From the NCBI RefSeq assembly GCF_000758665.1, contig NZ_CP009285.1, forward strand, positions 5,766,001 through 5,830,000: a DNA stretch of 64,000 nucleotides, given 5' to 3'. Below, one piece after another: positions 1 to 64,000 of this stretch. The notes under the pieces are model-generated. The model had not been told where the DNA came from, made no database searches, and saw nothing but the letters and a program-made list of their open reading frames with translations. The position numbers were made by a program, and so were the translations under genes. This DNA is from Paenibacillus borealis. GTDB lineage: Bacteria > Bacillota > Bacilli > Paenibacillales > Paenibacillaceae. Positions within the stretch are counted from its first letter, which is position 1; every line of letters begins with the position of its first letter.

Positions 1-955
1 GGAATTTCAGCACAGCCACATTATTGCGGAAGTCTTCGGATAGGCTCTCATTCGTAGCCATTCCCGCTTCCCAGGAGCCCATGTACCACATTGCCGCTTT
101 TCCCTGCGTAAATAAGTTCTGGGATGCACCGTAGTCTGCGGTCATGAATGATTCCTGGAACAGCTTGGCATCTCTTGCCTCACCCAGCAGCTTGGCAGCA
201 GTGATGAAGCTCTCATCGGTTGTGAAGTTCTTCTTCTGTTCCACCGCATCCAGCATCAGACTCTGATCTCCGCTCACTCTAATGACCAGATCCTGGAAGA
301 ATGCCGCGAAGCTCCACAGGTCTTTACCGTTCACCGACATCGGCTCAATGCCTTTGTCACGGAATTGTTTGGCTGCATCCAGCAGCTCCGCATAAGTAGT
401 GGGTACGTTTACGCCATTGTCTGCAAACATTTTTTGGTTATAGTAGATGACCTCATAGTCGCTGTTCCGGGGCAGGCCATACAATTTGTCATTGAAGGTG
501 AAAGACTTATATACGCCCGGGAGGAAGTTATAGGTCTCCCCTTCGTACCCGGCCGGGTCCAGCTCTTTCACATAACCAGCCTGAACCAGTGTATTAAGCT
601 CTGCTCCCCCGTGCACCATAGTGATGTCCAGCGCTTCATTTGAGGCCATATAGGCTTTTAATTTATTCTTAAAAGGCTCTTCGGCCAGCGTTTCGAGCTC
701 GATTTTCACATTAGGATTCTCTTTCGTATAGTTGTCGATCACCATTTGCTCGGCCAGGCCCTGGCCCGATTTACGGTCCGGAAGGTTGGAGAACACGCGC
801 AATGTGACTTGTTCAGCGGCGGGATCGGCTGCGTTGCCGTTTGTACTGCCCGCACTATCATTCTGATCGTTGCCTCCGCATGCACTGAGTACCGAGACAG
901 CTGCCAGCGCTGTAATCAGCAATAGATTCCGTGTGGATTTTGTATTCATAACCAT
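1..955 (-). CDS. Sugar ABC transporter substrate-binding lipoprotein (3' end cut by window)
   Basis: Family 1 extracellular solute-binding protein that should capture an oligosaccharide outside the membrane and deliver it to an ABC permease pair. About 318 codons are visible and the C-terminus lies beyond position 1. The N-terminus has basic residues, a hydrophobic stretch and a lipobox LSAC with the lipidated Cys at residue 26, followed by a Gly/Asn/Asp-rich linker. Motifs such as LYGLPRNSDYEVIYYN and GKAAMWYMGSWE are typical of this family. The ATG at 955 is preferred over the ATG at 949 because a GGGGGAG site lies 5 nt upstream of it. The gene is divergent from the kinase/regulator pair at 1165-4692, which probably controls it. 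The substrate cannot be told from sequence. Confidence 0.93.
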   Translation of the reverse strand, partial: MVMNTKSTRNLLLITALAAVSVLSACGGNDQNDSAGSTNGNAADPAAEQVTLRVFSNLPDRKSGQGLAEQMVIDNYTKENPNVKIELETLAEEPFKNKLKAYMASNEALDITMVHGGAELNTLVQAGYVKELDPAGYEGETYNFLPGVYKSFTFNDKLYGLPRNSDYEVIYYNQKMFADNGVNVPTTYAELLDAAKQFRDKGIEPMSVNGKDLWSFAAFFQDLVIRVSGDQSLMLDAVEQKKNFTTDESFITAAKLLGEARDAKLFQESFMTADYGASQNLFTQGKAAMWYMGSWEAGMATNESLSEDFRNNVAVLKF

Positions 956-1164
956 TTAATCTCCCCCTAATTGTTGTTGATTGTGCTTGCCTTCTTTGTT
1001 GTGACCACATCGTAACAGAGAACCTGATCCGGGGTCAGTAGAGAAAAAGAGAGTAAAGTTTAAAATTGTCGACTCCTCTTCCGGCACTCTTGTTTAAATT
1101 CAACATTACGAATAAGATAAAAAACAAAAAGGTCAGTGATCACGTGCTGCGTTTCTACTTAAAT

Positions 1165-2946
1165 ATGAATCTGCGTTATAAGATAACGATTCTTATCTTT
1201 CTCCTGATCACCGCAGTAACTTTTGCTATAGGCGGATATTCGTATAGCATCTCAAAAAAACAGATCATTAACAAAGTAAGCAACTCCAATCAGAGCGTGC
1301 TTAAGCAGATTGACAGCAATCTCTCCAGAATGCAGAAGACGATTGCCGACTGGGTTACGGTATTCAGCCTGGCTTCCGTTGTACAGGAGACGTTAAGAAG
1401 CAATACTCCGGATTCTGTCGAGATCGAGGATCAATTCTATAACGGGCCGACCGCGTCCATGATGAACCAGATGCTGGTAACCGGCAATTTCGACTATCTG
1501 GCGCTGTACGGCAGCCTGTCCGCACCCATGTTTCAGGTTGCCACCGATGACAGCAGCGGGGCCTACGGCCTGGACAAGATCACCCCTCACAATATTTATA
1601 AGGAATCCGTTGCCCTGAACGGCGCCTCCTATTGGTTCCCGCTGACGGAAGAGAATAATGTCTTTATTCAGAGCAACCGCAATGACAAGCTAGGTATGAC
1701 CCGGATTATCCGCGATATTGTAAACGGAAACAGAATCGGCTTTGTATTTGTCGGCATTAATCTGGAGACGATCCGCAGAACCTATCTGACGGATCTCTAT
1801 GATCAGGACCACGGTATTCTTATCCTGAATGAGAGCGGTGAACAGCTCCTGGCCGCAGGCAAAGAAACGAATGACAAGAAGGCAGTAGACTTCGTGATGA
1901 AGCAGGCTGAAGCCGGCATAATGTCCGGTTATACCATTGTGAACCTGCAAGGCGCAGATACGCTGCTGAACTATAATATCAATGCCAACGGCTGGATTAC
2001 GCTGTACAGCGTGCCGCTCAGTTCGTTGACCGAGGAGCTTAACTCGATTAAGTCGGCTGTGCTGATCATGATTCTGGCCAGCTTGGTCCTTAGTATACCC
2101 CTGCTGATGTTTTTCTCCTCCTTCCTGACCGCACCGATCAAGACCCTTCTCCTGTCGATGCGCCGCTTTCAGAATGGACAGTTTGAAGAGAAGGTTAACA
2201 TTAAATATTGGGATGAGATCGGCCAGTTAAGCCGGGGTTACAACAACATGGTCGCCAATATCAAGGCGCTGGTGGACGATGCCTATCTGCTTAAGCTTAA
2301 AGAGCAGGAAGCGGAGCTCAAGGCGCTGCAGTCCCAGATCAACCCCCATTTTCTGTATAACATGCTGGATACGATATTCTGGGAAGCCGAAGCTGCGGGC
2401 CAGGACAAGATCAGCGAGATGGTGATCAACCTCTCCAGACTGTTCAGATTAAGTCTTAACCAGGGCAAGAGCTTCACCAGCGTCGCCAAAGAGAAGGAGC
2501 TTATCGAGCTGTATCTGTCCCTGCAGAAAATGAGATTTAAAGACTCTCTGGATTTCGTAATCGATATCCCTGAAGAGCTGCATCCCTATGTCATTCTGAA
2601 GCTTAGCCTGCAGCCTTTTATTGAGAACGCGCTGATTCATGGGATTGAACGTAAACGCGGCGGCGGCTGTGTGAGTATCAGCGGACAATTAACCGGAGAT
2701 CAGCTGAAGTTCGTGATTGAAGATAACGGGGGCGGCATGAGCAGCGAGACGCTGCAGAAGATTCTCACCCTGCCGGATGAATCGGATATTTATACAGCCC
2801 GGGATACCGGGGGATACGCGGTGCAGAATGTACAAGCCAGACTGAAGCATTTCTATAAAGGGGATTTCACCTTGAACTACACCAGCGTTCCGGGAGAGGG
2901 TACACGCGTGGAGATCGTAATTCCGGCTATCCTGAATGATATTTAG
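1165..2946 (+). CDS. YesM-type sensor histidine kinase
   Basis: Membrane sensor kinase expected to sense a sugar or sugar-loaded binding protein and phosphorylate the response regulator downstream. From the start used, a membrane segment lies at about residues 8-27, an extracellular sensor region at about 28-295 and a second membrane segment at about 296-320. A HAMP region follows, then the phospho-acceptor motif NPHFLYN (His codon at 2347) and a HATPase domain with EDNGGGM and a later GGYAVQNV G-box. No start has a good ribosome site. ATG 1165 puts the first membrane helix near the N-terminus as usual in the family; GTG 1144 (AAAGG 11 nt upstream) and TTG 1066 are in-frame alternatives. Divergent from the binding-protein gene at 1-955. 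Confidence 0.9.
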   Translation: MNLRYKITILIFLLITAVTFAIGGYSYSISKKQIINKVSNSNQSVLKQIDSNLSRMQKTIADWVTVFSLASVVQETLRSNTPDSVEIEDQFYNGPTASMMNQMLVTGNFDYLALYGSLSAPMFQVATDDSSGAYGLDKITPHNIYKESVALNGASYWFPLTEENNVFIQSNRNDKLGMTRIIRDIVNGNRIGFVFVGINLETIRRTYLTDLYDQDHGILILNESGEQLLAAGKETNDKKAVDFVMKQAEAGIMSGYTIVNLQGADTLLNYNINANGWITLYSVPLSSLTEELNSIKSAVLIMILASLVLSIPLLMFFSSFLTAPIKTLLLSMRRFQNGQFEEKVNIKYWDEIGQLSRGYNNMVANIKALVDDAYLLKLKEQEAELKALQSQINPHFLYNMLDTIFWEAEAAGQDKISEMVINLSRLFRLSLNQGKSFTSVAKEKELIELYLSLQKMRFKDSLDFVIDIPEELHPYVILKLSLQPFIENALIHGIERKRGGGCVSISGQLTGDQLKFVIEDNGGGMSSETLQKILTLPDESDIYTARDTGGYAVQNVQARLKHFYKGDFTLNYTSVPGEGTRVEIVIPAILNDI

Positions 2947-2961
2947 GCTGAATATAAAGAA

Positions 2962-3053
2962 GAAACGGCTTCGCCGACCTTTTAAGGACGGGGCGTTTCA
3001 GCGAGAAATAGAAGGATAAGTTATCATGCGAAGCATATAAATTCTTCTATTTT
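2962..3053 (+). repeat. Two-hairpin intergenic structured repeat, copy 1
   Basis: The first hairpin has outer arms GAAACG (2962-2967) and CGTTTC (2994-2999), with CCG/CGG and CCT/AGG pairs nested inside. The second has arms AAATAGAAG (3006-3014) and CTTCTATTT (3044-3052), a perfect 9-bp stem enclosing GATA-AGT-TATC and ATGC-GAA-GCAT mini-stems, so it could fold as a three-way junction. It fills the gap between kinase and regulator and ends 40 nt before the regulator start. A clear second copy lies at 17701-17795, also just before a regulator gene. Whether it works as RNA is not known from sequence. Confidence 0.75.
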
Positions 3054-3093
3054 AAGAACCTAACAAAAAGCGCAAGAACGGAGGAATTATCAC

Positions 3094-4692
3094 TTGTTTA
3101 ATATGATTATCGTGGACGATGAAGAACGGGCCCGGGTCGGAATCAGAACCTTAATCGACTGGCAGGCGCACGGAATTACTATTGTTGCCGAGGCAAGAGA
3201 CGGCCAGGAAGCACTGGATATTCTGGGTACCCACCAGGTCGACATCATGCTGACGGACATCCGGATGCCGCAAATGGATGGTCTGGAGTTAATCTCCATT
3301 GTCTCAGGGAAGTATCCCCATATTAAATCGGTGATTATGAGCGGGTATGATGATTTCGCCTATGCCCAGCAGGCGATTAGAGTCGGGGCCAGTAACTACC
3401 TGCTGAAACCAAGCAGAAGACAGGAAATTCTGAGCACTGTACTGGACATCACCGAGCAGATTCAATCGGAGAAGCTGGAGATCAAATCGCTGGAGCATCT
3501 GCGGCAGGGCTTCCGGGAGAGTCTGCCCCTGCTGAAGGAGAAGACCTTAAGCCAGCTGGTTCTCACCGAAAGTCCTGCATATCCGCGGCTGCTGGCCAAT
3601 CTGAAGATGAACAATCTGGTATTTCCTTATCTGCTGTATGGCGTGATACTGCTGCGGATTGATAATTTCCGGCAGCTGCACCAGAAATATCTGCATGAGG
3701 ATACGGAGCTGCTGAAATACGGGCTGAAGAATATTTGTGAGGAGTCCCTTCCGGAGACGATAGTATGTATCGCCTTTGAACATCAGGATGATATTGTGCT
3801 GATCCTTAATACGGATGAGCTGCTGGATCACGAGGAATTAAGCGGCTATATCCGGATCATTCAAGACAATATCCTGAGTTATCTCCGGTTCACGGTCTCT
3901 GCCGGAATCGGAAGTATAGATAAGAATCTTCAGCATTTACGGCGTTCTTTTCTGGAGGCATCCCAGGCGCTGAATACGAGAAACTACACAGGCACCGGCA
4001 AAATTGTGGAGTTCAGCGGGGAATTTGATGATGAAGCCTCCCAATCCTCCTATCCTTTGCATGAGGAGCAGGAGGTGCTTAAGGCTGTCCGGAACGGCTC
4101 CCCCGAAGAAATTGCCGGGAAGCTTACCCTGTTCAACGTGGCCCTTCAGCCCGAAACGGTATCCAGGGACCAGGTGATCAAGTCAAGCCTCGCCCTGTTC
4201 TTTGCGCTGTATAAATTATGCATTGAGAATAACGTCAACGTGAACAAGGTGTTCGGACAGAATCTGACCGAGCTGATCCAGGTTCTGTCCCGCTCCAGTC
4301 TGGATCACATTTTCCAGTCTCTGCTTGAGACTGCCCTTCTGGTTAGTGAGCATTTGACCTCCAAGAAGAACAGCAACAAATTGCTGGAAGCGGCCAAGCT
4401 CTATATCGGGCAAAATTACATGAAGGATATCAACCGCGAGATTGTCGCCAGGGAAATCTATATTACACCCGGCTATTTAAGCCTGCTGTTCAAGCAGCAG
4501 CTCAAAACCAGCTTCACCGATTATCTGCATAAGGTCCGCATCGAGCATGCCTGTCTGCTATTCAAAGATCCCGGAATGCGGATCGAGGACATCGCTCTGC
4601 AGTCCGGGTACAATGATACGAAATATTTCTATCAGGTGTTCAAAAAGTATAAGGGGATTACTCCGAATCAGTTCCGCAGTAATGCGGAGTAA
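3094..4692 (+). CDS. YesN-type response regulator with AraC DNA-binding domain
   Basis: Cytoplasmic two-component response regulator paired with the kinase at 1165. The N-terminal receiver domain (about 1-120) carries the acidic pocket VDDE and the phospho-acceptor Asp55 in MLTDIRMPQMDG. A long linker (about 130-420) follows, and the C-terminal AraC-type double helix-turn-helix (about 425-530) includes EIYITPGYLSLLFKQQ and the signature GYNDTKYFYQVFKKYKGITP. Length of 532 residues is normal for YesN-like proteins. It starts at TTG 3094, 8 nt after GGAGG. Likely target is the divergent sugar-binding protein operon to its left. Confidence 0.94.
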   Translation: MFNMIIVDDEERARVGIRTLIDWQAHGITIVAEARDGQEALDILGTHQVDIMLTDIRMPQMDGLELISIVSGKYPHIKSVIMSGYDDFAYAQQAIRVGASNYLLKPSRRQEILSTVLDITEQIQSEKLEIKSLEHLRQGFRESLPLLKEKTLSQLVLTESPAYPRLLANLKMNNLVFPYLLYGVILLRIDNFRQLHQKYLHEDTELLKYGLKNICEESLPETIVCIAFEHQDDIVLILNTDELLDHEELSGYIRIIQDNILSYLRFTVSAGIGSIDKNLQHLRRSFLEASQALNTRNYTGTGKIVEFSGEFDDEASQSSYPLHEEQEVLKAVRNGSPEEIAGKLTLFNVALQPETVSRDQVIKSSLALFFALYKLCIENNVNVNKVFGQNLTELIQVLSRSSLDHIFQSLLETALLVSEHLTSKKNSNKLLEAAKLYIGQNYMKDINREIVAREIYITPGYLSLLFKQQLKTSFTDYLHKVRIEHACLLFKDPGMRIEDIALQSGYNDTKYFYQVFKKYKGITPNQFRSNAE

Positions 4693-4704
4693 CGCGGAGG
4701 ATGC

Positions 4705-4764
4705 GGAGAGGAACGGCAGTGCGCCGAGAGGAACGGTAGTGCGCGGAGAGGAACGGGAGTGCGG
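4705..4764 (+). repeat. 20-nt tandem repeat, three copies
   Basis: Three direct copies with an exact 20-nt period begin 13 nt after the response-regulator stop. The shared text is GAGAGGAACGG-N-AGTGCG, and the variable base is C, T and G in turn. It lies in the gap between two convergent genes. No function is apparent. Confidence 0.85.
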
Positions 4765-4781
4765 CTAGTGTTGCGGGCTGT

Positions 4782-4811
4782 CCGCCGCCATCTGCTTGAT
4801 GATGGCGGCGG
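4782..4811. terminator. GC-rich hairpin between convergent genes, possible terminator
   Basis: CCGCCGCCATC (4782-4792) pairs perfectly with GATGGCGGCGG (4801-4811) around an 8-nt loop. It lies downstream of both the regulator (ends 4692) and the GH115 gene (ends 4838). There is no U-tract on either side, so it may stop RNA decay or transcription less efficiently than a standard terminator. Confidence 0.4.
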
Positions 4812-4837
4812 CGGCGGTCCCGGCAACCCGCCGGAGG

Positions 4838-7681
4838 TCAGGTATGGAAGCTCTCCACCGGCCTCAGATAGGAATACGGCAGCGGTCCGGAGGACAGCAC
4901 CAGCTTCTGCAGGACAAGTCCTGCATCCAGTCCGTACACGCGCAGCGTATGCTGGCCCTTGTCGAGCCTATGGCGGGTAACCTGCGTATGGATATTGTCC
5001 ATGACCGCACGGCACCACGGCTCATTGTCATGATTGCCGCCCTCATAATTCGGCGGCAGCGCGTCTGCGGTGACCGGCGTTTCCCCGTCGAATCCGGCGG
5101 CATATCTCAGTCCGCTGACCGGAGACAACTGGTTCGTCGGCGCGATATAAGCGGTCAGGCTGTATTCGCCGTCCTGATGGACGAGCAGCCGGTACTCCAG
5201 GTAAGGCGCTTCCTCCGGCTGATCAAAGGAGATGCCGGCGGGGAGCATTTTGACCGAAGATAAGGTCCGGCCGTAGTTGCTGATCGTCTTCCACTCGACC
5301 CCGGATTTCGCCACACGGCTTGCAGTATGCTCCGCTTCGATAGAGACGGTGTGATGCGTCTCGATGAAGGTCACCGGCGGCATATTGGTGAGGCTGGTCC
5401 ACTCCAATGTTACTTGCACGGTTACAGTATTGCCGGCACCTGATAGAGTAATATGGCCCGAAGCCGCCCCTTGCACCTTCTCCCAATCTACTGAAACCCG
5501 GATCGTTACTCCGCTGTCAATCCAGCCTTGGGTCCGGTCCAGCCTGATCCAGTCCGCGCTGCTGGCTGCCTCATATTCGAACCCCGCTCCGCCGCTGCTG
5601 ACCGTAATCTCATAGCTTTCCTGCTGCAGATTCGTAAACGCCGGGAGGCCTGCTGTCCCTGCGGTGTAACCCTGCTCCGTCCCCTCTACACCCACAATCA
5701 TGATAGCTTCCTGGGCTGGAATCACTCTTGTAACTTCCGGATAACTCCACCCGTCCGCATTCCAGTTGACATAGCCGACATGAGGGGAGCTCATCATGCC
5801 CTGCCATTTTCCGCCTGAGATTCCGGTATTGTAGTGCTGCTCCAGCTGCTTATCCCGTTCAATAGCTCTCTCTGCCAGATCAGCATAGGTATTGGCGAGA
5901 ATACTTCCCCGCTCAGCATACAGGTTGTTCAGCCCCGCATAAATCTGCATTGCGATGACATTGGCGGAGGCCACTGCCGGATAATAGACCAATTGGTAGT
6001 AGGCATCCTTCAGCGGTGAAGGGAGTTTCAGCTCATACTTTGCAGCAGCCTGCTCCAGGCTGAGCGCTTGTTCCAGCACTCTCTTCGCCTCCTGATGATG
6101 CAGGACACTGAAGGTGTCAGCCCGGATAATCTCCGGCTTGCGCCGCCCGTTCATCCGGGTGTAATCCGCTAACACCTGCGCGATTCCGTCTACCGTCCCC
6201 GTTGTAAGGTCTGATCCAAACTGCTGCTCTACCCAACGCCGGGTGTACTCCTCCGTCTGGTTAATCGCTCCGGTTCCCCAGCCTGCAAAATCATAGGCTA
6301 AGTCCATGAAGTAGGATAGCGGCAGCTCCATCGGCTTCAGATCGCCGACATTCACCACCCAAATATCGCGGATGCCGTAATCATACGCCATGGTCATCTG
6401 CTCCCAGACCTTCTCCAGCGGAGTTACATTCACCCACTCGTAGGAGTGCGGGCCGCCGTGATAGTCAAAATGGTAGTAGATCCCCCAGCCGGCCTCCCGT
6501 TGCTGCTCATGTTTTTCCGGGATTTTGCGGAGATTGCCGAAGTTGTCATCCGAGAGCAGAATCGTCACATCCTGCAGCACCTCCCAGTCCTTCAGCCCCT
6601 GCACCTCTGCCGTGCCGTACCAGTATTTCTCAACCTCTTTGTAGACTGCCAGCACCTGCGGCATATGCTCCAGATTGTATTTCTTCAGCAGCGCCTTCTG
6701 GGTAAGGATAATCTGCTTCAGCAGCTCAATATTCTCCTGGTCGGAGCCTTCCAGTGCAGAGTCGCTCTCTCCGCGCATGCCGAGTGTGATCAGATTGTCA
6801 TAGTGTCTGTTGCGCTTGATCCCGTCTTCCCAGAAAGCAGTGATCGCCTGCGGGTTGCGGGCGAAATCCCACCGATTGCTTGTCCCGTACTGCGCATACA
6901 CCTTCTGCCATTCGCTGCCGGCCCGGAACAACGGCTCATGATGCGATGTTCCCATAACAATGCCGTATTCATCGGCATGAACCGCATTGGCAATCGGACT
7001 GCTTTTCCCGTTCAGACTGAATTCTGCACTCCACATCGCCGGCCACAGAAAGTTCCCCTTCAGTCTCAGGATCAGCTCGAACACTTTGTCATAGAAATCC
7101 TCATTGAAATCACCGAAAGCATGCGTGACCCAGGAGCCGAGCGACGGCCAGTCATCATTCAGGAAGAATCCCCTGTATTTAACGGAAGGCTCTCTGGAGC
7201 TGCGGTTCAGCCTGCTTACAGGAATGGACAGGGTGGTGTTCCTGTACGGAACCACATCGGCAAAATACACCCACGGGCTGACTCCAATCGTTTCCGAAAT
7301 CGAATAGATCCCGTATATCGTTCCGCGTTTATCGCTGCCCGCAATGACAAGCGCCCGGTCCACGCCAGGCATTGGAGCTTCAACCAGCTGCAGCCGGAAG
7401 CATTCCCGCTTGCCTTGAATCGCCGTGACGTCGAGGACGCCTTCTGCAATCAGCCTGTCGATCAGCTCATTTCCGCCTATGGGTCCGGCGATGACGACGG
7501 TTCCTGCGAGCTGCTCCAGTTGCGTAATCATTACCGGTGTTATCCCGCTCACCAGCTTGATATCCGCGCCGAAAGAATCCGCCACCCGGCGCAGTCCGTT
7601 ATAATCAGTCCCCTTCGGGTCCAGGTAAATTTGAACCGCCTGGTCTGGCGCGGCAAGTATAAAGTCCTCATTCGATTTCAT
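4838..7681 (-). CDS. GH115 family alpha-glucuronidase
   Basis: Likely removes glucuronic or 4-O-methylglucuronic acid from glucuronoxylan or its oligomers, the activity known for family GH115. The 947 residues fit the family length. Typical conserved stretches are present: FLNDDWPSLGSW, the glycan-binding WPAMWSAEF region, HADEYGIVMGTSHHEP, DDNFGNLRKIPE and YYHFDYHGGPHSY. The last 200 or so residues form the beta-rich C-terminal GH115 domain (IEAEH, TVRVYGLDAG-like strands). No signal peptide is visible, so it should act on imported oligosaccharides in the cytoplasm. Start 7681 has GGAGG 10 nt upstream; an ATG 15 codons earlier lacks a site. Transcribed alone, convergent with the regulator at 3094. 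Confidence 0.9.
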   Translation of the reverse strand: MKSNEDFILAAPDQAVQIYLDPKGTDYNGLRRVADSFGADIKLVSGITPVMITQLEQLAGTVVIAGPIGGNELIDRLIAEGVLDVTAIQGKRECFRLQLVEAPMPGVDRALVIAGSDKRGTIYGIYSISETIGVSPWVYFADVVPYRNTTLSIPVSRLNRSSREPSVKYRGFFLNDDWPSLGSWVTHAFGDFNEDFYDKVFELILRLKGNFLWPAMWSAEFSLNGKSSPIANAVHADEYGIVMGTSHHEPLFRAGSEWQKVYAQYGTSNRWDFARNPQAITAFWEDGIKRNRHYDNLITLGMRGESDSALEGSDQENIELLKQIILTQKALLKKYNLEHMPQVLAVYKEVEKYWYGTAEVQGLKDWEVLQDVTILLSDDNFGNLRKIPEKHEQQREAGWGIYYHFDYHGGPHSYEWVNVTPLEKVWEQMTMAYDYGIRDIWVVNVGDLKPMELPLSYFMDLAYDFAGWGTGAINQTEEYTRRWVEQQFGSDLTTGTVDGIAQVLADYTRMNGRRKPEIIRADTFSVLHHQEAKRVLEQALSLEQAAAKYELKLPSPLKDAYYQLVYYPAVASANVIAMQIYAGLNNLYAERGSILANTYADLAERAIERDKQLEQHYNTGISGGKWQGMMSSPHVGYVNWNADGWSYPEVTRVIPAQEAIMIVGVEGTEQGYTAGTAGLPAFTNLQQESYEITVSSGGAGFEYEAASSADWIRLDRTQGWIDSGVTIRVSVDWEKVQGAASGHITLSGAGNTVTVQVTLEWTSLTNMPPVTFIETHHTVSIEAEHTASRVAKSGVEWKTISNYGRTLSSVKMLPAGISFDQPEEAPYLEYRLLVHQDGEYSLTAYIAPTNQLSPVSGLRYAAGFDGETPVTADALPPNYEGGNHDNEPWCRAVMDNIHTQVTRHRLDKGQHTLRVYGLDAGLVLQKLVLSSGPLPYSYLRPVESFHT

Positions 7682-7805
7682 GGAATAGCTTCCTCCCGGA
7701 TTGTCCGATTTCGTATGCTTACGCACATTATATCGGGAAAACGGTTACAGGCTCCATGGTCTAACTAGCAAGTTTTTGTAATTAGTAAAGGATGCGTGTA
7801 GCTTG

Positions 7806-8258
7806 CTATAGCCCATTGAACTGCTTGAGCATGTTAATGAACTGATGCAGCTCGTAATCATTCCAGCCGGCAATACGCTCATAAAAAACAGACCCCTTTT
7901 CATTCAGGGCACCCAGTGTTTGCTGATGTCCGAGCTCCGTTAACGAAAGAAGAATAGCACGTCCGTCATCCGGGGAGGCCTCTCTTCTCACATAGCCCAT
8001 GGACTCCAGCTGTTTGATCAGACGGCTGACCGAGCTGCGGTCCATGGCCGTTGCTTCCGCGATGGCGGCAGCACTCGCCGGCCCGTAAGAATAGAGCCAG
8101 CGGATAATATGGAAGGCCGCCGGCTGCAGCGAGGAATCGAATCGTGCGGCGGCTTTGACATTCAGGGCATGCGATGCGCTGATAAGTGCATTAAGTTGCG
8201 CTCCCAGGGCAAGCTCCAGTTCTTCCCTCGGAGGGTTATGATGCTGACTTTGCTTCAT
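7806..8258 (-). CDS. MarR family transcriptional regulator
   Basis: A 150-residue winged-helix regulator, the usual MarR size. The helix-turn-helix (about residues 60-95) reads AAAIAEATAMDRSSVSRL followed by a wing RREASPDDGRAILL, matching the family DxRxxxxxLT wing signature. Helices at both ends should form the dimer interface. It starts at ATG 8258 after AGGTG. The gene is divergent from the dehydrogenase/exporter pair at 8425-10796, and the shared promoter region carries two near-identical 14-bp operator candidates, so autorepression and repression of the efflux genes is the likely role. The ligand is unknown. Confidence 0.93.
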   Translation of the reverse strand: MKQSQHHNPPREELELALGAQLNALISASHALNVKAAARFDSSLQPAAFHIIRWLYSYGPASAAAIAEATAMDRSSVSRLIKQLESMGYVRREASPDDGRAILLSLTELGHQQTLGALNEKGSVFYERIAGWNDYELHQFINMLKQFNGL

Positions 8259-8306
8259 TCTTATTCACCTGTCCTTTAGTCCAAAAAAATAACCGACGAA
8301 AACTAA

Positions 8307-8348
8307 TTGACATATATCCATTAAATAATTATAGTGGACATATGTCAA
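8307..8348. promoter_or_regulatory. Divergent overlapping promoters with paired MarR operators
   Basis: Plus strand: -35 TTGACA (8307-8312), 17-nt spacer, -10 TATAGT (8330-8335). Minus strand: -35 TTGACA (8348-8343), 17-nt spacer, -10 TTTAAT (8325-8320). Each -35 sits in one of two inverted 14-mers, TTGACATATATCCA (8307-8320) and TGGACATATGTCAA (8335-8348), separated by 14 bp. Each 14-mer is itself near-palindromic. A MarR dimer on each would cover both -35 elements. Binding is inferred from position and symmetry. Confidence 0.75.
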
Positions 8349-8424
8349 CCATATTTAAAGTTTTTTATGTACTTATTCAAGCTGCTGTATCCCAAAATAT
8401 TGTAACACATAAAGGAGAATGACC

Positions 8425-9300
8425 ATGCCGAAACATCCAACTGTTGTTATCACCGGAGCTACCAGCGGACTGGGGCAGCTTGTTGCCATTCAGTTAGCCA
8501 AACGCGGCTATCATCTTGTTCTGACTGCCCGCAGCAAAGAGCGGGCAGAGCAGACAAGACAAATTATACAAGCTCACAACGCTAAAGTGAATATCCGCTT
8601 CTTCTTCGGGGACCTGTCGCTGATGCAGGATGTGAACCGGGTTGGCGCAGAAATTGCCGCCGCCTGTCCAGTGATCGACGTACTTCTGAACAATGCAGGC
8701 CTCCATGCCTTCGAACCCCGCACGACTTCCGAAGGATTGCCGGAGATGATTGCGGTGAACTATCTGGCGCCGTGGCTGCTGACACACAGACTGGAGCTAC
8801 CGCTGCGCAATGCCGGAAAGGCCCGGGTAGTCAATGTAGCCTCTGAAGCTTCACGCCGCCACGGTGTGCTCAGTCTGCCCGGAGATTTAACAGATACTAC
8901 AACATTTACTGCCCGCGGGTCTTCACCTATCTATGGCAAAACCAAACTATTAAACATTATGTTCACTGCAGAACTGGCCCGCCAGTGGGCAGGCAGCGGG
9001 ATCAGTGTCAATGCCCTGAACCCGGGCTTCAATGTAACCGGTCTGGGTCGTGAGCTGCGGTTCGCCTCGGTGCTTGAACGGATCTTGAAGCTTTTGCGTC
9101 TCGGAGATCCGCAGAGAGGAACTGATATTATCACACGGTTAATCGTGGACCAGCATTATCAGGAGGTGACCGGAGGATACTTTAACGTGGGCACAGGGAA
9201 GCCGATCGTACCGGTATCTCCCGGCGGAGATCAAGCGGTGCAGCGCAAGCTCTGGAAGGATACTCAGGACTTGCTGGACCAGCGGGGTTATCTTCGGTAA
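8425..9300 (+). CDS. Short-chain dehydrogenase/reductase
   Basis: NAD(P)-dependent oxidoreductase of the classical SDR fold. The cofactor motif TGATSGLG is at residues 10-17, the NNAG motif follows strand 4, and the catalytic pair is YGKTK with Tyr170 and Lys174. The C-terminal part resembles retinol-dehydrogenase/WW-domain-oxidoreductase-like SDRs. ATG 8425 is used because GGAG lies 7 nt upstream; the in-frame ATG at 8419 is only one base after that site. First gene of an operon with the MFS exporter 29 nt downstream, controlled from the MarR-bound promoter. The substrate is not evident, but the context suggests detoxification of a small molecule that is also exported. Confidence 0.9.
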   Translation: MPKHPTVVITGATSGLGQLVAIQLAKRGYHLVLTARSKERAEQTRQIIQAHNAKVNIRFFFGDLSLMQDVNRVGAEIAAACPVIDVLLNNAGLHAFEPRTTSEGLPEMIAVNYLAPWLLTHRLELPLRNAGKARVVNVASEASRRHGVLSLPGDLTDTTTFTARGSSPIYGKTKLLNIMFTAELARQWAGSGISVNALNPGFNVTGLGRELRFASVLERILKLLRLGDPQRGTDIITRLIVDQHYQEVTGGYFNVGTGKPIVPVSPGGDQAVQRKLWKDTQDLLDQRGYLR

Positions 9301-9329
9301 GCAGGTACTCAGAAAGGAGACAGTGTCTT

Positions 9330-10796
9330 ATGAGTCAAGACATTCAATTGAATAGTATCAAAAAAGGACCTCTTCTCTTCATCATGATTCTAGGCGCATT
9401 TATAGCGGTTCTAAATCAAACCATCATGAGTGTGGCGATTCCCGAGCTCATTACGGATTTCAATATTGCAGCGACCACCGCCCAGTGGCTGACAACAGGC
9501 TACATGCTGGTTAACGGTGTATTCATACCTGTGACGGCTTATCTCATGCAGCGTTTCACAACCCGCGAGCTTTTTCTTTCGGCGATGGCTGCGTTCCTTG
9601 CCGGATCTACTATATCCGGTATCGCTCCAGGTTTCGAAGTGCTATTAGCCGGGCGGCTGATCCAGGCGGCTGGAGCTGGTATTATCATGCCGCTACTCAT
9701 GAACGTTGTGCTTGCTGTTTTTCCAGAGGAGAAGCGGGGCGGGGCCATGGGATTAATTGGAGTTGCTATTATCTTTGCACCCGCCATCGGCCCAGCCTAT
9801 GCCGGATATATGCTAGACCATTATGAATGGCGCTCCTTGTTCTATGTAATAATTCCGTTTGCCGTAATCGTAATTATCATGGCCAGCTTATATTTGAAAA
9901 ATGTAACAGAGCGCACTCATCCAAAACTGGATATATCAGGAATAATCCTGTCAACTCTCGGATTCGGGTCATTATTATACGGATTCAGCAGAGCCGGCGC
10001 AATTGGCTGGACTAGCCGCGAGGTGCTGTTAACGATAATCACCGGTGTGATTTCCTTGGTTCTGTTCTCCATCAGCCAGTTGAGTAAAAGCAGCCCTCTG
10101 CTGGAGCTAAGAACATTCAAATACAATATGTTCACGCTGACAACAATTATTAATATTGTTGTGACCGTGGTCATGTATGCGGATATGATGCTACTGCCGA
10201 TCTATTTGCAGAACATGCGGCATTACTCGGCCTTCGATGCGGGTATCCTGATGCTGCCGGGCGCATTAATCATGGGGCTAATGATGCCGGTTGCAGGCAG
10301 ATTATTCGACCGGTACGGTGCCAAATGGCTGTCAGTCGCCGGTATTGCGATCACAGTCGTGACAACAATCAGCTTCACCTCATTAACAGATACTACAAGC
10401 TATACGTATCTTGTGCTAATGTCCACGGGCCGGCGGTTTGGAATGGCTCTGTTCCTCATGCCGATTACAACCGCCGGTCTTAATCAGCTGCCCTCGGCAC
10501 TGCATGCCCACGGTACCGCTATATCCAATACCGTCAAGCAGGTGGCTGGGGCCATTGGCACCGCGCTGCTAGTTTCGGTCCTTACCCATCAGGCGCAGAC
10601 TCACGCCATTAAGCTGGCTGCAGCAGGAACAATCAGTGATCCTGCACAATTGCTGCAGAAGGCTTCCATTGCAGGGATGAATGACGCCTATTTCATTGTC
10701 ATTATATTTGGATTAGCAGGACTGGCGTTATCCTTCTTCATTAGGAAGACGACCCAAGCTGATTCCTTGCAGATTCCCAGCCGTTCCAATGAATAA
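9330..10796 (+). CDS. DHA2-type MFS multidrug exporter (EmrB/QacA-like)
   Basis: Proton-driven exporter in the membrane with 488 residues and about 14 hydrophobic segments, the DHA2 family layout. Motifs seen include GRLIQAAGAGIIMPL in helix 4 and the antiporter motif-C-like FAPAIGPAYAGY in helix 5. The region GRRFGMALFLMPITTAGLN is also typical. It begins at ATG 9330 with AAAGGAG upstream and follows the SDR gene closely, so both are probably co-transcribed under MarR control. A bidirectional terminator follows at 10811. Confidence 0.93.
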   Translation: MSQDIQLNSIKKGPLLFIMILGAFIAVLNQTIMSVAIPELITDFNIAATTAQWLTTGYMLVNGVFIPVTAYLMQRFTTRELFLSAMAAFLAGSTISGIAPGFEVLLAGRLIQAAGAGIIMPLLMNVVLAVFPEEKRGGAMGLIGVAIIFAPAIGPAYAGYMLDHYEWRSLFYVIIPFAVIVIIMASLYLKNVTERTHPKLDISGIILSTLGFGSLLYGFSRAGAIGWTSREVLLTIITGVISLVLFSISQLSKSSPLLELRTFKYNMFTLTTIINIVVTVVMYADMMLLPIYLQNMRHYSAFDAGILMLPGALIMGLMMPVAGRLFDRYGAKWLSVAGIAITVVTTISFTSLTDTTSYTYLVLMSTGRRFGMALFLMPITTAGLNQLPSALHAHGTAISNTVKQVAGAIGTALLVSVLTHQAQTHAIKLAAAGTISDPAQLLQKASIAGMNDAYFIVIIFGLAGLALSFFIRKTTQADSLQIPSRSNE

Positions 10797-10810
10797 TTCA
10801 AATAAATGAA

Positions 10811-10853
10811 AAGAGACTACATCCTCAGCAGTTGAGCGAAGGTGTAGTCTTTT
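10811..10853. terminator. Bidirectional rho-independent terminator
   Basis: GACTACA (10815-10821) pairs with TGTAGTC (10843-10849), with CCT/AGG and CTCA/TGAG pairing inside. AAAAGA precedes and TCTTTT follows, so it can stop the exporter operon on the plus strand and the DUF2264 operon on the minus strand. Confidence 0.85.
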
Positions 10854-10857
10854 ATTG

Positions 10858-12753
10858 CTATAGTAGCGATATCATAATTTCCGTTCCGCCCGTAGTTTGA
10901 ACCATGATGCCATCCTCAGCAAAAGTAACCTGCAGCAAGGACTCGGGAGATTGCTCCAGAATATTACCGACTCCGTTCACCTGCCGGGCTGAAGAATCAG
11001 CCGAAGGATCACCGTAGACAGCCGAAGCCAGCCAGTGAATTCCGGGCTCAAGCGTAGCTGTCAATGTGGGCAGTACTGTCCGGGGACGAAGCACGTTCGT
11101 GTTGGCATTGGGCCAGATCAGCTCTGCCTTTCCGTAACCCATCAGTCCCTTGATTCCGCTGGTTCCCCAGGCTGTAGATACTGCTATGCCCGAGTTGTCG
11201 GTCTGCTGCGCAAGCTCCGTTTCCTGGCCCAGGGCGAAGCCGCCTTCTGCGGCGTCCAGTGCACGGCCTGTCTCAATCCGGTGAATCCGGATATGCCAGG
11301 GAAGCCCGGCTACCACCCAGGTACGGACTTCCACATTAGCCCATGGCTTCCAGACCGACCGCAGGACGTTGTCCGTGATCTCGGATTCCAGATTCCGGCG
11401 CCGTACGCGGTACAGATTGTCCCCGCCTTCACTGAGCGCAAGCATGGAGTCGAATGCTCCCTGCGACAGTCCCCACTCGGAACGGGGTACGCTGAACCCG
11501 AAGCCTGTGGAATAGACGAATTTCTCGTATTTGGCCGAGGTATGGGTATGTTCATTCGTGTACAGGTGGCCGCTGTTGAAGGCCGCCACATGACCGGAGG
11601 CCGGCGTGCGCACCAGGACAAGATGTGCAGGCTTCTGGACCATTACTGCCGGAATTTCCGGCAGCGGCAGCTCCTCTTCACTCCAGAAAGGATGCTCTGC
11701 GCCAAGAGCCAGCGGCAGGAAGGTCTTCAGCGCCCAGTAAGGTGAGCCGGGCGCATTATAATTCTCCGCCATGACCAGATTCGGATACGTGTATCCGATG
11801 GTCAATACGCCAGCCGCATCAAAGATCGGCTGGCTGAACCACCAGCGCAGATTGCGCAGAACAATGCCTTTCACCACACCGGCAGGGAAGCCTTCAACAT
11901 CCGCATATGCCAAGGCACTCCAGAACGCTGATTGGGCAAAGCGGTAAGCCAGGCTGCGTCCGTAAGGAAGCGCGGAGCCATCCGGGGCGAACCAGCCCAG
12001 GAATTCAGCGGCGAACAGCCGGGCGCGTTCTTTGAACAATCGGGAACGTTCTGGGTCCTCCTGCTCCATCAGCTTGGCATACAGCAGCGAATAGTAATGA
12101 ATCGCAAACGGCCCATAATAATCACTGTGCCCGTCAACACCATCGCTGTACCAGCCCTCGCCCAGATAGAATGCATCCATCCGCTGCAGATTGTTCTCCA
12201 GCTGCACCGCATCATAGGGGCGGCCGATGGTGCGGAACCCGACATTAACGAGTACATTGAAGAAAAGCCAGTTGCAGTCATAGCAGGGATGGGAGTTAAT
12301 CTGATTCAGCCAGTTGTACAGGTGATCCTGCTCCTGAGGAGCAAGCGGTGACCAGATCTGCTCCGGAACCGCTGCAAGCGCGAAGCCGAAGGCCGCCATC
12401 TCAACCAGACGCTGGTCGTAATCCCGTACATCTCCCCAATATTCATCATGGGCAGGGTCGGTGCCATGCCGGATGCCATTCAGCACGATGTCTAGGATTC
12501 CGCTGTTTCCGCCTCCAATGAGCAAGGGAATCAGCCCCCACAGCACCCGGGAAAAACCCTCCATTCCGGCAGTTGCTGCCGGATAACTCGCTCCGCTTCT
12601 GCCGATCTCCAGTCTTGCGCCGCCTTTGCTGTAGAGCGGGCGCAGCGGACCTGTAAGCTGTTCAAGCGCGGTCACCAGGTCCTCCCGCGTCCTCAGCGGA
12701 TTGTCTGCAATCCGCGAGGATAATATTTCTGATGCTGCCTTCCCGTTAGTCAT
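10858..12753 (-). CDS. DUF2264 domain protein, long form
   Basis: A 631-residue protein with an N-terminal DUF2264 domain (about 1-370), probably an alpha/alpha-barrel, recognised from MEGFSRVLWGLIPLL, NWLLFNVLVNVGFR, the GDGWYSDGVDGHSDYY-like loop and GRSLAYRFAQ. The remaining 260 residues are beta-rich and resemble the C-terminal sheet domains of polysaccharide lyases and heparinase-like enzymes. No biochemical function is established for the family; it recurs with uronate-releasing enzymes. There is no signal peptide, so it should be cytoplasmic. The start overlaps the end of the GH88 gene context: its GGGGG site touches the upstream stop codon, which suggests translational coupling. An ATG one codon upstream (12756) is possible. 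Confidence 0.85.
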   Translation of the reverse strand: MTNGKAASEILSSRIADNPLRTREDLVTALEQLTGPLRPLYSKGGARLEIGRSGASYPAATAGMEGFSRVLWGLIPLLIGGGNSGILDIVLNGIRHGTDPAHDEYWGDVRDYDQRLVEMAAFGFALAAVPEQIWSPLAPQEQDHLYNWLNQINSHPCYDCNWLFFNVLVNVGFRTIGRPYDAVQLENNLQRMDAFYLGEGWYSDGVDGHSDYYGPFAIHYYSLLYAKLMEQEDPERSRLFKERARLFAAEFLGWFAPDGSALPYGRSLAYRFAQSAFWSALAYADVEGFPAGVVKGIVLRNLRWWFSQPIFDAAGVLTIGYTYPNLVMAENYNAPGSPYWALKTFLPLALGAEHPFWSEEELPLPEIPAVMVQKPAHLVLVRTPASGHVAAFNSGHLYTNEHTHTSAKYEKFVYSTGFGFSVPRSEWGLSQGAFDSMLALSEGGDNLYRVRRRNLESEITDNVLRSVWKPWANVEVRTWVVAGLPWHIRIHRIETGRALDAAEGGFALGQETELAQQTDNSGIAVSTAWGTSGIKGLMGYGKAELIWPNANTNVLRPRTVLPTLTATLEPGIHWLASAVYGDPSADSSARQVNGVGNILEQSPESLLQVTFAEDGIMVQTTGGTEIMISLL

Positions 12754-12762
12754 CATATCCCC

Positions 12763-13899
12763 CTACTCCCAGTAGAACGGGCCGGCTTCTTTGATCCGCG
12801 CCAGTGCTTCAACATAGAAGAAATCACCATAGATCAGCGGAACATCGATATTCCGGTTCTCCGGGTAGTTGCTTGTACCGTGAAGCAACAGCCCTTCTTC
12901 CTCCGCATTGTCCCATGTTCCATAATTCCGGTAGAGGGATTCCGTAATTCTGAGTGCGCCGTTCCGGTATACATGCGCCTCCGCTTCATCCACCTGGCTG
13001 GCCAGCAGCAGCAGGCCGCTCGCCGCGCAGGAACCGGCGGAGCTATCACGAATTTCGCCGATTTCACCGGGAGCCCGGAAGTCCCAGTGCGGAACCTGAT
13101 CCTCCGGCAGACGGGTCAGGAAGAAATGGGCCACCTGCTTGGAGGCATTGAGGTAGCTCTGCTTGCCTGTATGATGATAGGCCAGCGACAACCCGTAGAG
13201 TGCCCAAGCCGCGCCGCGCGACCAGGCGGACTCCGGTGCATAACCCTGTCCGCCGCGCTTCTCAACCACTTCGCCCGTCTCCGGGTTGAAGTTGACAATG
13301 TGATAGACGGAGCCGTCCGGCCGGATGAAATGCTCCAGTACCGTGTCCATATGCGCCTCGGCGATATGCCGGTAACGCGGATCTCCCGTTACTTCGGAAG
13401 CCCAGAAGAGCAGGCTGGTATTCATGCTGCAGTCGATAATAGCGACCCCGCTGTTGTCCTCGCCTTCTCTCCATGGATTCCAGGCGCGGATATAGCGGCC
13501 TTTGAGATTGAAGCGGGCGGCCAGATAGTTGGCAGCCTTAAGCGCCCGGACCCGTGATTCCTCTGTGCCCGTGAGCTTGTAGTTGGCTACGCTGGTCAGC
13601 AGCCACATGAAGCCTAAGTCATGATCCAGCTTCACATAACCATCCAGCACCTCATCCAGCCGCTGCTCGCAGCGCTCGGCAATATCCTTCAGACTCTCGT
13701 CACCGCTCACGGCATAGAGCTGCCAGAGCATGCCCGGCCAGAAGCCGGCTGTCCACCAGCTCGGTGTCTCCAGTACGTACTTGCCGCCTTGGCTGGCATG
13801 GGGGAATTCGGCACCGATTCTCAAGCTGTTTGCTAGCGTTTTCTCCAGTGCTTTGCTCCAAGCCTCATCTACCCAAGCCTGCTGTATTGTTCCACTCAT
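12763..13899 (-). CDS. GH88 unsaturated glucuronyl hydrolase
   Basis: Cleaves the delta-4,5-unsaturated uronic acid left at the non-reducing end by polysaccharide lyases, via vinyl-ether hydration. At 378 residues it matches the characterised Bacillus UGL enzyme in length. The two key acids are found in the expected contexts: Asp94 in KLDHDLGFMW and Asp156 in AIIDCSMNTSLLF. The substrate-site motif GQGYAPESAWSRGAAW and DSSAGSCAASGLLLL are also present. Being cytoplasmic (no signal peptide), it should act on imported disaccharides. It is the first gene of a two-gene operon with the long DUF2264 gene; a large repeat-filled gap lies upstream. Confidence 0.93.
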   Translation of the reverse strand: MSGTIQQAWVDEAWSKALEKTLANSLRIGAEFPHASQGGKYVLETPSWWTAGFWPGMLWQLYAVSGDESLKDIAERCEQRLDEVLDGYVKLDHDLGFMWLLTSVANYKLTGTEESRVRALKAANYLAARFNLKGRYIRAWNPWREGEDNSGVAIIDCSMNTSLLFWASEVTGDPRYRHIAEAHMDTVLEHFIRPDGSVYHIVNFNPETGEVVEKRGGQGYAPESAWSRGAAWALYGLSLAYHHTGKQSYLNASKQVAHFFLTRLPEDQVPHWDFRAPGEIGEIRDSSAGSCAASGLLLLASQVDEAEAHVYRNGALRITESLYRNYGTWDNAEEEGLLLHGTSNYPENRNIDVPLIYGDFFYVEALARIKEAGPFYWE

Positions 13900-14005
13900 C
13901 TAAATCCCGCCTTTGTTTGAATTTATTTGCTTATCTATTTAAGCTGATCGAAAGATATCTGCACAAGAATTAGCTTTCACCACGCCAAATCCGGCAATTC
14001 CGGGG

Positions 14006-14145
14006 GCTTCCGGCGGCGGGCGCCGCTGCTTCCGGGCGGCGGGCGCCGCAGCTTCCGGGCGGCGTGCGTCGCAGCTTTCCGGGCAGCGTGCGCCGCAGCT
14101 TCCGGGCGGCGGGCGCAGCAGCTTCCAAGCGGCTTTCCCGGCGCT
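14006..14145 (+). repeat. GC-rich 23-nt tandem repeat, about six units
   Basis: Units start with GCTTCC and contain GGGCGGC and GGCGCCGCA-like text, with a period of 22-24 nt from 14006 to about 14145. The first five units are close matches and the last is degenerate. It lies between the GH88 and heparinase-like genes directly before palindrome array A. GC content is far above the surroundings. Open frames across it are artefacts of the repeat. Confidence 0.85.
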
Positions 14146-14190
14146 GCTATTGCCGCAGAAGTTCCGGGTTCCCCGACCATTGTGAAATCC

Positions 14191-14415
14191 TGCATAAAAT
14201 ACAACATTTTCCTCCAAAAGCCGACCCGAATCCAAAATTGTTGTACAAAAGGCAACATTTCTCCTCATTCAAGCCGTTTAATGGAACAATTGTTGTATTT
14301 CATACAACAATTCTCCTGCACATCCCGATATAACAGTACCTAAGTTGTATTTCATACAACAATCCTCCCGCACATCCCGATATATCTGCATCCGAATTGT
14401 ATTTCATACAACACT
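14191..14415. repeat. Palindrome array A (about 52-nt period, five units)
   Basis: Five palindromic cores are centred near 14198, 14248, 14300, 14352 and 14404, a period of about 52 nt. The best core is TTGTTGTAT-TTC-ATACAACAA (14290-14310, perfect 9-bp arms); the next is GTTGTAT-TTC-ATACAAC (14344-14360). Spacers share a pyrimidine-rich start and CACATCCCGATAT. The first two units resemble the first two units of array B (43301-43470) in the same order. The rest of the gap between the GH88 and heparinase genes (13900-14562) holds the GC-rich tandem repeat and no credible gene. Confidence 0.85.
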
Positions 14416-14562
14416 TTACCGGATTTCGTCTGAACACCAGCGATGGACCGGCCGCTTTGTTGGCATCAACCATCGTCTTCTATGCGGGTTATATCCCCCA
14501 GCAGAGAAGCGGTATCCGCAGCGGATGCGGATACCTGGAATTGCGGCCGCTTAATTCAATGT

Positions 14563-16374
14563 TCACAGAAATTGAAAAGTGAATGCTAATGTGCCCTCCG
14601 CCCCGGGCTGAAGAACATGGAAGTCCAGACTGTGCCACAGTGTCTCCTGGCCATAATGATCCCGGTACACATGCGCGGTAATCTCCGGCTGGACTGCCTC
14701 CGGATCATAAGTGACCTCAACGCCGAGGCCCGTAGTGCCCGGCAGCAGTACGCTGCCCGGGTGAAGGAGCTTAGGCCTGCGCCAGGTTACAAACCGCTCC
14801 GTCCAGCTCGCCGGAGCTTCCTCGTACCGGTAACGGTCTGTCAATTCAAGACGGGGCAGCTCCTCTTTGTGCCATACCAGCGAACGCACTAAGGACTGCA
14901 GTCCTGGCACCGGATAAGCCTGTGCCATCTCCAGTGTCAGCTCATCCTTCTCCGCCGCCGCAGATGCATGCAGCACTGCGGCGCTGAACTCCCGGCCGGC
15001 ACCCTGGTACTGCCCGTTAATGACCGGCACCGAATGGCCCTGCGATCCATTGCAGTCATAGCTGTAACGGCCGGCACCGAAGTAGTCAGCGGTATATTCT
15101 CCGCTGCCCAGATCGGAAGCGTAGATCTCTCCCCGGCCGCTTAGAATGAAGTGGCCCAGATCATTATGATTATGCGGCTCATCATTGTGGCCGGCTTTGG
15201 CGGCGAACCCGAAGGCCCCTGCTGCCGGCACATGACGCGAGAGCAGCCAGGCGGCATCGGGAAGATAGCAGCTGGCAGCTTCCCACGCCTCATTCTCCCG
15301 GCCGGCTCTGGTCCAGATCAGATTGCGCAGCGCCGGTGCGAAGCGGCTGCAGTGATCGTCGGTGAACGGCGCGCGCAGAGCGGACGGAGGCCGCAAGACA
15401 TCCGCATAGGCATCCGCCAGATAATGGGACAGGCCCATGTGTACACGTACCTGAGGCACCGAATCCGAGAAATTGGCGACATGACTTTCGTCAATGAAGC
15501 ATTGTTGCTGGAAACGGGCGATCTGCGATACCTTCTCCTGCTTGAACCAGTCCAATCGGCCTCCGGTGCTTGTCCGGAGCAGATCACTATAATAAGTGAA
15601 ATAGCCAAAGCCATAATTCCAGTAGCCCAGCCCCTCCAGACAAGCGCCGTCCTCCCCGAAGCCTTCCAGATAATAGTTCATGCTGCTCTCTGTCTTCATT
15701 AGAATATCCGTTAGCATGGCTGCGTCCTTCACCAGCAGCAGCGCAGCTCCCCCGATGGAGCCCGCGCAGACTGCCGCCCAATTATGGCGTGATGTCTCCC
15801 AGAAATATGGACCCTGCTCAAGAAAAGGCCGGAAAATTCTGCGCTCTACCTCATACCGTATCCGGGACTGCAGCAGCAGCGGAAGCCGGTCCCCCAGCAG
15901 AAGGGATACTTCACTTAAGGTAAATCCCGTCTCGGAGGAGAACAGGTCAATATGCCGGCTGATCTCAGCAGCATCATGTTCTGCGGGAAGATGGGCCGGA
16001 AGACACCAGGTGTACTCATCACATATGACCCAGAGGATATCCTCCAGCTTCTCCAGAAACTCCGCACGATCCGGCTCCAGCAAGCTTAGAAATGCATAGG
16101 TATTCAGTCTTCTTCTCCGTTCGAAATAGACCCGTTCATATTCCAGTCTCGAACCGGTACGCGCAAAAATAGAAAATAGCGTGTACGTCAGCGCGGATAT
16201 AGGCTGACCCTCCAGCCGTTGCGCCTCTGCGCGAATCTCGCTAATATCTGCCTTTAACACTCCGGATGACAGCGCCCGGGTCCAAAAAGCAGCCGAATCT
16301 CCCTGCGGATAATACAAGCTCCAATCAGCCGGTTTCATGTCCTCCACAATACCGGCAAGCTCCTGTCTGTTCAT
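14563..16374 (-). CDS. Heparinase II/III-like protein
   Basis: A 603-residue protein with the heparinase II/III layout: an N-terminal alpha/alpha-toroid (about 20-370; motif TSRHNWAAVCAGSIGGAAL) and a C-terminal antiparallel beta domain starting near GHNDEPHNHNDLGHFIL, whose His/Asn cluster is the family hallmark. Family members are lyases on uronate polysaccharides such as heparin or alginate oligomers; the exact substrate is not evident. No signal peptide is seen, so it probably acts inside on imported oligomers and yields unsaturated uronates for the GH88 enzyme next door. ATG 16374 is 11 nt after GGAGG; GTG 16380 is 5 nt after it and equally possible. It is second in an operon after the short DUF2264 gene. 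Confidence 0.85.
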   Translation of the reverse strand: MNRQELAGIVEDMKPADWSLYYPQGDSAAFWTRALSSGVLKADISEIRAEAQRLEGQPISALTYTLFSIFARTGSRLEYERVYFERRRRLNTYAFLSLLEPDRAEFLEKLEDILWVICDEYTWCLPAHLPAEHDAAEISRHIDLFSSETGFTLSEVSLLLGDRLPLLLQSRIRYEVERRIFRPFLEQGPYFWETSRHNWAAVCAGSIGGAALLLVKDAAMLTDILMKTESSMNYYLEGFGEDGACLEGLGYWNYGFGYFTYYSDLLRTSTGGRLDWFKQEKVSQIARFQQQCFIDESHVANFSDSVPQVRVHMGLSHYLADAYADVLRPPSALRAPFTDDHCSRFAPALRNLIWTRAGRENEAWEAASCYLPDAAWLLSRHVPAAGAFGFAAKAGHNDEPHNHNDLGHFILSGRGEIYASDLGSGEYTADYFGAGRYSYDCNGSQGHSVPVINGQYQGAGREFSAAVLHASAAAEKDELTLEMAQAYPVPGLQSLVRSLVWHKEELPRLELTDRYRYEEAPASWTERFVTWRRPKLLHPGSVLLPGTTGLGVEVTYDPEAVQPEITAHVYRDHYGQETLWHSLDFHVLQPGAEGTLAFTFQFL

Positions 16375-16450
16375 GCCCACTTCTTCCTCCTTATCAGTGC
16401 CCATCTGATTCGTGCTGTACTTCATTCTCGCTATAGCGGCGGAACACCCG

Positions 16451-17593
16451 CTATTCCAGCGCGTGATCCCGCATAACATTCTCACCGTCTGCTATTCTTA
16501 GCGCAGTCCATTTCAGCTCTTCGCCCGCCCAGAAGGGGTCGGACGGAAGCAGCCCGAGCGGAAGGAATACCGCAGCGCATAAATAGAGGCTGCCCGTATT
16601 GATATAGCTCTCGGCCAGCTCCGGCTGATAGCCGTAGATCCCCGGACGCAGCCAGCCGTTCTCATCCAGCGTGCCCGGATAACTCATAATCCGGCTGATC
16701 ACTGCTGTCAAAGCACAGCGTACCTGTGCCGGAGGCAGCGCCTCCTCCAGGAAATGCTGCAGCGCTGCCTGCGACAGCAGCTGAAACGCGCCGAAACGGT
16801 ACACAATCGAGCGCCCGAGGAACGGATAGGTGCCGTCCGGGGCAATGCTCCGTTCGAGCACTGATGCATATCGCTGCGCCCGTTCCATAATCAGCGGCTT
16901 AAGTGCAGCATATTGCACCGATTCCTGTTCAAACAGGGCCACGACATCAACCAGCATCGGCTGAATCACAAAGCTGTTGTAATAATCCCAATGAAAATCC
17001 TTGCCGTCCCCGTAGACCCCATCACCCTTGTACCAGTCCATGAACATATGAACCGCATAACCGACACGCATCCGGTCATAGTCAGGATCGCCCAGTATAT
17101 ACAAAGCCGCTTCCACCATTGCACTGAACAGCAGCCAGTTGCTGCCGCTTGGAGCGGTCCGGCGTGTCTGCTTCAACGCGGTTATTAAATTGCCTTTGAC
17201 CCGCTCAGTCAGCTGACCTGTAATTGCTTTCGGTGCGCGCACCAGCGCATGGGCCAGAAAGGCTGCATCTACCAGCGGCTGGCCTTCCGTCTTGAACTCC
17301 ATATAGTCAGGCGACTGCGGATCGGCTGCTGCATCAATAGCTTCCAGCATCAGCCCGGCGTAACGGACTCTAAGCTGTTCTTCTTCGCCTTCAAGTCCCT
17401 CAAGCTCCAGCCATGGAGCCATTCCGCAGGCCAGTCTCGCAAAAGCCTCCAGATGGGCAAACTGACTCCGGTCACTATGAAACTCTGTTGGCAGCTGTTC
17501 TTTCAGTTTCCGCTTGGCCAATGCCTCCAGCACGGGTCCCCCGATCAGCAGCATCGTATCCAGCCAGTATTTACGCTGTTCCTTCCCATTCAT
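16451..17593 (-). CDS. DUF2264 domain protein, short form
   Basis: A 380-residue single-domain DUF2264 protein. It shares with the longer protein at 10858 the motifs SGSNWLLFSAMVEAAL, GDGVYGDGKDFHWDYYN and GRSIVYRFGAFQLLSQAAL. It is probably an alpha/alpha-barrel related to polysaccharide-lyase and unsaturated-uronyl-hydrolase folds, but its reaction is not established. ATG 17593 is chosen because GGGTGG lies 8 nt upstream; a GTG four codons earlier lacks a site. It leads the operon with the heparinase-like gene, is divergent from the AraC regulator at 17815, and has a structured repeat in its upstream region. Confidence 0.85.
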   Translation of the reverse strand: MNGKEQRKYWLDTMLLIGGPVLEALAKRKLKEQLPTEFHSDRSQFAHLEAFARLACGMAPWLELEGLEGEEEQLRVRYAGLMLEAIDAAADPQSPDYMEFKTEGQPLVDAAFLAHALVRAPKAITGQLTERVKGNLITALKQTRRTAPSGSNWLLFSAMVEAALYILGDPDYDRMRVGYAVHMFMDWYKGDGVYGDGKDFHWDYYNSFVIQPMLVDVVALFEQESVQYAALKPLIMERAQRYASVLERSIAPDGTYPFLGRSIVYRFGAFQLLSQAALQHFLEEALPPAQVRCALTAVISRIMSYPGTLDENGWLRPGIYGYQPELAESYINTGSLYLCAAVFLPLGLLPSDPFWAGEELKWTALRIADGENVMRDHALE

Positions 17594-17700
17594 CCACAAT
17601 TCCACCCTTTCAGGTATTCTTCTTCTCTAGTTTAGTGTGGTATTATTGCAATGTCTTTGCGAATAATGATGTTTTATTGCGTTTATTGCGATCACTAAGT

Positions 17701-17795
17701 GAAAATGGCTTTGCCGTCCTTTAATAGAACGCGGTATCGTTTCAGCGAGAAATAGAAGAATAATGATAGCGCGAAACATATAAATTCTTATATTT
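17701..17795 (+). repeat. Two-hairpin intergenic structured repeat, copy 2
   Basis: Closely similar to 2962-3053. It keeps the first hairpin (GAAA/TTTC ends, CCG/CGG) and the block CGTTTCAGCGAGAAATAGAAG. It also keeps the second hairpin, in which AAATAGAAGAAT pairs with ATTCTTATATTT with one mismatch. It ends at the ribosome site of the AraC gene, so the transcript leader of that gene would carry it. In copy 1 the same element precedes a YesN-type gene with an AraC domain. Confidence 0.75.
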
Positions 17796-17814
17796 GGAGA
17801 AAGGGGCAATCCCT

Positions 17815-18651
17815 ATGAAGCATGCCCAGTATTATGAGCCGTTCGCTGGTGATATTCTAGCCGGAATCGGCAATTCACCAATCTCGCCGACCAGGGATTT
17901 CCACATTCATGACCACTATGAAATCTTCCTGTTCCTCGGCGGCAACGTAAACGGCTTTGTAGATCAGTTCAGCTATCCGCTGCAGCGGGGCAACGTGCTC
18001 CTGTTCAACAATCACGAAATTCACAAAATCATCAATTTATCATCGGAGCCCTATGAGCGGCTGACGATTCATTTCAAAGCCCCGCTGGTTTATCCATTCT
18101 GCACCGCAACCACAAATCTGCTCGCCTGCTTCCAGAACCGCCAGCCCGGAGAGCATAATCTGGCCCATATGGAAGAACCGCTGCTTGCAGAGTACTTAGC
18201 ACTGGCTTCACTTCTGATGGCAGCATTAAAGAGCGGGCAGTATGGCAGCGAGGTGCTGGCTCTGACGTACCTGATTCAGATCCTGGTAATCGTCAATGAG
18301 CTGTACAGCCGCACCCGCTCCGCCGTGCCCAGCATTATTTCCTCACATATACAATCGGCCATGAGTTACATTGACAACCACCTGCACCTGAACCTCTCGC
18401 TCGAGCACATAGCCGGGGAACTGAACGTCGATAAATACTATCTCAGTCATCTGTTCAAGCAGCAGACCGGCGGAACCATCTACCGTTATGTCCTGCTCAA
18501 AAAAATCGCCTTATCCAAGCAGCTCTTGTCCGCCGGAAACTCCGTATCCGATACCTGCTATCTGTCCGGCTTCAACGACTATGCCAATTTCATCCGCACC
18601 TTCAAGAACATCACAGGCATCCCGCCCGGCAAATACGGTAAAAAAAGCTGA
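17815..18651 (+). CDS. AraC family regulator with cupin sensor domain
   Basis: A 278-residue AraC regulator. The N-terminal cupin-like domain (about 1-150; HIHDHYEIFLFLGGNV, LLFNNHEIHKI) should bind a sugar. The C-terminal double helix-turn-helix (about 175-278) contains NLSLEHIAGELNVDKYYLS and GFNDYANFIRTFKNITGIPP. The start at 17815 follows AAAGGGG by 8 nt. It is divergent from the DUF2264/heparinase operon and is the likely local regulator of the uronate-glycan block. The structured repeat immediately upstream may take part in its control. Confidence 0.93.
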   Translation: MKHAQYYEPFAGDILAGIGNSPISPTRDFHIHDHYEIFLFLGGNVNGFVDQFSYPLQRGNVLLFNNHEIHKIINLSSEPYERLTIHFKAPLVYPFCTATTNLLACFQNRQPGEHNLAHMEEPLLAEYLALASLLMAALKSGQYGSEVLALTYLIQILVIVNELYSRTRSAVPSIISSHIQSAMSYIDNHLHLNLSLEHIAGELNVDKYYLSHLFKQQTGGTIYRYVLLKKIALSKQLLSAGNSVSDTCYLSGFNDYANFIRTFKNITGIPPGKYGKKS

Positions 18652-18700
18652 TGTCCCCCTTATGATGGGGCGCTCTATTGAACTAAGGGGACGCTGGCTG

Positions 18701-18892
18701 GCGGAATTAGTGGGATAAATCCCTCTAAATTCCTCGTTCTGCCCACTTCTGGTGGATTTAGTGGGATTTATCCCTCTGATTTCCTCATTCTGCCCGCTTC
18801 CGGTGGATTCAGTGGGATTTATCCCTTTCATTTCCTCATTTCCGGCAAAACAGGCCGAATCTGATGTATTTATCCCTCTAATCCTGCGGGCA
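18701..18892. repeat. Palindrome array D (exact 51-nt period, four units)
   Basis: Units begin at 18709, 18760, 18811 and 18862, exactly 51 nt apart. The core palindrome is GGGATAAATCCC or GGGATTTATCCC (three units), degenerate in the fourth. The spacer keeps TTTCCTC, TTCTGCCC and GGTGGATT, and is shared with array F at 59491, where the core differs. The array occupies the gap between the AraC gene and the SLH giant gene (18652-18977) together with a terminator; no gene is seen there. Confidence 0.9.
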
Positions 18893-18924
18893 TCTAGAAA
18901 TTGAGGTCAAATTTCACATCCGTA

Positions 18925-18966
18925 TAAAAAACCTGACAGCCCGCTAAGCGCAGCTGCCAGGTTCTT
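18925..18966 (-). terminator. Rho-independent terminator of the SLH giant gene
   Basis: On the minus strand AACCTGGCAGC pairs with GCTGTCAGGTT (one mismatch) around a loop that contains CGCT/AGCG, and is followed by a run of T. It lies just past the stop codon at 18978. Confidence 0.85.
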
Positions 18967-18977
18967 TGAGCTCCTGC

Positions 18978-21900
18978 TTACAAATGTCCCAGCAGATTAG
19001 CGATGACTTGCGCGCTCTCTGCACGGGTCATGCTCTCTTGCGGCGCGAATTGCTGATTGCCGCGTCCCTTGATCAGCCCAGCCTGCTCTGCGGTGCCGGC
19101 TGCGTTCTTCGCCCAGTCATGAATCAGGGAATAATCACTGAACGCGCCTGCAGCTGTATCACTTACCTGGCTTACCTGGCTTACCTGGCTTCCCTGTAAG
19201 TACTCATAAGCGCGGACGATCATGACCGCCATTTCCTCACGGGTAATATGTTCATTGGGAGCGAATGAATCCTTGCTGCGTCCAAGCACGATACCCGCTT
19301 CATTTACTGCGGCTACAGCTCCGGCATACCATGACTCGGAATCCACATCCGCAAATGCCGGTGTACTTCCCGCCTTGAGGCCAAGCGCACGAGTAATCAT
19401 AGCGGCGAATTGCGCCCTGGTTACTTCCCCCTGGGGATTGAATTCTGTAGCCGAGATGCCCTCGATAATATGCTTCGCAGCCATAGACTTAATAACACTG
19501 TTCGCCCAGTTACTGCTGCTGACATCCACGAAGCTCTTGTTATACTCCAGCACGGCATACTGGCTGAAATGCTGCACATCGGCGGTGAATTTACCGTCAG
19601 CCAGTGTTCCGCCCATGTATTCAAGCGCACCGCTGGCAGCGATATAGTAGACGCCAAGCAAGCTGCGGTTGGCATTAGGATCTACAGTGAAAGTAAGAGT
19701 AAGCGGTTGGTCAAAAGCGGTTACCGGCACAGCTGTACCGTCCGCAGCAACAACCTCGAGGCTGAAGCTGATCACATCACTTGCCGCCGATAGCTGAACG
19801 GAACCGTTGACAGCCGGATTGTTCATCAGCTGCTCCGCAGCAGCCTTCGCTGTCTTCACGGCTGAAAGCTTAATTCTTGCCCCCTCCGGTTGTTCTCCGG
19901 CAACAGTAACCTTCTCCTGAATGCTCTTCAGCACTTCCGGAGTCAGATCCACTGCAACCGTACTCCAGGCGAGACGCAGGGTATTCTCTCCTGTAATTCC
20001 GGATAATCCTGCCGGAAGTAGTACGGATTCTGTAGCATCAGTGAGCTGAACCGTTATTACCCCGCCAGCCGGAGCCGCGAAATCACCAGTGCCAAGAACC
20101 TTCTCGGTCTGCGGCTGCGGCGCCGGTGACGGCGTAGCCGCTGGTGTTGGTGCTACCGTCGACACAGGCGAATCCGTAGGGGCCGGCGTTGCGGTTGGTG
20201 CTGTTGTCGGCTCAGGCTCAGGCGTCGGTGTTGGTGTCACCGGCGGCTGTTCTGCTTCGCCTACAGTCACCGTTCTGGTCACTTGGGCAGCCGCATTGCC
20301 CGCAGTATCCGTCACATTATAATGATACAAATAGGTACCCGCTGCTGAGGTATCCAGCGTCAATACAGACTCCCCGTCCTTCGTAATCGTCGCCACGATG
20401 CGCTCCGTAATGTCTCCGTCGCGGTCATCTGCCGCAGTAGCTCCGGCATCGGTATAGCTTACGCCATTCTCCAGTTGAATGGATTCTTCCCCAAGCAGGG
20501 TTATCACCGGCTTCGTTACATCCGGGTCAAGTGCAACGACTACGGTTCTTGTTACTTCCTCCGCTGAATTGCCTGCGTTATCACTGACATTATAATGGAA
20601 GGTATAAATATCCTCTACCGCCGTATCCAGCTCTGCCAGGCCATATACTTCACTGGTAACTGTTGTAACGATACGGCCAGTTATATCTCCGTCCTGATCA
20701 TCAACAGCCGTTGCTCCGGCATCGGTATATTCCGCACCAACCGGCAGATTAACTATCGCCTCGCCATTCAGATTAATTACCGGCAGAACCGTATCCGGTA
20801 CCGGCAGCGTAATTGCTCCGCTGGCAGAACTATCCGCCTTCGCCTCCCCCTTGCTCAGCGTAACCGAGAAGGTGAAGCTGCCGTCCATGTCGTCTGTTGC
20901 TTCCTGGAATGGCGACAAAGTGATATCACTCATGGTAACGCCGGTAGCACTGAAGCCGGGCAAGCCGTTTATGGTTTGCACAAGCCAGGCCTGAACAGCC
21001 TCTTCACTGTTTGCCGTTTCCTTCCCTACATCGTAAGCTGCACCTTCAATAATACTCTTGGCCTCGTTGACTGCCTGCTCATTGGCAACGCTGACCTTGT
21101 CTCTGGCTACAGCTACATAGCTGATTACCGCAGCCTGACTGAACGTATTGTACACTGAATAGGTCACGGTACCGTTCACGGGCAGCGTGAAGTCATGATT
21201 GACTGCGGTACCCGCAGGACCTGCAACCAGGCCGGTACGGACCTTTTCAGATACGGCTTTCCCTTCCGCATCAGCATAACTGAGTGTAATATCCATGGTC
21301 CGGCTGCTGTTGTTCCACCAGTCCAGATGATAGGAAGTAATCGTATATTTGCCTGCATTCAGAGGCAGCTTGTAGACCAGGGGTGTATTCTTCGTATTCG
21401 AGCTGTATACCCCAGTCTGAGCTTTGTCTGTAGCAACTACAGCTCCGCCAATTCCCTTGGGACTGTAGTTTGCCGTAATGTTGGTATGTCCCCAGACCGT
21501 ATCATCTGTAGACAACTGATCCGCCTTGTTATTCAGCAGGCTATTACCGACGAAATTCTTGATCGTTGTATATGGCGGGGTGTCGCCGTCTGCCGAAACT
21601 CCAGGGTCCAGGAAGTATAAGAGACCTTCCGGAACCACTTCCACATACGCTGTTGTCTTCAAATTTCCGAAAGTACCGGTTACAGCTACCCGTTCATATG
21701 GAGTGTCGAAGCTGACTGCGTCTACATTCCATTTCACAGTCACCTGCACCTTGCTGCCGTCAGCGCGCGTTGCTTCCAGCCTGGCCGGCAGATCCGGCTT
21801 CTTCCCGGCATAAGTAGCCGTATCCTGAGGAGCGGCAAGCTCCCTCACATCGCCTACAACCAGCCCGATATAGGCAGATGTCAATCGCGCTTCAAGCTGC

Positions 21901-24900
21901 GCTGCACCTTCCTGATCCAATCTGTATCCGGCAGGATTATTTAATGCTGCCTCCGCTGCACCTAGCGCACCTGAGAACAAATTCCAGTCACTCTCCGGGA
22001 ATTCATCCTGCCGGGTGATTTCCTGCGCAGCTTTTACCGCCAGCTCAAGCGCGGCAGTGTTCACGTTTCCTGCGGCTCCCCCGTCGATAACCCCCACAGA
22101 ATCCACAGCGAGTGTACCGCTGAGCACCTTAATCTGAACCGTGTGCTCCCCGTACTCCAGCCCGCGCAGCATGAAGGTCTGGTACAGCTCCTTCGATGCC
22201 GCAGCTGCACCCGAGAGCACTACAGTCCGGCCGTCCACACTCACTTCCAGCTTGGCTGAGCCGTCATTCTGGCCCAGAATATCAAGTCCGGTGCCGGTAA
22301 ACGTGTATTTCAGCACCGCACCCGCAGCCTGACTGGTGGAAAGGGAACGCTGGTACACATACATCCCTTTGCCATTCTCATGGGCCCACGCACCTTCGTA
22401 AACCAGCTTGGCACCCGGAACCGCAGCCAAATCGTACATCTCCAGATTATCCAGCAGCTCAGAATAATACGGCGTATAACCGTCTACCTTCTCCACCTTC
22501 AGATTATCGAAGCGGACATGATAGAAGCCGCTGGCCAGCTGTACGCGTCCCGACAGCTTCGGATTCGGGTCGGTATAAGTTTTAAGCTCAACATTATCCA
22601 GATAAGCAGTGATTCTATCACCCGCAACCTGAAGAGCAATGTTATGCCATGCGTCGTGTGCGGTATCAAAACCTGCGATCTTCACGCCGCCGGCGCCGGT
22701 GGCCGCATTGCCGCTGGCGACAACGGTGCCGCTGGACAGCAGCTGCCATCCGCCGTCGAACCAGAACTTCAGGGCGTATGGCGTACCGCTTAGCGTCTGC
22801 GGGCCGCCCTGATACCGGGCTCCGACCGCCGCGTAATTGTTGCCGCTGTAAGTACTATTCTGTTCAAAAGACACATCGGCACTGACTTTATAGTTGGTCC
22901 AGCGGTTATCCCCGATCGCGGTGACAGGGTCTCCGCCATTCCAGGCGCCGCCTACTCCTGTAGTGTTCTGATCAAGCTGCTGGCGCAGGACATAGTTATC
23001 CGTATCGCCTATGCGATACCCCTCGAAGGCACCGTTAAGGTCCTGGGTATAACGCGGAATGACACTCTGCTCGCCGCCGCGGGAGCTGACATAGCTCTGC
23101 TCGCCGGTGATTTCACCGCCTTCACCGATGACCGCAACGGTTTTGTCCCCATAATTGAAGTCATCCGCATACAGAATTCCGTCTTCTGTATTCTGTACGG
23201 AACCTGTTGCATCAGTATCCAGCACCGTACGCTCTCCCTCAACCGGAAGCGCTGCTGGCTGCCCCTCTGTGGCGTGGTTATCCAGTGTGCTTACAGTTAC
23301 AATCGAGAACGGCTTCACGCGTACCGTGTACACGCCGCTGCCATCTGCAGTTACATCGCCCAGATATTTCATATAATTGCTGTTAAAAGCCTGACCCTGA
23401 TCCGCTGCCCGGGTCTCCCATACTTCCAGGGAAGGATTGCCCGTATAGCCCATGTTCACGGTCTGAAGCTTGTAGATCTTCTCGTACTCGCTGTCATTGA
23501 TGAAGACTGTCGAGAAATCCTGCTTATCAGGTGCAGCAAGTGTCATGTAGCTCGGAGTGCCGTTGCGTCCGCTGACCGGATTCGTACCTGTTGCTCCGGT
23601 GTAGCTGGCCTTGGGAACCGCTCTCCAGATCCCTGCGGTATTCTCTTCATTCTCCCAGCCTGTCTTGGCAAATCCGTTGAAATGCTGGAGAATAACCAGC
23701 CCCGCATCATAATGAATCCAGCCCGACCACGGGTCGCGTGCACTGAGCAGCTCTTTGAAGGAATACTGTCCGCCTTCATAGAAGGAGCCGATGGCCGGCT
23801 GGTAGATGAAGTGCGTCCGGCGGGAATTCACGAAGCCTTTAATGATGGTGTTGCCCATCTCCAGCGGACCGCCGGTGCCGCCGATTCCCGTGCCGGCCGC
23901 CGACGGGTCCTTCATATTGTTGTTCGGGCGGAAGGCCGAGTTGCTGAAGGTCGCCTGCGCCTCACTGTTCCAGATTTCCTTGTCGAATTCTTCGGCCAGC
24001 CGTTTGAAATTGCCTTTGCTGTCATCATCAGTATTGTAATGATATCCTGCGGCCGTTACCGCCTCACGCAGGGAAAGATCGCTGACCATAGCATCGCCGA
24101 AGGTGCCGATTCCGACCTCGTCGGAAATAATCAGCTTAATGTTGTGATACAGCTCCTCCTCCTCAGTGTTTTTGAAGCCTGTAGAGTCTGCTTTAACCTT
24201 GGCGCTGTATTGCTTGATCCAGGCCAAATCCGCTGCATGCTCATTGACATCGGGATTGACGTAATCGACCATATAACCGTATTCACGGTAAGCGGCCAGA
24301 ATCGTGTTTTTGTACCAGGTATATATTTTGTCGTTGTTATTCGCCCAGGCCGGAGCGTTCCAGCGCAGGAAGCTTACCTTAACCGCAGGATTAATGGCCT
24401 TCGCATCCGCCGCCAGCTGGAAGCCGGGATGCCGGGTTACATTGGCCGCTTCATCCTCCGTACGCATCGTTGAAGGGTCCGGACCTGTAGAGTTGTTGCG
24501 GTCATTCCCCATTTCAATCTTGACATGGTCGATCAGCGGACGGTCGCCGCCGAACAAGACCTGCAGCAGCTGCGCATAAGCCTCGGGCTGCGCAGACTTA
24601 TAGTCCATCAGCAGGGCGCTGGTGCTGTTGCCGCTGAGCACGCCGAAGCCTTTGAATGTGAGACCGTTGACATTGTCTGCCTGGATATCGTTGCCGTCGA
24701 GCAGAACTTTAACCGTAGAGGCTGCGGTCTGCCGGGCATCATCAAGCTCTTGCTTGATCGCGCCTTTGGCAACAGCGAACCAGCTCAGGATCGGCTTCTC
24801 CCCGGAGACATAAGCATAGGTCAAGGTCATAGGACTGCTGACATCAATATCTCCCGGAATGGTGAATTCAGCGGAAATAAGCTGGGTTGTTTTGCTGTTG

Positions 24901-25652
24901 AACTGTGTAAACGGAATGCTTCGGGTTTCCCCGGAGACATTCATATATTCCAGCCGGGGCTGTATGACCCGGTCGCGGCTGCCGTACCAGTCATAGAAAC
25001 CGCTGCTGAGTGTATAAGTACCTGCATTAAGCGCTTTCAATTTATAAACGATATGATTGCCTGAAGGATCAGCACGCAGTCCTACCTTCCATATAGACGG
25101 TTCGGTCGCCGGATCGGCAAGATTTCCGTCCTTGGAGTTCTTCACCTTATTGCCGTTATCATCAAAACCCCAATCCGTCTGGCCGTTAATATACTTCTGA
25201 TCCGGTAACCCGTTAAGCAGGCTGCCGCCGGACAAGGTTTTGACCGCTTCGTACAGCGGAGAAGGCCCGGAAGGATTATTTAACGAATCGCCGCCCCTGC
25301 CGCTGTCCACGAAGTAGACGAGCGGACTGCCGGCCGGCGGAATCACTTCCACATTCGCCGTAACCGGCCCGCCGTTCGCGGTTCCGTTCACGGTTACGGT
25401 GTCATACGGCACATCGAAGGTATCTTCGCCAATGCTCCAGTTCACAGCCGCACTCTGGCCTCCAACATCAACGCTTGCCGGCAGAGTCGTACCTGCCGTT
25501 GTCTTTGCTCCCATATAGGCCGCTGCATAGACCGTATTTACGGTGGCAGCAGATGCAGCCGGTATACCAAGGGCCGGAAACATTCCGGCTACAAGAGCAC
25601 CTGACATCAGCACTGAGAATAGCCTTTTCTTAACGCGGGTTTTACTGGTCAT
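18978..25652 (-). CDS. Giant SLH-anchored exoenzyme with GH59-like galactosidase domain
   Basis: A 2224-residue secreted surface protein. Layout by residue: signal peptide 1-36; Ig-like 37-105; beta-rich carbohydrate-binding-like module 108-300; GH59 (galactocerebrosidase-like) barrel about 318-820 starting at FKGFGVLSGNSTSALLMDY; lectin-like module 824-1057; further beta module 1060-1190; helical FIVAR-like 1195-1267; second Ig-like 1270-1344; second carbohydrate-binding-like module 1349-1517; two DUF5011 Ig domains 1627-1797; Pro/Thr linker 1800-1849; three SLH domains about 2037-2223. Likely catalytic acids are Glu471 (VNEH) and Glu564 (WNSEA). SLH domains should bind the secondary cell-wall polymer. 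It probably releases galactose from a polymeric or lipid-linked glycan; the substrate is unproven. Start 25652 has AGGAGG 8 nt upstream. Confidence 0.88.
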   Translation of the reverse strand: MTSKTRVKKRLFSVLMSGALVAGMFPALGIPAASAATVNTVYAAAYMGAKTTAGTTLPASVDVGGQSAAVNWSIGEDTFDVPYDTVTVNGTANGGPVTANVEVIPPAGSPLVYFVDSGRGGDSLNNPSGPSPLYEAVKTLSGGSLLNGLPDQKYINGQTDWGFDDNGNKVKNSKDGNLADPATEPSIWKVGLRADPSGNHIVYKLKALNAGTYTLSSGFYDWYGSRDRVIQPRLEYMNVSGETRSIPFTQFNSKTTQLISAEFTIPGDIDVSSPMTLTYAYVSGEKPILSWFAVAKGAIKQELDDARQTAASTVKVLLDGNDIQADNVNGLTFKGFGVLSGNSTSALLMDYKSAQPEAYAQLLQVLFGGDRPLIDHVKIEMGNDRNNSTGPDPSTMRTEDEAANVTRHPGFQLAADAKAINPAVKVSFLRWNAPAWANNNDKIYTWYKNTILAAYREYGYMVDYVNPDVNEHAADLAWIKQYSAKVKADSTGFKNTEEEELYHNIKLIISDEVGIGTFGDAMVSDLSLREAVTAAGYHYNTDDDSKGNFKRLAEEFDKEIWNSEAQATFSNSAFRPNNNMKDPSAAGTGIGGTGGPLEMGNTIIKGFVNSRRTHFIYQPAIGSFYEGGQYSFKELLSARDPWSGWIHYDAGLVILQHFNGFAKTGWENEENTAGIWRAVPKASYTGATGTNPVSGRNGTPSYMTLAAPDKQDFSTVFINDSEYEKIYKLQTVNMGYTGNPSLEVWETRAADQGQAFNSNYMKYLGDVTADGSGVYTVRVKPFSIVTVSTLDNHATEGQPAALPVEGERTVLDTDATGSVQNTEDGILYADDFNYGDKTVAVIGEGGEITGEQSYVSSRGGEQSVIPRYTQDLNGAFEGYRIGDTDNYVLRQQLDQNTTGVGGAWNGGDPVTAIGDNRWTNYKVSADVSFEQNSTYSGNNYAAVGARYQGGPQTLSGTPYALKFWFDGGWQLLSSGTVVASGNAATGAGGVKIAGFDTAHDAWHNIALQVAGDRITAYLDNVELKTYTDPNPKLSGRVQLASGFYHVRFDNLKVEKVDGYTPYYSELLDNLEMYDLAAVPGAKLVYEGAWAHENGKGMYVYQRSLSTSQAAGAVLKYTFTGTGLDILGQNDGSAKLEVSVDGRTVVLSGAAAASKELYQTFMLRGLEYGEHTVQIKVLSGTLAVDSVGVIDGGAAGNVNTAALELAVKAAQEITRQDEFPESDWNLFSGALGAAEAALNNPAGYRLDQEGAAQLEARLTSAYIGLVVGDVRELAAPQDTATYAGKKPDLPARLEATRADGSKVQVTVKWNVDAVSFDTPYERVAVTGTFGNLKTTAYVEVVPEGLLYFLDPGVSADGDTPPYTTIKNFVGNSLLNNKADQLSTDDTVWGHTNITANYSPKGIGGAVVATDKAQTGVYSSNTKNTPLVYKLPLNAGKYTITSYHLDWWNNSSRTMDITLSYADAEGKAVSEKVRTGLVAGPAGTAVNHDFTLPVNGTVTYSVYNTFSQAAVISYVAVARDKVSVANEQAVNEAKSIIEGAAYDVGKETANSEEAVQAWLVQTINGLPGFSATGVTMSDITLSPFQEATDDMDGSFTFSVTLSKGEAKADSSASGAITLPVPDTVLPVINLNGEAIVNLPVGAEYTDAGATAVDDQDGDITGRIVTTVTSEVYGLAELDTAVEDIYTFHYNVSDNAGNSAEEVTRTVVVALDPDVTKPVITLLGEESIQLENGVSYTDAGATAADDRDGDITERIVATITKDGESVLTLDTSAAGTYLYHYNVTDTAGNAAAQVTRTVTVGEAEQPPVTPTPTPEPEPTTAPTATPAPTDSPVSTVAPTPAATPSPAPQPQTEKVLGTGDFAAPAGGVITVQLTDATESVLLPAGLSGITGENTLRLAWSTVAVDLTPEVLKSIQEKVTVAGEQPEGARIKLSAVKTAKAAAEQLMNNPAVNGSVQLSAASDVISFSLEVVAADGTAVPVTAFDQPLTLTFTVDPNANRSLLGVYYIAASGALEYMGGTLADGKFTADVQHFSQYAVLEYNKSFVDVSSSNWANSVIKSMAAKHIIEGISATEFNPQGEVTRAQFAAMITRALGLKAGSTPAFADVDSESWYAGAVAAVNEAGIVLGRSKDSFAPNEHITREEMAVMIVRAYEYLQGSQVSQVSQVSDTAAGAFSDYSLIHDWAKNAAGTAEQAGLIKGRGNQQFAPQESMTRAESAQVIANLLGHL

Positions 25653-25755
25653 TCATTCATCCTCCTCTTTTGCATGTAAGTATGTGATTTTATCTTCGTT
25701 GTTAGAAGAATAATCCTTCTCGGCTGACCTCCATCGTTCACCCTGCATAGTGGTT

Positions 25756-25799
25756 ATAAAAATACCCGGCAGACTGCGAAAAGCTGCAACTGCCAGGCG
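25756..25799 (-). terminator. Terminator of the first ABC importer operon
   Basis: On the minus strand CCTGGCAG (25797-25790) pairs with CTGCCGGG (25772-25765) with one mismatch, followed by TATTTTTATA. It lies downstream of the permease stop at 25810. Confidence 0.7.
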
Positions 25800-25809
25800 C
25801 ATTACTGTT

Positions 25810-26649
25810 CTAGCCTTTAATCCCCGATGCTGCAACTCCTTGTACGAAGTATTTCTGCAGGGCCAGGAATACAATCACTACCGGAATAATGGAAACTACA
25901 CTTGCTGCCATGATCAGCCCGTACTCCGCAGAATACTGCGAGATGAACATGCGCAGACCGATCTGAATGGTCTTAAGCTTCGTGTCCGTCAGATAAATCA
26001 TCGGCCCCAGGAAGTCATTCCAGGTGGCGACGAAGGTGAAGATGGTGAGTGTGGACAAAGCCGGCTTGGACAGCGGCAGCATGATTCTTGCCCAGATGCC
26101 GTATTCACTGAGCCCGTCGATCCGGGCTGCTTCACATAATTCATCAGGTACTCCCTGATAGAATTGGCGCATCATGAACACACCGAATGCCGAGAACGCC
26201 TGCAGCAGAATGATCGCCAGGTGGGTATTGTTCAGTCCCATGTAACGCATCAGGATGAACTGCGGCACCATGTAAGCCTGCCAAGGGATCGCAATCGTTG
26301 CGATATATCCCAGGAAGATAAAGTTCTTGCCCCGGAAATGCAGCTTCGAGAAGGCATAGGCCGCAAAGCTTGAAGTCAGCAATTGCAGAATTGTTACGAT
26401 AATTGATAATTTCGCGGTGTTAAAAATGAAACGCCCCAATGGAATCCGCGTCCAGATATCCGTGAAATTCTCCCAGCGGGGGTTCGCCGGAATCCACTGC
26501 ATCGGGAAGGAGAAGACATCCTTGTTAAGCTTAAGCGAGGAGGACAGCATCCATATATACGGAACCAGCATCGCCAGCACGGTCGCAAACAACAAAATAT
26601 ACACAAGAACCATAAGGCTGATTCTAAGTCCTTTACTTTTTCCAACCAT
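25810..26649 (-). CDS. Carbohydrate ABC transporter permease, MalG type
   Basis: Inner-membrane subunit of an oligosaccharide importer with about six transmembrane helices in 279 residues. The ATPase-contact EAA loop reads EAARIDGLSEYGIWARIMLP. Last gene of the binding protein-permease-permease operon (29102 to 25810), 15 nt after the MalF-type gene. No ATPase gene is nearby; in related bacteria one shared MsmX-type ATPase serves such importers, and that is inferred here. The partner binding protein is encoded at 27759-29102. Confidence 0.95.
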   Translation of the reverse strand: MVGKSKGLRISLMVLVYILLFATVLAMLVPYIWMLSSSLKLNKDVFSFPMQWIPANPRWENFTDIWTRIPLGRFIFNTAKLSIIVTILQLLTSSFAAYAFSKLHFRGKNFIFLGYIATIAIPWQAYMVPQFILMRYMGLNNTHLAIILLQAFSAFGVFMMRQFYQGVPDELCEAARIDGLSEYGIWARIMLPLSKPALSTLTIFTFVATWNDFLGPMIYLTDTKLKTIQIGLRMFISQYSAEYGLIMAASVVSIIPVVIVFLALQKYFVQGVAASGIKG

Positions 26650-26664
26650 ATCTTTTGAATCCTC

Positions 26665-27603
26665 CTATTGTCCGTATTTCTTCTCGCCGCGGAACTGGAC
26701 GATGGTGATGCCAAGTACCAGCAGAAAGAGTACAATCGCCATTGCGCTGGCATATCCGTAATCAAGTGAACGGAATGCCGTATTGTAGATTTGATAGACC
26801 ATAACCCTCGTAGAGTCGTTGAGCTGGTTATCGGCGCCGGCAAATAGGTTGATAAAGATATCGTAGACCTTGAACGAGTTAATGACCAGAATCATCAGAA
26901 CAAAGAAGGTTGTCGGTGCCAGCTGAGGCACGGTCACGTTGCGGAATCTTCTCCACGGGCCTGCGCCGTCCAGCTCAGCGGCCTCGTACAGCTCAGGGTT
27001 AATTCCCTGGAGTCCTGCCAGATAGATGACCATGTAATAACCCATATTTTTCCACACTGTGAAAAGAACTACGGTAAACATGGCCCACTGCTTATCTGCC
27101 GCCCAGCGGGGAAGATCCTCCAGCGGGATACCGGTAATGGTATGCAGAATGTTGTTGATCGGACCCATGGTAGGACTGAAGATGAAGTTCCATACCGCCG
27201 CAACGGCTACCAGGGAGGCTACATACGGGAAGAAGAACACGGTTCTCATGAAATTACGGCCCATAATCTTCTGATTCAGCAGAATCGCCAGCGCCAGTGC
27301 CACAATCATGGTCAGCGGCACGACTCCGATGGTGTAGACAACGGTGTTCCACAAGGCTTTGTGGAAGGTTGAGTCTTTGATCAGCCGGGTGAAATTGTCC
27401 AGCCCGATAAACTTCATCGGATTGGCCCCGTCCCATTTCACAAATGCAAGGATAAAGGCAAAAATCATGGGTACCAGTGTAAACAGGGCAAATCCGATAA
27501 AGTTCGGCGCAATGAAGCTGTAGGCAATCAGGTTATCTTTAACCCCTCTTGACATACGTCTTTTTGGGCTCTTATTTGTATGCAATATGGTTTCGTTCTG
27601 CAT
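26665..27603 (-). CDS. Carbohydrate ABC transporter permease, MalF type
   Basis: Partner membrane subunit, 312 residues with about six helices and the EAA loop LYEAAELDGAGPWRRFRNVT. The N-terminal basic segment before the first helix is usual. ATG 27603 is chosen because GGAGGAG precedes it by 5 nt; the longer frame (to 27639) has no ribosome site. It follows the binding-protein gene after a 155-nt gap containing two hairpins that may reduce its expression relative to the binding protein. Confidence 0.95.
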   Translation of the reverse strand: MQNETILHTNKSPKRRMSRGVKDNLIAYSFIAPNFIGFALFTLVPMIFAFILAFVKWDGANPMKFIGLDNFTRLIKDSTFHKALWNTVVYTIGVVPLTMIVALALAILLNQKIMGRNFMRTVFFFPYVASLVAVAAVWNFIFSPTMGPINNILHTITGIPLEDLPRWAADKQWAMFTVVLFTVWKNMGYYMVIYLAGLQGINPELYEAAELDGAGPWRRFRNVTVPQLAPTTFFVLMILVINSFKVYDIFINLFAGADNQLNDSTRVMVYQIYNTAFRSLDYGYASAMAIVLFLLVLGITIVQFRGEKKYGQ

Positions 27604-27630
27604 TGTTTCTCCTCCAAACCTTATATAACA

Positions 27631-27688
27631 TCCCCGCAAAGTATGAATTACTGCGATGCCTGTTCAGGTACTTTGCGGGAACCCCAAA
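27631..27688 (+). repeat. CCCCGC/GCGGGG hairpin repeat, copy 1
   Basis: CCCGCAAAGTA (27633-27643) pairs perfectly with TACTTTGCGGG (27669-27679), followed by AACCCCAAAG. Related elements lie at 31162 and 51101. In this copy the element is antisense to the operon that contains it, so its orientation relative to transcription differs from the other two. Confidence 0.7.
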
Positions 27689-27707
27689 GCTGTCCTTTGT
27701 CATATAG

Positions 27708-27729
27708 AGGGCGGGCCTTCGCCCGCCCT
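27708..27729. terminator. Intercistronic GC hairpin, possible attenuator
   Basis: AGGGCGGGC and GCCCGCCCT form a perfect 9-bp stem with a 4-nt CTTC loop, 29 nt after the binding-protein stop on the minus strand. There is no long U-tract. Such a hairpin between binding-protein and permease genes usually stabilises the upstream mRNA or causes partial termination. Confidence 0.65.
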
Positions 27730-27758
27730 TATATCCACCACCCTTTTTTTCAAGGCGG

Positions 27759-29102
27759 TTAATTGTTCAAGAGCTCTCCTACACGTTTATTCATATCCTT
27801 CAGGCCTTCATCAATCGTAGCGTTCTTCGTCATGATGTTATCATGTGCTTCATTCAGAATAACTTCGATGTCTGCACTCTTTTCATGCATAGGCATTTCA
27901 AGATAGGTCTGAACCGTATTCAAGGCAGCCTTGCTGTTCTCGTCTGTAGGGAAACCGTCGATGGAAGTGATGGAATTGATAACTTCATCATTCTTGATCG
28001 CCGGGATCGTTCCGGTAGAAGCAATAACCTTCGCGCCTTCTTCGCCAGTTACGAAGTTCATGAAGTCAAGTGCTGCCTCTTTGTGCTTGGATTTCTGGTT
28101 TACAGCCAGGGAAGTAATGGTTCCCAGGGTTGTACCGGCTTCCACACCGTCAGGGTGAGGGTATTTCACAATGCCCCATTCAGTCGATTGGGATTCGCCG
28201 CTCTTCACTTTCTCGATCTGGGTGGCAATGAACCAGCTGCCCATGTTCATCATGGCAACGGAGTTGTTGTAGAATACGCCGGAATAATGCGTGCTGGAAG
28301 TCTTCAGTGTAGCGTAATCCATTACGATACCGTCTTCCTGCTCTTTCAGAATCCGCTCATAGGTAGGCTTCAGGAAGTCATAGTTGCCGCCAACAACCGT
28401 GTTCTTGCCGTCAAGGATACCGAACAGCTGAACCGCGCTCCGCCAAGTGTGGTAGTGGGCACCGTATACTTTCTCGGAACCGCTGCCGGAGGTCATTTTG
28501 CGGGCCAGCTCATCATATTGGTCGAAGGTCATATCGTTGCTTGGATACTCTACGCCTGCTTTGTCGAACAAAGCTTTGTTGTAATAGACCACCCAGAAGT
28601 CACTGCGGAAAGGAAGCGCATACACCTCATCGTTAACTTCAATCTGCTCCACAGTACCGCCATATACGGAAGGATCAATGGAATTCGCGCTCATGTAGCT
28701 CTTAAGCGGCTCCAGGTGATTCTGCTTCACCAGGTTCGAGTAGCCGGGAATATCTTTAATGGTAAGAACGTCCAGGTCTGCACCGCCGGAGAGCTGTGTG
28801 CTCAGCATGGTCATATAGTCCGTGGAACCAAGGTCGACATATTCGATCGTTACATTCGGATGTGCAGCTTTATAGGCATCAATCAGCGGTTTGTAGTAAG
28901 CGGTGGCTTCCCAGTCCCACAGTGCCCATTTCAGAGTCACCGGCTCCTGGCTCGGTTCAGCGGAAGCGTTTGCAGCGTTACCCGCCGCAGGTGCGGTAGT
29001 TGCAGCAGCTTCATTATTGGCGTTGTTCCCGGAACATCCGGCCAGCATGCTCACGGAGAGCGCGGTGGCAAGGGTCATGCCATAGAATCTTTTTAAGTTC
29101 AT
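27759..29102 (-). CDS. Sugar ABC transporter substrate-binding lipoprotein
   Basis: A 447-residue family 1 extracellular binding protein. The signal peptide ends in lipobox LAGC (Cys23), followed by an Asn/Ala-rich linker. Family motifs include LKWALWDWEATAYY, YALPFRSDFWVVYYNKALFD and NNSVAMMNMGSWF. It should be lipid-anchored outside the membrane and pass sugar to the two permeases downstream. GGGG precedes ATG 29102 by 8 nt. It is divergent from the kinase/regulator pair at 29365-32899. Confidence 0.95.
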   Translation of the reverse strand: MNLKRFYGMTLATALSVSMLAGCSGNNANNEAAATTAPAAGNAANASAEPSQEPVTLKWALWDWEATAYYKPLIDAYKAAHPNVTIEYVDLGSTDYMTMLSTQLSGGADLDVLTIKDIPGYSNLVKQNHLEPLKSYMSANSIDPSVYGGTVEQIEVNDEVYALPFRSDFWVVYYNKALFDKAGVEYPSNDMTFDQYDELARKMTSGSGSEKVYGAHYHTWRSAVQLFGILDGKNTVVGGNYDFLKPTYERILKEQEDGIVMDYATLKTSSTHYSGVFYNNSVAMMNMGSWFIATQIEKVKSGESQSTEWGIVKYPHPDGVEAGTTLGTITSLAVNQKSKHKEAALDFMNFVTGEEGAKVIASTGTIPAIKNDEVINSITSIDGFPTDENSKAALNTVQTYLEMPMHEKSADIEVILNEAHDNIMTKNATIDEGLKDMNKRVGELLNN

Positions 29103-29339
29103 TTAAATATCCCCTTTTCCTTCTTATGGTCTATCAGTGACCGGTCGATCCGGCCTTAGTTCAAAGTGTAAGCCTTTTCAAGCGGGATTGGGATGCAATA
29201 TCAAACACAGATCATTCACTTTTCTGTGCTCTTCGCCCCCCCGTCCGGTTTAAACCTGTAATATCCTATCCGAAACATGTAAAATTCTCAGCTTCTACTC
29301 CTTGCCCTGTATTGAAACGCAGGAATATGATAAGGTAGA

Positions 29340-29353
29340 TGAAAACGCTTAAT
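29340..29353 (+). promoter_or_regulatory. cre-like site (catabolite control)
   Basis: TGAAAACGCTTAAT matches 12 of 14 positions of the CcpA operator consensus TGWAANCGNTNWCA. It lies 12 nt upstream of the kinase ATG and in the shared divergent region with the importer operon. The two mismatches fall in the last bases, so CcpA control is plausible but unproven. Confidence 0.45.
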
Positions 29354-29364
29354 ATGTTTTCACA

Positions 29365-31155
29365 ATGGACAAAGGAGTGTTCACGACGGTAAGAAAATCT
29401 ACTATTAAAAGCCGCATCATTCTGCTCATGGCCGTCTTCGCACTGCTGATCGCGTCGCTGCTGTCTTTTTTCAGCTATGAATTGATTACTTATTATCAGC
29501 GTAAAACAACCATCCAGGCGACCGAGTTCAATCTGCAGCTGGTTTCCCATATTATTGAACAGGATCTGATTAATCTATCTGCCCTGGCCATGACCTGCAG
29601 TACCAACTCGTCCACCAATATCCTGATCACGAACTATTTCGCGTCCAAGAACCCCAGCTCCAAGGAAGCTGTGAATGTCTTCAACTCGATGCAGCAGGAA
29701 TTCCTGAATAACCGCTCGAACAGCTATGCACGCCGCCTGATTGTTACGGATAACAACGGAAAGTTCCTGCAGGTGGATAACACTGGCACCTCCGTTCCCC
29801 TTACCATACACAATATCGGTCATATCGCCGGCCTTAATGCAGTTGCTGAGGAGCAGTGGGATCAGGTAATCAAGGACCCGCTCTCCAACACGAATGGAAT
29901 CCCGTTTGTGTTTCCGATTTACGGCAAAGGGGCTGTACGGGTTGGAACGGTATATATGTTAGCCAATACCTCTGTTATAACCGACAAGCTGAAGGGATAC
30001 TCTCTGCCTAAAAATTCCCGGCTGCTGCTGACGCTCGGCAATCATCATTATCAGCTCACCGGTGATCAGGTCACTGCCATTACAGAACCTTATGAACCGG
30101 TGGCCTATACCAATGACAAGCCTGTCGGCCCGCAGACCGAGCTGTCTATGGTGAAGCTTACGGATGATAAAGAAAGCCATATTGTGGTATCTTATCCCGT
30201 ACGCAGCGGAGTCATTCTGTCCCAGACTTTATCGAATGACCAGTTCGCGCCTAAGGCAAATATATGGATTCTGGTCATGATCGGCGTCGTCCTCCTGGTC
30301 ATTGTCTTAAGCGCTATCATTACACTGTATTTGACCCGTACCATCAGTCTTCCGGTAGAGAAGCTCAAGAAGCGCATCGATAAGATTGCCCAGGGCAATT
30401 TCCTGATTGACCGCAATATTGAGTGGAAAAGCGAGCTCGGCGACGTCGGACGCGGTATCAACCGCCTGTCCCAGGACATCGTGGCCCTCATGGACAGCCG
30501 GCTCGCCGACGAGAAACAGAAGCAGGAGCTGGAATACCGGATGCTGCAGAGTCAGATCAATCCGCATTTCTTGTATAACACCCTGAATTCGATCAAATGG
30601 ATGGCCACGATCCAGAATGCTACAGGTATTGCGGAGATGACGACTTCACTGTCCAGACTGCTCCGCAGCATCGCCAAGGATAACCGGCGGCTGATGCCGC
30701 TGAAGGATGAGCTGAGCCTGCTGGATGACTATTTCCTGATTCAGAAATACCGCTATGGCAGCACGGTCACCATGGTCAAGGAAATTGAGAATGAAGAGCT
30801 GCTCACCGGCCTGATTCCGCGGTTCACCCTGCAGCCGCTGGTGGAGAACGCGATCTTCCATGGCATTGAGCCCAAGGGCAGAGGCGATATTGTCATCACG
30901 GTGTCCAAAAGCGGATTCGCCGATATCCTGGTCACCATCGAAGACAATGGTGTCGGCATGAAAGAAGAGCAAATCTCCACGATCCTATCCGTTCCTGAGG
31001 ACGAATCCAAGGGAATGCTGGAGAATGTCGGACTGCGCAGCGTAAATGAACGCCTGCAGCTGGCTTTTGGCGGGAATTACGGCTTGTCTATTGAGAGTGA
31101 ACTTGGACAATATACCATCATGAAGCTGCTGCTGCCCTTCCTGCAGAGGGAGTAG
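29365..31155 (+). CDS. YesM-type sensor histidine kinase
   Basis: Membrane kinase of 596 residues: first helix about 15-38, extracellular sensor region 39-290, second helix about 295-318, HAMP, phospho-acceptor NPHFLYN (His401) and HATPase with EDNGVGM and GLRSVNERL. It should phosphorylate the regulator at 31262 and report sugar availability for the importer at 25810-29102. The ATG at 29365 has no ribosome site upstream, whereas AAAGGAG occurs 7 nt inside the frame without a standard start codon at the right distance, so the true N-terminus is uncertain. Confidence 0.92.
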   Translation: MDKGVFTTVRKSTIKSRIILLMAVFALLIASLLSFFSYELITYYQRKTTIQATEFNLQLVSHIIEQDLINLSALAMTCSTNSSTNILITNYFASKNPSSKEAVNVFNSMQQEFLNNRSNSYARRLIVTDNNGKFLQVDNTGTSVPLTIHNIGHIAGLNAVAEEQWDQVIKDPLSNTNGIPFVFPIYGKGAVRVGTVYMLANTSVITDKLKGYSLPKNSRLLLTLGNHHYQLTGDQVTAITEPYEPVAYTNDKPVGPQTELSMVKLTDDKESHIVVSYPVRSGVILSQTLSNDQFAPKANIWILVMIGVVLLVIVLSAIITLYLTRTISLPVEKLKKRIDKIAQGNFLIDRNIEWKSELGDVGRGINRLSQDIVALMDSRLADEKQKQELEYRMLQSQINPHFLYNTLNSIKWMATIQNATGIAEMTTSLSRLLRSIAKDNRRLMPLKDELSLLDDYFLIQKYRYGSTVTMVKEIENEELLTGLIPRFTLQPLVENAIFHGIEPKGRGDIVITVSKSGFADILVTIEDNGVGMKEEQISTILSVPEDESKGMLENVGLRSVNERLQLAFGGNYGLSIESELGQYTIMKLLLPFLQRE

Positions 31156-31161
31156 CCAAGA

Positions 31162-31222
31162 TAACCCCACAAAGTGGGGCTTTAGCTTCGATGTTTACTC
31201 AGGTACTTTGCGGGGACCCCAA
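31162..31222 (+). repeat. CCCCGC/GCGGGG hairpin repeat, copy 2
   Basis: CCCCACAAAGT (31165-31175) pairs with ACTTTGCGGGG (31205-31215) with one mismatch. A competing short hairpin CCCCAC-AAA-GTGGGG (31165-31179) uses the same 5' arm. The inner block TTAGCTTCGAT and the tail GCGGGGACCCCAA recur in copy 3 at 51101. It lies between kinase and regulator genes of one operon. Confidence 0.75.
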
Positions 31223-31261
31223 AACTCCACCCCACAACATAGCAAACTTAGCAAGGATGTG

Positions 31262-32899
31262 ATGAACTTGATCAAATTATTAATCGCTGATGACGAGGCT
31301 CTGGTCTGTATCGGCCTGCAGTCCATGCTGAAATGGGAGCAGTTCAATATTGAAATTGTCGGCATCGCCCACAACGGCGCCCAGGAGGAAGAGATGATCG
31401 ACACGCTCCGTCCGGACATCGTAATCAGCGATATCAAAATGCCGATTAAGAGCGGCCTCGAGGTAGCCGGCTCGGTACGCAAGAAGTACGGCCGGCTGCC
31501 GCTCTTCATTATGCTGACCAGCTATGAAGAATTTCAATACGCCCGCGGCGCGATTGAAGTGCAGGCCACGGATTATCTGGTGAAGCTGGAGCTGACCCCG
31601 GAGGCACTGTCCGAATCCATCCGCAGAGCGATTGGCATACTTGAGACTTACCAGGCGATGGAGAGCTACCCGAAGCTGGTCCACCGCGGGAATATCCAGG
31701 CCCAGCGCGATAAATTCTTCATCCGCCTGTTCAACAACCTGTTCGAGAACAAGAACCAGTACCTCCTGCAGAAAGAGGATCTGGACCTGGATTTGCCAGG
31801 GGCTGCCTATCTGGTCTGCACCTGCCGTATTCTGGGCCCGGATACGGTTCCGCCGCGCGGGGATAAGCTGGTCGCCTTATGCTCCAGCACTGTACAGATG
31901 GCTAAGGATACGCTCTCTTCCGTCAGCCCCTGTTATGTAACCAGTCTTGATCTGCGCAATTTCGCTGTGGCCCTGCCTGTCCCGGAGACGGATCCGCGGC
32001 TCTGGATGCCGGACATCCAGAAGCTGCTTGGGGACATGGCCTCCGTGCTGCACAACTATTTCAATGTGACGATCATCGGGGCCATCGGCTTCGCCGTCGA
32101 AGATCCTTATCTGCTGCGGGAGAGCTATCTTGCCGCCCGGAAGGCGCTTCCGGCTGCGGTTAAAGAGCGCTCCTTCGTCTTCTTCACCGAGGGCGAGGCG
32201 CTGGCGCAGGAGCATCTGCTGTTCGATTTCTCCGAATCACGTTCGGAGATCCGCCGGGCTTTTGAAGAGATGGATACCCGGGCCTTATACACCATTATCT
32301 CCAGAATGATCGAAATCTTCGACGGCCGGTCCGACCTGCTGGTTCCCGCCACCGATGCCGCCTGCAACATCCTGTATATGGCCACTTCCCTGCTGGCGGA
32401 CGGGGAGAACATTGTAGAACAGATATTTGAGAATGAACCGGAGGGCTACCGGGCCATTTATCAGATGCATACTATAGAAGAGATCGCCGGCTGGCTGATC
32501 CAGTTCCGCGACGGTTGCTCGGACATTCTCTCCACCCGCAGACAGAGCTATAAGGAGCAGGTTGTGAAGAATGTCCAGGAATATATCAAAAGAAATCTCG
32601 GCAGCAAGCTCTCGCTCAATCAGGTGGCGGATGTATTCAATTTCAGTCCCAACTATCTGAGCCATCTGTTCTCCAAGGTCGCCAAGGTGAACTATGTAGA
32701 GTATATCACAGAGATCAAAATCACCGCCGCCAAGGAAATGATGGTCCGCGGGGAAGGCCGCATCTACGAGATCTCGCAGAAGCTCGGTTACGAGAGCGCC
32801 TTTTACTTCAGTAAGGTGTTCAAGAAGGTCACCGGGCTCTCCCCCCGGGACTACATGCAGCAGATCGAATCAGGTACGGAGGATGTGCGGAGTCAATGA
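31262..32899 (+). CDS. YesN-type response regulator with AraC domain
   Basis: A 545-residue response regulator. The receiver (about 1-125) has the acidic pair ADDE and phospho-acceptor Asp57 in DIVISDIKMP, a variant lacking the usual DG after the proline loop. A long central region follows. The AraC DNA-binding domain is at the C-terminus (about 435-540: LSLNQVADVFNFSPNYLSHL and GYESAFYFSKVFKKVTGLSP). ATG 31262 follows AAGGA closely; GTG 31259 is an alternative. Paired with the kinase at 29365; probable activator of the divergent importer. Confidence 0.93.
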   Translation: MNLIKLLIADDEALVCIGLQSMLKWEQFNIEIVGIAHNGAQEEEMIDTLRPDIVISDIKMPIKSGLEVAGSVRKKYGRLPLFIMLTSYEEFQYARGAIEVQATDYLVKLELTPEALSESIRRAIGILETYQAMESYPKLVHRGNIQAQRDKFFIRLFNNLFENKNQYLLQKEDLDLDLPGAAYLVCTCRILGPDTVPPRGDKLVALCSSTVQMAKDTLSSVSPCYVTSLDLRNFAVALPVPETDPRLWMPDIQKLLGDMASVLHNYFNVTIIGAIGFAVEDPYLLRESYLAARKALPAAVKERSFVFFTEGEALAQEHLLFDFSESRSEIRRAFEEMDTRALYTIISRMIEIFDGRSDLLVPATDAACNILYMATSLLADGENIVEQIFENEPEGYRAIYQMHTIEEIAGWLIQFRDGCSDILSTRRQSYKEQVVKNVQEYIKRNLGSKLSLNQVADVFNFSPNYLSHLFSKVAKVNYVEYITEIKITAAKEMMVRGEGRIYEISQKLGYESAFYFSKVFKKVTGLSPRDYMQQIESGTEDVRSQ

Positions 32900-33031
32900 G
32901 GGAACGCGGCTGATGAGGATGATTGAGTTAGAGGATATGGAAGTGGACATGAGTCCGCATGGCCTGCCGAATGGCGGTATTCAGGCAAATAACGACTCTC
33001 CAGTCCTCAAGAAATCTGCCGATATATGAGA

Positions 33032-33078
33032 AGTGCCCCTAAGCAGCCAATACACGGCAGCTTGGGGCACTTTTTTTA
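33032..33078 (+). terminator. Rho-independent terminator
   Basis: AGTGCCCC with AAGC forms a stem with GCTT and GGGGCACT, followed by seven T. It ends the response-regulator transcript and sits between convergent operons; the minus-strand side has only a weak T-run. The 130 nt between the regulator stop and this hairpin contain nothing recognisable. Confidence 0.85.
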
Positions 33079-33089
33079 TAATACAATTA

Positions 33090-33935
33090 TCAACCCTTCA
33101 CCGCAGACCCTACGGTCATGGCACGCTCCACCTGCTCACTCAGCAGCAGATAGACCAGCACCATCGGAATCGAGGCAATGGTCATCACTGCCCCCATCGC
33201 CCCCCAGTCGGTACTGTAAGAGCCCTGGAAGAAGAGCAGACCAAGCGGCAGTGTCTTCATATTCTCGTCTGAGATCAGAATATATGCCAAAGTGAATTCA
33301 TTCCAGTTATTGAGGAACTGGAAGATGGCAATCGTAGCGATGGCCGGCAGGGCCAGCGGCAGGATAACCCGGCCGAACAGGCGGTAGATGCTCGCGCCGT
33401 CAATGCAGGCTGCCTCTTCAATTTCCCGGGGAATGCTCACCAGGAAACCATAGAATACCATCGTGGAGAATGGAAGGCCGATAGCAATGTAGGGGATGAT
33501 GAGCGCGCCGAAGGTGTTGGTCAGATGGAAGTCGCGGACCAGAATTGCCAGCGGAATCATGATTACCTGCAACGGCATGAACATCCCGACAATCATATAC
33601 GTCCGGACAGCCGAGCGGAACTTCCACTGCATCCGCGCCACGGCGAAGGCGAACATTAGCGCCAGAAGAAGAATGCACAGCGTAGAAATAGTAGATACGA
33701 CAAAGCTGTTCATGAAATACCGCGGAATATTGAACTGCGTCCAGGCATTCACATAATTCTCGAATCGGAAGTGCGTCGGGAAGCCGAACGGATTGGTCAC
33801 GAAGATTTCGTCATTATTTTTCAGCGAGTATGAGATCATCCAGAACAGCGGATAAATGGATACGATAAAATACAGCCATAGCGGTATTTGCAGCAGGATT
33901 TGGCCGATGGACCGGAATGCAGTTTTTGAATTCAT
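33090..33935 (-). CDS. Carbohydrate ABC transporter permease, MalG type
   Basis: A 281-residue membrane permease with about six helices and the EAA loop EEAACIDGASIYRLFGRVIL. ATG 33935 has AAAGGAG 6 nt upstream; the longer frame lacks one. Last gene of the second importer operon (36221 to 33090). Like the first importer, no ATPase gene accompanies it. Confidence 0.95.
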   Translation of the reverse strand: MNSKTAFRSIGQILLQIPLWLYFIVSIYPLFWMISYSLKNNDEIFVTNPFGFPTHFRFENYVNAWTQFNIPRYFMNSFVVSTISTLCILLLALMFAFAVARMQWKFRSAVRTYMIVGMFMPLQVIMIPLAILVRDFHLTNTFGALIIPYIAIGLPFSTMVFYGFLVSIPREIEEAACIDGASIYRLFGRVILPLALPAIATIAIFQFLNNWNEFTLAYILISDENMKTLPLGLLFFQGSYSTDWGAMGAVMTIASIPMVLVYLLLSEQVERAMTVGSAVKG

Positions 33936-33951
33936 GTCGTTCTCCTTTCCC

Positions 33952-34830
33952 TTACGCGTTCTGTCCACGGTCGAATACCTTGTTAATGACAAGCGTAGCC
34001 ACAAGCGAGATCATCACAAGCAGAACCGATACTGCGCAGGCATATCCATAATTGCTCTCCATAAAGGCATAACGGTAAATCATGAAGGTCAACGTATAGT
34101 TGGTGGTCCCCGGACCCCCGTTGGTCATAATGAGCATCTGCACGAATGCGCCGATCCCGGAGGTGATGGCAATCGTGAAGCAGAATTTGAAAGTCTCGCG
34201 CATCAGCGGCAGCGTTACATGGAAGTGGGCCCGCCACTTGCCGCAGCCGTCAATCGTAGCAGCCTCGAAGTAATCCTCCGGCACAGCCTTAACTCCGGCA
34301 TACAGCAGCGAGAATTGATACCCCATGAACTGCCAGGCATTTACAAAAGCAATAGCAATAATAGACTGTGTCGGTGAGCTAAGCCAGTTCTGGCGGTAAG
34401 GAATGTGCAGCAGCTCGAACAGCTTGTTCACCAGGCCATTCGTCGGATCGTACATCGCAATCCACAGCTGGCAGACTACCGTAACGGAGAGCACTACAGG
34501 GATGAAATACGCCGTCTTCAGCAGCTTGCGTCCGCGGATCTGCGGATTGGCACAGACGAGCGCCAGAATTGTACCGAGACCGATCTGGAATACGGCCAGC
34601 ACAATGGCAAACAGCAGCCCGTTCTTCAGCGAAGTGGATAACAGCGGATCGCTGAACAGCTCACGGTAATTAGCCAGACCCGTGAAGGTAGCTGTACTTA
34701 GCCCATCCCAGTCGTAGAAGCTCCGCAGGACCGTCTGCAGGACCGGATAGATCAGGATGACACTGTATAACAACAGGGCAGGGAGCAGAAACAGCGCCAG
34801 CGCCGGTTTGTTTCCCAAGTATTTATTCAT
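33952..34830 (-). CDS. Carbohydrate ABC transporter permease, MalF type
   Basis: A 292-residue permease with about six membrane helices and the EAA loop YFEAATIDGCGKWRAHFHVT. It lies between the binding-protein gene and the MalG-type gene, 16 nt before the latter's start. Together they should form the transmembrane channel of an oligosaccharide importer served by the binding protein at 34905. Confidence 0.95.
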   Translation of the reverse strand: MNKYLGNKPALALFLLPALLLYSVILIYPVLQTVLRSFYDWDGLSTATFTGLANYRELFSDPLLSTSLKNGLLFAIVLAVFQIGLGTILALVCANPQIRGRKLLKTAYFIPVVLSVTVVCQLWIAMYDPTNGLVNKLFELLHIPYRQNWLSSPTQSIIAIAFVNAWQFMGYQFSLLYAGVKAVPEDYFEAATIDGCGKWRAHFHVTLPLMRETFKFCFTIAITSGIGAFVQMLIMTNGGPGTTNYTLTFMIYRYAFMESNYGYACAVSVLLVMISLVATLVINKVFDRGQNA

Positions 34831-34904
34831 GCGGTTCTTCCCCTCCTTGTTTCATTACAGCCGGGCTCCGGGGCAAAAGGCCACAGGGTCCGGCAGGTTA
34901 CACT

Positions 34905-36221
34905 CTACTTATTTTCCTTCTCCAGCGTACGGTTCAAGTTCTCTGTGAACTTATCTGTAGTGAAGCCGTCCACCAGCATGTTCTGTGCATTGTCATTGAT
35001 CGCATTCTGAATTTGTGTATTGCTCAGCAGCTTAGCGTATTCCTTGGCGTTAGGCAGCAGTTCATTGGCAACCCGCTGCATCATAACAGGTACGTCTGAA
35101 GCGATCGGCTTGTCGGTTTTTGGTGAAATTATCGGGCTGCCCAGCTGCGTATATTTATACTCGGCTGATTTCGCTGCCAGGAATGCTGCTACCTTAACTG
35201 CCGTTTCTTTGTTGGCACTAGCCGGAGATACGGCATAACCCTGCGGTGCCCCTGCACCATCGATATAATATTTGGACGCTTCATAAGTCGCTTCGTCCTT
35301 GGCCGGCCAATACATCCAGTCTACCTGGTCGCCGAGCTTCTCCGCTGCGCTGTAGATTTCCCATTGGCCGTTAACGAACATCGCGGACTTGCCTTGATAG
35401 AACTGCGAGGAAGCCTGATCATAGTTCGTGTTCGTAGCGTTGGCGTCGAAGAGTTTAGCCTGCTGAAGCTGTTCCAGCTGCTCTGCTGCGGTAACGAACG
35501 GCTGCGGCAGCTCTGTCATTCCCTGTTCACCCAGTGCGCCGAAGCCCTGAGACTCTTCACGGGTCACGAGACCGTTATAGAAGGCGGCGCTGATCCACTT
35601 TTCCTTGGCGAAAATCGACATGGGCACATACCCTGCTGCGTTTAATTTCACAGCAGCAGCTGCCAGCTCATCAATCGTCTTGATCGGTGTGGCAATACCA
35701 ACCTTATCGAAGATGGTTTTGTTATAGTAGATCAGCTGGAACTCGATGCCGGTATCAGGATAGGCGTATACATGTCCGTCCGGTGCAACCAGGCGCGATT
35801 CTACACCCGGATTAAGATTTTTCTTGTACTCCGCAGTAGTCTCATAGTCATCCAGAAGCTCTACATTTTTCGATTTGGCAAAGGTCTGCAGGGTGGCCCA
35901 GTCTGTGAAATATATATCCGGCATGTTCCCTGTAGCGGCATAAGTTTTAAGCTTCTGATAACCATCCTGCACCGCAGGATCAAGCTCAATCTCCACCTCA
36001 GGCATTTCCTTCTTCAGCTCTTCCACCGCATAATCGAAAGGCCCCTTGGTATCATCGTCAAAATGCTGGGCGTATACCTTTATTTTGACTGTACCGCCCT
36101 CTGCCGCTGTGTCCGCAGCCGGAGTGTTGTCTGAAGCGGTGTTGCCGCCGCAGGCAGACAGCAGGAGTGTCATGGAAAGCGTTATCATTAGTGCGCTTAA
36201 ACGTTTGTGCTGAATGATCAT
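34905..36221 (-). CDS. Sugar ABC transporter substrate-binding lipoprotein
   Basis: A 438-residue binding protein with a lipobox LSAC (Cys21 from this start) after a hydrophobic signal. Family features are IYFTDWATLQTF, VYAYPDTGIEFQLIYYNKTI and GKSAMFVNGQWEIY. It starts at ATG 36221, 9 nt after an AGGGGG site; an upstream in-frame codon at 36239 lies before that site. First gene of the second importer operon. The neighbouring kinase/regulator pair (36595-39517) is in the same orientation and upstream, so it probably controls this operon. Confidence 0.94.
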   Translation of the reverse strand: MIIQHKRLSALMITLSMTLLLSACGGNTASDNTPAADTAAEGGTVKIKVYAQHFDDDTKGPFDYAVEELKKEMPEVEIELDPAVQDGYQKLKTYAATGNMPDIYFTDWATLQTFAKSKNVELLDDYETTAEYKKNLNPGVESRLVAPDGHVYAYPDTGIEFQLIYYNKTIFDKVGIATPIKTIDELAAAAVKLNAAGYVPMSIFAKEKWISAAFYNGLVTREESQGFGALGEQGMTELPQPFVTAAEQLEQLQQAKLFDANATNTNYDQASSQFYQGKSAMFVNGQWEIYSAAEKLGDQVDWMYWPAKDEATYEASKYYIDGAGAPQGYAVSPASANKETAVKVAAFLAAKSAEYKYTQLGSPIISPKTDKPIASDVPVMMQRVANELLPNAKEYAKLLSNTQIQNAINDNAQNMLVDGFTTDKFTENLNRTLEKENK

Positions 36222-36354
36222 AGTGTGGATCCCCCTCATGCGAGTATGTTGTCTTAAGACTATTATCTGCTTGCTACTTTCACATTATAGCCTCCGGGAG
36301 ACGCTGATCTTAAGGCATAAAACGGGCCTTACCCGTAAAAAACGGGACAAAACA

Positions 36355-36480
36355 GAAACAGCTTTACCTCTTACTTTAAGGCCGGTGCTGTTTCTGCGGG
36401 AGTGTAATTGCTCATTATCTTATACACGATAGAGTAAGATCATAATTCCTAACAAGTGATGCGAAGCATATCCATTCTCA
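36355..36480 (+). repeat. Degenerate third copy of the two-hairpin repeat
   Basis: Shares scattered blocks with the copies at 2962 and 17701: GCTTTACC, CTTTAAGGCCGG, GTTTCTGCG and then TGATGCGAAGCATAT with ATTCT. The ATGC-GAA-GCAT mini-hairpin is intact but the long outer arms are eroded. It lies in the 370-nt gap between the response-regulator stop (36595) and the binding-protein start (36221), on the strand opposite to both genes. Confidence 0.4.
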
Positions 36481-36487
36481 TATTATA

Positions 36488-36525
36488 GAAAAAGCGGCCC
36501 CCTGCCGGGAACCGCCAATCCCGCT
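36488..36525 (-). terminator. Probable terminator of the kinase/regulator operon
   Basis: On the minus strand AGCGG pairs with CCGCT, or CGGGA with its complement inside, ending in CCGCTTTTTC. It is 70 nt past the regulator stop. The two stems overlap and cannot form together, so the exact fold is uncertain. Confidence 0.45.
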
Positions 36526-36594
36526 CAACCGGAACCTCCGGCTAAACGGATATGAAACACCCTGCCGCCGTACTCCGCAGCTTCCGGGGCATAA

Positions 36595-37707
36595 TTATTT
36601 TTTGACCAGCTGCTCGTATTCCGTCGGTGTCACACCGAAACGCTTTTTGAAGCTTTTGCTGAAATAATTGGGATCTGCGTATCCGACACTCTCCGAAATA
36701 TCAGCCAGCTTACGGTTGCCTTCCAGCAGCAGTACCCGTGCTCTCTTCATCCGGATATGGGTAATATGGTCGACAATCGAATAACCGGACTCCTTGCGGA
36801 AGACACGGCGCAGATAGCTGGAATCCACATATACGCCGCCTGCCACCTGTTCGGCCGACAGATTCTCGTCCGCGTAATGCTGTTCAATATAGCTGATCGC
36901 TGCGGCGAACAGGCTCGATGCCTTGGTCGGCTTCACATCCTCCGTCAGTTGAATCACCCTGCGGTACAGGCCGATAAGCCATTCCTCAGCCTTATCCCAG
37001 GAGCCGCATTCCTTCAGCCTGTCATACGGTGCCTTATCCTCATCGTTATTCCATACCCTGTGAAAAGGAAATCCGCGTTCACCAGCGAAGGTTAACACAA
37101 GTGAGAGCAGCCCCATCATCATCGCATCAGGATATTCGTCCCCCCACTTGCTGCCGCGGAGCTGGCGGATGGCCTTGCGCACCTCCTCAAGGATATCACC
37201 GTCCCTCATCCGCAGTCCCAGCACAATGGCATCACGGATGGAGCTGAGATCTGCCGCCTCTTGTCCGGACTGGACCGCCGCCGTACCGCTTCCTTCCGCC
37301 GCCAATTCTCCGGCATCCCGGTCGGTGGACAGGCGGGGCAGCTTCGTCCGGACACGGGTCAGCATCTCCAGCATTTCCTCTTCGTTGAACGGCTTCAGCA
37401 GATAATCCTGCACGCCCGTCCGCACCGCCTTCTGCAAATATTCAAATTCGTTATGTCCCGAAACAAATACAATGACAATCCGCTCGAAGCGGTCCTTCAG
37501 CTTGCCCGCCAGCTCAATGCCGTCCATAAACGGCATATTAATATCGACAAGCGCCAGATGGGGCTGATGCTTCTCCGCTTCAAGCAGCGCTTCCTGGCCG
37601 TCCCTCGCTTCACAGCATACGCGGAACCCGTGCCGCTGCCAGTCCATCTTAAGCCGCAGATAATCGCGGAACAGCGGCTCGTCATCAACAATCATCACCT
37701 TGTACAT
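36595..37707 (-). CDS. Response regulator with AraC domain
   Basis: A 370-residue response regulator, shorter than the other two in the window because the middle region is reduced. The receiver has VDDE and phospho-acceptor Asp55 in LALVDINMPFMDG. The C-terminal AraC domain contains NLSAEQVAGGVYVDSSYL and GYADPNYFSKSFKKRFGVTP. ATG 37707 is preferred since GAGGG lies 9 nt upstream. The gene overlaps the end of the kinase gene by 23 nt, so translation is probably coupled. Confidence 0.94.
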   Translation of the reverse strand: MYKVMIVDDEPLFRDYLRLKMDWQRHGFRVCCEARDGQEALLEAEKHQPHLALVDINMPFMDGIELAGKLKDRFERIVIVFVSGHNEFEYLQKAVRTGVQDYLLKPFNEEEMLEMLTRVRTKLPRLSTDRDAGELAAEGSGTAAVQSGQEAADLSSIRDAIVLGLRMRDGDILEEVRKAIRQLRGSKWGDEYPDAMMMGLLSLVLTFAGERGFPFHRVWNNDEDKAPYDRLKECGSWDKAEEWLIGLYRRVIQLTEDVKPTKASSLFAAAISYIEQHYADENLSAEQVAGGVYVDSSYLRRVFRKESGYSIVDHITHIRMKRARVLLLEGNRKLADISESVGYADPNYFSKSFKKRFGVTPTEYEQLVKK

Positions 37708-39517
37708 CCTGCTCATCCCTCTTTTCATTTGCAAGCATTGGCAGTGACAGCTCTACTACAGTGCCTTCACCGGCAGCGCTTCGGACCGTCAAGCCGTATT
37801 CCTCACCGAAATACAGGCTGAGCCGCTGGCGGACACTGTACGTTCCGATCGACCGGGCCTCGTCCTCCCGTGAACTCCCGGACATGATGGCTGCGATTCG
37901 TTCCCCGTCCATGCCGACCCCGTTATCCGTCACTTGAACAATGACCTTGCCTGCTGAAATACCGGCCCCGATGCGGATAAAGCCCTTGCTCCCTTTCTTC
38001 TTCAAACCATGATATATCGCGTTCTCCACAAGCGGCTGCAGCGACAGCTTCGGAATTGGTGTACCGGACAGCTCAGGCGGAATATCGATCTCATAGCGGA
38101 ACACATCGGGGTAACGGATCTGCATAATCGCTAGATAATCATCCGTAATCCGCGCTTCCTTCTCCAGAATGATAAGCTCCCTGCCTTTGTTAAGCACCAT
38201 CCGGTAGAAATCCGCCAGCGCCTTGGTCGTATCCCGCGCTTCCTCATTGCGGTCCAGCTCGTTCAGGACATATATGGTATCCAGCGTGTTATACAGAAAA
38301 TGCGGTTTGATCTGTGCGCTGATCAGGGCAAGTTCATATTCCCGCTTCCGGTTCTGTTCCTCTGTCACCTCGTCCAGCAATTCACCTACCCGGCCGACCA
38401 TGAAATTGAACGCCTCGGCAATCGTACCAATCTCGTCCTCCGTTCTCGCTGCCGCAACAGGACGAAGATCACCGCTCACCACCTGGCGCATTGCCCGCGT
38501 CAGTCTCTCCAGGGGGCTTGCAACCATCCGTGACAGAAAATTTGCCCCGAACAGGGAAAAGATCAGACACAAGGCTCCGACCAGCGCTGTCAGCCTGACA
38601 TTCTGCTGTACATCCGCTGTCAGCAGCTTAAGCGAGACCACATTGATCAGCTCCCAGTCCATCCGCCCGTAATGGCTGACCGTAACCAGATTACCATTGT
38701 CCCTGTACGAAAAACTGGCCGCGTCCGGCGGACGGCTGTCTTCTTCGATTTCAGCTGCCATCGCCGGCTCTACCGGCTGCAGCAGGCTGCTCTTGTCCGC
38801 CGCCGCTACGACCCTCTCTTGTCCGTCTATGAAATAATAAGCCTTCGGTGCCGCGGGATCGCTGGACTGGAGGAATGCCGACAGCTGTTCCTCTTTTACC
38901 ATCAGAAACAGGGTACCTAGGGGCTCGCCGCTATCAATATTGATGACCATCTTTCCCAGCGTGAGTACAGGTACGGCCGGATCAGGCGTCAGGTAGCTGC
39001 GTTTGTCCATATCGAACCAATGCGAAATTCCGTAGCTGTCCGATGCCTTAACCCGCTCCAGCATTCCGCTTGACGCAATGCCTCCCTCATCCCCGCCGGA
39101 AGTATAAGAAGGATATACCGTTCCGTCCGTGCCGACGAATACGGCTGCATCCACCTCCCGGAAGATCGACAGGTCTGTGGATAGACGGCTCTGCATCAGA
39201 TTGGCAAAACGCACCTTATCCAGCGGCATTGCCTGATCGCCCGGATAAGACTCGTAGAGGCGGTTGATGTTGGTGACCATAATATTGGACGCAGTCTCTG
39301 CACTGCGGAGGATATAGTCCGTGCGGGAAAGAATCAGCTGGGATTCATCAGCCACATTGCGAGTAGTCCGGTCAATCAGGGAACGGCTGAATAAATGGCT
39401 GGACAGTACGCCCAGAATAAGCAGAGACAGGATAAGCAGCGGCAGGAATATCGCAATTACCTTGCTTTTGAAGCGGAGCCGGCCAAACCATTTTCTGATG
39501 AATGTTGTGTATTCCAA
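37685..39517 (-). CDS. YesM-type sensor histidine kinase
   Basis: A 610-residue kinase: helix about 20-42, extracellular sensor region to about 285, second helix about 290-312, HAMP, phospho-acceptor motif in QIKPHFLYNTLD (Lys in place of the usual Asn before Pro-His), and HATPase with VTDNGVGMDG and GTYSVRQRL. TTG 39517 is the start, 9 nt after GGAGG. Forms an operon with the regulator at 36595 and probably controls the second importer. Confidence 0.93.
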   Translation of the reverse strand: MEYTTFIRKWFGRLRFKSKVIAIFLPLLILSLLILGVLSSHLFSRSLIDRTTRNVADESQLILSRTDYILRSAETASNIMVTNINRLYESYPGDQAMPLDKVRFANLMQSRLSTDLSIFREVDAAVFVGTDGTVYPSYTSGGDEGGIASSGMLERVKASDSYGISHWFDMDKRSYLTPDPAVPVLTLGKMVINIDSGEPLGTLFLMVKEEQLSAFLQSSDPAAPKAYYFIDGQERVVAAADKSSLLQPVEPAMAAEIEEDSRPPDAASFSYRDNGNLVTVSHYGRMDWELINVVSLKLLTADVQQNVRLTALVGALCLIFSLFGANFLSRMVASPLERLTRAMRQVVSGDLRPVAAARTEDEIGTIAEAFNFMVGRVGELLDEVTEEQNRKREYELALISAQIKPHFLYNTLDTIYVLNELDRNEEARDTTKALADFYRMVLNKGRELIILEKEARITDDYLAIMQIRYPDVFRYEIDIPPELSGTPIPKLSLQPLVENAIYHGLKKKGSKGFIRIGAGISAGKVIVQVTDNGVGMDGERIAAIMSGSSREDEARSIGTYSVRQRLSLYFGEEYGLTVRSAAGEGTVVELSLPMLANEKRDEQDVQGDDC

Positions 39518-39671
39518 GCTCGTTCTCCTCCACCCTCAAATGAATATCCAACATGGTATCACAATCACAGCAGGTTTAGAAGCCGTAAGATTCAGCTATA
39601 GCTCCGGGTTGTAAGCGCCTCTAAAAAGCCACTTGAAAGAAAAGCAAACAGGTGGTAGGATAAAAGCGAAG

Positions 39672-39695
39672 TTTTAGTAAATATATTAACTAAAA
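39672..39695. promoter_or_regulatory. Palindromic operator upstream of LacI-GH36 operon
   Basis: A 24-bp palindrome with 11 of 12 pairs complementary: left part TTTTAGTAAATA, right part TATTAACTAAAA. It ends 14 nt before the TTG start of the LacI-type gene. Symmetry and position suggest autoregulation by that repressor, which would also control the GH36 gene. Recognition by this repressor is inferred. Confidence 0.65.
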
Positions 39696-39709
39696 AGGCG
39701 TGAAGCAGC

Positions 39710-40699
39710 TTGGCAACGATTAAAGACATCGCCCGTGAGGCCGGCGTATCCGCCGCCACCGTATCGAGAGTGCTAAATAATGACCTGTCCCTGGCTGTCA
39801 GTGACGATACGCGGACCCGTGTGTTTGCGGTCGCAGAGCGGCTTGGCTACAAGCCCTCCCGGTTAAGACAGCTGAAGCGGGAGACCGAGCTGAGCAGCAA
39901 GGCTATTTCGCTTCTGCTCTGGTGTTCAGCGGAAGAAGAGCGGGATGATCCGTACTACGGCTCGATCCGCCGCGGTGTTGAGCTGCGCTGCGAGGAGCTG
40001 GGGATTGTGCTCGGCCAGACGCTGCGCGGACGTAACCCGCTGCCCCCGCTCCGGGCAGACGATGGCCTTATCGTCGTAGGCGGCTTCGACCCTAAGGAAT
40101 TCGAAAGGCTGCATGCCGACAAGAGCACGACGGTGCTGGTCGACCAGTACGTGGAACGTCTGGAGTATGACTCCGTACGGACGCATTTCCGTCAGGCTGT
40201 CGATCAGGCACTTAGCCATCTGCTTGCCCTTGGCCACCGTGATATTGCCTTCATCGGCGGCGGAGGCGAGGGCGAACGCCGGGTGCATCATTTCAGCCGG
40301 ATGATGCAGAACCAAGGCTGCTACGATGCCGGACTGGTGCGCACTGGCGGCTGGAGCAGCGCCGACGGTTACCGGATGATGGACGAGCTGCTGGCAGGTG
40401 CCACGCGGCCGACGGCCTGCTTCGCGGCCAGTGACCCGCTGGCGGTCGGCGCCCTCCGCGCCCTGCACGACCACGGCGTGAAGGTGCCTGCAGAGATGGC
40501 TATCGTTGGCTTCGATGATATCGAGATGGCCGCTTACGTCCAGCCCCCGCTGACAACGGTTCGCGCCTATCCCGAGCAGATGGGCAAAGCGGCCGTCCAG
40601 CTGCTCGCCGAGCGGTTCGAAGGTCGCGAAGCGCCTTCGCATACGATTATCGGCACGAAGCTGATCGTCAGGGAGACCAGCGGCGGAATGCCTGAATAA
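39710..40699 (+). CDS. LacI family transcriptional regulator
   Basis: A 329-residue repressor. The N-terminal DNA-binding domain has the family signature TIKDIAREAGVSAATVSRVL, and the periplasmic-binding-like effector domain follows (GRNPLPPLRADDGLIVVG, DQYVERLEYDSV, GFDDIEMAAYVQPPLTTV). The start is TTG 39710 with a weak AAAGGCG site. Its gene lies 93 nt before the alpha-galactosidase start, and the palindrome at 39672 is the probable operator, so an alpha-galactoside or galactose is the likely effector. Confidence 0.94.
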   Translation: MATIKDIAREAGVSAATVSRVLNNDLSLAVSDDTRTRVFAVAERLGYKPSRLRQLKRETELSSKAISLLLWCSAEEERDDPYYGSIRRGVELRCEELGIVLGQTLRGRNPLPPLRADDGLIVVGGFDPKEFERLHADKSTTVLVDQYVERLEYDSVRTHFRQAVDQALSHLLALGHRDIAFIGGGGEGERRVHHFSRMMQNQGCYDAGLVRTGGWSSADGYRMMDELLAGATRPTACFAASDPLAVGALRALHDHGVKVPAEMAIVGFDDIEMAAYVQPPLTTVRAYPEQMGKAAVQLLAERFEGREAPSHTIIGTKLIVRETSGGMPE

Positions 40700-40792
40700 A
40701 CGCAGGCTGCATCTATGCAAGCAGAAATTATATGTTACAGCTGCAATGACGGACCGGAGCACCGGACCACATCACATCCGACAAGGAGCGTT

Positions 40793-43093
40793 ATGAATAT
40801 GAACATTTATGCAGATGAAACGCTAGGCCTGTTCCACCTTCAATCCAAAGATACCAGCTATATCATTCAACTGGTAGACGGATATCCCGCCCATGTATAC
40901 TGGGGCGCACAGCTCCGTCATGACAACAGCCTGACCGGGGCGCTTGAGCTGCGCGAGCGTGCTTCCTTCTCCCCAACCCCGCTGCTGTCCAAACCTACCC
41001 TCTCTCTGGATGCCCTTCCCCAGGAGTATCCGCAGTATGGAACAAGTGATTTCCGGCGTCCTGCCTATCAGGTTCAGCTGACGGACGGCACACGCATCAC
41101 TGAACTCAAATATGCCGGCTACACGATTACAGCGGGCAAGCCAGCCCTTGAAGGACTGCCTGCCGTCTATGCGGAGAATGAAGCGGAAGCCCAGACACTG
41201 GAGCTTACCCTGAAGGATGATTACGCCGGTCTGACCGTTAAGCTGGTGTATACCGTCTTCGCTGGTCATAGCGCGATTACACGCTCCGTACGTTTTGAAC
41301 ATAACGGTGAGGCTCCGCTGCGGCTTGAACAAGCCCTCAGCGCATCCGTTGATTTCGCGGATTCCGCCTACGATACACTACACCTGAGCGGTGCATGGGC
41401 CAGAGAGCGCCATGTTCAGCGCCGTCCGCTGACTCCGGGCGCAGCCCTGTCGCTGGAGAGCCGCCGCGGTTCAAGCAGCCATCAGACCAATCCGTTTCTT
41501 GCCCTGCTCCGCCCCGGCGCTAATGAAGATCAGGGTGATGTATACGGCTTCAGCCTCGTCTACAGCGGCAGCTTCGCCGCCACTGCAGAGGTTGAGCAGT
41601 TCGGGCAGACCCGTGTAAGCATCGGGATTAATCCGTTTGATTTCTCCTGGCTGCTGGAGCCGGGCCAATCCTTCCAGACGCCGGAGGCTGTGCTCGTCTA
41701 TTCCAGTGAAGGAATCGGCGGTATGTCACGCACCTATCACCGGCTGTACCGGACCCGGCTGTGCCGCGGCGTTCACCGCGACCAGGCCCGTCCGATTCTC
41801 GTCAATAACTGGGAAGCAACCTATTTCAATTTCGATGCGGACAAAATCGCAGCGATCGCCAAGGAAGCAGGTCCTCTCGGTATTGAACTGTTCGTACTCG
41901 ATGACGGCTGGTTCGGCAAGCGTGACAAAGATAACAGCTCGCTGGGCGACTGGTTCGAAGACCGCCGCAAGCTGCCTGAAGGTCTGGCCGATCTGGCTGG
42001 CCGCGTCAATAACGAAGGCCTGCAATTCGGACTATGGGTAGAACCGGAAATGGTCTCTCCGGACAGCGATCTGTACCGGAAGCATCCGGACTGGTGTCTG
42101 CATGCCGAAGGACGCCGCCGTACCGAAGCCCGCAACCAGCTCATCCTGGATCTCTCGCGTCCTGAAGTATGCGACTATCTGTATGAGACATTAAGTGCTG
42201 TCTTCTCCAGCGCACCGATTACTTATGTCAAATGGGATATGAACCGTAATATGACCGAGATTGCCTCCGCGACAGCCAGCCCGGAGCGGCAACAAGAAAC
42301 CGCCCACCGCTATATGCTCGGCCTGTACAACCTGCTGGAGCGCCTGACCTCGCGCTTCCCTGATATCCTGTTCGAGAGTTGCTCGGGCGGCGGCGGCCGG
42401 TTCGATCCGGGAATGCTGTTCTATATGCCGCAGACCTGGACCAGTGATGATACCGATGCGCTTGAACGCCTGGCCATTCAATACGGCACAAGTATCGTAT
42501 ATCCGGCCAGCAGTATGGGTGCTCACGTATCAGCGGTTCCGAACCATCAGGTAGACCGCATTACCTCCCTTGCCACCCGCGGGGATGTAGCGATGAGCGG
42601 CAATTTCGGCTATGAGCTGGATCTTACCAAGTTCACCGGTGCCGAGAAGGATCTGGCTGCCCGGCAGATTGCCCAGTACAAGGAAATCCGCACGCTGGTG
42701 CAGCAGGGCGATATGTATCGCCTGCAGAGTCCGTTTGAGGGTAACGGCGACACCGCCTGGATGTTCGTCAGCGAAGATAAAACGGAAGCCTTCGTAGCCT
42801 ATTTCCGGGTGCTTGCCATACCGAACGCACCAATCTCGCGCCTTACGCTCAAAGGGCTCAATCCGGAGCTGGATTATGTGATTGAGACTGGCGCAGCCGG
42901 TGTTACCGCAAATGGCCACGGCGGCGGAGAAGCCGCTGTACCTGCTGATGGGCAGAGCTCCGCTCCGTTCCAGACAGCATTTGACGGCGTACCTCACGGC
43001 GGCGACCGCCTGATGCGTATCGGCCTGGTTGTTTCCGACCTGCGTGGCGATTACGCGAGCTGCACCTATCGCCTGAGAGCTGTACAGCGTTAA
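40793..43093 (+). CDS. GH36 alpha-galactosidase
   Basis: Hydrolyses terminal alpha-1,6-galactose from melibiose, raffinose-type sugars or galactomannan oligomers in the cytoplasm; 766 residues, a usual GH36 length. The N-terminal beta-sandwich is followed by the barrel with DDGWFGKRDKDNSSLGDW and GLWVEPEMV. The nucleophile is Asp482 in KWDMNRNMTE. The acid/base lies in WTSDDTD (Asp552 or Asp553). The motif ESCSGGGGRFD is present. ATG 40793 lies 4 nt after AAGGAG; ATG 40799 gives wider spacing and is equally possible. No transporter is attached, so one of the importers in this window or elsewhere must supply the substrate. Confidence 0.95.
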   Translation: MNMNIYADETLGLFHLQSKDTSYIIQLVDGYPAHVYWGAQLRHDNSLTGALELRERASFSPTPLLSKPTLSLDALPQEYPQYGTSDFRRPAYQVQLTDGTRITELKYAGYTITAGKPALEGLPAVYAENEAEAQTLELTLKDDYAGLTVKLVYTVFAGHSAITRSVRFEHNGEAPLRLEQALSASVDFADSAYDTLHLSGAWARERHVQRRPLTPGAALSLESRRGSSSHQTNPFLALLRPGANEDQGDVYGFSLVYSGSFAATAEVEQFGQTRVSIGINPFDFSWLLEPGQSFQTPEAVLVYSSEGIGGMSRTYHRLYRTRLCRGVHRDQARPILVNNWEATYFNFDADKIAAIAKEAGPLGIELFVLDDGWFGKRDKDNSSLGDWFEDRRKLPEGLADLAGRVNNEGLQFGLWVEPEMVSPDSDLYRKHPDWCLHAEGRRRTEARNQLILDLSRPEVCDYLYETLSAVFSSAPITYVKWDMNRNMTEIASATASPERQQETAHRYMLGLYNLLERLTSRFPDILFESCSGGGGRFDPGMLFYMPQTWTSDDTDALERLAIQYGTSIVYPASSMGAHVSAVPNHQVDRITSLATRGDVAMSGNFGYELDLTKFTGAEKDLAARQIAQYKEIRTLVQQGDMYRLQSPFEGNGDTAWMFVSEDKTEAFVAYFRVLAIPNAPISRLTLKGLNPELDYVIETGAAGVTANGHGGGEAAVPADGQSSAPFQTAFDGVPHGGDRLMRIGLVVSDLRGDYASCTYRLRAVQR

Positions 43094-43108
43094 TCCTTAA
43101 ATATTGAG

Positions 43109-43146
43109 AAGGCTTCAGTCTCCCCGGGGGACTGAAGCCTTTTTGT
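43109..43146 (+). terminator. Rho-independent terminator after GH36
   Basis: AGGCTTCAGTC pairs with GACTGAAGCCT around a short CCCC/GGGG-containing loop, followed by TTTTTG. It ends the LacI-GH36 operon. Confidence 0.92.
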
Positions 43147-43214
43147 TATATGGATCGGCGAGGCTATAAATCAAATAAAAATAGCTAATACTTCATTGAA
43201 AGGTTAGGCTGCCG

Positions 43215-43250
43215 TTGCGGTTGCGGTTGCGGTTGCGGTTGCGGTTGCTG
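43215..43250 (+). repeat. Hexanucleotide microsatellite (TTGCGG)
   Basis: Five perfect TTGCGG units followed by TTGCTG. It sits in the noncoding gap after the GH36 terminator, directly before array B. A similar GTTGCGG text appears in the low-complexity segment of the GH38 gene. Confidence 0.9.
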
Positions 43251-43300
43251 CCGTTACTGTTGCGGTAAATTCCTGCTTAAGCGGCTGCTTTTAAAATCCT

Positions 43301-43470
43301 GCACCAAATACAACAATTCCCTCGCGATCACGGCCATAATCTGAAACTGTTGTACAAACTGCAACATTTCTGCTCCCTCAGACGGCTCAGCCGGATAATT
43401 CCTGCATTTCGTACAACAATCTGCCTGAACAGCCGGATATTTGTGAACCAATGTTGTAATTTGTACAACT
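43301..43470. repeat. Palindrome array B (about 51-nt period, four units)
   Basis: Cores are centred near 43306, 43357, 43410 and 43461. Unit 2 has TGTTG/CAACA arms and unit 4 has GTTGTA/TACAAC arms. Units 1 and 2 match units 1 and 2 of array A in order: TCCTGCA..AAATACAACA, then TGTTGTACAAA..GCAACATTTCT. This implies that a multi-unit block was copied, not single palindromes. Confidence 0.8.
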
Positions 43471-43556
43471 GTTTCGGTTAAATAAAGTTGGAATCTATGT
43501 CGAAAAAAGTGTGATATCTAATGTTGGCAATTATGATCGAACAACTTTTAATATCC

Positions 43557-43590
43557 ATAAAAAAAGACCGTCGATTGCTACGATGGTCTT
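43557..43590 (-). terminator. Rho-independent terminator
   Basis: AAGACC (43564-43569) pairs with GGTCTT (43585-43590), extended by GTCG/CGAT wobble pairing; the minus strand then runs into seven or more T. It ends the decayed minus-strand reading frame at 43638. Confidence 0.7.
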
Positions 43591-43637
43591 ACACATTCAT
43601 CATTTAAACTTCACATGAGTTCAGAACTCTGGGGTGA

Positions 43638-43885
43638 TTATCCAACAAATTTATCCTTCATGAGGCATATAAAATTTTCAATGTGATAATGTTGCATATC
43701 ATGAAGAACCTCTGGAAGGTATTTAATTCTAAGATAGGGGTAAATGAAATCCTCTTTAAAAAACGAAATTCTTTCATCGTTCGGATTGAGATTCACTAAT
43801 CTTCTTGCCCCTTCTTATGCACCACAATGTAAATAAATCACTTCAGGATATAAATTGAAATAAGCACCCAAGTGTAACGCAGTTC
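43638..43885 (-). pseudogene. Remnant of an unrecognised gene, C-terminal part
   Basis: On the minus strand one frame reads about 75 codons of protein-like sequence (LHLGAYFNLYPEVIYLHC, then NLNPNDERISFFKEDFIYPY, ending in FICLMKDKFVG and a stop). It is interrupted by an in-frame TAA (43815-43817) and by another stop upstream. The residue mix is protein-like, and a terminator follows directly. The family is not recognised; the size and setting would suit a small cytoplasmic protein such as an immunity protein, but that is a guess. The region has lower GC than the flanks. Confidence 0.45.
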
Positions 43886-43954
43886 ATATACGGATAATGG
43901 CCCCGAGCCTTTTACTTTAGGCGATATTAAATTCTAATGTTGATATTTGACCAT

Positions 43955-43986
43955 AAGAAACAGCTTTGGTGAAAAGGCTGTTTCTT
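43955..43986. terminator. Hairpin, probable terminator
   Basis: AAGAAACAGC pairs perfectly with GCTGTTTCTT (10 bp, 12-nt loop). It lies 68 nt downstream of the frameshifted gene at 44054-44854 on the minus strand. The T-rich stem base could end transcription in either direction. Confidence 0.55.
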
Positions 43987-44053
43987 AAGCTATCGTAATC
44001 CGTTAAATTAATAACTTTAATTGAACTCTAATTCTTATGCTTATTATGATTAG

Positions 44054-44854
44054 GCTATATCAAAATGTAATCTTCCGTCTTTTCCACTTATGTAAGGTTG
44101 ACGTTCTTTTATGTGTGCGTATTCTGGATATCTGCTCTTTAGGTTGCGAAGCATACAGATATTTACAGGGTGAATCGTTTTATCGTATTCGCTATTCATG
44201 ATTGCACTCTTTGTTGTCAGCCATGGCATTATCTCACCTGTATATTTTTAATCTCTGATTCAGCAATTTCAAATGGTTGTTCAGAAAGGCAGAGCCAGAA
44301 ATACCATTTTGCAAACCATGGGCATTTTCTGTCTCCAACATGACAGTTATAATTATCAATTCTGCCTTTTATCCAATCTGTATCTTCAGGAGATACCGTT
44401 GCAAGATAGCATAATACAACAAGCGATGTATCAAAGCACTCTCCCACTCCGTCATCACAGTTACCAAAGCATGTGGTTTTCAAGCGTATAGAAGTTTTAT
44501 CTACTATTTCTTTTACATTAGGGCTATTTGGTGCAAGAAGGTAAAGTAAGCTGATAATTTCAAGCTCATACATATTAGCGGAGAATATATGAGTTTTTTG
44601 GTGTTTGATTATAAATAGTTTTGAGCTTTACTCCATCGTTATATGGTGGAATAAAGAAAATCGGATACATCTGCCGCCCATAACCGTCAATATTATTAGT
44701 AAACTTGACAGCCTTATAGAAACTCATTGCCTGTTCTAGTTTAGTTAGTACCAAAAATTTTGTATTCGTGTCGGTAACAGTAACCAGGCACGATTTGACC
44801 GCCGGTTATCCACTTTCGGCGGATATACATCTACATCGATATTTCAATTTACAT
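44054..44854 (-). pseudogene. Frameshifted gene of unknown family (three-frame pseudogene)
   Basis: One ancestral protein appears split over three frames. Part 1 (about 44805-44600) ends TIYNQTPK. In a six-A run (T run 44594-44599 on the plus strand) the frame shifts, and part 2 continues THIFSANMYELEIISLLYLL through 44573-44229, a 114-codon open stretch with TTCFGNCDDGVGECFD and CPWFAKWYFWLC. A second shift near 44230 leads into part 3 (MPWLTTKSAIMNSEYDKTIH to GRLHFDIA) ending at 44054. Upstream, AAAAGGAG precedes an ATG at 44854 that is followed at once by a stop, the likely original start. Joined, the parts give about 265 codons. Family and function are unknown to me. Part 2 alone would be annotated as a 114-residue protein. 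Confidence 0.6.
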
Positions 44855-45003
44855 GTATAAACTCCTTTTATAGTCACTTGGAGATCTATTGTTATGCTAT
44901 TTCCCCCTAAATCCACTTCGATTCTCTTGAATAAAATCGGTATTATCTGAGAGATATACACCTAATACAAAAATGATGAGTTAGGTCTTTATAACGTAAA
45001 AAA

Positions 45004-45024
45004 CCTACCGAATTGAAAGGTAGG
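45004..45024 (-). terminator. Rho-independent terminator
   Basis: CCTACC pairs with GGTAGG around a 9-nt loop; on the minus strand it is followed by TTTTTT. It lies 20 nt past the stop of the stalk-domain gene at 45045. Confidence 0.75.
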
Positions 45025-45044
45025 CTCTTTATAATGATTCAAAA

Positions 45045-45527
45045 TTATTCAGTAAAGTTGATGTATATGGAAGCACCATTGGCAGTTTTACTCCAAGTAA
45101 CCTTTGCGCCAATTGCTTCAGAAATAAATCTTAAATTCACAAAGAAAATATTACTATCAGGTTCTAGAGAAGGAGCCTGAGTTAATGCTACTTTACTTCC
45201 GTTCACATACGCCTCATACGAATTATTCGTTAACTGAATTTTATCATCCCCTTCGGTCGCAGTAACCGTTTTGGTCGTGTTATCCCATTCTACAGTCATT
45301 CCATAAGCCTCGAATATAGGCCGCATGGGAACAAGCGTTGTCCCAAGAGTTGTAACATTAGCGTAGATATCCAATTTCTCATTATTGATAAAAACACTTG
45401 GATGTTCTCTGGAAGATTTCACACTAGTTATACTACCACTAGGATCTTTAGAAGCAAAAACACTATTTACTCCAACACTCATCAAAAAAATTACAAAAAT
45501 AAGATATATGTTCAATGATTTTTTCAT
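45045..45527 (-). CDS. Secreted copper-amine-oxidase-N-like stalk domain protein
   Basis: A 160-residue protein with a signal peptide (cleavage after VFASK region, about residue 24) and a single copper-amine-oxidase N-terminal-like domain, the small beta-alpha stalk module common on Paenibacillus surface proteins. The hallmark text is VPMRPIFEAYGMTVEWDNTT, followed by VNLRFISEAIGAKVTW. In this protein it is the only domain, so an adhesive, regulatory or structural role outside the cell is more likely than an enzyme. ATG 45527 follows GGAGG by 5 nt; the longer frame to 45590 is not supported. Confidence 0.85.
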   Translation of the reverse strand: MKKSLNIYLIFVIFLMSVGVNSVFASKDPSGSITSVKSSREHPSVFINNEKLDIYANVTTLGTTLVPMRPIFEAYGMTVEWDNTTKTVTATEGDDKIQLTNNSYEAYVNGSKVALTQAPSLEPDSNIFFVNLRFISEAIGAKVTWSKTANGASIYINFTE

Positions 45528-45592
45528 ACTAACCTCCTTTTTAATAATAACAGACAATGGATAAATAAATAATCCATCGTCTGTTATCATAC

Positions 45593-45865
45593 CTAATATC
45601 GGCCTCTGTTTACAACAATTGTAATCGAAGTGCTGCTATTCACAGTTACAATAGAATGATCATTCTGCGCGCCTGATAATGCGCCACTAGCAAGTGGTGT
45701 ACCATTGACTACCAAACTAGAAAAGGTGGTTCTGTTTTTCCCCGAATCATCACCACTAACAACGGTTGATAAAAGCTTCCATCTACTGATGGAAGGAATA
45801 TTATGACTACCATCTGATTCTATAATTGTAATAAGATGCGAATCGAGCAACTCGGTTCCTCCCAA
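45593..45865 (-). CDS. Hypothetical small protein, possibly a truncated gene
   Basis: A 90-codon frame that stops 66 nt before the start of the stalk-domain gene. The sequence is rich in Ser, Thr, Asn and Val with alternating beta-like strands (TTFSSLVVNGTPLASG, SIVTVNSSTSITIVV), as in the C-terminal part of a secreted protein. The frame stays open upstream to the hairpin at 45905 but has no ATG. TTG 45865 has no clear site, while TTG 45850 is 7 nt after GGGAGG. It may be the surviving 3' end of a larger gene cut by the rearrangement that left the repeat at 45976. Not recognised. Confidence 0.35.
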   Translation of the reverse strand: MGGTELLDSHLITIIESDGSHNIPSISRWKLLSTVVSGDDSGKNRTTFSSLVVNGTPLASGALSGAQNDHSIVTVNSSTSITIVVNRGRY

Positions 45866-45904
45866 TGTAGGAGAAATTGCCCAGCCATCAAATAGTAAAA
45901 ATGA

Positions 45905-45938
45905 AAAACGGACTCTCGTTATGAGAGTCTTGCTTTTT
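45905..45938. terminator. Bidirectional terminator hairpin
   Basis: GACTCTC (45911-45917) pairs with GAGAGTC (45923-45929), followed by TTGCTTTTT on the plus strand and by CGTTTTTC on the minus strand. Confidence 0.75.
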
Positions 45939-45975
45939 CATTTGCTTCATTTTAAAAATGGTGGCGGCTCTCATA

Positions 45976-46090
45976 ACATTACACTTTTTAGTTCGGCGTC
46001 GGTTGTGATTATTCGTTTAACATAAAGTCTCCTCCATCTCTAATGGGCTCCATTTCGCGTATAAGCCCTTCCATGTTTCAACCTCAACAT
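45976..46090. repeat. Duplicated 115-nt segment, copy a
   Basis: Starts with ACATTACACTTTTTAGTTCG and ends with the block CTAATGGGCTC-N-ATTTCGCGTATAAGCCC and a CA-rich tail. A clearly related copy is at 47625-47740 in the same orientation. The last block can form a GGGCT/AGCCC hairpin. Here it provides the first codons (MGSISRISPS) of the broken gene at 46043. It may be the end of a lost mobile element. Confidence 0.7.
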
Positions 46091-46683
46091 CCTAGCTACG
46101 ACATCAGTGAGTTAAGATCCCTTTATGGAGGACCTGCATTAAAGGCTCCCGACTTAAATGCAGAAACTCCTAATTCAAATGAGGTTAACATTGAAACGGA
46201 ATATGATATTTATGATAACTTATCTGAATTGTCAAATTATTCAGACCTCGTTGTTGTTGCATCACCTATGGATGATTTTGAAAATAGAAAGCATATTGCA
46301 ACTTTTTACGATACAGGTGATTTACAAGATTATTACACCTTAAATAATCTTAGTATTAAAAAAGTATTAGCAGGAGATTCATCAGACATAGGTGAAAATT
46401 TAGAAGTGATTGAATCTAATGCTATCGTTGATTTTGGTTTACAAAAAGTGAAAATGGTTAATGATGGCTACCAAGAAACCCAAAAGGAACAGAATATATT
46501 TTATTCTTAAGTAAAAATCCTCAAGGCCAATATCAAATCATCAATAGAAACGCAGGAGTCTTTACTCTGGATGAAATTAATTCTGCCGCTACTAATAAAC
46601 GAGGAACTTTTATAACAAGAGATAATGATATCAGAGATAATTTGCTAAATGAAGTTACTAACACTTACTCAAATGAGCTATAG
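46043..46683 (+). pseudogene. Frameshifted gene for a secreted-type protein
   Basis: The 155-codon frame from 46043 reads NLSELSNYSDLVVVASPMDD, then YYTLNNLSIKKVLAGDSS and VKMVNDGYQETQK before ending at 46510. The adjacent frame continues the same protein: GTEYILFLSKNPQGQYQIIN and FTLDEINSAATNKRGTFITR to a stop at 46683. Loss of one A in the run at CAAAAGG explains the shift. The N-terminus is also abnormal: a signal peptide is missing and the first residues come from the duplicated segment at 45976. The intact form resembles small Bacillales lipoproteins of unknown function, from memory of that pattern. A hairpin at 46689 follows. Confidence 0.6.
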
Positions 46684-46688
46684 AATTG

Positions 46689-46720
46689 TCTGGAGGCTGA
46701 ATATTCAGTCTCCAGATTTC
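46689..46720 (+). terminator. Hairpin, probable terminator
   Basis: TCTGGAG (46689-46695) pairs with CTCCAGA (46710-46716), continued inside by CTGAAT/ATTCAG; followed by TTTCTTC, a weak U-tract. It separates the broken gene from the gene at 46740. Confidence 0.55.
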
Positions 46721-46739
46721 TTCAGTAGGGAGGTAATTC

Positions 46740-47129
46740 ATGAAAAAAATTAGTATCTTTTCAATTTCAATCATACTTTTAGTGATTTTAATTTATGTAT
46801 TTGCCAGACCAAGACCAGATATCATTAGTGTTAATCTTGTGTCCGAAACTAATGAGATCACTTACTCTGACAGTGAAAGCGTTCAAATCTTCGAAGATGC
46901 TATAAGAACTGTTAAAAAAGTACGCGGGTCTGTTGATGTGGGTCCACCAAATTATCAGATGACTGTTACCTACGCTGATTCTAAGGTTGTTGAGTACAGC
47001 CTTTATATGGATTTTAAAACTAAAAACGGCTTCTTGATTAAACAAAGTAATAGTGAAAAGATGCTGGACTTAAAGGATCATAATTCGGAAGAACTCGCCG
47101 ATCTGTTAAGTAAGGGAAACAAAGAATAA
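46740..47129 (+). CDS. Hypothetical membrane-anchored or secreted small protein
   Basis: A 129-residue protein with a basic start (MKK) and one hydrophobic helix (about residues 4-21), then a hydrophilic outside domain with beta-strand pattern (MTVTYADSKVVEYSLYM, IKQSNSEKMLDL). The domain pattern recalls small YhfM-like Bacillus proteins, with low certainty. It starts at ATG 46740, preceded by GGGAGG at 7 nt, the best ribosome site in this island, so it is probably expressed. Neighbours are broken genes; a terminator follows at 47272. Confidence 0.7.
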   Translation: MKKISIFSISIILLVILIYVFARPRPDIISVNLVSETNEITYSDSESVQIFEDAIRTVKKVRGSVDVGPPNYQMTVTYADSKVVEYSLYMDFKTKNGFLIKQSNSEKMLDLKDHNSEELADLLSKGNKE

Positions 47130-47271
47130 TTTTAAACGTTCACTTAAAAAGGTCGTTGTAGATGCTTCGTCCATTGATTATTTCTTGTTAGTAGTGATTC
47201 TTCAGAGTTCGAGTTGTACTCTAGCTCACTCTGCTCTCAAATCCCCATCTCATTTTCACTATGTAGATAAT

Positions 47272-47295
47272 AGACACCTTTCTGGTGTCTTTTTG
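47272..47295 (+). terminator. Rho-independent terminator
   Basis: AGACACC (47272-47278) pairs with GGTGTCT (47284-47290) around TTTCT, followed by TTTTT. It is 143 nt downstream of the gene at 46740. Confidence 0.85.
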
Positions 47296-47624
47296 CGTTC
47301 AATCACTTTTTTGTGCACATAAGAGGGGATAGCATTCAATAAAATTGGACTGATGAGACTTCATTATGTATAAATTAATTTTTAGCTTATTTGAAAATAA
47401 GCGCCTGATCAAAATGAGTAATACAGTCTTGGTCCGCGCTCCTTCTTCTTTATAACGTTTGTTCCTTTCTTTTTATTGAACTGCTCCTTCCGAACAATTT
47501 GTACGTTCGTACGCAAATAATAACTACTATTACTTTGAATCGCTGATGAGCTATAGCTATGTATCATTTTATTTTGCTCACACAGATGATTCCCCATCCA
47601 TATGTCTACAGGAGCGACCAATTA

Positions 47625-47740
47625 ACATTACACTTTTTAGTTCGTCGTCGATCGTGATGATGCGTTTATTTATTTATCACACTCCCTTTCTAATGGGCTC
47701 AATTTCGCGTATAAGCCCCTATTCGTCACAACCCCATAAT
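47625..47740. repeat. Duplicated 115-nt segment, copy b
   Basis: Second copy of the element at 45976-46090, with the same head ACATTACACTTTTTAGTTCG (one late difference) and the same hairpin block. It lies in the long gap 47130-48099. That gap also holds a terminator at 47272 and, on the minus strand at 47726-47935, a 69-codon open frame that I cannot support as a gene. Otherwise it shows only AT-rich sequence. Confidence 0.7.
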
Positions 47741-48000
47741 GACCTGTATGTATGAATAAAAAGGCACCTGCGGAGCAATTAAGCAAGGTTCCTTATCTGT
47801 CACTTGTTTCCTAAGATATGACCATTCTGGATGTTCAAAATCAGTGCCATAATCCTTCGTTTTTTCATTGCCAACTATATTTAATTGAATCAACAACATT
47901 TCCCATTCTCCACGCCAGCAAGGTTCCTCCGACAACTAACCATCAGAAACGGGAAACTGAATTATTACGTTAGATTTTAAATATTCACGTTTCAGACACT

Positions 48001-48034
48001 AATTGCACATTGTGCAATTTTGCTCTTTGAGCAA
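48001..48034. promoter_or_regulatory. Two palindromes upstream of TetR gene
   Basis: AATTGCACATTGTGCAATT (48001-48019) is a perfect palindrome with 9-bp arms, followed at once by TTGCTC-TTT-GAGCAA (48020-48034). They lie 66-99 nt before the TetR start. They are good operator candidates for autoregulation of the TetR-MMPL operon. No convincing -35/-10 pair was placed with certainty. Confidence 0.6.
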
Positions 48035-48099
48035 TAATATAGACTGTAGATAACAATTCAGCGTTCATCCTATACATAAGAAAGGAGGAAGCATACAAC

Positions 48100-48717
48100 T
48101 TGAATCCCAAACTGACACTGCGGGACCAAAAAAAAGAAGCCACCGCCTACGCTTTGGCTGTAGCCGCCTTCGAGCTTGTACTGGAGCAAGGTATGGACGG
48201 CTTCATCGTCGATGATATTGTCCGGAAGGCCGGCTATTCCCGGCGGACCTTCGCCAACTACTTCTCCTGCAAAGAAGAAGCGGTAGCGCAATATTTCATG
48301 GGCTGTGTTACAAATCAGGATGAGAAAACGATATTCGCGGATTTCACAGATGATTCAACTCCGCTCGATGTATTGTACGGTCTGCTCAAGATGCAGTTCA
48401 CTTCCGAGTTCCTGCATAAATTGCGGCAGTTCGTCTCGCTTGCGAAGCAATATCCGTCACTGGAGCCGTATATCCTGAGCGTATTCCGGCGCTTGCAGAT
48501 CGCGGCCCAGGAAGTACTCGAACAGTTCTCCAACGGACGTTATGCGGACGGATATACCCATCTGCTTGCCGGGGCCGTCTATGGAGCGTTCGTGCCCATT
48601 ATGGACGGACGGCTCAATGTTCTGTTGCCTGGCGAAACCCAGGATGACCGCCCCGGCGCCATATCGTTTGATCAATATTTGAATTCCATGTTTGCTTACT
48701 TACGCAACGGCTTCTAA
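48100..48717 (+). CDS. TetR family transcriptional regulator
   Basis: A 205-residue repressor with the TetR N-terminal helix-turn-helix (about 18-64): MDGFIVDDIVRKAGYSRRTF followed by ANYFSCKEEAVAQYF. The C-terminal helical region should bind a ligand and dimerise. The start is TTG 48100, 11 nt after GGAGG, a somewhat long spacing. It lies 33 nt before the MMPL transporter gene in the same direction, a common arrangement for repressor and regulated exporter. Confidence 0.92.
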   Translation: MNPKLTLRDQKKEATAYALAVAAFELVLEQGMDGFIVDDIVRKAGYSRRTFANYFSCKEEAVAQYFMGCVTNQDEKTIFADFTDDSTPLDVLYGLLKMQFTSEFLHKLRQFVSLAKQYPSLEPYILSVFRRLQIAAQEVLEQFSNGRYADGYTHLLAGAVYGAFVPIMDGRLNVLLPGETQDDRPGAISFDQYLNSMFAYLRNGF

Positions 48718-48750
48718 ATAAATTCAGAGATAAAGAGGAGAAACCATCAC

Positions 48751-51099
48751 ATGTCAACATTTCTATACCGCTTAGGTAAGTCGGCTTATTCCAAGCCCTG
48801 GTATTTCATCGCGGCGTGGATTGTCGTGCTCGGTGTTATTGGGGCGCTGCTTGGTGTCAATGGCATCCAGTCCAGCTCCGAAATGAAAATTGAAGGCACC
48901 GAATCGCAAAAAGTGCTGGATAAGCTGACCCAAGAGCTTCCTGCTGCTGCCGGCGGCCAAGCTAGTGTCGCCTTCACCGCACCAGACGGAGAACGTCTGG
49001 ATACACCGGAACGTGTAGCGCTACTTCAGAAAGCTATCAATGACGTCTACAATATGGAATACGTCATCAATCCGGTTGAACTGGCAGCACAGGCTGCTGC
49101 CGCTGCTGCTCAAGCCGCTGGCGCTGATCCTTCCGCTGCCGCCGGCCAAGCCGCCGCTGCTGATCCTTCCGCTGCTGCCGGCCAAGCCGCCGCTGCAGCA
49201 CAGTCGGCCCCTTATGGTCCGCTGATGGCTGACGGCGCTCCGGTTCCAGGCGTTATGCTGTCTGCTGACGGCAATATTGCCCTGTTCCAGTTCCAGTTCA
49301 CGGTTCAGCAGACATCCCTTCCATCGGAAGTACCGGATAACATCATCGATACCGTGACTGAAGTCGAGCAGGCAGGGTCCGGAATCACTGCGATTCCGAG
49401 TGATTCCCTGAAGAGCATCCCGGCTATCGGTTCGACCGAAGCAGTCGGAGTTGTTGTCGCGGCGGTCGTACTGTTCATGACGCTGGGCTCGGTCGTTGCT
49501 GCCGGTCTGCCGTTGATTACCGCTCTCCTCGGCGTCGGAATCAGTGTCGGAGGTGCTTTCGCACTCGGCAGTCTGATCCAGATGAATGACATTACGCCGA
49601 TTCTCGCCGTGATGATCGGTCTGGCAGTAGGTATCGACTACTCCTTGTTCATCGTGAACCGCCAACGCCGCCTGATTCTCGATGAGAAACTAAGCGCCGG
49701 CGAATCCGCCAGCCGGGCACTGGGCACCGCCGGCAGCGCCGTATTCTTCGCCGGTCTGACCGTTATCATCGCCCTATGCGGCATGCTTGTTATCGGCATC
49801 GGCTTCCTGTCGACCATGGCACTTGTAGCTGCAGCCAGCGTTCTGATCAACGTTCTGCTCGCCCTGACCCTGCTGCCTGCCCTGCTCGGACTGGTCGGTG
49901 AGAAGATCGTCACCGCCAAAGCCCGCACCAAAAACACCGGAAACAGCAAGAAAGAGCGCCATGGCTTCTCACACCGCTGGGCAAATGCCACAGTGAAATA
50001 CCGCTGGGTGATCATTATTCTCGTTGTACTCGTTCTTGGAGCAGCAGCGATTCCGGTAACCAAGATGGAGCTGGGCATTCCTTCGGGCGCCTCGGCTAAC
50101 CTGGATACTCCGGCTCGCCAGAGCTATGATGTGATCTCCAAAGGGTTCGGCGAAGGCTTCAACGGACCGCTGCTGCTGGTGGCGGAGCCGAAGAACCCGT
50201 CCGACAAAATTTCGATGGAGCTGCTGGGCAAGCTGACTCAAGAGCTGCAAATGCATGATAACGTTACGCAGGTGTCTCCGATGGGCGTTAATGCCACCGG
50301 TGATCTCGCCATCATAAGCCTGATCCCGAAAACGGGTCCGACAGATACAGCTACAAGAGATCTCGTGCAGGAATTGCGAGATCCGTCATCCAGTCTAACC
50401 TCAGGCAACAATATTAATCTTGGTGTGACCGGCTTCACCGCCATCAATATTGATATGTCTTCCAAACTGTCTGATGCCTTCCCTGTCTACATCGGCATCA
50501 TTGTTATTCTCTCGCTGATCATCCTGCTGCTGGTCTTCCGGTCGATTATTGTTCCAATCAAAGCGACCATCGGCTTTGTTCTCAGTATTCTTGCCACCTT
50601 CGGCGTGACCACAGCCGTCTATCAGTGGGGATGGCTGCACTCCTTGTTCGGCTTCGATACAGGAGGACCGCTGCTCAGCTTCATGCCGATTCTGGTCACC
50701 GGTATTCTGTACGGGCTGGCCATGGATTATCAGGTATTCCTGGTCAGCTCCATGCGTGAAGCTTATGTCCACGGCCGCCACGGCAATGACAGTGTCGTTC
50801 ACGGCTATGATCTCGCCAGCCGTGTTGTGCTTGCCGCAGGCGTAATCATGGTTTCCGTCTTCTTCGGCTTCATCTTCGCTCCTGACGCGATGATTAAGCA
50901 GATTGGCTTCGCACTCGCCTTCGGCATCCTGATCGATGCCTTCATCATCCGGATGACGCTCGTTCCGGCCGTCATGGCCGTCTTCGGCGACAAAGCCTGG
51001 TGGCTGCCGAAATGGCTGGACCGCCTGCTCCCGAATCTCGACGTGGAAGGCGATAAGCTGATCGCCAAGCTGAATGCCGAGAGCGGACAGAAGCACTAA
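48751..51099 (+). CDS. MMPL/RND-like membrane transporter
   Basis: A 782-residue transporter of the Gram-positive MMPL type (YdfJ-like) with two halves, each having one N-terminal helix, an extracellular domain and five helices. The first helix is at about 17-35. The proton-relay type motifs are GLAVGIDYSLFIVNR in the first half and YGLAMDYQVFLVSSMREA in the second. The first extracellular domain contains an Ala-rich insertion at about residues 110-150 with two near-identical DPSAAAGQAAA units. It should export a lipid-like or toxic compound under control of the TetR protein upstream. The start follows GAGGAG. Confidence 0.93.
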   Translation: MSTFLYRLGKSAYSKPWYFIAAWIVVLGVIGALLGVNGIQSSSEMKIEGTESQKVLDKLTQELPAAAGGQASVAFTAPDGERLDTPERVALLQKAINDVYNMEYVINPVELAAQAAAAAAQAAGADPSAAAGQAAAADPSAAAGQAAAAAQSAPYGPLMADGAPVPGVMLSADGNIALFQFQFTVQQTSLPSEVPDNIIDTVTEVEQAGSGITAIPSDSLKSIPAIGSTEAVGVVVAAVVLFMTLGSVVAAGLPLITALLGVGISVGGAFALGSLIQMNDITPILAVMIGLAVGIDYSLFIVNRQRRLILDEKLSAGESASRALGTAGSAVFFAGLTVIIALCGMLVIGIGFLSTMALVAAASVLINVLLALTLLPALLGLVGEKIVTAKARTKNTGNSKKERHGFSHRWANATVKYRWVIIILVVLVLGAAAIPVTKMELGIPSGASANLDTPARQSYDVISKGFGEGFNGPLLLVAEPKNPSDKISMELLGKLTQELQMHDNVTQVSPMGVNATGDLAIISLIPKTGPTDTATRDLVQELRDPSSSLTSGNNINLGVTGFTAINIDMSSKLSDAFPVYIGIIVILSLIILLLVFRSIIVPIKATIGFVLSILATFGVTTAVYQWGWLHSLFGFDTGGPLLSFMPILVTGILYGLAMDYQVFLVSSMREAYVHGRHGNDSVVHGYDLASRVVLAAGVIMVSVFFGFIFAPDAMIKQIGFALAFGILIDAFIIRMTLVPAVMAVFGDKAWWLPKWLDRLLPNLDVEGDKLIAKLNAESGQKH

Positions 51100-51100
51100 A

Positions 51101-51162
51101 TAACCCCGCAAAGCGGAGACTTAGCTTCGATAATTACTCAATTAATTTGCGGGGACCCCAAC
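51101..51162 (+). repeat. CCCCGC/GCGGGG hairpin repeat, copy 3
   Basis: CCCCGCAAA (51104-51112) pairs with TTTGCGGGG (51146-51154). The interior TTAGCTTCGAT and the tail GCGGGGACCCCAA match copy 2 at 31162. It begins directly after the MMPL stop codon and precedes a separate strong terminator. Confidence 0.75.
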
Positions 51163-51216
51163 ATATATTAGTTCATCAAAAATAATGGACGGCATCACCG
51201 CCGTCCGCCCCCAAAC

Positions 51217-51258
51217 AAAAGAGGGCCTGCAGACATTGTCCGCAGGCCCTCTTTTCTA
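51217..51258. terminator. Strong bidirectional terminator
   Basis: AAAAGAGGGCCTGC (51217-51230) pairs perfectly with GCAGGCCCTCTTTT (51242-51255). It ends the TetR-MMPL operon. A further hairpin GGACGGC/GCCGTCC lies just upstream (51188-51206). Confidence 0.92.
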
Positions 51259-51437
51259 TACAACAGCTCTTCTCAAGCTACACTGAAAACCACATGCTTC
51301 CCAGCTGCCAGCGCCTTATCGTAAAAACCCAGAAGACCTACAATTCACCCTTTAATTCCTGTCTCAGCGTTTCCGTTCCGTAACCCGGCTTCAGCGTTCC
51401 CATCAGCTTTACTGAACTCACTTCTATAGTTCTGATG

Positions 51438-51672
51438 TTGTACTTGTACAATTGACGGATTCAGTTCCAAGTGGAAATTCAGTAATAGTTGTATACTGTA
51501 CAATTAAAAACAGCGAAAAGGCAGGCTTGAGTCTTATAACTGTAGTCTGTACAACTAAATTTGCCCGAATGGGTGAGTATCAGGCTGTAATCGCAGTTTA
51601 ATTGTACGAAATACAACTAAACGGAGAATCGGTTGAAAAACATAACTTTTAGTTGTACAAAGTGCAATTAAG
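51438..51672. repeat. Palindrome array C (51-nt period, five units)
   Basis: Five TTGTA-N4/5-TACAA cores are centred at 51444, 51496, 51547, 51609 and 51660: steps of about 51, 51, 62 and 51 nt. Several cores extend to AGTTGTA...TACAACT. Spacers are more divergent than in arrays A and D. The rest of the gap 51256-51785 shows no gene. Confidence 0.8.
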
Positions 51673-51785
51673 CATACTGCGTATACCGTAATCGGGTCAC
51701 TGCAAATCCTCAGTAAGCGATTTACCAATGTGGTTTTCACCAGTTGAAATCTGACGCTATACAAGTATCCTTACACCATCTTCTT

Positions 51786-53240
51786 CTATAAAATAGGCGA
51801 CAGCAGCCGCGAGATCCCTTCCTTCAGCTTAATCATAAGCGAACGCTCCTTGTACCGCTCAGGCGTAAGCTCAGAGCTTACCCGGCTGTCCTGCAGAAAC
51901 AGGTCCTGAAGCTGTGCGGCCACCTGCCGGTCATATACAATGGCATTGACTTCGAAGTTCAAACGGAAGCTGCGCGAGTCGATATTCATCGTCCCTACAG
52001 ATGCCACTTCCCCGTCTGCCACAATCGTCTTGGCGTGCAGGAAGCCGTTCTCATAGAGCAGAATTTTGGCCCCATAATTGAGCAGATCTCCGGCATAAGC
52101 CCAAGTAGCCCAATACACAAACGGATGATCAGGTTTATTAGGGATCATGATGCGCAGATCCACCCCTGAGAGCAGGGCGATTTTGCAGGCATCCATGAAG
52201 CTGGTGTCCGGAATGAAGTAGGGAGTCTGGATATATACACTTTTCCGGGCCGATAAAATGAGCTTGATGTACATGTTCTTCAGATGCTCGGTCTCCGAAT
52301 TGGGGCCGCTGGTGATGATCTGAACCGGGCTTGTCCCTTTATGCCCCCCTGTATAAAAGGAGAATTCCTCATAATCCCCCCGCTCATGCTTCCCGGCCTG
52401 ATGCCAGTCCAGAACAAATCTGCCTTGAATGTGATTGACGGCATTCCCGGTGATCCTGAGGTGGGTGTCCCGCCAATAGCCGAATTTCTTGTCCAGTCCA
52501 AGGTATTCATCTCCGACATTGAACCCGCCGATATAAGCAATCCTTCCATCTATAATGCACAGCTTGCGGTGATTCCGGTTGTTGATCCGGAAATTCAGCG
52601 GTCTGAGCAGAGACGGGAAGAACACCTCCACCTCTCCACCTGCTGCACGTAATTCTTTGAAGAACCCGGGCGGAATCCGTTTGGAGCCGACTTCATCATA
52701 GAGCAGCCGCACCTTCACGCCTTCCTGCGCTTTGCGGGTTAATTCATCCCTCAGCTTCTTCCCCAGGGCATCCGGCTGAATGATGTAATATTGAATATTA
52801 ATCTCTGTCCTCGCGGACCTGATATCCTCGAATAATGCGTCAAATTTCTGCTTCCCGTCACTATAGATAACGATATCATTATCACTGGATAAAAGACCAT
52901 GCGACGATCTGATGTTCATCGTGATGAGCTCTGTATATTTCTGCAGCCAGGGAGATATCTCCTGGACTTCGTCATGCAGCGAAGCCAGCTGCCGGTCTGT
53001 CTCGGCCTGGACAAAATCCTGCTCTTCAATGAACAGATTGTAGAAATTCTTCTTCTTCAGATTCCGCCCGAAAAAGATATACAGAACGAACCCCAAGATA
53101 GGAATGAAGAACAGAACCATCAGCCAGGCCCAGGTGTAACCCGCCTCTCTCCGCTCAATGAACAGGAACCCCAGCGCCAGCAGAATATTTATGAATGTGA
53201 TGCTTGAAATAATAAGCGTCGTTATACTTGCAAATTCCAT
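51786..53240 (-). CDS. cls: Cardiolipin synthase
   Basis: Membrane phospholipase-D-family enzyme that condenses two phosphatidylglycerols into cardiolipin; 484 residues, the standard bacterial length. Two N-terminal helices (about 5-28 and 37-56) anchor it. The two catalytic HKD motifs are HRKLCIIDGRIAYIGGFN (first half) and HAKTIVADGEVASVGTMN (second half), each with the following GG/GT-x-N element. It starts at ATG 53240 after GGAGG. Its first 19 nt overlap the end of the TetR gene upstream, which suggests co-transcription and coupling. Confidence 0.95.
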   Translation of the reverse strand: MEFASITTLIISSITFINILLALGFLFIERREAGYTWAWLMVLFFIPILGFVLYIFFGRNLKKKNFYNLFIEEQDFVQAETDRQLASLHDEVQEISPWLQKYTELITMNIRSSHGLLSSDNDIVIYSDGKQKFDALFEDIRSARTEINIQYYIIQPDALGKKLRDELTRKAQEGVKVRLLYDEVGSKRIPPGFFKELRAAGGEVEVFFPSLLRPLNFRINNRNHRKLCIIDGRIAYIGGFNVGDEYLGLDKKFGYWRDTHLRITGNAVNHIQGRFVLDWHQAGKHERGDYEEFSFYTGGHKGTSPVQIITSGPNSETEHLKNMYIKLILSARKSVYIQTPYFIPDTSFMDACKIALLSGVDLRIMIPNKPDHPFVYWATWAYAGDLLNYGAKILLYENGFLHAKTIVADGEVASVGTMNIDSRSFRLNFEVNAIVYDRQVAAQLQDLFLQDSRVSSELTPERYKERSLMIKLKEGISRLLSPIL

Positions 53241-53821
53241 GCCCTGTCCCCCTCCCGTGCGTAAGCCTCAAATCCTCCCGTGACTAATACTGCCACCTTA
53301 CGGGCGACTTCCTCTTTGTCCATGCTGATCTCCCCGGACACCCATTGAACAGCTCCTTCATGGATAGCCTGGGCAGCAAAAGAAGCCATTATTTTCCGCT
53401 CACCCTCCGTATAGAGACTACCCAGACCGTCCAGCAAATAAGCCTTGAGCGCAGTTAACATCTTATCTCTGAGCTGCGGTACGACGAATCCTATATAGCT
53501 GCTGCGGCAGCTCACCTCCGGCTGGTCATAGAAATCGCACACGGCCAGAACAAGCTGCCCGATGCTGTCCGGGTCAACCTTCACTTTCCCTGCAGTGTGT
53601 TGTCTGATGGCTGCCGATGCAGAGTCCCCCATCATGTAGTCCAGTAATTCGTATTTATCATTAAAATGTGCATAGAAGGTAGCCCGGTTCACTTTAGCCC
53701 GTTGGGTGATATCGGCAATCGTGATTTTCTCGAAATCCTTCACGGACACCAGCTCGATAAAAGCACCCGCCAACGACTCCTTCGTATGCGTCACCCGTAC
53801 ATTCATTACTTTATTCGCCAT
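53222..53821 (-). CDS. TetR family transcriptional regulator
   Basis: A 199-residue TetR protein: helix-turn-helix at about 28-60 (ITIADITQRAKVNRATFYAH) and a C-terminal domain with DFYDQPEVSCRSSYIG, resembling TetR_C_8-type regulators of Bacillales. GGGAGG lies 6 nt upstream of ATG 53821. Operon with cls; divergent from the SDR gene at 53973. The palindrome at 53853 lies between them and is its likely binding site. Confidence 0.92.
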   Translation of the reverse strand: MANKVMNVRVTHTKESLAGAFIELVSVKDFEKITIADITQRAKVNRATFYAHFNDKYELLDYMMGDSASAAIRQHTAGKVKVDPDSIGQLVLAVCDFYDQPEVSCRSSYIGFVVPQLRDKMLTALKAYLLDGLGSLYTEGERKIMASFAAQAIHEGAVQWVSGEISMDKEEVARKVAVLVTGGFEAYAREGDRAWNLQV

Positions 53822-53852
53822 AGCATCCTCCCGCCCGACAATAGGTACGTCT

Positions 53853-53868
53853 TGTTGCTATAGCAACA
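53853..53868. promoter_or_regulatory. TetR operator candidate
   Basis: TGTTGCTATAGCAACA is a perfect 16-bp palindrome. On the minus strand it overlaps a possible -35 (TTGCTA) placed 17 nt from TATTGT, for the TetR-cls operon. Matching half-sites TGTTGC (53889-53894) and GCAACA (53926-53931) flank the SDR promoter on the other side. Confidence 0.65.
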
Positions 53869-53887
53869 TCTGCACCTGTTTTGTTGA

Positions 53888-53916
53888 TTGTTGCGCTGCA
53901 TGATAAGCGGTATATT
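53888..53916 (+). promoter_or_regulatory. Promoter of the SDR gene
   Basis: -35 TTGTTG (53888-53893), 17-nt spacer, -10 TATATT (53911-53916), 56 nt before the SDR start. The -35 overlaps a TGTTGC half-site shared with the palindrome at 53853, so the TetR protein probably controls both directions. Confidence 0.6.
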
Positions 53917-53972
53917 CTGATTAAAGCAACACGCGTTAATTTAATATATCACATCGAAGGAGAGTTTAAACT

Positions 53973-54650
53973 ATGAGAACTATTGCAATCGTCGGCGCAG
54001 GCCCCGGATTAGGCCTGTCGTTAGCCAAAAAATTCGGGGAGAACGGATTCAGGGTAGCCGTAATCTCGCGTAATGCAGAGAAATTAGCCTTGATCGTCAG
54101 CGGGCTTGAACAGCTCCATATTGGAGCTCAAGCTTTTGCGGCAGATGTTACGGATTTGAGTTCTTTACAGCGGGCCCTCCGGGCGGCAAAAGAAACGTTT
54201 GGTCCAATCGATGTGCTGGAATTCAGTCCTTATGCGGGCTGGGCGACATTCACCAGTGTCCTGGAAACTACGCCGCAAAGTACTCTTGAACAAATCAACA
54301 GCTATCTGCTGCCGGCCATTCTGTCTGTGAATGAGGTATTACCCGATATGATGAACAGCCGCTCCGGAGCGATTCTGTTTACGACCGGGATCTCGGCGAT
54401 GTACCCGCTGCCTTTTGTCGGGAATGGGGGAATTGTAATGTCGGGGATTCGTAACTACGCGGCCAATCTGCACAATGAGTTAAAAGATAAGGGGATATAC
54501 GTCGGGCATCTGTCCATCGGAACCGCAATCGAGGCCGGAACGGCAGGTGACCCTGATGTCATTGCAGAGACTTGGTATAGACAATATGAGAGTAAGGAGC
54601 AGTTTGAGGCGGTATTTCCTCAGGGGTTTGATCCGGCGGTGATGGGCTGA
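53973..54650 (+). CDS. SDR family NAD(P)-binding oxidoreductase
   Basis: A 225-residue short-chain dehydrogenase-like protein. The dinucleotide motif is GAGPGLGLSLAKKF (variant of TGxxxGxG), followed by SRNAEKLALI. The usual catalytic Tyr-x-x-x-Lys is not clear: the matching region reads GGIVMSGIRNYAANLHNELK, so a standard SDR reaction may be absent. AAGGAG precedes ATG 53973. Divergent from the TetR-cls operon and probably repressed by that TetR protein. Confidence 0.85.
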   Translation: MRTIAIVGAGPGLGLSLAKKFGENGFRVAVISRNAEKLALIVSGLEQLHIGAQAFAADVTDLSSLQRALRAAKETFGPIDVLEFSPYAGWATFTSVLETTPQSTLEQINSYLLPAILSVNEVLPDMMNSRSGAILFTTGISAMYPLPFVGNGGIVMSGIRNYAANLHNELKDKGIYVGHLSIGTAIEAGTAGDPDVIAETWYRQYESKEQFEAVFPQGFDPAVMG

Positions 54651-54667
54651 TAAATAAGGGAAATAGT

Positions 54668-54716
54668 AAAAGCGGTAGGACAACCCTTGAAGGGGTAATG
54701 TCTTACCGCTTTTTTC
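54668..54716. terminator. Bidirectional terminator
   Basis: AAAAGCGGTA and GACA pair with TGTC and TACCGCTTTT with a bulge, and a run of T follows on the plus strand. It serves the SDR gene and the convergent gene at 54703, overlapping the last codons of the latter. Confidence 0.85.
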
Positions 54717-55077
54717 CAATAATGATATTCAAACAAATAAGTACAATCATAGCCGTGTTTGCTATTAGCGCCCCAATATAAACATCCGATAATCTGGTTC
54801 GGTGTACCCATATCTTAACAATTTCACCCGACACCCCCATTTTCATTAAATAGGGTTCCAATCCCTCTGTAGTAAGCTTATCACCGTAGACCAGCGGTAT
54901 ATCAATAATATCGTTGGTTCCTATTTCGGGAGTAAATTCAGCCCATAATTGTTTGGCCCATCTGTCATATTTATAGCTGAATACTTCGTCTGATTCACGG
55001 TATTCCCACCTGTAATTCCCCGCAACACCTAATATCACGAGTGTAAGGATGCTGATTAGCAAAATTTTAAATTTCAA
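54703..55077 (-). CDS. Hypothetical two-helix membrane protein
   Basis: About 124 residues with an N-terminal hydrophobic helix (about 4-22) and a C-terminal helix (about 100-120) separated by a hydrophilic, aromatic-rich domain (WEYRESDEVFSYKYDRWAKQ, PLVYGDKLTTEGLEPYLMK) that should face outside. No family recognised. TTG 55077 is preferred since GGCGG precedes it by 4 nt; TTG 55104 is an in-frame alternative without a site. Its last codons lie in the terminator at 54668. Confidence 0.6.
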   Translation of the reverse strand: MKFKILLISILTLVILGVAGNYRWEYRESDEVFSYKYDRWAKQLWAEFTPEIGTNDIIDIPLVYGDKLTTEGLEPYLMKMGVSGEIVKIWVHRTRLSDVYIGALIANTAMIVLICLNIIIGKKR

Positions 55078-55158
55078 TAGGCCGCCTGCTTTCAGGACAA
55101 ACAAGTCAATCCAGATTGCTGGATAGAACTTGTTGCCCGTTATTTTCCATTCGCCCGC

Positions 55159-56085
55159 TCACTCCGGCAGCTGAAGCAGGTAATCACGCAGCTGACGATA
55201 AGCATCATCCCAGCCCATTTTGGCATAGAAACGGAGTGCGTCCAGACCTTTGAAATACCGCGCACCGGTCAGCCGTTCTTGGAAATCAGGGATGATGATT
55301 CCCTCCCTGTGTTGGTATTCCTGATAAGCTTGAACTACATCAAGCTCTCCTAAATTCCCTTCCAAGGTAGCCAGATCGACCAGGAAATCTCCATAGGCAA
55401 AATTGCCGTCGATGATTCCGGTGATCTGCCGGCCATCCGACAGGATATTCCAGGGCTGAAAATCCCCATGGATAAAATAGCGGTGCGGCTCGTTATATTC
55501 CGCATACGCCAGCAGACGGTGGTAGCATTCTTCGAATACATCCTTTTCCAGACAGGTCGCCGTAAATAAGCTGTGCCAGCCTTCCCAGAAGGTTCCGGTC
55601 TGATCCTCGGCGAAGAATGAAATAATATACTCCCGCCATGCCGGGTAAGTGCCGGCTCCGCTTGGCTGTATCCATCCGAAGCCGCTTGTTGCGCCGAGAC
55701 CGGCATGATTCATCCGGGTCAATATGCCGATAAGCTCAGGAAGCAGGCTGCTCTTCTCACGATCGGAACAATCCACAAGATTGCCGCCTCTAATCCGTTC
55801 CGAGATAGAATAGCTGAGCGGACCCGCTTTACCCTGCCCCAGACATTTGGCAAACGGGATGCCCTGGCTGGTTAACAGATTTGCTACAAAACCTTCTGTA
55901 TCGTAGGCTCCCTCCATATCACTAAACTTAATAATGTAGTCTTGCCTTTCATGCTCAAAGGAGAATACACTGCTGAGGTTTCCCCCTTCTACTGGCGTCA
56001 CCCTGAACGGACCTGCGCCAAAATGCTGCTTCAATACATTTTCTACTTCTGCAATCTCTAATTTTGCTTTCTCATATGCAGTCAT
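55159..56085 (-). CDS. Aminoglycoside phosphotransferase family protein
   Basis: A 308-residue kinase-like protein of the APH/hygromycin-phosphotransferase-like group. The N-lobe has FSFEHERQDYIIKFS (nucleotide Lys), the catalytic loop is YFIHGDFQPWNILSDG with the general-base Asp, and the metal-binding motif is IIDGNFAYGDFLVDLA. The true substrate may be a sugar or small metabolite as well as an antibiotic. ATG 56085 follows GAGGGCGG by 8 nt. Last gene of a run of three (57554 to 55159), the first of which is a degenerate relative. Confidence 0.88.
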   Translation of the reverse strand: MTAYEKAKLEIAEVENVLKQHFGAGPFRVTPVEGGNLSSVFSFEHERQDYIIKFSDMEGAYDTEGFVANLLTSQGIPFAKCLGQGKAGPLSYSISERIRGGNLVDCSDREKSSLLPELIGILTRMNHAGLGATSGFGWIQPSGAGTYPAWREYIISFFAEDQTGTFWEGWHSLFTATCLEKDVFEECYHRLLAYAEYNEPHRYFIHGDFQPWNILSDGRQITGIIDGNFAYGDFLVDLATLEGNLGELDVVQAYQEYQHREGIIIPDFQERLTGARYFKGLDALRFYAKMGWDDAYRQLRDYLLQLPE

Positions 56086-56124
56086 TGCGGCATCCGCCCT
56101 CACATAGCTATTGTGAACCCAACC

Positions 56125-56826
56125 TCAACCTTCACTAACATAATGGAGCACAGTTCCGTAGTATTTCATGAATCTCTTATAATCGTCATTCCCCGCCATA
56201 CTGATGACCGCCGGATAAGCATTAACCTTGCGCTGCCTGAGTGCAGCCAGTATATTCTTTTGGACAGGGCAATGAAATTTGCCTTCTGTATACTGAATCA
56301 CCAGCGGAGGGAATGCTGCTGTATCCTCATCTTGTACATGAGCCGGGTCATTACTGCTGCCCATATGTTCATCACGCCCTATAAGCCGCAGCGGAAACTT
56401 CACAACGCCGAAGTACAGCTGCTCTTGCTTCCCGGATTCCTCCTGCCCGGTTAAGGCCTTGCGGGTGAGCAGCAAATAACACTGAATCCATTCTTCGATC
56501 ATTCCGGCATCCATGAACTGTACAGCCGACTCCACAGTCGGGGCATACGTTAAAAGCCGGTCATTTTTCTTCGAGTAGATGATCTTCTTCACCGAATCCA
56601 GGGACAGGTAATATTCATCTGCGATTTCCGCAATCGTCACTCCATGCGCGTACTTGTTGCGGATCATCAGGTTGCGCTTTTGCAGCCGCTCTCTGTATCC
56701 TGTCGACTCTCCCCAGGCCTTCTTCTCATCCCCTGCCGGGAAATACAGAAGCCTGCCTGCCGCATATTTCTGGACTTCCCTTAATAACTCCTCCGGGATC
56801 ACATCACCGGCATGCTCATATTTCAT
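56125..56826 (-). CDS. Mor/CD3324-like HTH protein with extra C-terminal domain
   Basis: A 233-residue protein. Residues 1-90 resemble Mor-activator/CD3324-type DNA-binding proteins: PEELLREVQKYAAGRLLYFP, GYRERLQKRNLMIRNKY and the helix-turn-helix VTIAEIADEYYLSLDSVKKI. The C-terminal 140 residues (PLRLIGRDEHMGSSNDPAHV) are not recognised and exceed the usual size of about 90-100, so this is probably a fusion or a larger sub-family. ATG 56826 is used with GAAGGTG 9 nt upstream; it starts 23 nt after the preceding gene's stop. Sits between two phosphotransferase-like genes. Confidence 0.75.
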   Translation of the reverse strand: MKYEHAGDVIPEELLREVQKYAAGRLLYFPAGDEKKAWGESTGYRERLQKRNLMIRNKYAHGVTIAEIADEYYLSLDSVKKIIYSKKNDRLLTYAPTVESAVQFMDAGMIEEWIQCYLLLTRKALTGQEESGKQEQLYFGVVKFPLRLIGRDEHMGSSNDPAHVQDEDTAAFPPLVIQYTEGKFHCPVQKNILAALRQRKVNAYPAVISMAGNDDYKRFMKYYGTVLHYVSEG

Positions 56827-56849
56827 ACATTCATTCACCTTCTACAGGG

Positions 56850-57554
56850 CTAAAGAGCGTAGATCCGGTCCTTCAGCTCACTTATGGATTTAACTATGGA
56901 CTTGCAGGAGCACTCATCATCAATGGAGGCATGCCAACGCAAGGTGTCGATTCCTTTGTAATACGCCATGCATAAGAAGCGTTCTTTGAAATCCGGGATG
57001 ATGATATTCCTGGTCTTGCAGTATTCATTGAACAGCTCCGGGATGTTGAAGTAAGGCTCATTCAGATCCATATTAGCGATATCTACCAGACAATCGAAAA
57101 TCCCGCACTTGCTCCAATCCGGGAAACCAAGCACTGCCCGGCCGTCTGTGATCATATTTTTGAAGTACGCATTATTATAAACCAGGTAACGCTGGCCTTC
57201 GCAATAATGGATACGGTCTTCCATTTCCTTATAGTACTGCTCGAAGAAGTCACGGTCCAGCACGGTGGTGTCGAACATCTCCCGCCAGTTGAACCAGTAG
57301 CCCTCCCTTTTTTCATCGAATGTTCCCGTCAGGAACTCCCGGCAGGTTGTAAATTCCGTCTTGCCCTCTTCATCCAGCCAGCCATAGCCTGCTATGCCCG
57401 ATATATCGGAGGAAGAGATCTCCAGGATGTTGTCAAAAAACAACTCAGAGCGTTCAGCAAACTCTTCTGCGCTTAACTGATCAGCAGCAAACCCGTTCGG
57501 TGTCATATTCACCTTGTCAGACAGCAGCGATTTAAGAAAATTGTCCTTCCCCAT
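56850..57554 (-). CDS. Degenerate phosphotransferase-like protein (probable pseudo-kinase)
   Basis: A 234-residue relative of the APH-like protein at 55159. Matching blocks are the GYGWLDEEG region (GFGWIQPSG in the relative), FEQYYKEMEDRIHYCEGQRY (FEECYHRLLAYAEYNEPHRY), the catalytic-loop equivalent LVYNNAYFKNMITDGRAV, and FPDWSKCGIFDCLVDIAN. The catalytic HGD is replaced by YNN, and the metal-site IDG by PDW. The nucleotide-binding N-lobe is also missing because the protein starts near the linker. Kinase activity is therefore unlikely. ATG 57554 follows GGTG by 8 nt; a longer frame to 57671 has no site. Confidence 0.7.
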   Translation of the reverse strand: MGKDNFLKSLLSDKVNMTPNGFAADQLSAEEFAERSELFFDNILEISSSDISGIAGYGWLDEEGKTEFTTCREFLTGTFDEKREGYWFNWREMFDTTVLDRDFFEQYYKEMEDRIHYCEGQRYLVYNNAYFKNMITDGRAVLGFPDWSKCGIFDCLVDIANMDLNEPYFNIPELFNEYCKTRNIIIPDFKERFLCMAYYKGIDTLRWHASIDDECSCKSIVKSISELKDRIYAL

Positions 57555-57699
57555 GATCATCTCACCTTTTTCCCATTCACTAGAATATACCAGCTGCGCA
57601 TCTGATATTAGAATGATACACCCAGAAATTCCAGGGAGATAGGTAATGAATTCCTTAAGGTAACTTTGCATAGAACCCCATACCGGTCAGAAGATAACA

Positions 57700-57733
57700 G
57701 AAAAACCGCCACCCCTCATCAGGTTTGACGGTT
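57700..57733 (-). terminator. Terminator of the HxlR gene
   Basis: On the minus strand AACCG-C pairs with G-CGGTT with CC/GG inside, followed by TTTTTCTG. It lies 15 nt after the HxlR stop codon. Confidence 0.75.
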
Positions 57734-57747
57734 CTCCCGTGCACAGC

Positions 57748-58119
57748 TTAAAACTCTTCCAAGACCTTGGATTTGTCACCATAAACCTTGTCCAGGTGAT
57801 CCTCCCCCCAATAACATAAAAGGTCCAGCGCGGGCTTTAATCCCCAGCCGTAAGACGTTAACTCATACTCCACTCTCGGCGGGATTTCCTGATAAATCTT
57901 TCGCGCTATAATCTCATCTTTCTCCAGGCCTCTTAGCTGGGTGGTCAGCATTTTTTGCGTAATGCCGGGGATTAACCGCCGAAGCTCGGACGTCCGTTTG
58001 CACCCTGTCATCAAATGATAGATGATCAAAGGCTTCCACTTGCCTCCCATGACCTCCAATGCCGCCTCTACTCCGACTCTATACTTCTTTGGCGTGCTAT
58101 TGTCATTCTGTTCTGTCAT
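57748..58119 (-). CDS. HxlR family transcriptional regulator
   Basis: A 123-residue winged-helix regulator with the family signature at about residues 19-60: EAALEVMGGKWKPLIIYHL and RTSELRRLIPGITQKMLTTQ, followed by the wing IYQEIPPRVEYELTSYG. GAGGAATAAGCA precedes ATG 58119. Divergent from the NAD(P)H oxidoreductase at 58324, a very common pairing in which the HxlR protein controls the oxidoreductase in response to electrophiles or quinones. No cysteine is placed near the N-terminus as in YodB, so redox sensing through that residue is unlikely. Confidence 0.93.
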   Translation of the reverse strand: MTEQNDNSTPKKYRVGVEAALEVMGGKWKPLIIYHLMTGCKRTSELRRLIPGITQKMLTTQLRGLEKDEIIARKIYQEIPPRVEYELTSYGWGLKPALDLLCYWGEDHLDKVYGDKSKVLEEF

Positions 58120-58233
58120 TGCTTATTCCTCCGTCAAAAGGCTGTATATATACCGGAAATATACTATCGGGTGCAGGGAACTTCAATGTTCCTATGGTAC
58201 CTTTCTCATCCTATAGAACATGAAAGTGCGTAC

Positions 58234-58262
58234 TTCCAGACATTTTTATTCCTGTTTATAAT
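58234..58262 (+). promoter_or_regulatory. Probable promoter of the oxidoreductase gene
   Basis: -10 TATAAT (58257-58262) with a weak -35 TTCCAG (58234-58239) at 17 nt. The weak -35 would fit activator or repressor control by the divergent HxlR protein. Placement of the -35 is uncertain. Confidence 0.45.
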
Positions 58263-58323
58263 AGCATCAGCCACTGATCATGGCTACAAATTGGCGGTTC
58301 AGAAAGGTAGTGAAGATACTAGC

Positions 58324-58905
58324 ATGAACGTATTAATCGTTGTTTCGCACCCAAGACCAGATTCCCTGACCTTTGCGGCTGCCCATCGTTTCGCACAGGG
58401 TCTGGCCGAAGCAGGACACGGCTATGAGATATTGGATTTGCACGGGATTGGTTTTGACCCTATTTTGAGAGGCTTAGACGAGCCTGATATGTCGATTGAG
58501 GAGCAATCCTTCTCACCTGAGGTGGAGAGGGAAATGAAGCGGATGAAGGAGCATGATGCCCTGGCCTTTGTTTTCCCCGTCTGGTGGTGGCATTTGCCGG
58601 CCATGCTGAAAGGTTATATCGACCGGGTGTGGAACAACGGATTTGCATACGGCAAGAACCAGCTTCATCATCAGCAGGTTCTGTGGATGGCTCTGGCAGG
58701 CGTGTCACAGGAACAGATGCAGAAGCGTAACTATGATGAAACGATTGCCCACCAGCTCAATGTAGGAATCGCAGATTATTGCGGGATCTCCAATTCCAGG
58801 GTTGAGTTTCTATACGAGACAACATTAGATTCTAATCCCCGGCATTATGAGCTGCTGCTTAACCAGGCCTATCAATTAGGCTTGAATTATGCGGAGCAAC
58901 AATGA
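58324..58905 (+). CDS. NAD(P)H oxidoreductase, flavodoxin-like fold
   Basis: A 193-residue FMN/FAD-dependent NAD(P)H:quinone oxidoreductase of the MdaB/KefF/YwrO type. The start MNVLIVVSHPRPDSLTFAAA gives the phosphate-binding loop. The central FVFPVWWWHLPAMLKGYIDR is the diagnostic flavin-site motif, followed by the VWNNGFAYG loop. It should reduce quinones or electrophiles in the cytoplasm. ATG 58324 matches the family N-terminus; the ribosome site is weak. The longer open frame upstream is not part of the protein. Confidence 0.92.
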   Translation: MNVLIVVSHPRPDSLTFAAAHRFAQGLAEAGHGYEILDLHGIGFDPILRGLDEPDMSIEEQSFSPEVEREMKRMKEHDALAFVFPVWWWHLPAMLKGYIDRVWNNGFAYGKNQLHHQQVLWMALAGVSQEQMQKRNYDETIAHQLNVGIADYCGISNSRVEFLYETTLDSNPRHYELLLNQAYQLGLNYAEQQ

Positions 58906-59113
58906 GGAATGATATAAGACGAATTGAAGAGGAATATAGGAGGAATAACAATAGGCGAATAACAGAAGACGAATAATATAAAACGAATAGTATAAAACGA
59001 ATAGTGGAAAGGACAAATTCACCCGGTTGGCGGACAGGGCGAGCCCATCGGAATTCATTCTCGCAACTGAAACTTGGCTTACTCATCATGACTCTGACTC
59101 CACAGCCAGCTAG

Positions 59114-59330
59114 GCGGACTGAAATTCCGCTATTGGTGCAAATTAGGCGGATTCGGTGATCAATCGGACTCAGAATCTCTTATATGGCCGAATCTCCTCC
59201 ATTTCAGGCTCGAATGAACAAGATAAGCGATTCTCAGTCCGCTTTACCCTGATTAAAAGCTTTTTGAGAGATATAACGGAATCTCAGTCCGCTTCACTCG
59301 GGGGTTTGACTTCTCAACGGAATTTCATCG
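59114..59330. repeat. Palindrome array E (degenerate)
   Basis: Cores with the consensus GCGGA-CTGAGAT-TCCGC, present in either strand sense, lie at 59114-59130 (GCGGACTGAAATTCCGC), about 59165, 59228-59243 (GCGATTCTCAGTCCGC), 59276-59293 and about 59318. Steps are about 50, 63, 49 and 41 nt, less regular than in the other arrays. Before it, 58917-59010 holds short A-rich direct repeats with ACGAATA(G/A)TATAAA text. The whole gap 58906-59772 lacks a credible gene. Confidence 0.6.
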
Positions 59331-59388
59331 TGTAATTACCCAAATAGGATTAAAATCACCCTAACGGGTGAATCCTGCTGGAGCTTAT

Positions 59389-59433
59389 GCAGCCTGTGCA
59401 GCCTGTGCAGCCTGTGCAGCCTGTGCAGCTTAT
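59389..59433 (+). repeat. 9-nt tandem repeat GCAGCCTGT
   Basis: Four perfect copies of GCAGCCTGT (59389-59424) and a degenerate fifth. It is between arrays E and F in the noncoding gap before the GH20-like gene's terminator. Confidence 0.92.
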
Positions 59434-59490
59434 GTAGGTTTTAAGGTCCCCCATCATTGCTCTATTGAGACTACTTCTAGGGCAGCAGCC

Positions 59491-59612
59491 GGTGGAATCA
59501 AGCGCACTATGCTCTTCATTTCCTCCTGCTGCCCACTCTCAGCGGATTCAGGTGCACTTTTGCTCCTTTTTCCCTCCTTGAACCCGCATCCGGGTGGAAT
59601 CAAAGGGATTTC
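59491..59612. repeat. Palindrome array F (50-52 nt period, three units)
   Basis: The anchor GGAATC/GGATTC recurs at 59494, 59544 and 59596. The spacer (TTTCCTC, CTGCCCACT, GCGGATTCAG) is like that of array D, but the core that follows the anchor reads GCGCACTATGCTC or GTGCACTTTTGCTC instead of GGGATTTATCCC. Confidence 0.75.
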
Positions 59613-59704
59613 CGATACAGGAATAACTTCATTCTCTGGACTAATCAGCTCCAAATTACAAAGAGACTTATCCGTAGCAGACGAATATCACAATTTCCTA
59701 AATG

Positions 59705-59751
59705 AAAAAAAAGCTGCCCCAACAAGCCTTTTTGGCTTGTGGGACAGCTTT
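59705..59751 (-). terminator. Terminator of the GH38-GH20 operon
   Basis: AAAGCTG and ACAAGCC pair with GGCTTGT and CAGCTTT (small internal mismatches), and the minus strand continues into eight T. It lies 22 nt after the GH20-like stop codon. Confidence 0.9.
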
Positions 59752-59772
59752 GAATTTCAACTATTAACCGCG

Positions 59773-61284
59773 TCAGCTGAACTCCGCGTAACCGGCCAGC
59801 TTCTGCTTCCCCAGCCACGCTCTCTCCGCCATAGCGCTAAGCGGCCCGCGGATTCCGTCTGCCACTTCGTGTTCGGTCTGCGCTGCCGGCTTGTCGCTCC
59901 AGATAGAGAAGGAACAGCCGATTAACTCACGCGGATAAGAACCCGCGGGATATTCCTGCTTCGCTCCGCCGGACCGCTGCGGGAACAACCCCGGATGCCA
60001 TGAATTGCAGATTTTCTCTCCTTTTGGATACGTATAGCCTGCATGCTCACCAAGTACGTAATAAAAGTAAGCATCGTTGAAATTCATCACCTGATGTCCC
60101 TGCGCAATGATCTCTTCAACCGGGGCCATCATCTCATGCCATTTTGTCCAATACGTAATTTGGATAGAAGGTTTAGGCGCTACCCTCTGGATCTGATCCC
60201 CACGGTACAGTCCATCATTCCAGGCGCGGACGGTCCAGCCCTTGGACTCCAGATGTTCAGCAACTCCGTTAAGGTAGTCAATGTAAGTGTCCACACCCGT
60301 CCCGCCGCTGATGTTCAGTACATTCTCCGCATACTCTGCCAGCTGAGGATATTCATCAAACTGTCCAAAGTTGATAAATTCATCGCCGCCGATATGAAAA
60401 TGGGTGCTGCCGGCAAATAATTCGGCATACTCATCGATCAGCTTCAGCACGAATTGCCGCGCAGCGGCATTCGTAATATCCAGCGCGCCCGGAGCTGCGT
60501 TTCCCGCTGAATCCCTTAGTAGCCAGTCCGGATGAATTCTCAGCGCATAGCCCAGATGTCCCGGTGAATCCAGTGAAGGAATAAGGGCAACATGATACCT
60601 TGCAGCCGTATGAATAATCGCCTTCATTTCCTGCTTGGTTAAATATTCTTCCGACATAACCCCGGGATGACTCTCGCTCATCAGCCGGAAGCCTTCATTC
60701 TCCGAGAAATGCAGCTGCAGCGTATTCAGTCTTAGCCGTGACATCTCCCTAATTCTGTCCATAATCCACTCGGCGGTATAGAATTTCCGCCCGATGTCAA
60801 TATGCAGCGCCCGTTCAGGCATCACGGGATAATCAAGAATTCTGCCGTAGGGCATGAAGCCGTCAGCCAACAGCAGCTGCATCACCGTCCGTATTGCATA
60901 CATCACGGTCCTTTCGCTAGGGGCCATGATGTGTACGAACTTGCCGATTTCAATGATATAACCTTCCCGGCTGTCCATACCTCCGCCTACTCCGCTGTCT
61001 CCGGTGTTTCCACTGTCGTTCAATTCAATGACAATATCTCCTGAAGCCGGGGTCTCACACTCTCCATATTGTACAGGCAGGAGACGGCCGGATGGAGCCA
61101 GACAGTCTGCGTATTCCGAGAGAACGATGAATATCGTATCATTCAGCACTCTGTTGCCATCTGCTCTGGCATTATCTACAATTCTAACCCGGGATTGTGC
61201 AGAGAGTCTCCATTGCCCAGGAGAAGCCTTAGTATATTGCTGCACAACGGAGAACGGGCTTTGATCACCGTTTAGCTTATCCAT
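59773..61284 (-). CDS. GH20-like beta-N-acetylhexosaminidase
   Basis: A 503-residue family GH20 enzyme that should remove terminal beta-GlcNAc or GalNAc with the substrate acetamido group as nucleophile. An N-terminal GH20b-like alpha/beta domain (about 20-140) precedes the barrel: RALHIDIGRKFYTAEWI, LNTLQLHFSENEGFRL, PSLDSPGHLGYAL and the catalytic pair in FHIGGDEFINF (Asp-Glu). No signal peptide, so cytoplasmic. ATG 61284 is used since GGGGTG precedes it by 8 nt; GTG 61302 lies inside that site. It follows the GH38 gene by 89 nt in the same operon, with a hexamer-like repeat just upstream. Confidence 0.9.
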   Translation of the reverse strand: MDKLNGDQSPFSVVQQYTKASPGQWRLSAQSRVRIVDNARADGNRVLNDTIFIVLSEYADCLAPSGRLLPVQYGECETPASGDIVIELNDSGNTGDSGVGGGMDSREGYIIEIGKFVHIMAPSERTVMYAIRTVMQLLLADGFMPYGRILDYPVMPERALHIDIGRKFYTAEWIMDRIREMSRLRLNTLQLHFSENEGFRLMSESHPGVMSEEYLTKQEMKAIIHTAARYHVALIPSLDSPGHLGYALRIHPDWLLRDSAGNAAPGALDITNAAARQFVLKLIDEYAELFAGSTHFHIGGDEFINFGQFDEYPQLAEYAENVLNISGGTGVDTYIDYLNGVAEHLESKGWTVRAWNDGLYRGDQIQRVAPKPSIQITYWTKWHEMMAPVEEIIAQGHQVMNFNDAYFYYVLGEHAGYTYPKGEKICNSWHPGLFPQRSGGAKQEYPAGSYPRELIGCSFSIWSDKPAAQTEHEVADGIRGPLSAMAERAWLGKQKLAGYAEFS

Positions 61285-61300
61285 CTGCGGGTCACCCCCC

Positions 61301-61360
61301 ACTTCTACTTCTACTCTTACTTTTACTTTAACTTTAACTCCAATTCTACTTCTAATTTAG
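61301..61360. repeat. Degenerate hexanucleotide repeat (ACTTCT/ACTTTA)
   Basis: About ten six-base units such as ACTTCT, ACTTTT and ACTTTA. On the coding (minus) strand it is a purine-rich AGAAGT/AAAGTA tract between the GH38 stop and the GH20 ribosome site. Confidence 0.75.
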
Positions 61361-61373
61361 CTTTATCCTTATA

Positions 61374-64000
61374 TCAGCCAAGCCGGATGCCAACGGTCAG
61401 TATTTCATGTCCGACCAGCTGAAGCTCCACCGCATTTGCTCCGCCGTGCGCCGGCCGTCCAGTCTCAGCCGTAACCTCCGCCCCCTTAGCTTCCAGCACA
61501 TTCGATGTATAGAAGCCCGCAGCCGGAAGTTCCGTCTCCAGCTTCAGTTCACAAGGCTGGCCGGTCATATTGAACCAGCGGAGCAGCAGATCACCGCTGT
61601 CCCTGTTCATCTTAAGCGAAGAGAAGGCGGCAGCCGTGCCGCTCCAGCGGACAGCCGAGTACACGGCAGGAATAGTTCCTGCGTGAACCTCCGCCTGAGC
61701 GCAGGTCCAGGGAATCTGGAACTGGTAGGCAGCGGCAGCAGCTCCGGAGGCTACAGCATCCCCGCTGTGCGGAATAAGCAGCAGCTCCGCCGTATGCTCA
61801 CCTTGGCACTGGGCTTCCGGTGTCGGGAACCAGCCCCAGTCACCCATCTCCCCGACACAGCGGAGCAGGGTAATGGCGATGGTGTTGCGGCCGTCACGCA
61901 GAATTTCATATTCATGGAGTCCGAGATTAGCAACCGTAAGCCCCGCCTGCCCCCCGGCAACATCCACAAAGCTCTGTTGATGCTGCGCATTGCTCGGGTT
62001 CAGCCACTCCGGCGCCGGTTCATTCGGCCGCTCCGCCAGCTCGAACATCGAGTCTACGCGGTGGAATGCCGCTTCAAGATCTGTAGGGAACAGCATCCGC
62101 AGACGGTGGTCCTTCGCGGTATTATGGATGTAACTCTTCACTTCCAGGCCCTTGCCGCTGCGTTCCAGCCTTAATACTGTCCGCAGCTTAAGCAGTACTG
62201 TGTCCGCTGAGCGCTGTGCCTGCCGCTCCGGATAATAGACCAGCGCACGCTGCTCTTCTTCCAGCACGGCATCGGCGGAAGCAGGAATCTCCCATTCATG
62301 GGTGATCTCTACGGACGCCCGGTACGGCGCATCTTCGATGATGCGGATATCAGCCGTCAGCCCCCGGGTAGTCAGCGGAACTTCACCCGCAGGCTGTCTG
62401 TACATATATTCGTTGCCGATGTCCCCGGTATTCTCATAGACACCGAGATCACGGTATACTTTGCCGCTTGGCTTATGCTCCAGCGTGAAGGAACCGTCTG
62501 TCATAATCTCCACCCGCAGCGATTCGTTCTCCAGTCTCCGTCCGCCGTGGACAAGCGATGCCGCGGCTCCGGAGACTGCCGGAAGTTCTGCCCCGTTCGT
62601 TGTTGCGGTTGCGGCTCCGGCAACCGACAGCTCCGCCCCGTTCGTTGCCGCGCTACCCATTGCTGCAGCGGCCCCTGCCAATTCATGGCCGGATCGCCCG
62701 GCAGCAGCTTCCGCCAGCGGGCGGACCCAGGCATAAGCGCGCAGCCCTAGCGCTGGCACATCCGCCGCTTCGAAGGTCAGCTGCACCTTGCGGCAGCTGT
62801 ACGGCTGCCGGAACCGGTCATCCGGCAGGTCGTAGCCGAACGACAGACCCAGGTCCTGAATCGTACAAGGCACTTCGTTGCCTTGTTCATCCACCAGGAC
62901 ACGCCCGCTCAGGTCAACCGCCTTCATCCGGCGGGCGGTCTCTTCCAGCGTGAAGCCTTCGCGCAGATACAGGCGGGCTGCGTCCAGCTCCACGCTGACT
63001 GTGCCCGTGCGGCTCCAGCCGCTTGTATTCGTCACAACGAGCGGAATGGCAGCTTCACCATACGCGGCGAAGCCTGATGTGTCCACTGCCGAAGTGATCG
63101 CCTGCATGCTGTCCGCCACGATGCCTTCGGCGGTGTGACGGCTCTTGTCGAACCGGGTTATCATCTCCCGGTGCACCTCGTCCACACTGCAGCCGCAGAT
63201 GGAATCATGCGGATGGTTCTGCAGTAGCGTCTTCCACGCATAGGTGAACAGGTGATGCGGATACTCCCCGCCGTGCAGCCTGGCGATAACGGCCAGCGGC
63301 TCGGCGACCTTCTCCAGCAGCGCCTGGCCCCGCTGATTCAGCTGCTTCAAGTACACCCGGGCGGAAGCCGTATTGACCAGCGTGCCCCAGCCGTCGGTGC
63401 GCTGGCTTCGCAGCTCGCCCTTCACGGTGGAGAGACTGCGGCCGGCGAGCGAATCCTGCACAGCCTGGATATAGCCGGCAAAGTTCGAATGAACGAACGA
63501 AATCTCCGGGTACAGCTGCTCCGCGGTACGGATCGCTTCCGGCAGATCGGTCTGCAGCGGCTGATGATCGCAGCCGTTCATGAACAGCAGCTGATCCGTA
63601 GCCGCATACTGCCTCGCATCTGCCAGCTTGCGCTCCCAGAAGCTCCCCGCCTCCTCCGCACCTGCCGGAATCTCATTACCGTTCGAATACCAGTTGGCGA
63701 ACAGGATGCCCAGCACCTTGGAGCCGTCCGGACCTTCCCAGACCAGCTCTGAGAACGAGGATTCATAGCCGTCGCTGGAGACCGTATTGTTGAAGCCCGT
63801 CGGCTTCACCCCGCGCCCGAAGAAGGCATTGGTGATTCCCGCCTGTGCCATGAGCTGCGGAATTTGTCCGGTCAGGCCGAAGGTGTCGGGGAAATAACCG
63901 ATCTTCGATACCTCACCGTATACCTCCGCGTCCTGATGCCCGATCTGCAGATTGCGCACGTTGGCTTCCGGACTGGTCAGGAACGCATCCTGCAGGATAT
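61374..64000 (-). CDS. GH38 alpha-mannosidase (5' end beyond the window)
   Basis: About 875 codons of a class II alpha-mannosidase; the start lies past 64000. The visible N-terminal portion has IGYFPDTFGLTGQIPQLM with the catalytic-nucleophile Asp (PDTFG), and FANWYSNGNEIP. The helical domain carries NHPHDSICGCSVDEVHREM, typical of bacterial GH38, and the beta domains follow. It should release mannose from alpha-mannosides in the cytoplasm. The middle contains a roughly 50-residue Ala/Gly/Ser-rich segment with repeated TNGAEL (DNA about 62560-62700), which is unusual for the family. In one operon with the GH20-like gene downstream. Confidence 0.92.
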   Translation of the reverse strand, partial: ILQDAFLTSPEANVRNLQIGHQDAEVYGEVSKIGYFPDTFGLTGQIPQLMAQAGITNAFFGRGVKPTGFNNTVSSDGYESSFSELVWEGPDGSKVLGILFANWYSNGNEIPAGAEEAGSFWERKLADARQYAATDQLLFMNGCDHQPLQTDLPEAIRTAEQLYPEISFVHSNFAGYIQAVQDSLAGRSLSTVKGELRSQRTDGWGTLVNTASARVYLKQLNQRGQALLEKVAEPLAVIARLHGGEYPHHLFTYAWKTLLQNHPHDSICGCSVDEVHREMITRFDKSRHTAEGIVADSMQAITSAVDTSGFAAYGEAAIPLVVTNTSGWSRTGTVSVELDAARLYLREGFTLEETARRMKAVDLSGRVLVDEQGNEVPCTIQDLGLSFGYDLPDDRFRQPYSCRKVQLTFEAADVPALGLRAYAWVRPLAEAAAGRSGHELAGAAAAMGSAATNGAELSVAGAATATTNGAELPAVSGAAASLVHGGRRLENESLRVEIMTDGSFTLEHKPSGKVYRDLGVYENTGDIGNEYMYRQPAGEVPLTTRGLTADIRIIEDAPYRASVEITHEWEIPASADAVLEEEQRALVYYPERQAQRSADTVLLKLRTVLRLERSGKGLEVKSYIHNTAKDHRLRMLFPTDLEAAFHRVDSMFELAERPNEPAPEWLNPSNAQHQQSFVDVAGGQAGLTVANLGLHEYEILRDGRNTIAITLLRCVGEMGDWGWFPTPEAQCQGEHTAELLLIPHSGDAVASGAAAAAYQFQIPWTCAQAEVHAGTIPAVYSAVRWSGTAAAFSSLKMNRDSGDLLLRWFNMTGQPCELKLETELPAAGFYTSNVLEAKGAEVTAETGRPAHGGANAVELQLVGHEILTVGIRLG

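Follow-up and report, generated by a model that had tools for sequence, protein, structure and literature searches.

Palindromic arrays with a common rhythm of about 51 nt are dispersed across the 8.16-Mb chromosome of Paenibacillus borealis, and two of their families, designated B and C, are oriented by the direction of replication. In seven genomes, 228 of the 235 B clusters and C copies that could be placed obey this orientation, and 26 further ones in the relatives were unplaceable. The best explanation of the data as a whole, to which we give somewhat less than an even chance, is that the arrays bind protein and that the polar class was spread by insertion coupled to the replication fork.

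Palindromic Arrays of the Window

The analyzed stretch of 64,000 nt (contig NZ_CP009285.1, positions 5,766,001 to 5,830,000) is hereafter called the window. All six predicted palindrome arrays are present in it, and they belong to family A (14191 and 43301), family B (18701 and 59491), family C (59114) and family D (51438). Tandem Repeats Finder called two of the six, with periods of 52 and 51, and left the other four uncalled. The following features were delineated:

14185..14413 (+): A element with five TTGTA-N5-TACAA-type sites ~52 nt apart, one unit being duplicated
18694..18885 (+): B array with the B1 core GGGATTTATCCC and 51-nt units; polar, its orientation being that expected for the left arm
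43294..43472 (+): A element with four sites
51436..51763 (+): D element with the core TTGTA-N5-TACAA, spacing ~51-62-51; four conserved sites lie within ~51485-51675
59116..59297 (+): C element with CGGA-N7-TCCG sites arranged forward-forward-reverse-reverse, spacing ~50-62-50; polar
59352..59696 (+): B insertion unit with the defined ends AAAATCACCCTAACGGGTGAAT ... CAGACGAATATCACAATTT, without a counterpart at the same site of P. phytohabitans
59490..59616 (+): B2-type 51-nt array within the above B insertion unit
59704..59752 (strand "."): A-tract and hairpin abutted by the B unit; the intrinsic terminator of the minus-strand gene 59773-61302

The D element has a counterpart at the same site of P. 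phytohabitans with 95% identity.

The original prediction ascribed one architecture to all six arrays, which is contradicted by the presence of two classes, polar (B, B2, E and C) and non-polar (A and D), and of two layouts, fixed four-site and tandem. A, C and D are fixed elements of approximately 180–190 nt with four palindromic sites each, and B consists of genuine tandem repeats lying within a longer unit. The idea of free arrays applies to B, whose arrays differ in unit number, and not to the fixed elements, the 14191 copy being a four-site element with one unit duplicated. At least four core types had also been proposed. In the four families, A and D have the common core TTGTA-N5-TACAA, the 14191 and 43301 arrays form one family, and the 59491 array shares the 51-nt frame of the 18701 family, of which it is a variant. 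Within B, the sub-cores B1 and B2 are distinguished, and E probably belongs with this family. The spacing of sites is rigid (50–52 nt), with one gap of 61–62 nt in each of C and D; these distances correspond to about five and six helical turns. The four sites of C are symmetric under reversal. C and D have a common layout and differ in polarity.

Distribution in the Chromosome

Searches of the P. borealis genome with the four families (query counted in each case) gave 43 matches at no fewer than 40 loci for A (best 40 of 188 first-look candidates scored), at least 68 matches for B, at least 29 for C and at least 36 for D, of which 28 were long copies. Copy numbers in every genome are lower bounds, since the best 40 candidates were scored, or the best 6 in two comparisons. 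In 41 stretches of this genome (864 kb, half or more of them picked around A loci), lags 51 and 52 gave 78 and 43 repeat clusters, respectively. Among lags of 25–80 in the same stretches, the other multiples of 3 averaged 30.9 clusters (maximum 41) and the remaining lags averaged 9.2 (maximum 20). The lag counts and the site spacing confirm that a unit length of ~51 nt is common to different cores and genome-wide, recurring well beyond the window.

Orientation Relative to Replication

Polar orientation was found in 36 of 37 B clusters and in 27 of 27 C copies of P. borealis, and the orientation of A and D was random relative to replication. For these counts, same-strand B matches within 3 kb were merged, and eight D matches shorter than 80 nt were dropped, as were extra pieces of counted A loci (8018586-, 6478802-, 2715205+) and opposite-strand matches within counted elements of B (1088037+, 1088088+) and C (6232253-, 2861075+). 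In six relatives, whose arms were assigned by GC skew, at least 81 B arrays were polar, 1 anti-polar and 7 ambiguous (81/82 placed), and the respective values for C were at least 84, 5 and 19 (84/89 placed). Here, B matches of one array were merged by hand, a lone B match in genome G034 was left out, and three C matches were dropped, namely, G071 3486406+ and G042 2413140- (opposite-strand, inside counted elements) and one on contig 2 of G071. D was non-polar in three of the six relatives (14 vs. 18). Polarity is kept in old, orthologous C copies. It is stronger than that of GAGAAGGG, which we take to be the Bacillus SRS octamer (37 vs. 5). Exceptions to polarity were located at 3301664 in P. 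borealis and in the relatives G028, G034, G038 and G071 (two in the latter). The orientation by replication is the strongest property of the arrays and is missing from the original prediction.

Several candidate causes of polarity were rejected. Gene direction does not account for that of C (30 opposite vs. 22 same; 26 of 27 copies used), and for B the gene calls in this comparison are unreliable because the 51-nt arrays hold reading frames open. Base composition fails as well, as polar C has no GC skew (+0.02) and randomly oriented A is strongly skewed (-0.33). Local inversions do not underlie the exceptions in P. borealis, G028, G034 and G038, around which no skew reversal was found. Terminator-like hairpins were more frequent on the own (head-on) strand of B (11.3 vs. 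6.0 per kb), showed no strand asymmetry in C (7.2 vs. 7.6), were asymmetric in D (6.8 vs. 12.8) and slightly so in A (10.6 vs. 13.5). This asymmetry, seen in B, absent from polar C and yet present in non-polar D, speaks against arrays that terminate head-on transcription and against the transcription-terminator role suggested earlier.

B as an Inserted Unit

B is regarded as an inserted unit because it is present or absent at the same sites, in both directions, between P. borealis and P. phytohabitans: the site matching the second B unit of the window is empty in P. phytohabitans, which in turn carries a B unit where P. borealis is empty (two presence/absence pairs in total). The units have a size of ~0.35–2.1 kb and defined ends common to 11 of them (12 two-ended matches were obtained, of which L087 was dropped as spurious by eye). 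One end carries a CACCC..GGGTG hairpin, directly preceded by GAAC in 6 of 11 units, and inspection of the flanks of the 11 units by eye revealed no clear terminal inverted repeats. According to an energy test, which was chosen after the result of a stricter scan had been seen, an intrinsic terminator adjoins the 3' end of B in 8 of 11 units, compared with 3.9% of 1500 background places; the stricter scan (hairpin after A-tract, short loops only) gave 2/11 against 2.7%. On the 3' side of C, terminator adjacency was 0/26. The proposal of a non-autonomous mobile element is supported for B, which behaves as an inserted unit with variable array length.

Interpretation

The simplest reading of the helically spaced palindromic sites is that dimeric DNA-binding proteins would bind them cooperatively on one face of the helix. 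The ~51-nt register fits the binding arrays envisaged in the original prediction, although they would not constitute one single system. A B unit would insert beside an intrinsic terminator, probably using a hairpin or single strand exposed by the fork, and its orientation would therefore be fixed at insertion; afterwards, the inner 51-nt array may gain and lose units. B is thus most likely locked to replication direction through its way of spreading, and C may be of like origin. Replication-oriented insertion has precedents (PMC5371812, PMC7923331). Points against fork-coupled insertion are the lack of a Y1 transposase match in the P. borealis genome, the polarity of C without 3' terminator adjacency, the unlike polarity of C and D with the same layout, the result of the stricter terminator scan for B, and the polarity exceptions, those inspected (P. 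borealis, G028, G034, G038) lying outside reversed-skew stretches.

It is possible, though rather unlikely, that selection keeps the polarity, B, C and E being arm-direction signals similar to enlarged KOPS/SRS sites and read by a moving translocase, SMC, a repair enzyme or the replisome. Its persistence in old C copies and across seven genomes is consistent with this, as is its excess over that of GAGAAGGG; moreover, C is not beside terminators, so insertion targeting leaves the polarity of C unexplained. Nevertheless, the presence of B copies varies between close species, relatives may carry E or nothing in the equivalent gap, and direction is unreadable from the C sites alone, since they are symmetric under reversal. 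We consider doubtful the broader proposal that the polar families encode the direction of the chromosome arms. Each arm would carry tens of protein arrays in helical phase, held in one orientation by selection across Paenibacillus species and coupling replication or segregation to nucleoid organization, with A and D as orientation-neutral sites of a second protein.

There is little probability that both orientations arise and the wrong one is lost, owing to unstable lagging-strand hairpins or repeats or to a need to stop head-on transcripts. The hairpin excess on the head-on strand of B and the variable unit number among arrays would agree with such loss, but the hairpin asymmetry is missing from polar C and found in D and slightly in A, and C is a fixed four-site element rather than a slippage array. 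A structured-RNA reading, in which transcripts of the elements would form hairpins at the palindromes, is highly improbable. The consensus sequences do fold, and a variable hairpin just 5' of C has a mean score of 12.9 compared with 10.6 ± 0.7 in 200 shuffles (23/26 copies); however, the largest shuffle value (13.0) exceeds this mean, the 14 strongest column pairs from A, C and D include no stem-forming run, and Rfam gave no match in the window and none in six loci (L021, L244, L045, L109, L008 and L012) at E ≤ 0.5. Hardly any weight is given to REP/BIME repeats of the ordinary kind, mobilized by a RAYT (Y1) transposase: A, B, C and D are small intergenic palindromes in many copies, but PF01797 has no match in the P. 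borealis genome, compared with matches in 5 of 14 controls.

To our knowledge, dispersed bacterial repeats are rarely so tightly tied to replication. A fork-coupled, terminator-favoring insertion route with an enzyme not yet recognized would be of value, and so would a new class of arm-direction signal. Both readings are testable in a culturable genus, in which A and D, having the same rhythm and random orientation, serve as natural internal controls, and the spacing of five and six turns predicts protein arrays detectable by pull-down.

Comparison with Known Systems

No match was found in plasmids (D query only) or phages (A query only). An excerpt of the P. vortex paper lists 231 tandem and 32 inverted repeats and does not describe these families (PMC3012674). 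The open-licence literature searched yielded no published account of them; a description elsewhere is possible.

REP/BIME are palindromic repeats with RAYT transposases. The present families likewise comprise numerous short, palindromic intergenic copies whose cores are conserved, but differ in the strict 51/62-nt spacing, the replication-locked orientation of B and C, and the absence of a Y1 transposase from the P. borealis genome. MITEs and Neisseria NIME-type arrays are small non-autonomous units, as is B, which is present or absent between relatives; no clear terminal inverted repeats were seen in B by eye. B differs from them in its replication polarity, and A, C and D in a layout fixed at four sites. 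KOPS/SRS are octamer direction signals skewed by replication arm. The orientation of B and C is skewed in the same manner, whereas the elements range from ~185 nt to 2 kb and number in the tens to hundreds.

The orientation of IS200/IS605 elements and of non-autonomous derivatives of these follows replication (PMC5371812). B and C (not A and D) resemble them in this respect, and B also has a hairpin at one end; it differs in its long 51-nt arrays and terminator-adjacent target, and the genome has no Y1 transposase. Group IIC introns insert beside intrinsic terminators and rely on replication (PMC7923331). Although Rfam gave no group II intron match in the window and the six loci, B resembles these introns in its link to replication and in its position beside intrinsic terminators (8/11 units; 2/11 in the stricter scan).

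Repeat families and their architecture

The six palindrome arrays of the original prediction were confirmed in the sequence and sorted into four dispersed families of intergenic repeats, A, B, C and D.

Copies of the repeat families in the window
14185-14413, A element
18694-18885, B array
43294-43472, A element
51436-51763, D element
59116-59297, C element
59352-59696, B unit (a longer element with defined ends) holding a B2-type array

The chromosome is a single contig of 8156808 bases, of which the window covers 5766001-5830000. Searches of the own genome, with the query counted, gave at least 43 matches (at least 40 loci) for A, where 40 of 188 first-look candidates were scored, at least 68 for B, at least 29 for C and at least 36, 28 of them long, for D. 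The genes around the arrays are ordinary, the B array at 18694 neighboring an AraC-type regulator and a glycosyl hydrolase with SLH domains.

According to the alignment of copies, A, C and D have a fixed design of four palindromic sites at constant positions; the units within an element are unlike each other, yet match across loci. The core TTGTA-N5-TACAA is common to A and D, and the C sites are CGGA-N7-TCCG, two forward and two reverse. Anchor distances were at the modal value in 40/41, 38/41 and 36/40 copies of A, 27/28, 23/28 and 26/28 of D, and 21/26, 23/26 and 21/26 of C. Converted by hand, they give palindrome-centre spacings of about 51-52-52 nt (A), 51-62-51 nt (D) and 50-62-50 nt (C). 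The difference between the 51- and 62-nt spacings is about one helical turn, as a putative same-face protein array would require.

As for B, it is a true tandem array, with 51 nt between successive units in 46 of 48 sampled cases. Its unit is common to two types outside the sub-core, which is GGGATTTATCCC in B1 and GGGGCAC..TGCCCC in B2, and arrays of both types are often adjacent. The predicted unit length of about 51 nt proved to be genome-wide: in 41 own-genome stretches (864 kb, many picked around A loci), peaks were found at lags 51 (78 clusters) and 52 (43), the background at lags 25-80 averaging 30.9 clusters for other multiples of three and 9.2 for the remaining lags. This sample yielded B2 and two further families of similar period, E (CGGTTTTTCGCATACATT; 52 nt from unit to unit in 10/10) and F (AGTGGAAAAAG).

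The additional 51-nt family F, with the sequence AGTGGAAAAAGNGCAT, occurs at L073 (~1.648 Mb), L099 (~2.676 Mb) and L092 (~6.957 Mb), and at these three places its orientation is, by eye, consistent with replication polarity. In addition, short-period tandem repeats adjoin A elements at 14006-14133 (23 nt) and 43210-43248 (6 nt) and a C element at 58943-59005 (14 nt) of the window.

Orientation relative to replication

In the sampled stretches, GC skew switched from positive to negative between 4.32 and 4.40 Mb, which places the contig start near the origin. Right-arm elements are on the - strand and left-arm elements on the + strand in 36/37 clusters of B and 27/27 copies of C. The orientation of A (right arm 10+/11-, left arm 9+/10-) and D (6+/6- and 7+/9-) is random. 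In a 954-kb sample, which overlaps the whole-genome B and C loci and was partly selected around them, orientation followed replication in 12/12 B2, 5/5 E, 9/10 B1 and 3/4 C cases. The one C element of this sample that did not follow is divergent, with scores of 173.5 vs. 151 for the two strands, and F, with two clusters in the same arm, carries little information on polarity.

Across six relatives, whose arms were defined independently from ten GC-skew stretches per genome, B gave 81 polar, 1 reversed and 7 ambiguous matches and C gave 84, 5 and 19, respectively; D, in three of them, was split 14 vs. 18, plus 8 ambiguous. G071 accounts for two of the five reversed C matches, both of them weak. 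No reversed-skew stretches were found around the exceptions examined (own genome, G028, G034 and G038). The reversed B match of G028 (L226, ~6.5906 Mb) is a tandem array with a different core, AGAGGTAAAAGTACCTCT, and may be a separate family.

Distribution and orthologous loci

Among 120 genomes, own genome included and six candidates scored per genome, A matched in at least 16 and C in at least 18. C matches were seen in the own genus alone; A was found in 3 of 25 genera, its matches beyond the own genus being short. An exact 24-mer of C occurred in seven GTDB contig stretches, all of Paenibacillus phytohabitans, in a search set from which the own genome was possibly excluded.

Orthologous C loci were identified for own L064 (G071 L151 and G042 L152), L061 (G059 L154) and L056 (G068 L153); the site cores are conserved in them, and much of the spacers and flanks has diverged. 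At the window C/B locus, for which G038 and G049 had a match or coverage on a single flank, an E array lies near the same gene in G051, G068 and G059. No match was found there in G042, G071 and G038 (the last with its single flank); lone E-unit remnants were seen by eye in G042 and G071. D is absent from the window D locus in G059 and G071, the sole relatives with the gap fully covered.

The A, C and D elements of the window are present in P. phytohabitans (D 95% identical). The B unit at 59352-59696 is absent there, C being followed by a short stretch and then a terminator. At L244, the reverse case, a B unit of ~670 nt containing both B1 and B2 arrays is present in P. phytohabitans; the corresponding own locus, L049, is without B, the flanks being ~92% identical.

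Ends and surroundings of B units

Eleven two-ended B units (10 own, 1 of P. phytohabitans; 345-2145 nt long) have common ends: AAAATCACCCTAACGGGTGAAT, with GAAC directly ahead in 6/11, on one side and CAGACGNATATCATAATTT on the other. An A-tract with a stable hairpin follows the 3' end in 8/11, vs. 3.9% of 1500 random intergenic places; a stricter terminator scan, run earlier, gave 2/11 vs. 2.7%. The longest reading frame 3' of the unit points at it in 8/11.

Many B units carry TTATCCACA, the DnaA box, ahead of the 3' end; the window example (~59660-59680) is degenerate. This 9-mer was counted 13 times on the lagging and 4 times on the leading strand in an own-genome sample, and GAGAAGGG, the Bacillus SRS octamer, gave 37 vs. 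5 in the same sample. A perfect 9-nt tandem repeat, TGCAGCCTG, lies within the B unit at window 59388-59429, and comparable runs of 9-nt repeats are found elsewhere among the B units. At own L020 (~471.9 kb) and L016 (~1.345 Mb), the B core is split by TGCTGTTAGTATTAATCGTGGACACCCGTTAAGAGAAT, followed at L020 by a frame resembling, by eye, an IS3-type transposase; B cores may be landing sites for an IS.

Possible origin of the polarity

The polarity is explained neither by gene direction, as assessed for C, nor by base composition. The genes flanking 26 C copies are 30 opposite to C and 22 along it. Leading-strand genes numbered 476 of 718 sampled, and against a 66% null the polarity of B gave p = 4e-6 in the own genome and 7e-14 in the relatives, that of C 1e-5 and 1e-10, for copies that are partly orthologous and hence incompletely independent. 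As for composition, C is polar with a GC skew of only +0.02, yet A, at -0.33, is random.

For B, we prefer insertion coupled to the replication fork, by which orientation would be fixed at birth, and we assume a similar origin for C. The common layout of C and D with different polarity counts against this reading. Maintenance of polarity by selection is a serious rival for C, because C does not adjoin terminators on its 3' side (0/26 copies), and the present data make it difficult to distinguish insertion bias from selection. The random orientation, same phasing and same core of A and D suggest that both are bound by a single protein.

Many C copies have, some 40 nt 5' of their first site, a weakly conserved block with a potential hairpin of variable arms; its mean score was 12.9 vs. 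10.6 for shuffled sequences, the maximum of 200 shuffles exceeding the observed mean.

Comparison with known elements

No description of these families was found in the open-licence literature searched at listing level. Fork-coupled insertion has precedents: insertions of IS200/IS605 and Tn7 are described as tracking replication direction, and several IS families as contacting the sliding clamp (PMC5371812). Group IIC introns are described as targeting terminator stem-loops, and those group II introns that lack an endonuclease as depending on host replication (PMC7923331). The Y1 domain (PF01797) was not detected in the own genome (5/14 control genomes matched), and neither the window nor six loci searched at E<=0.5 gave an Rfam match. 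On present evidence, B is thus a member of none of these groups.
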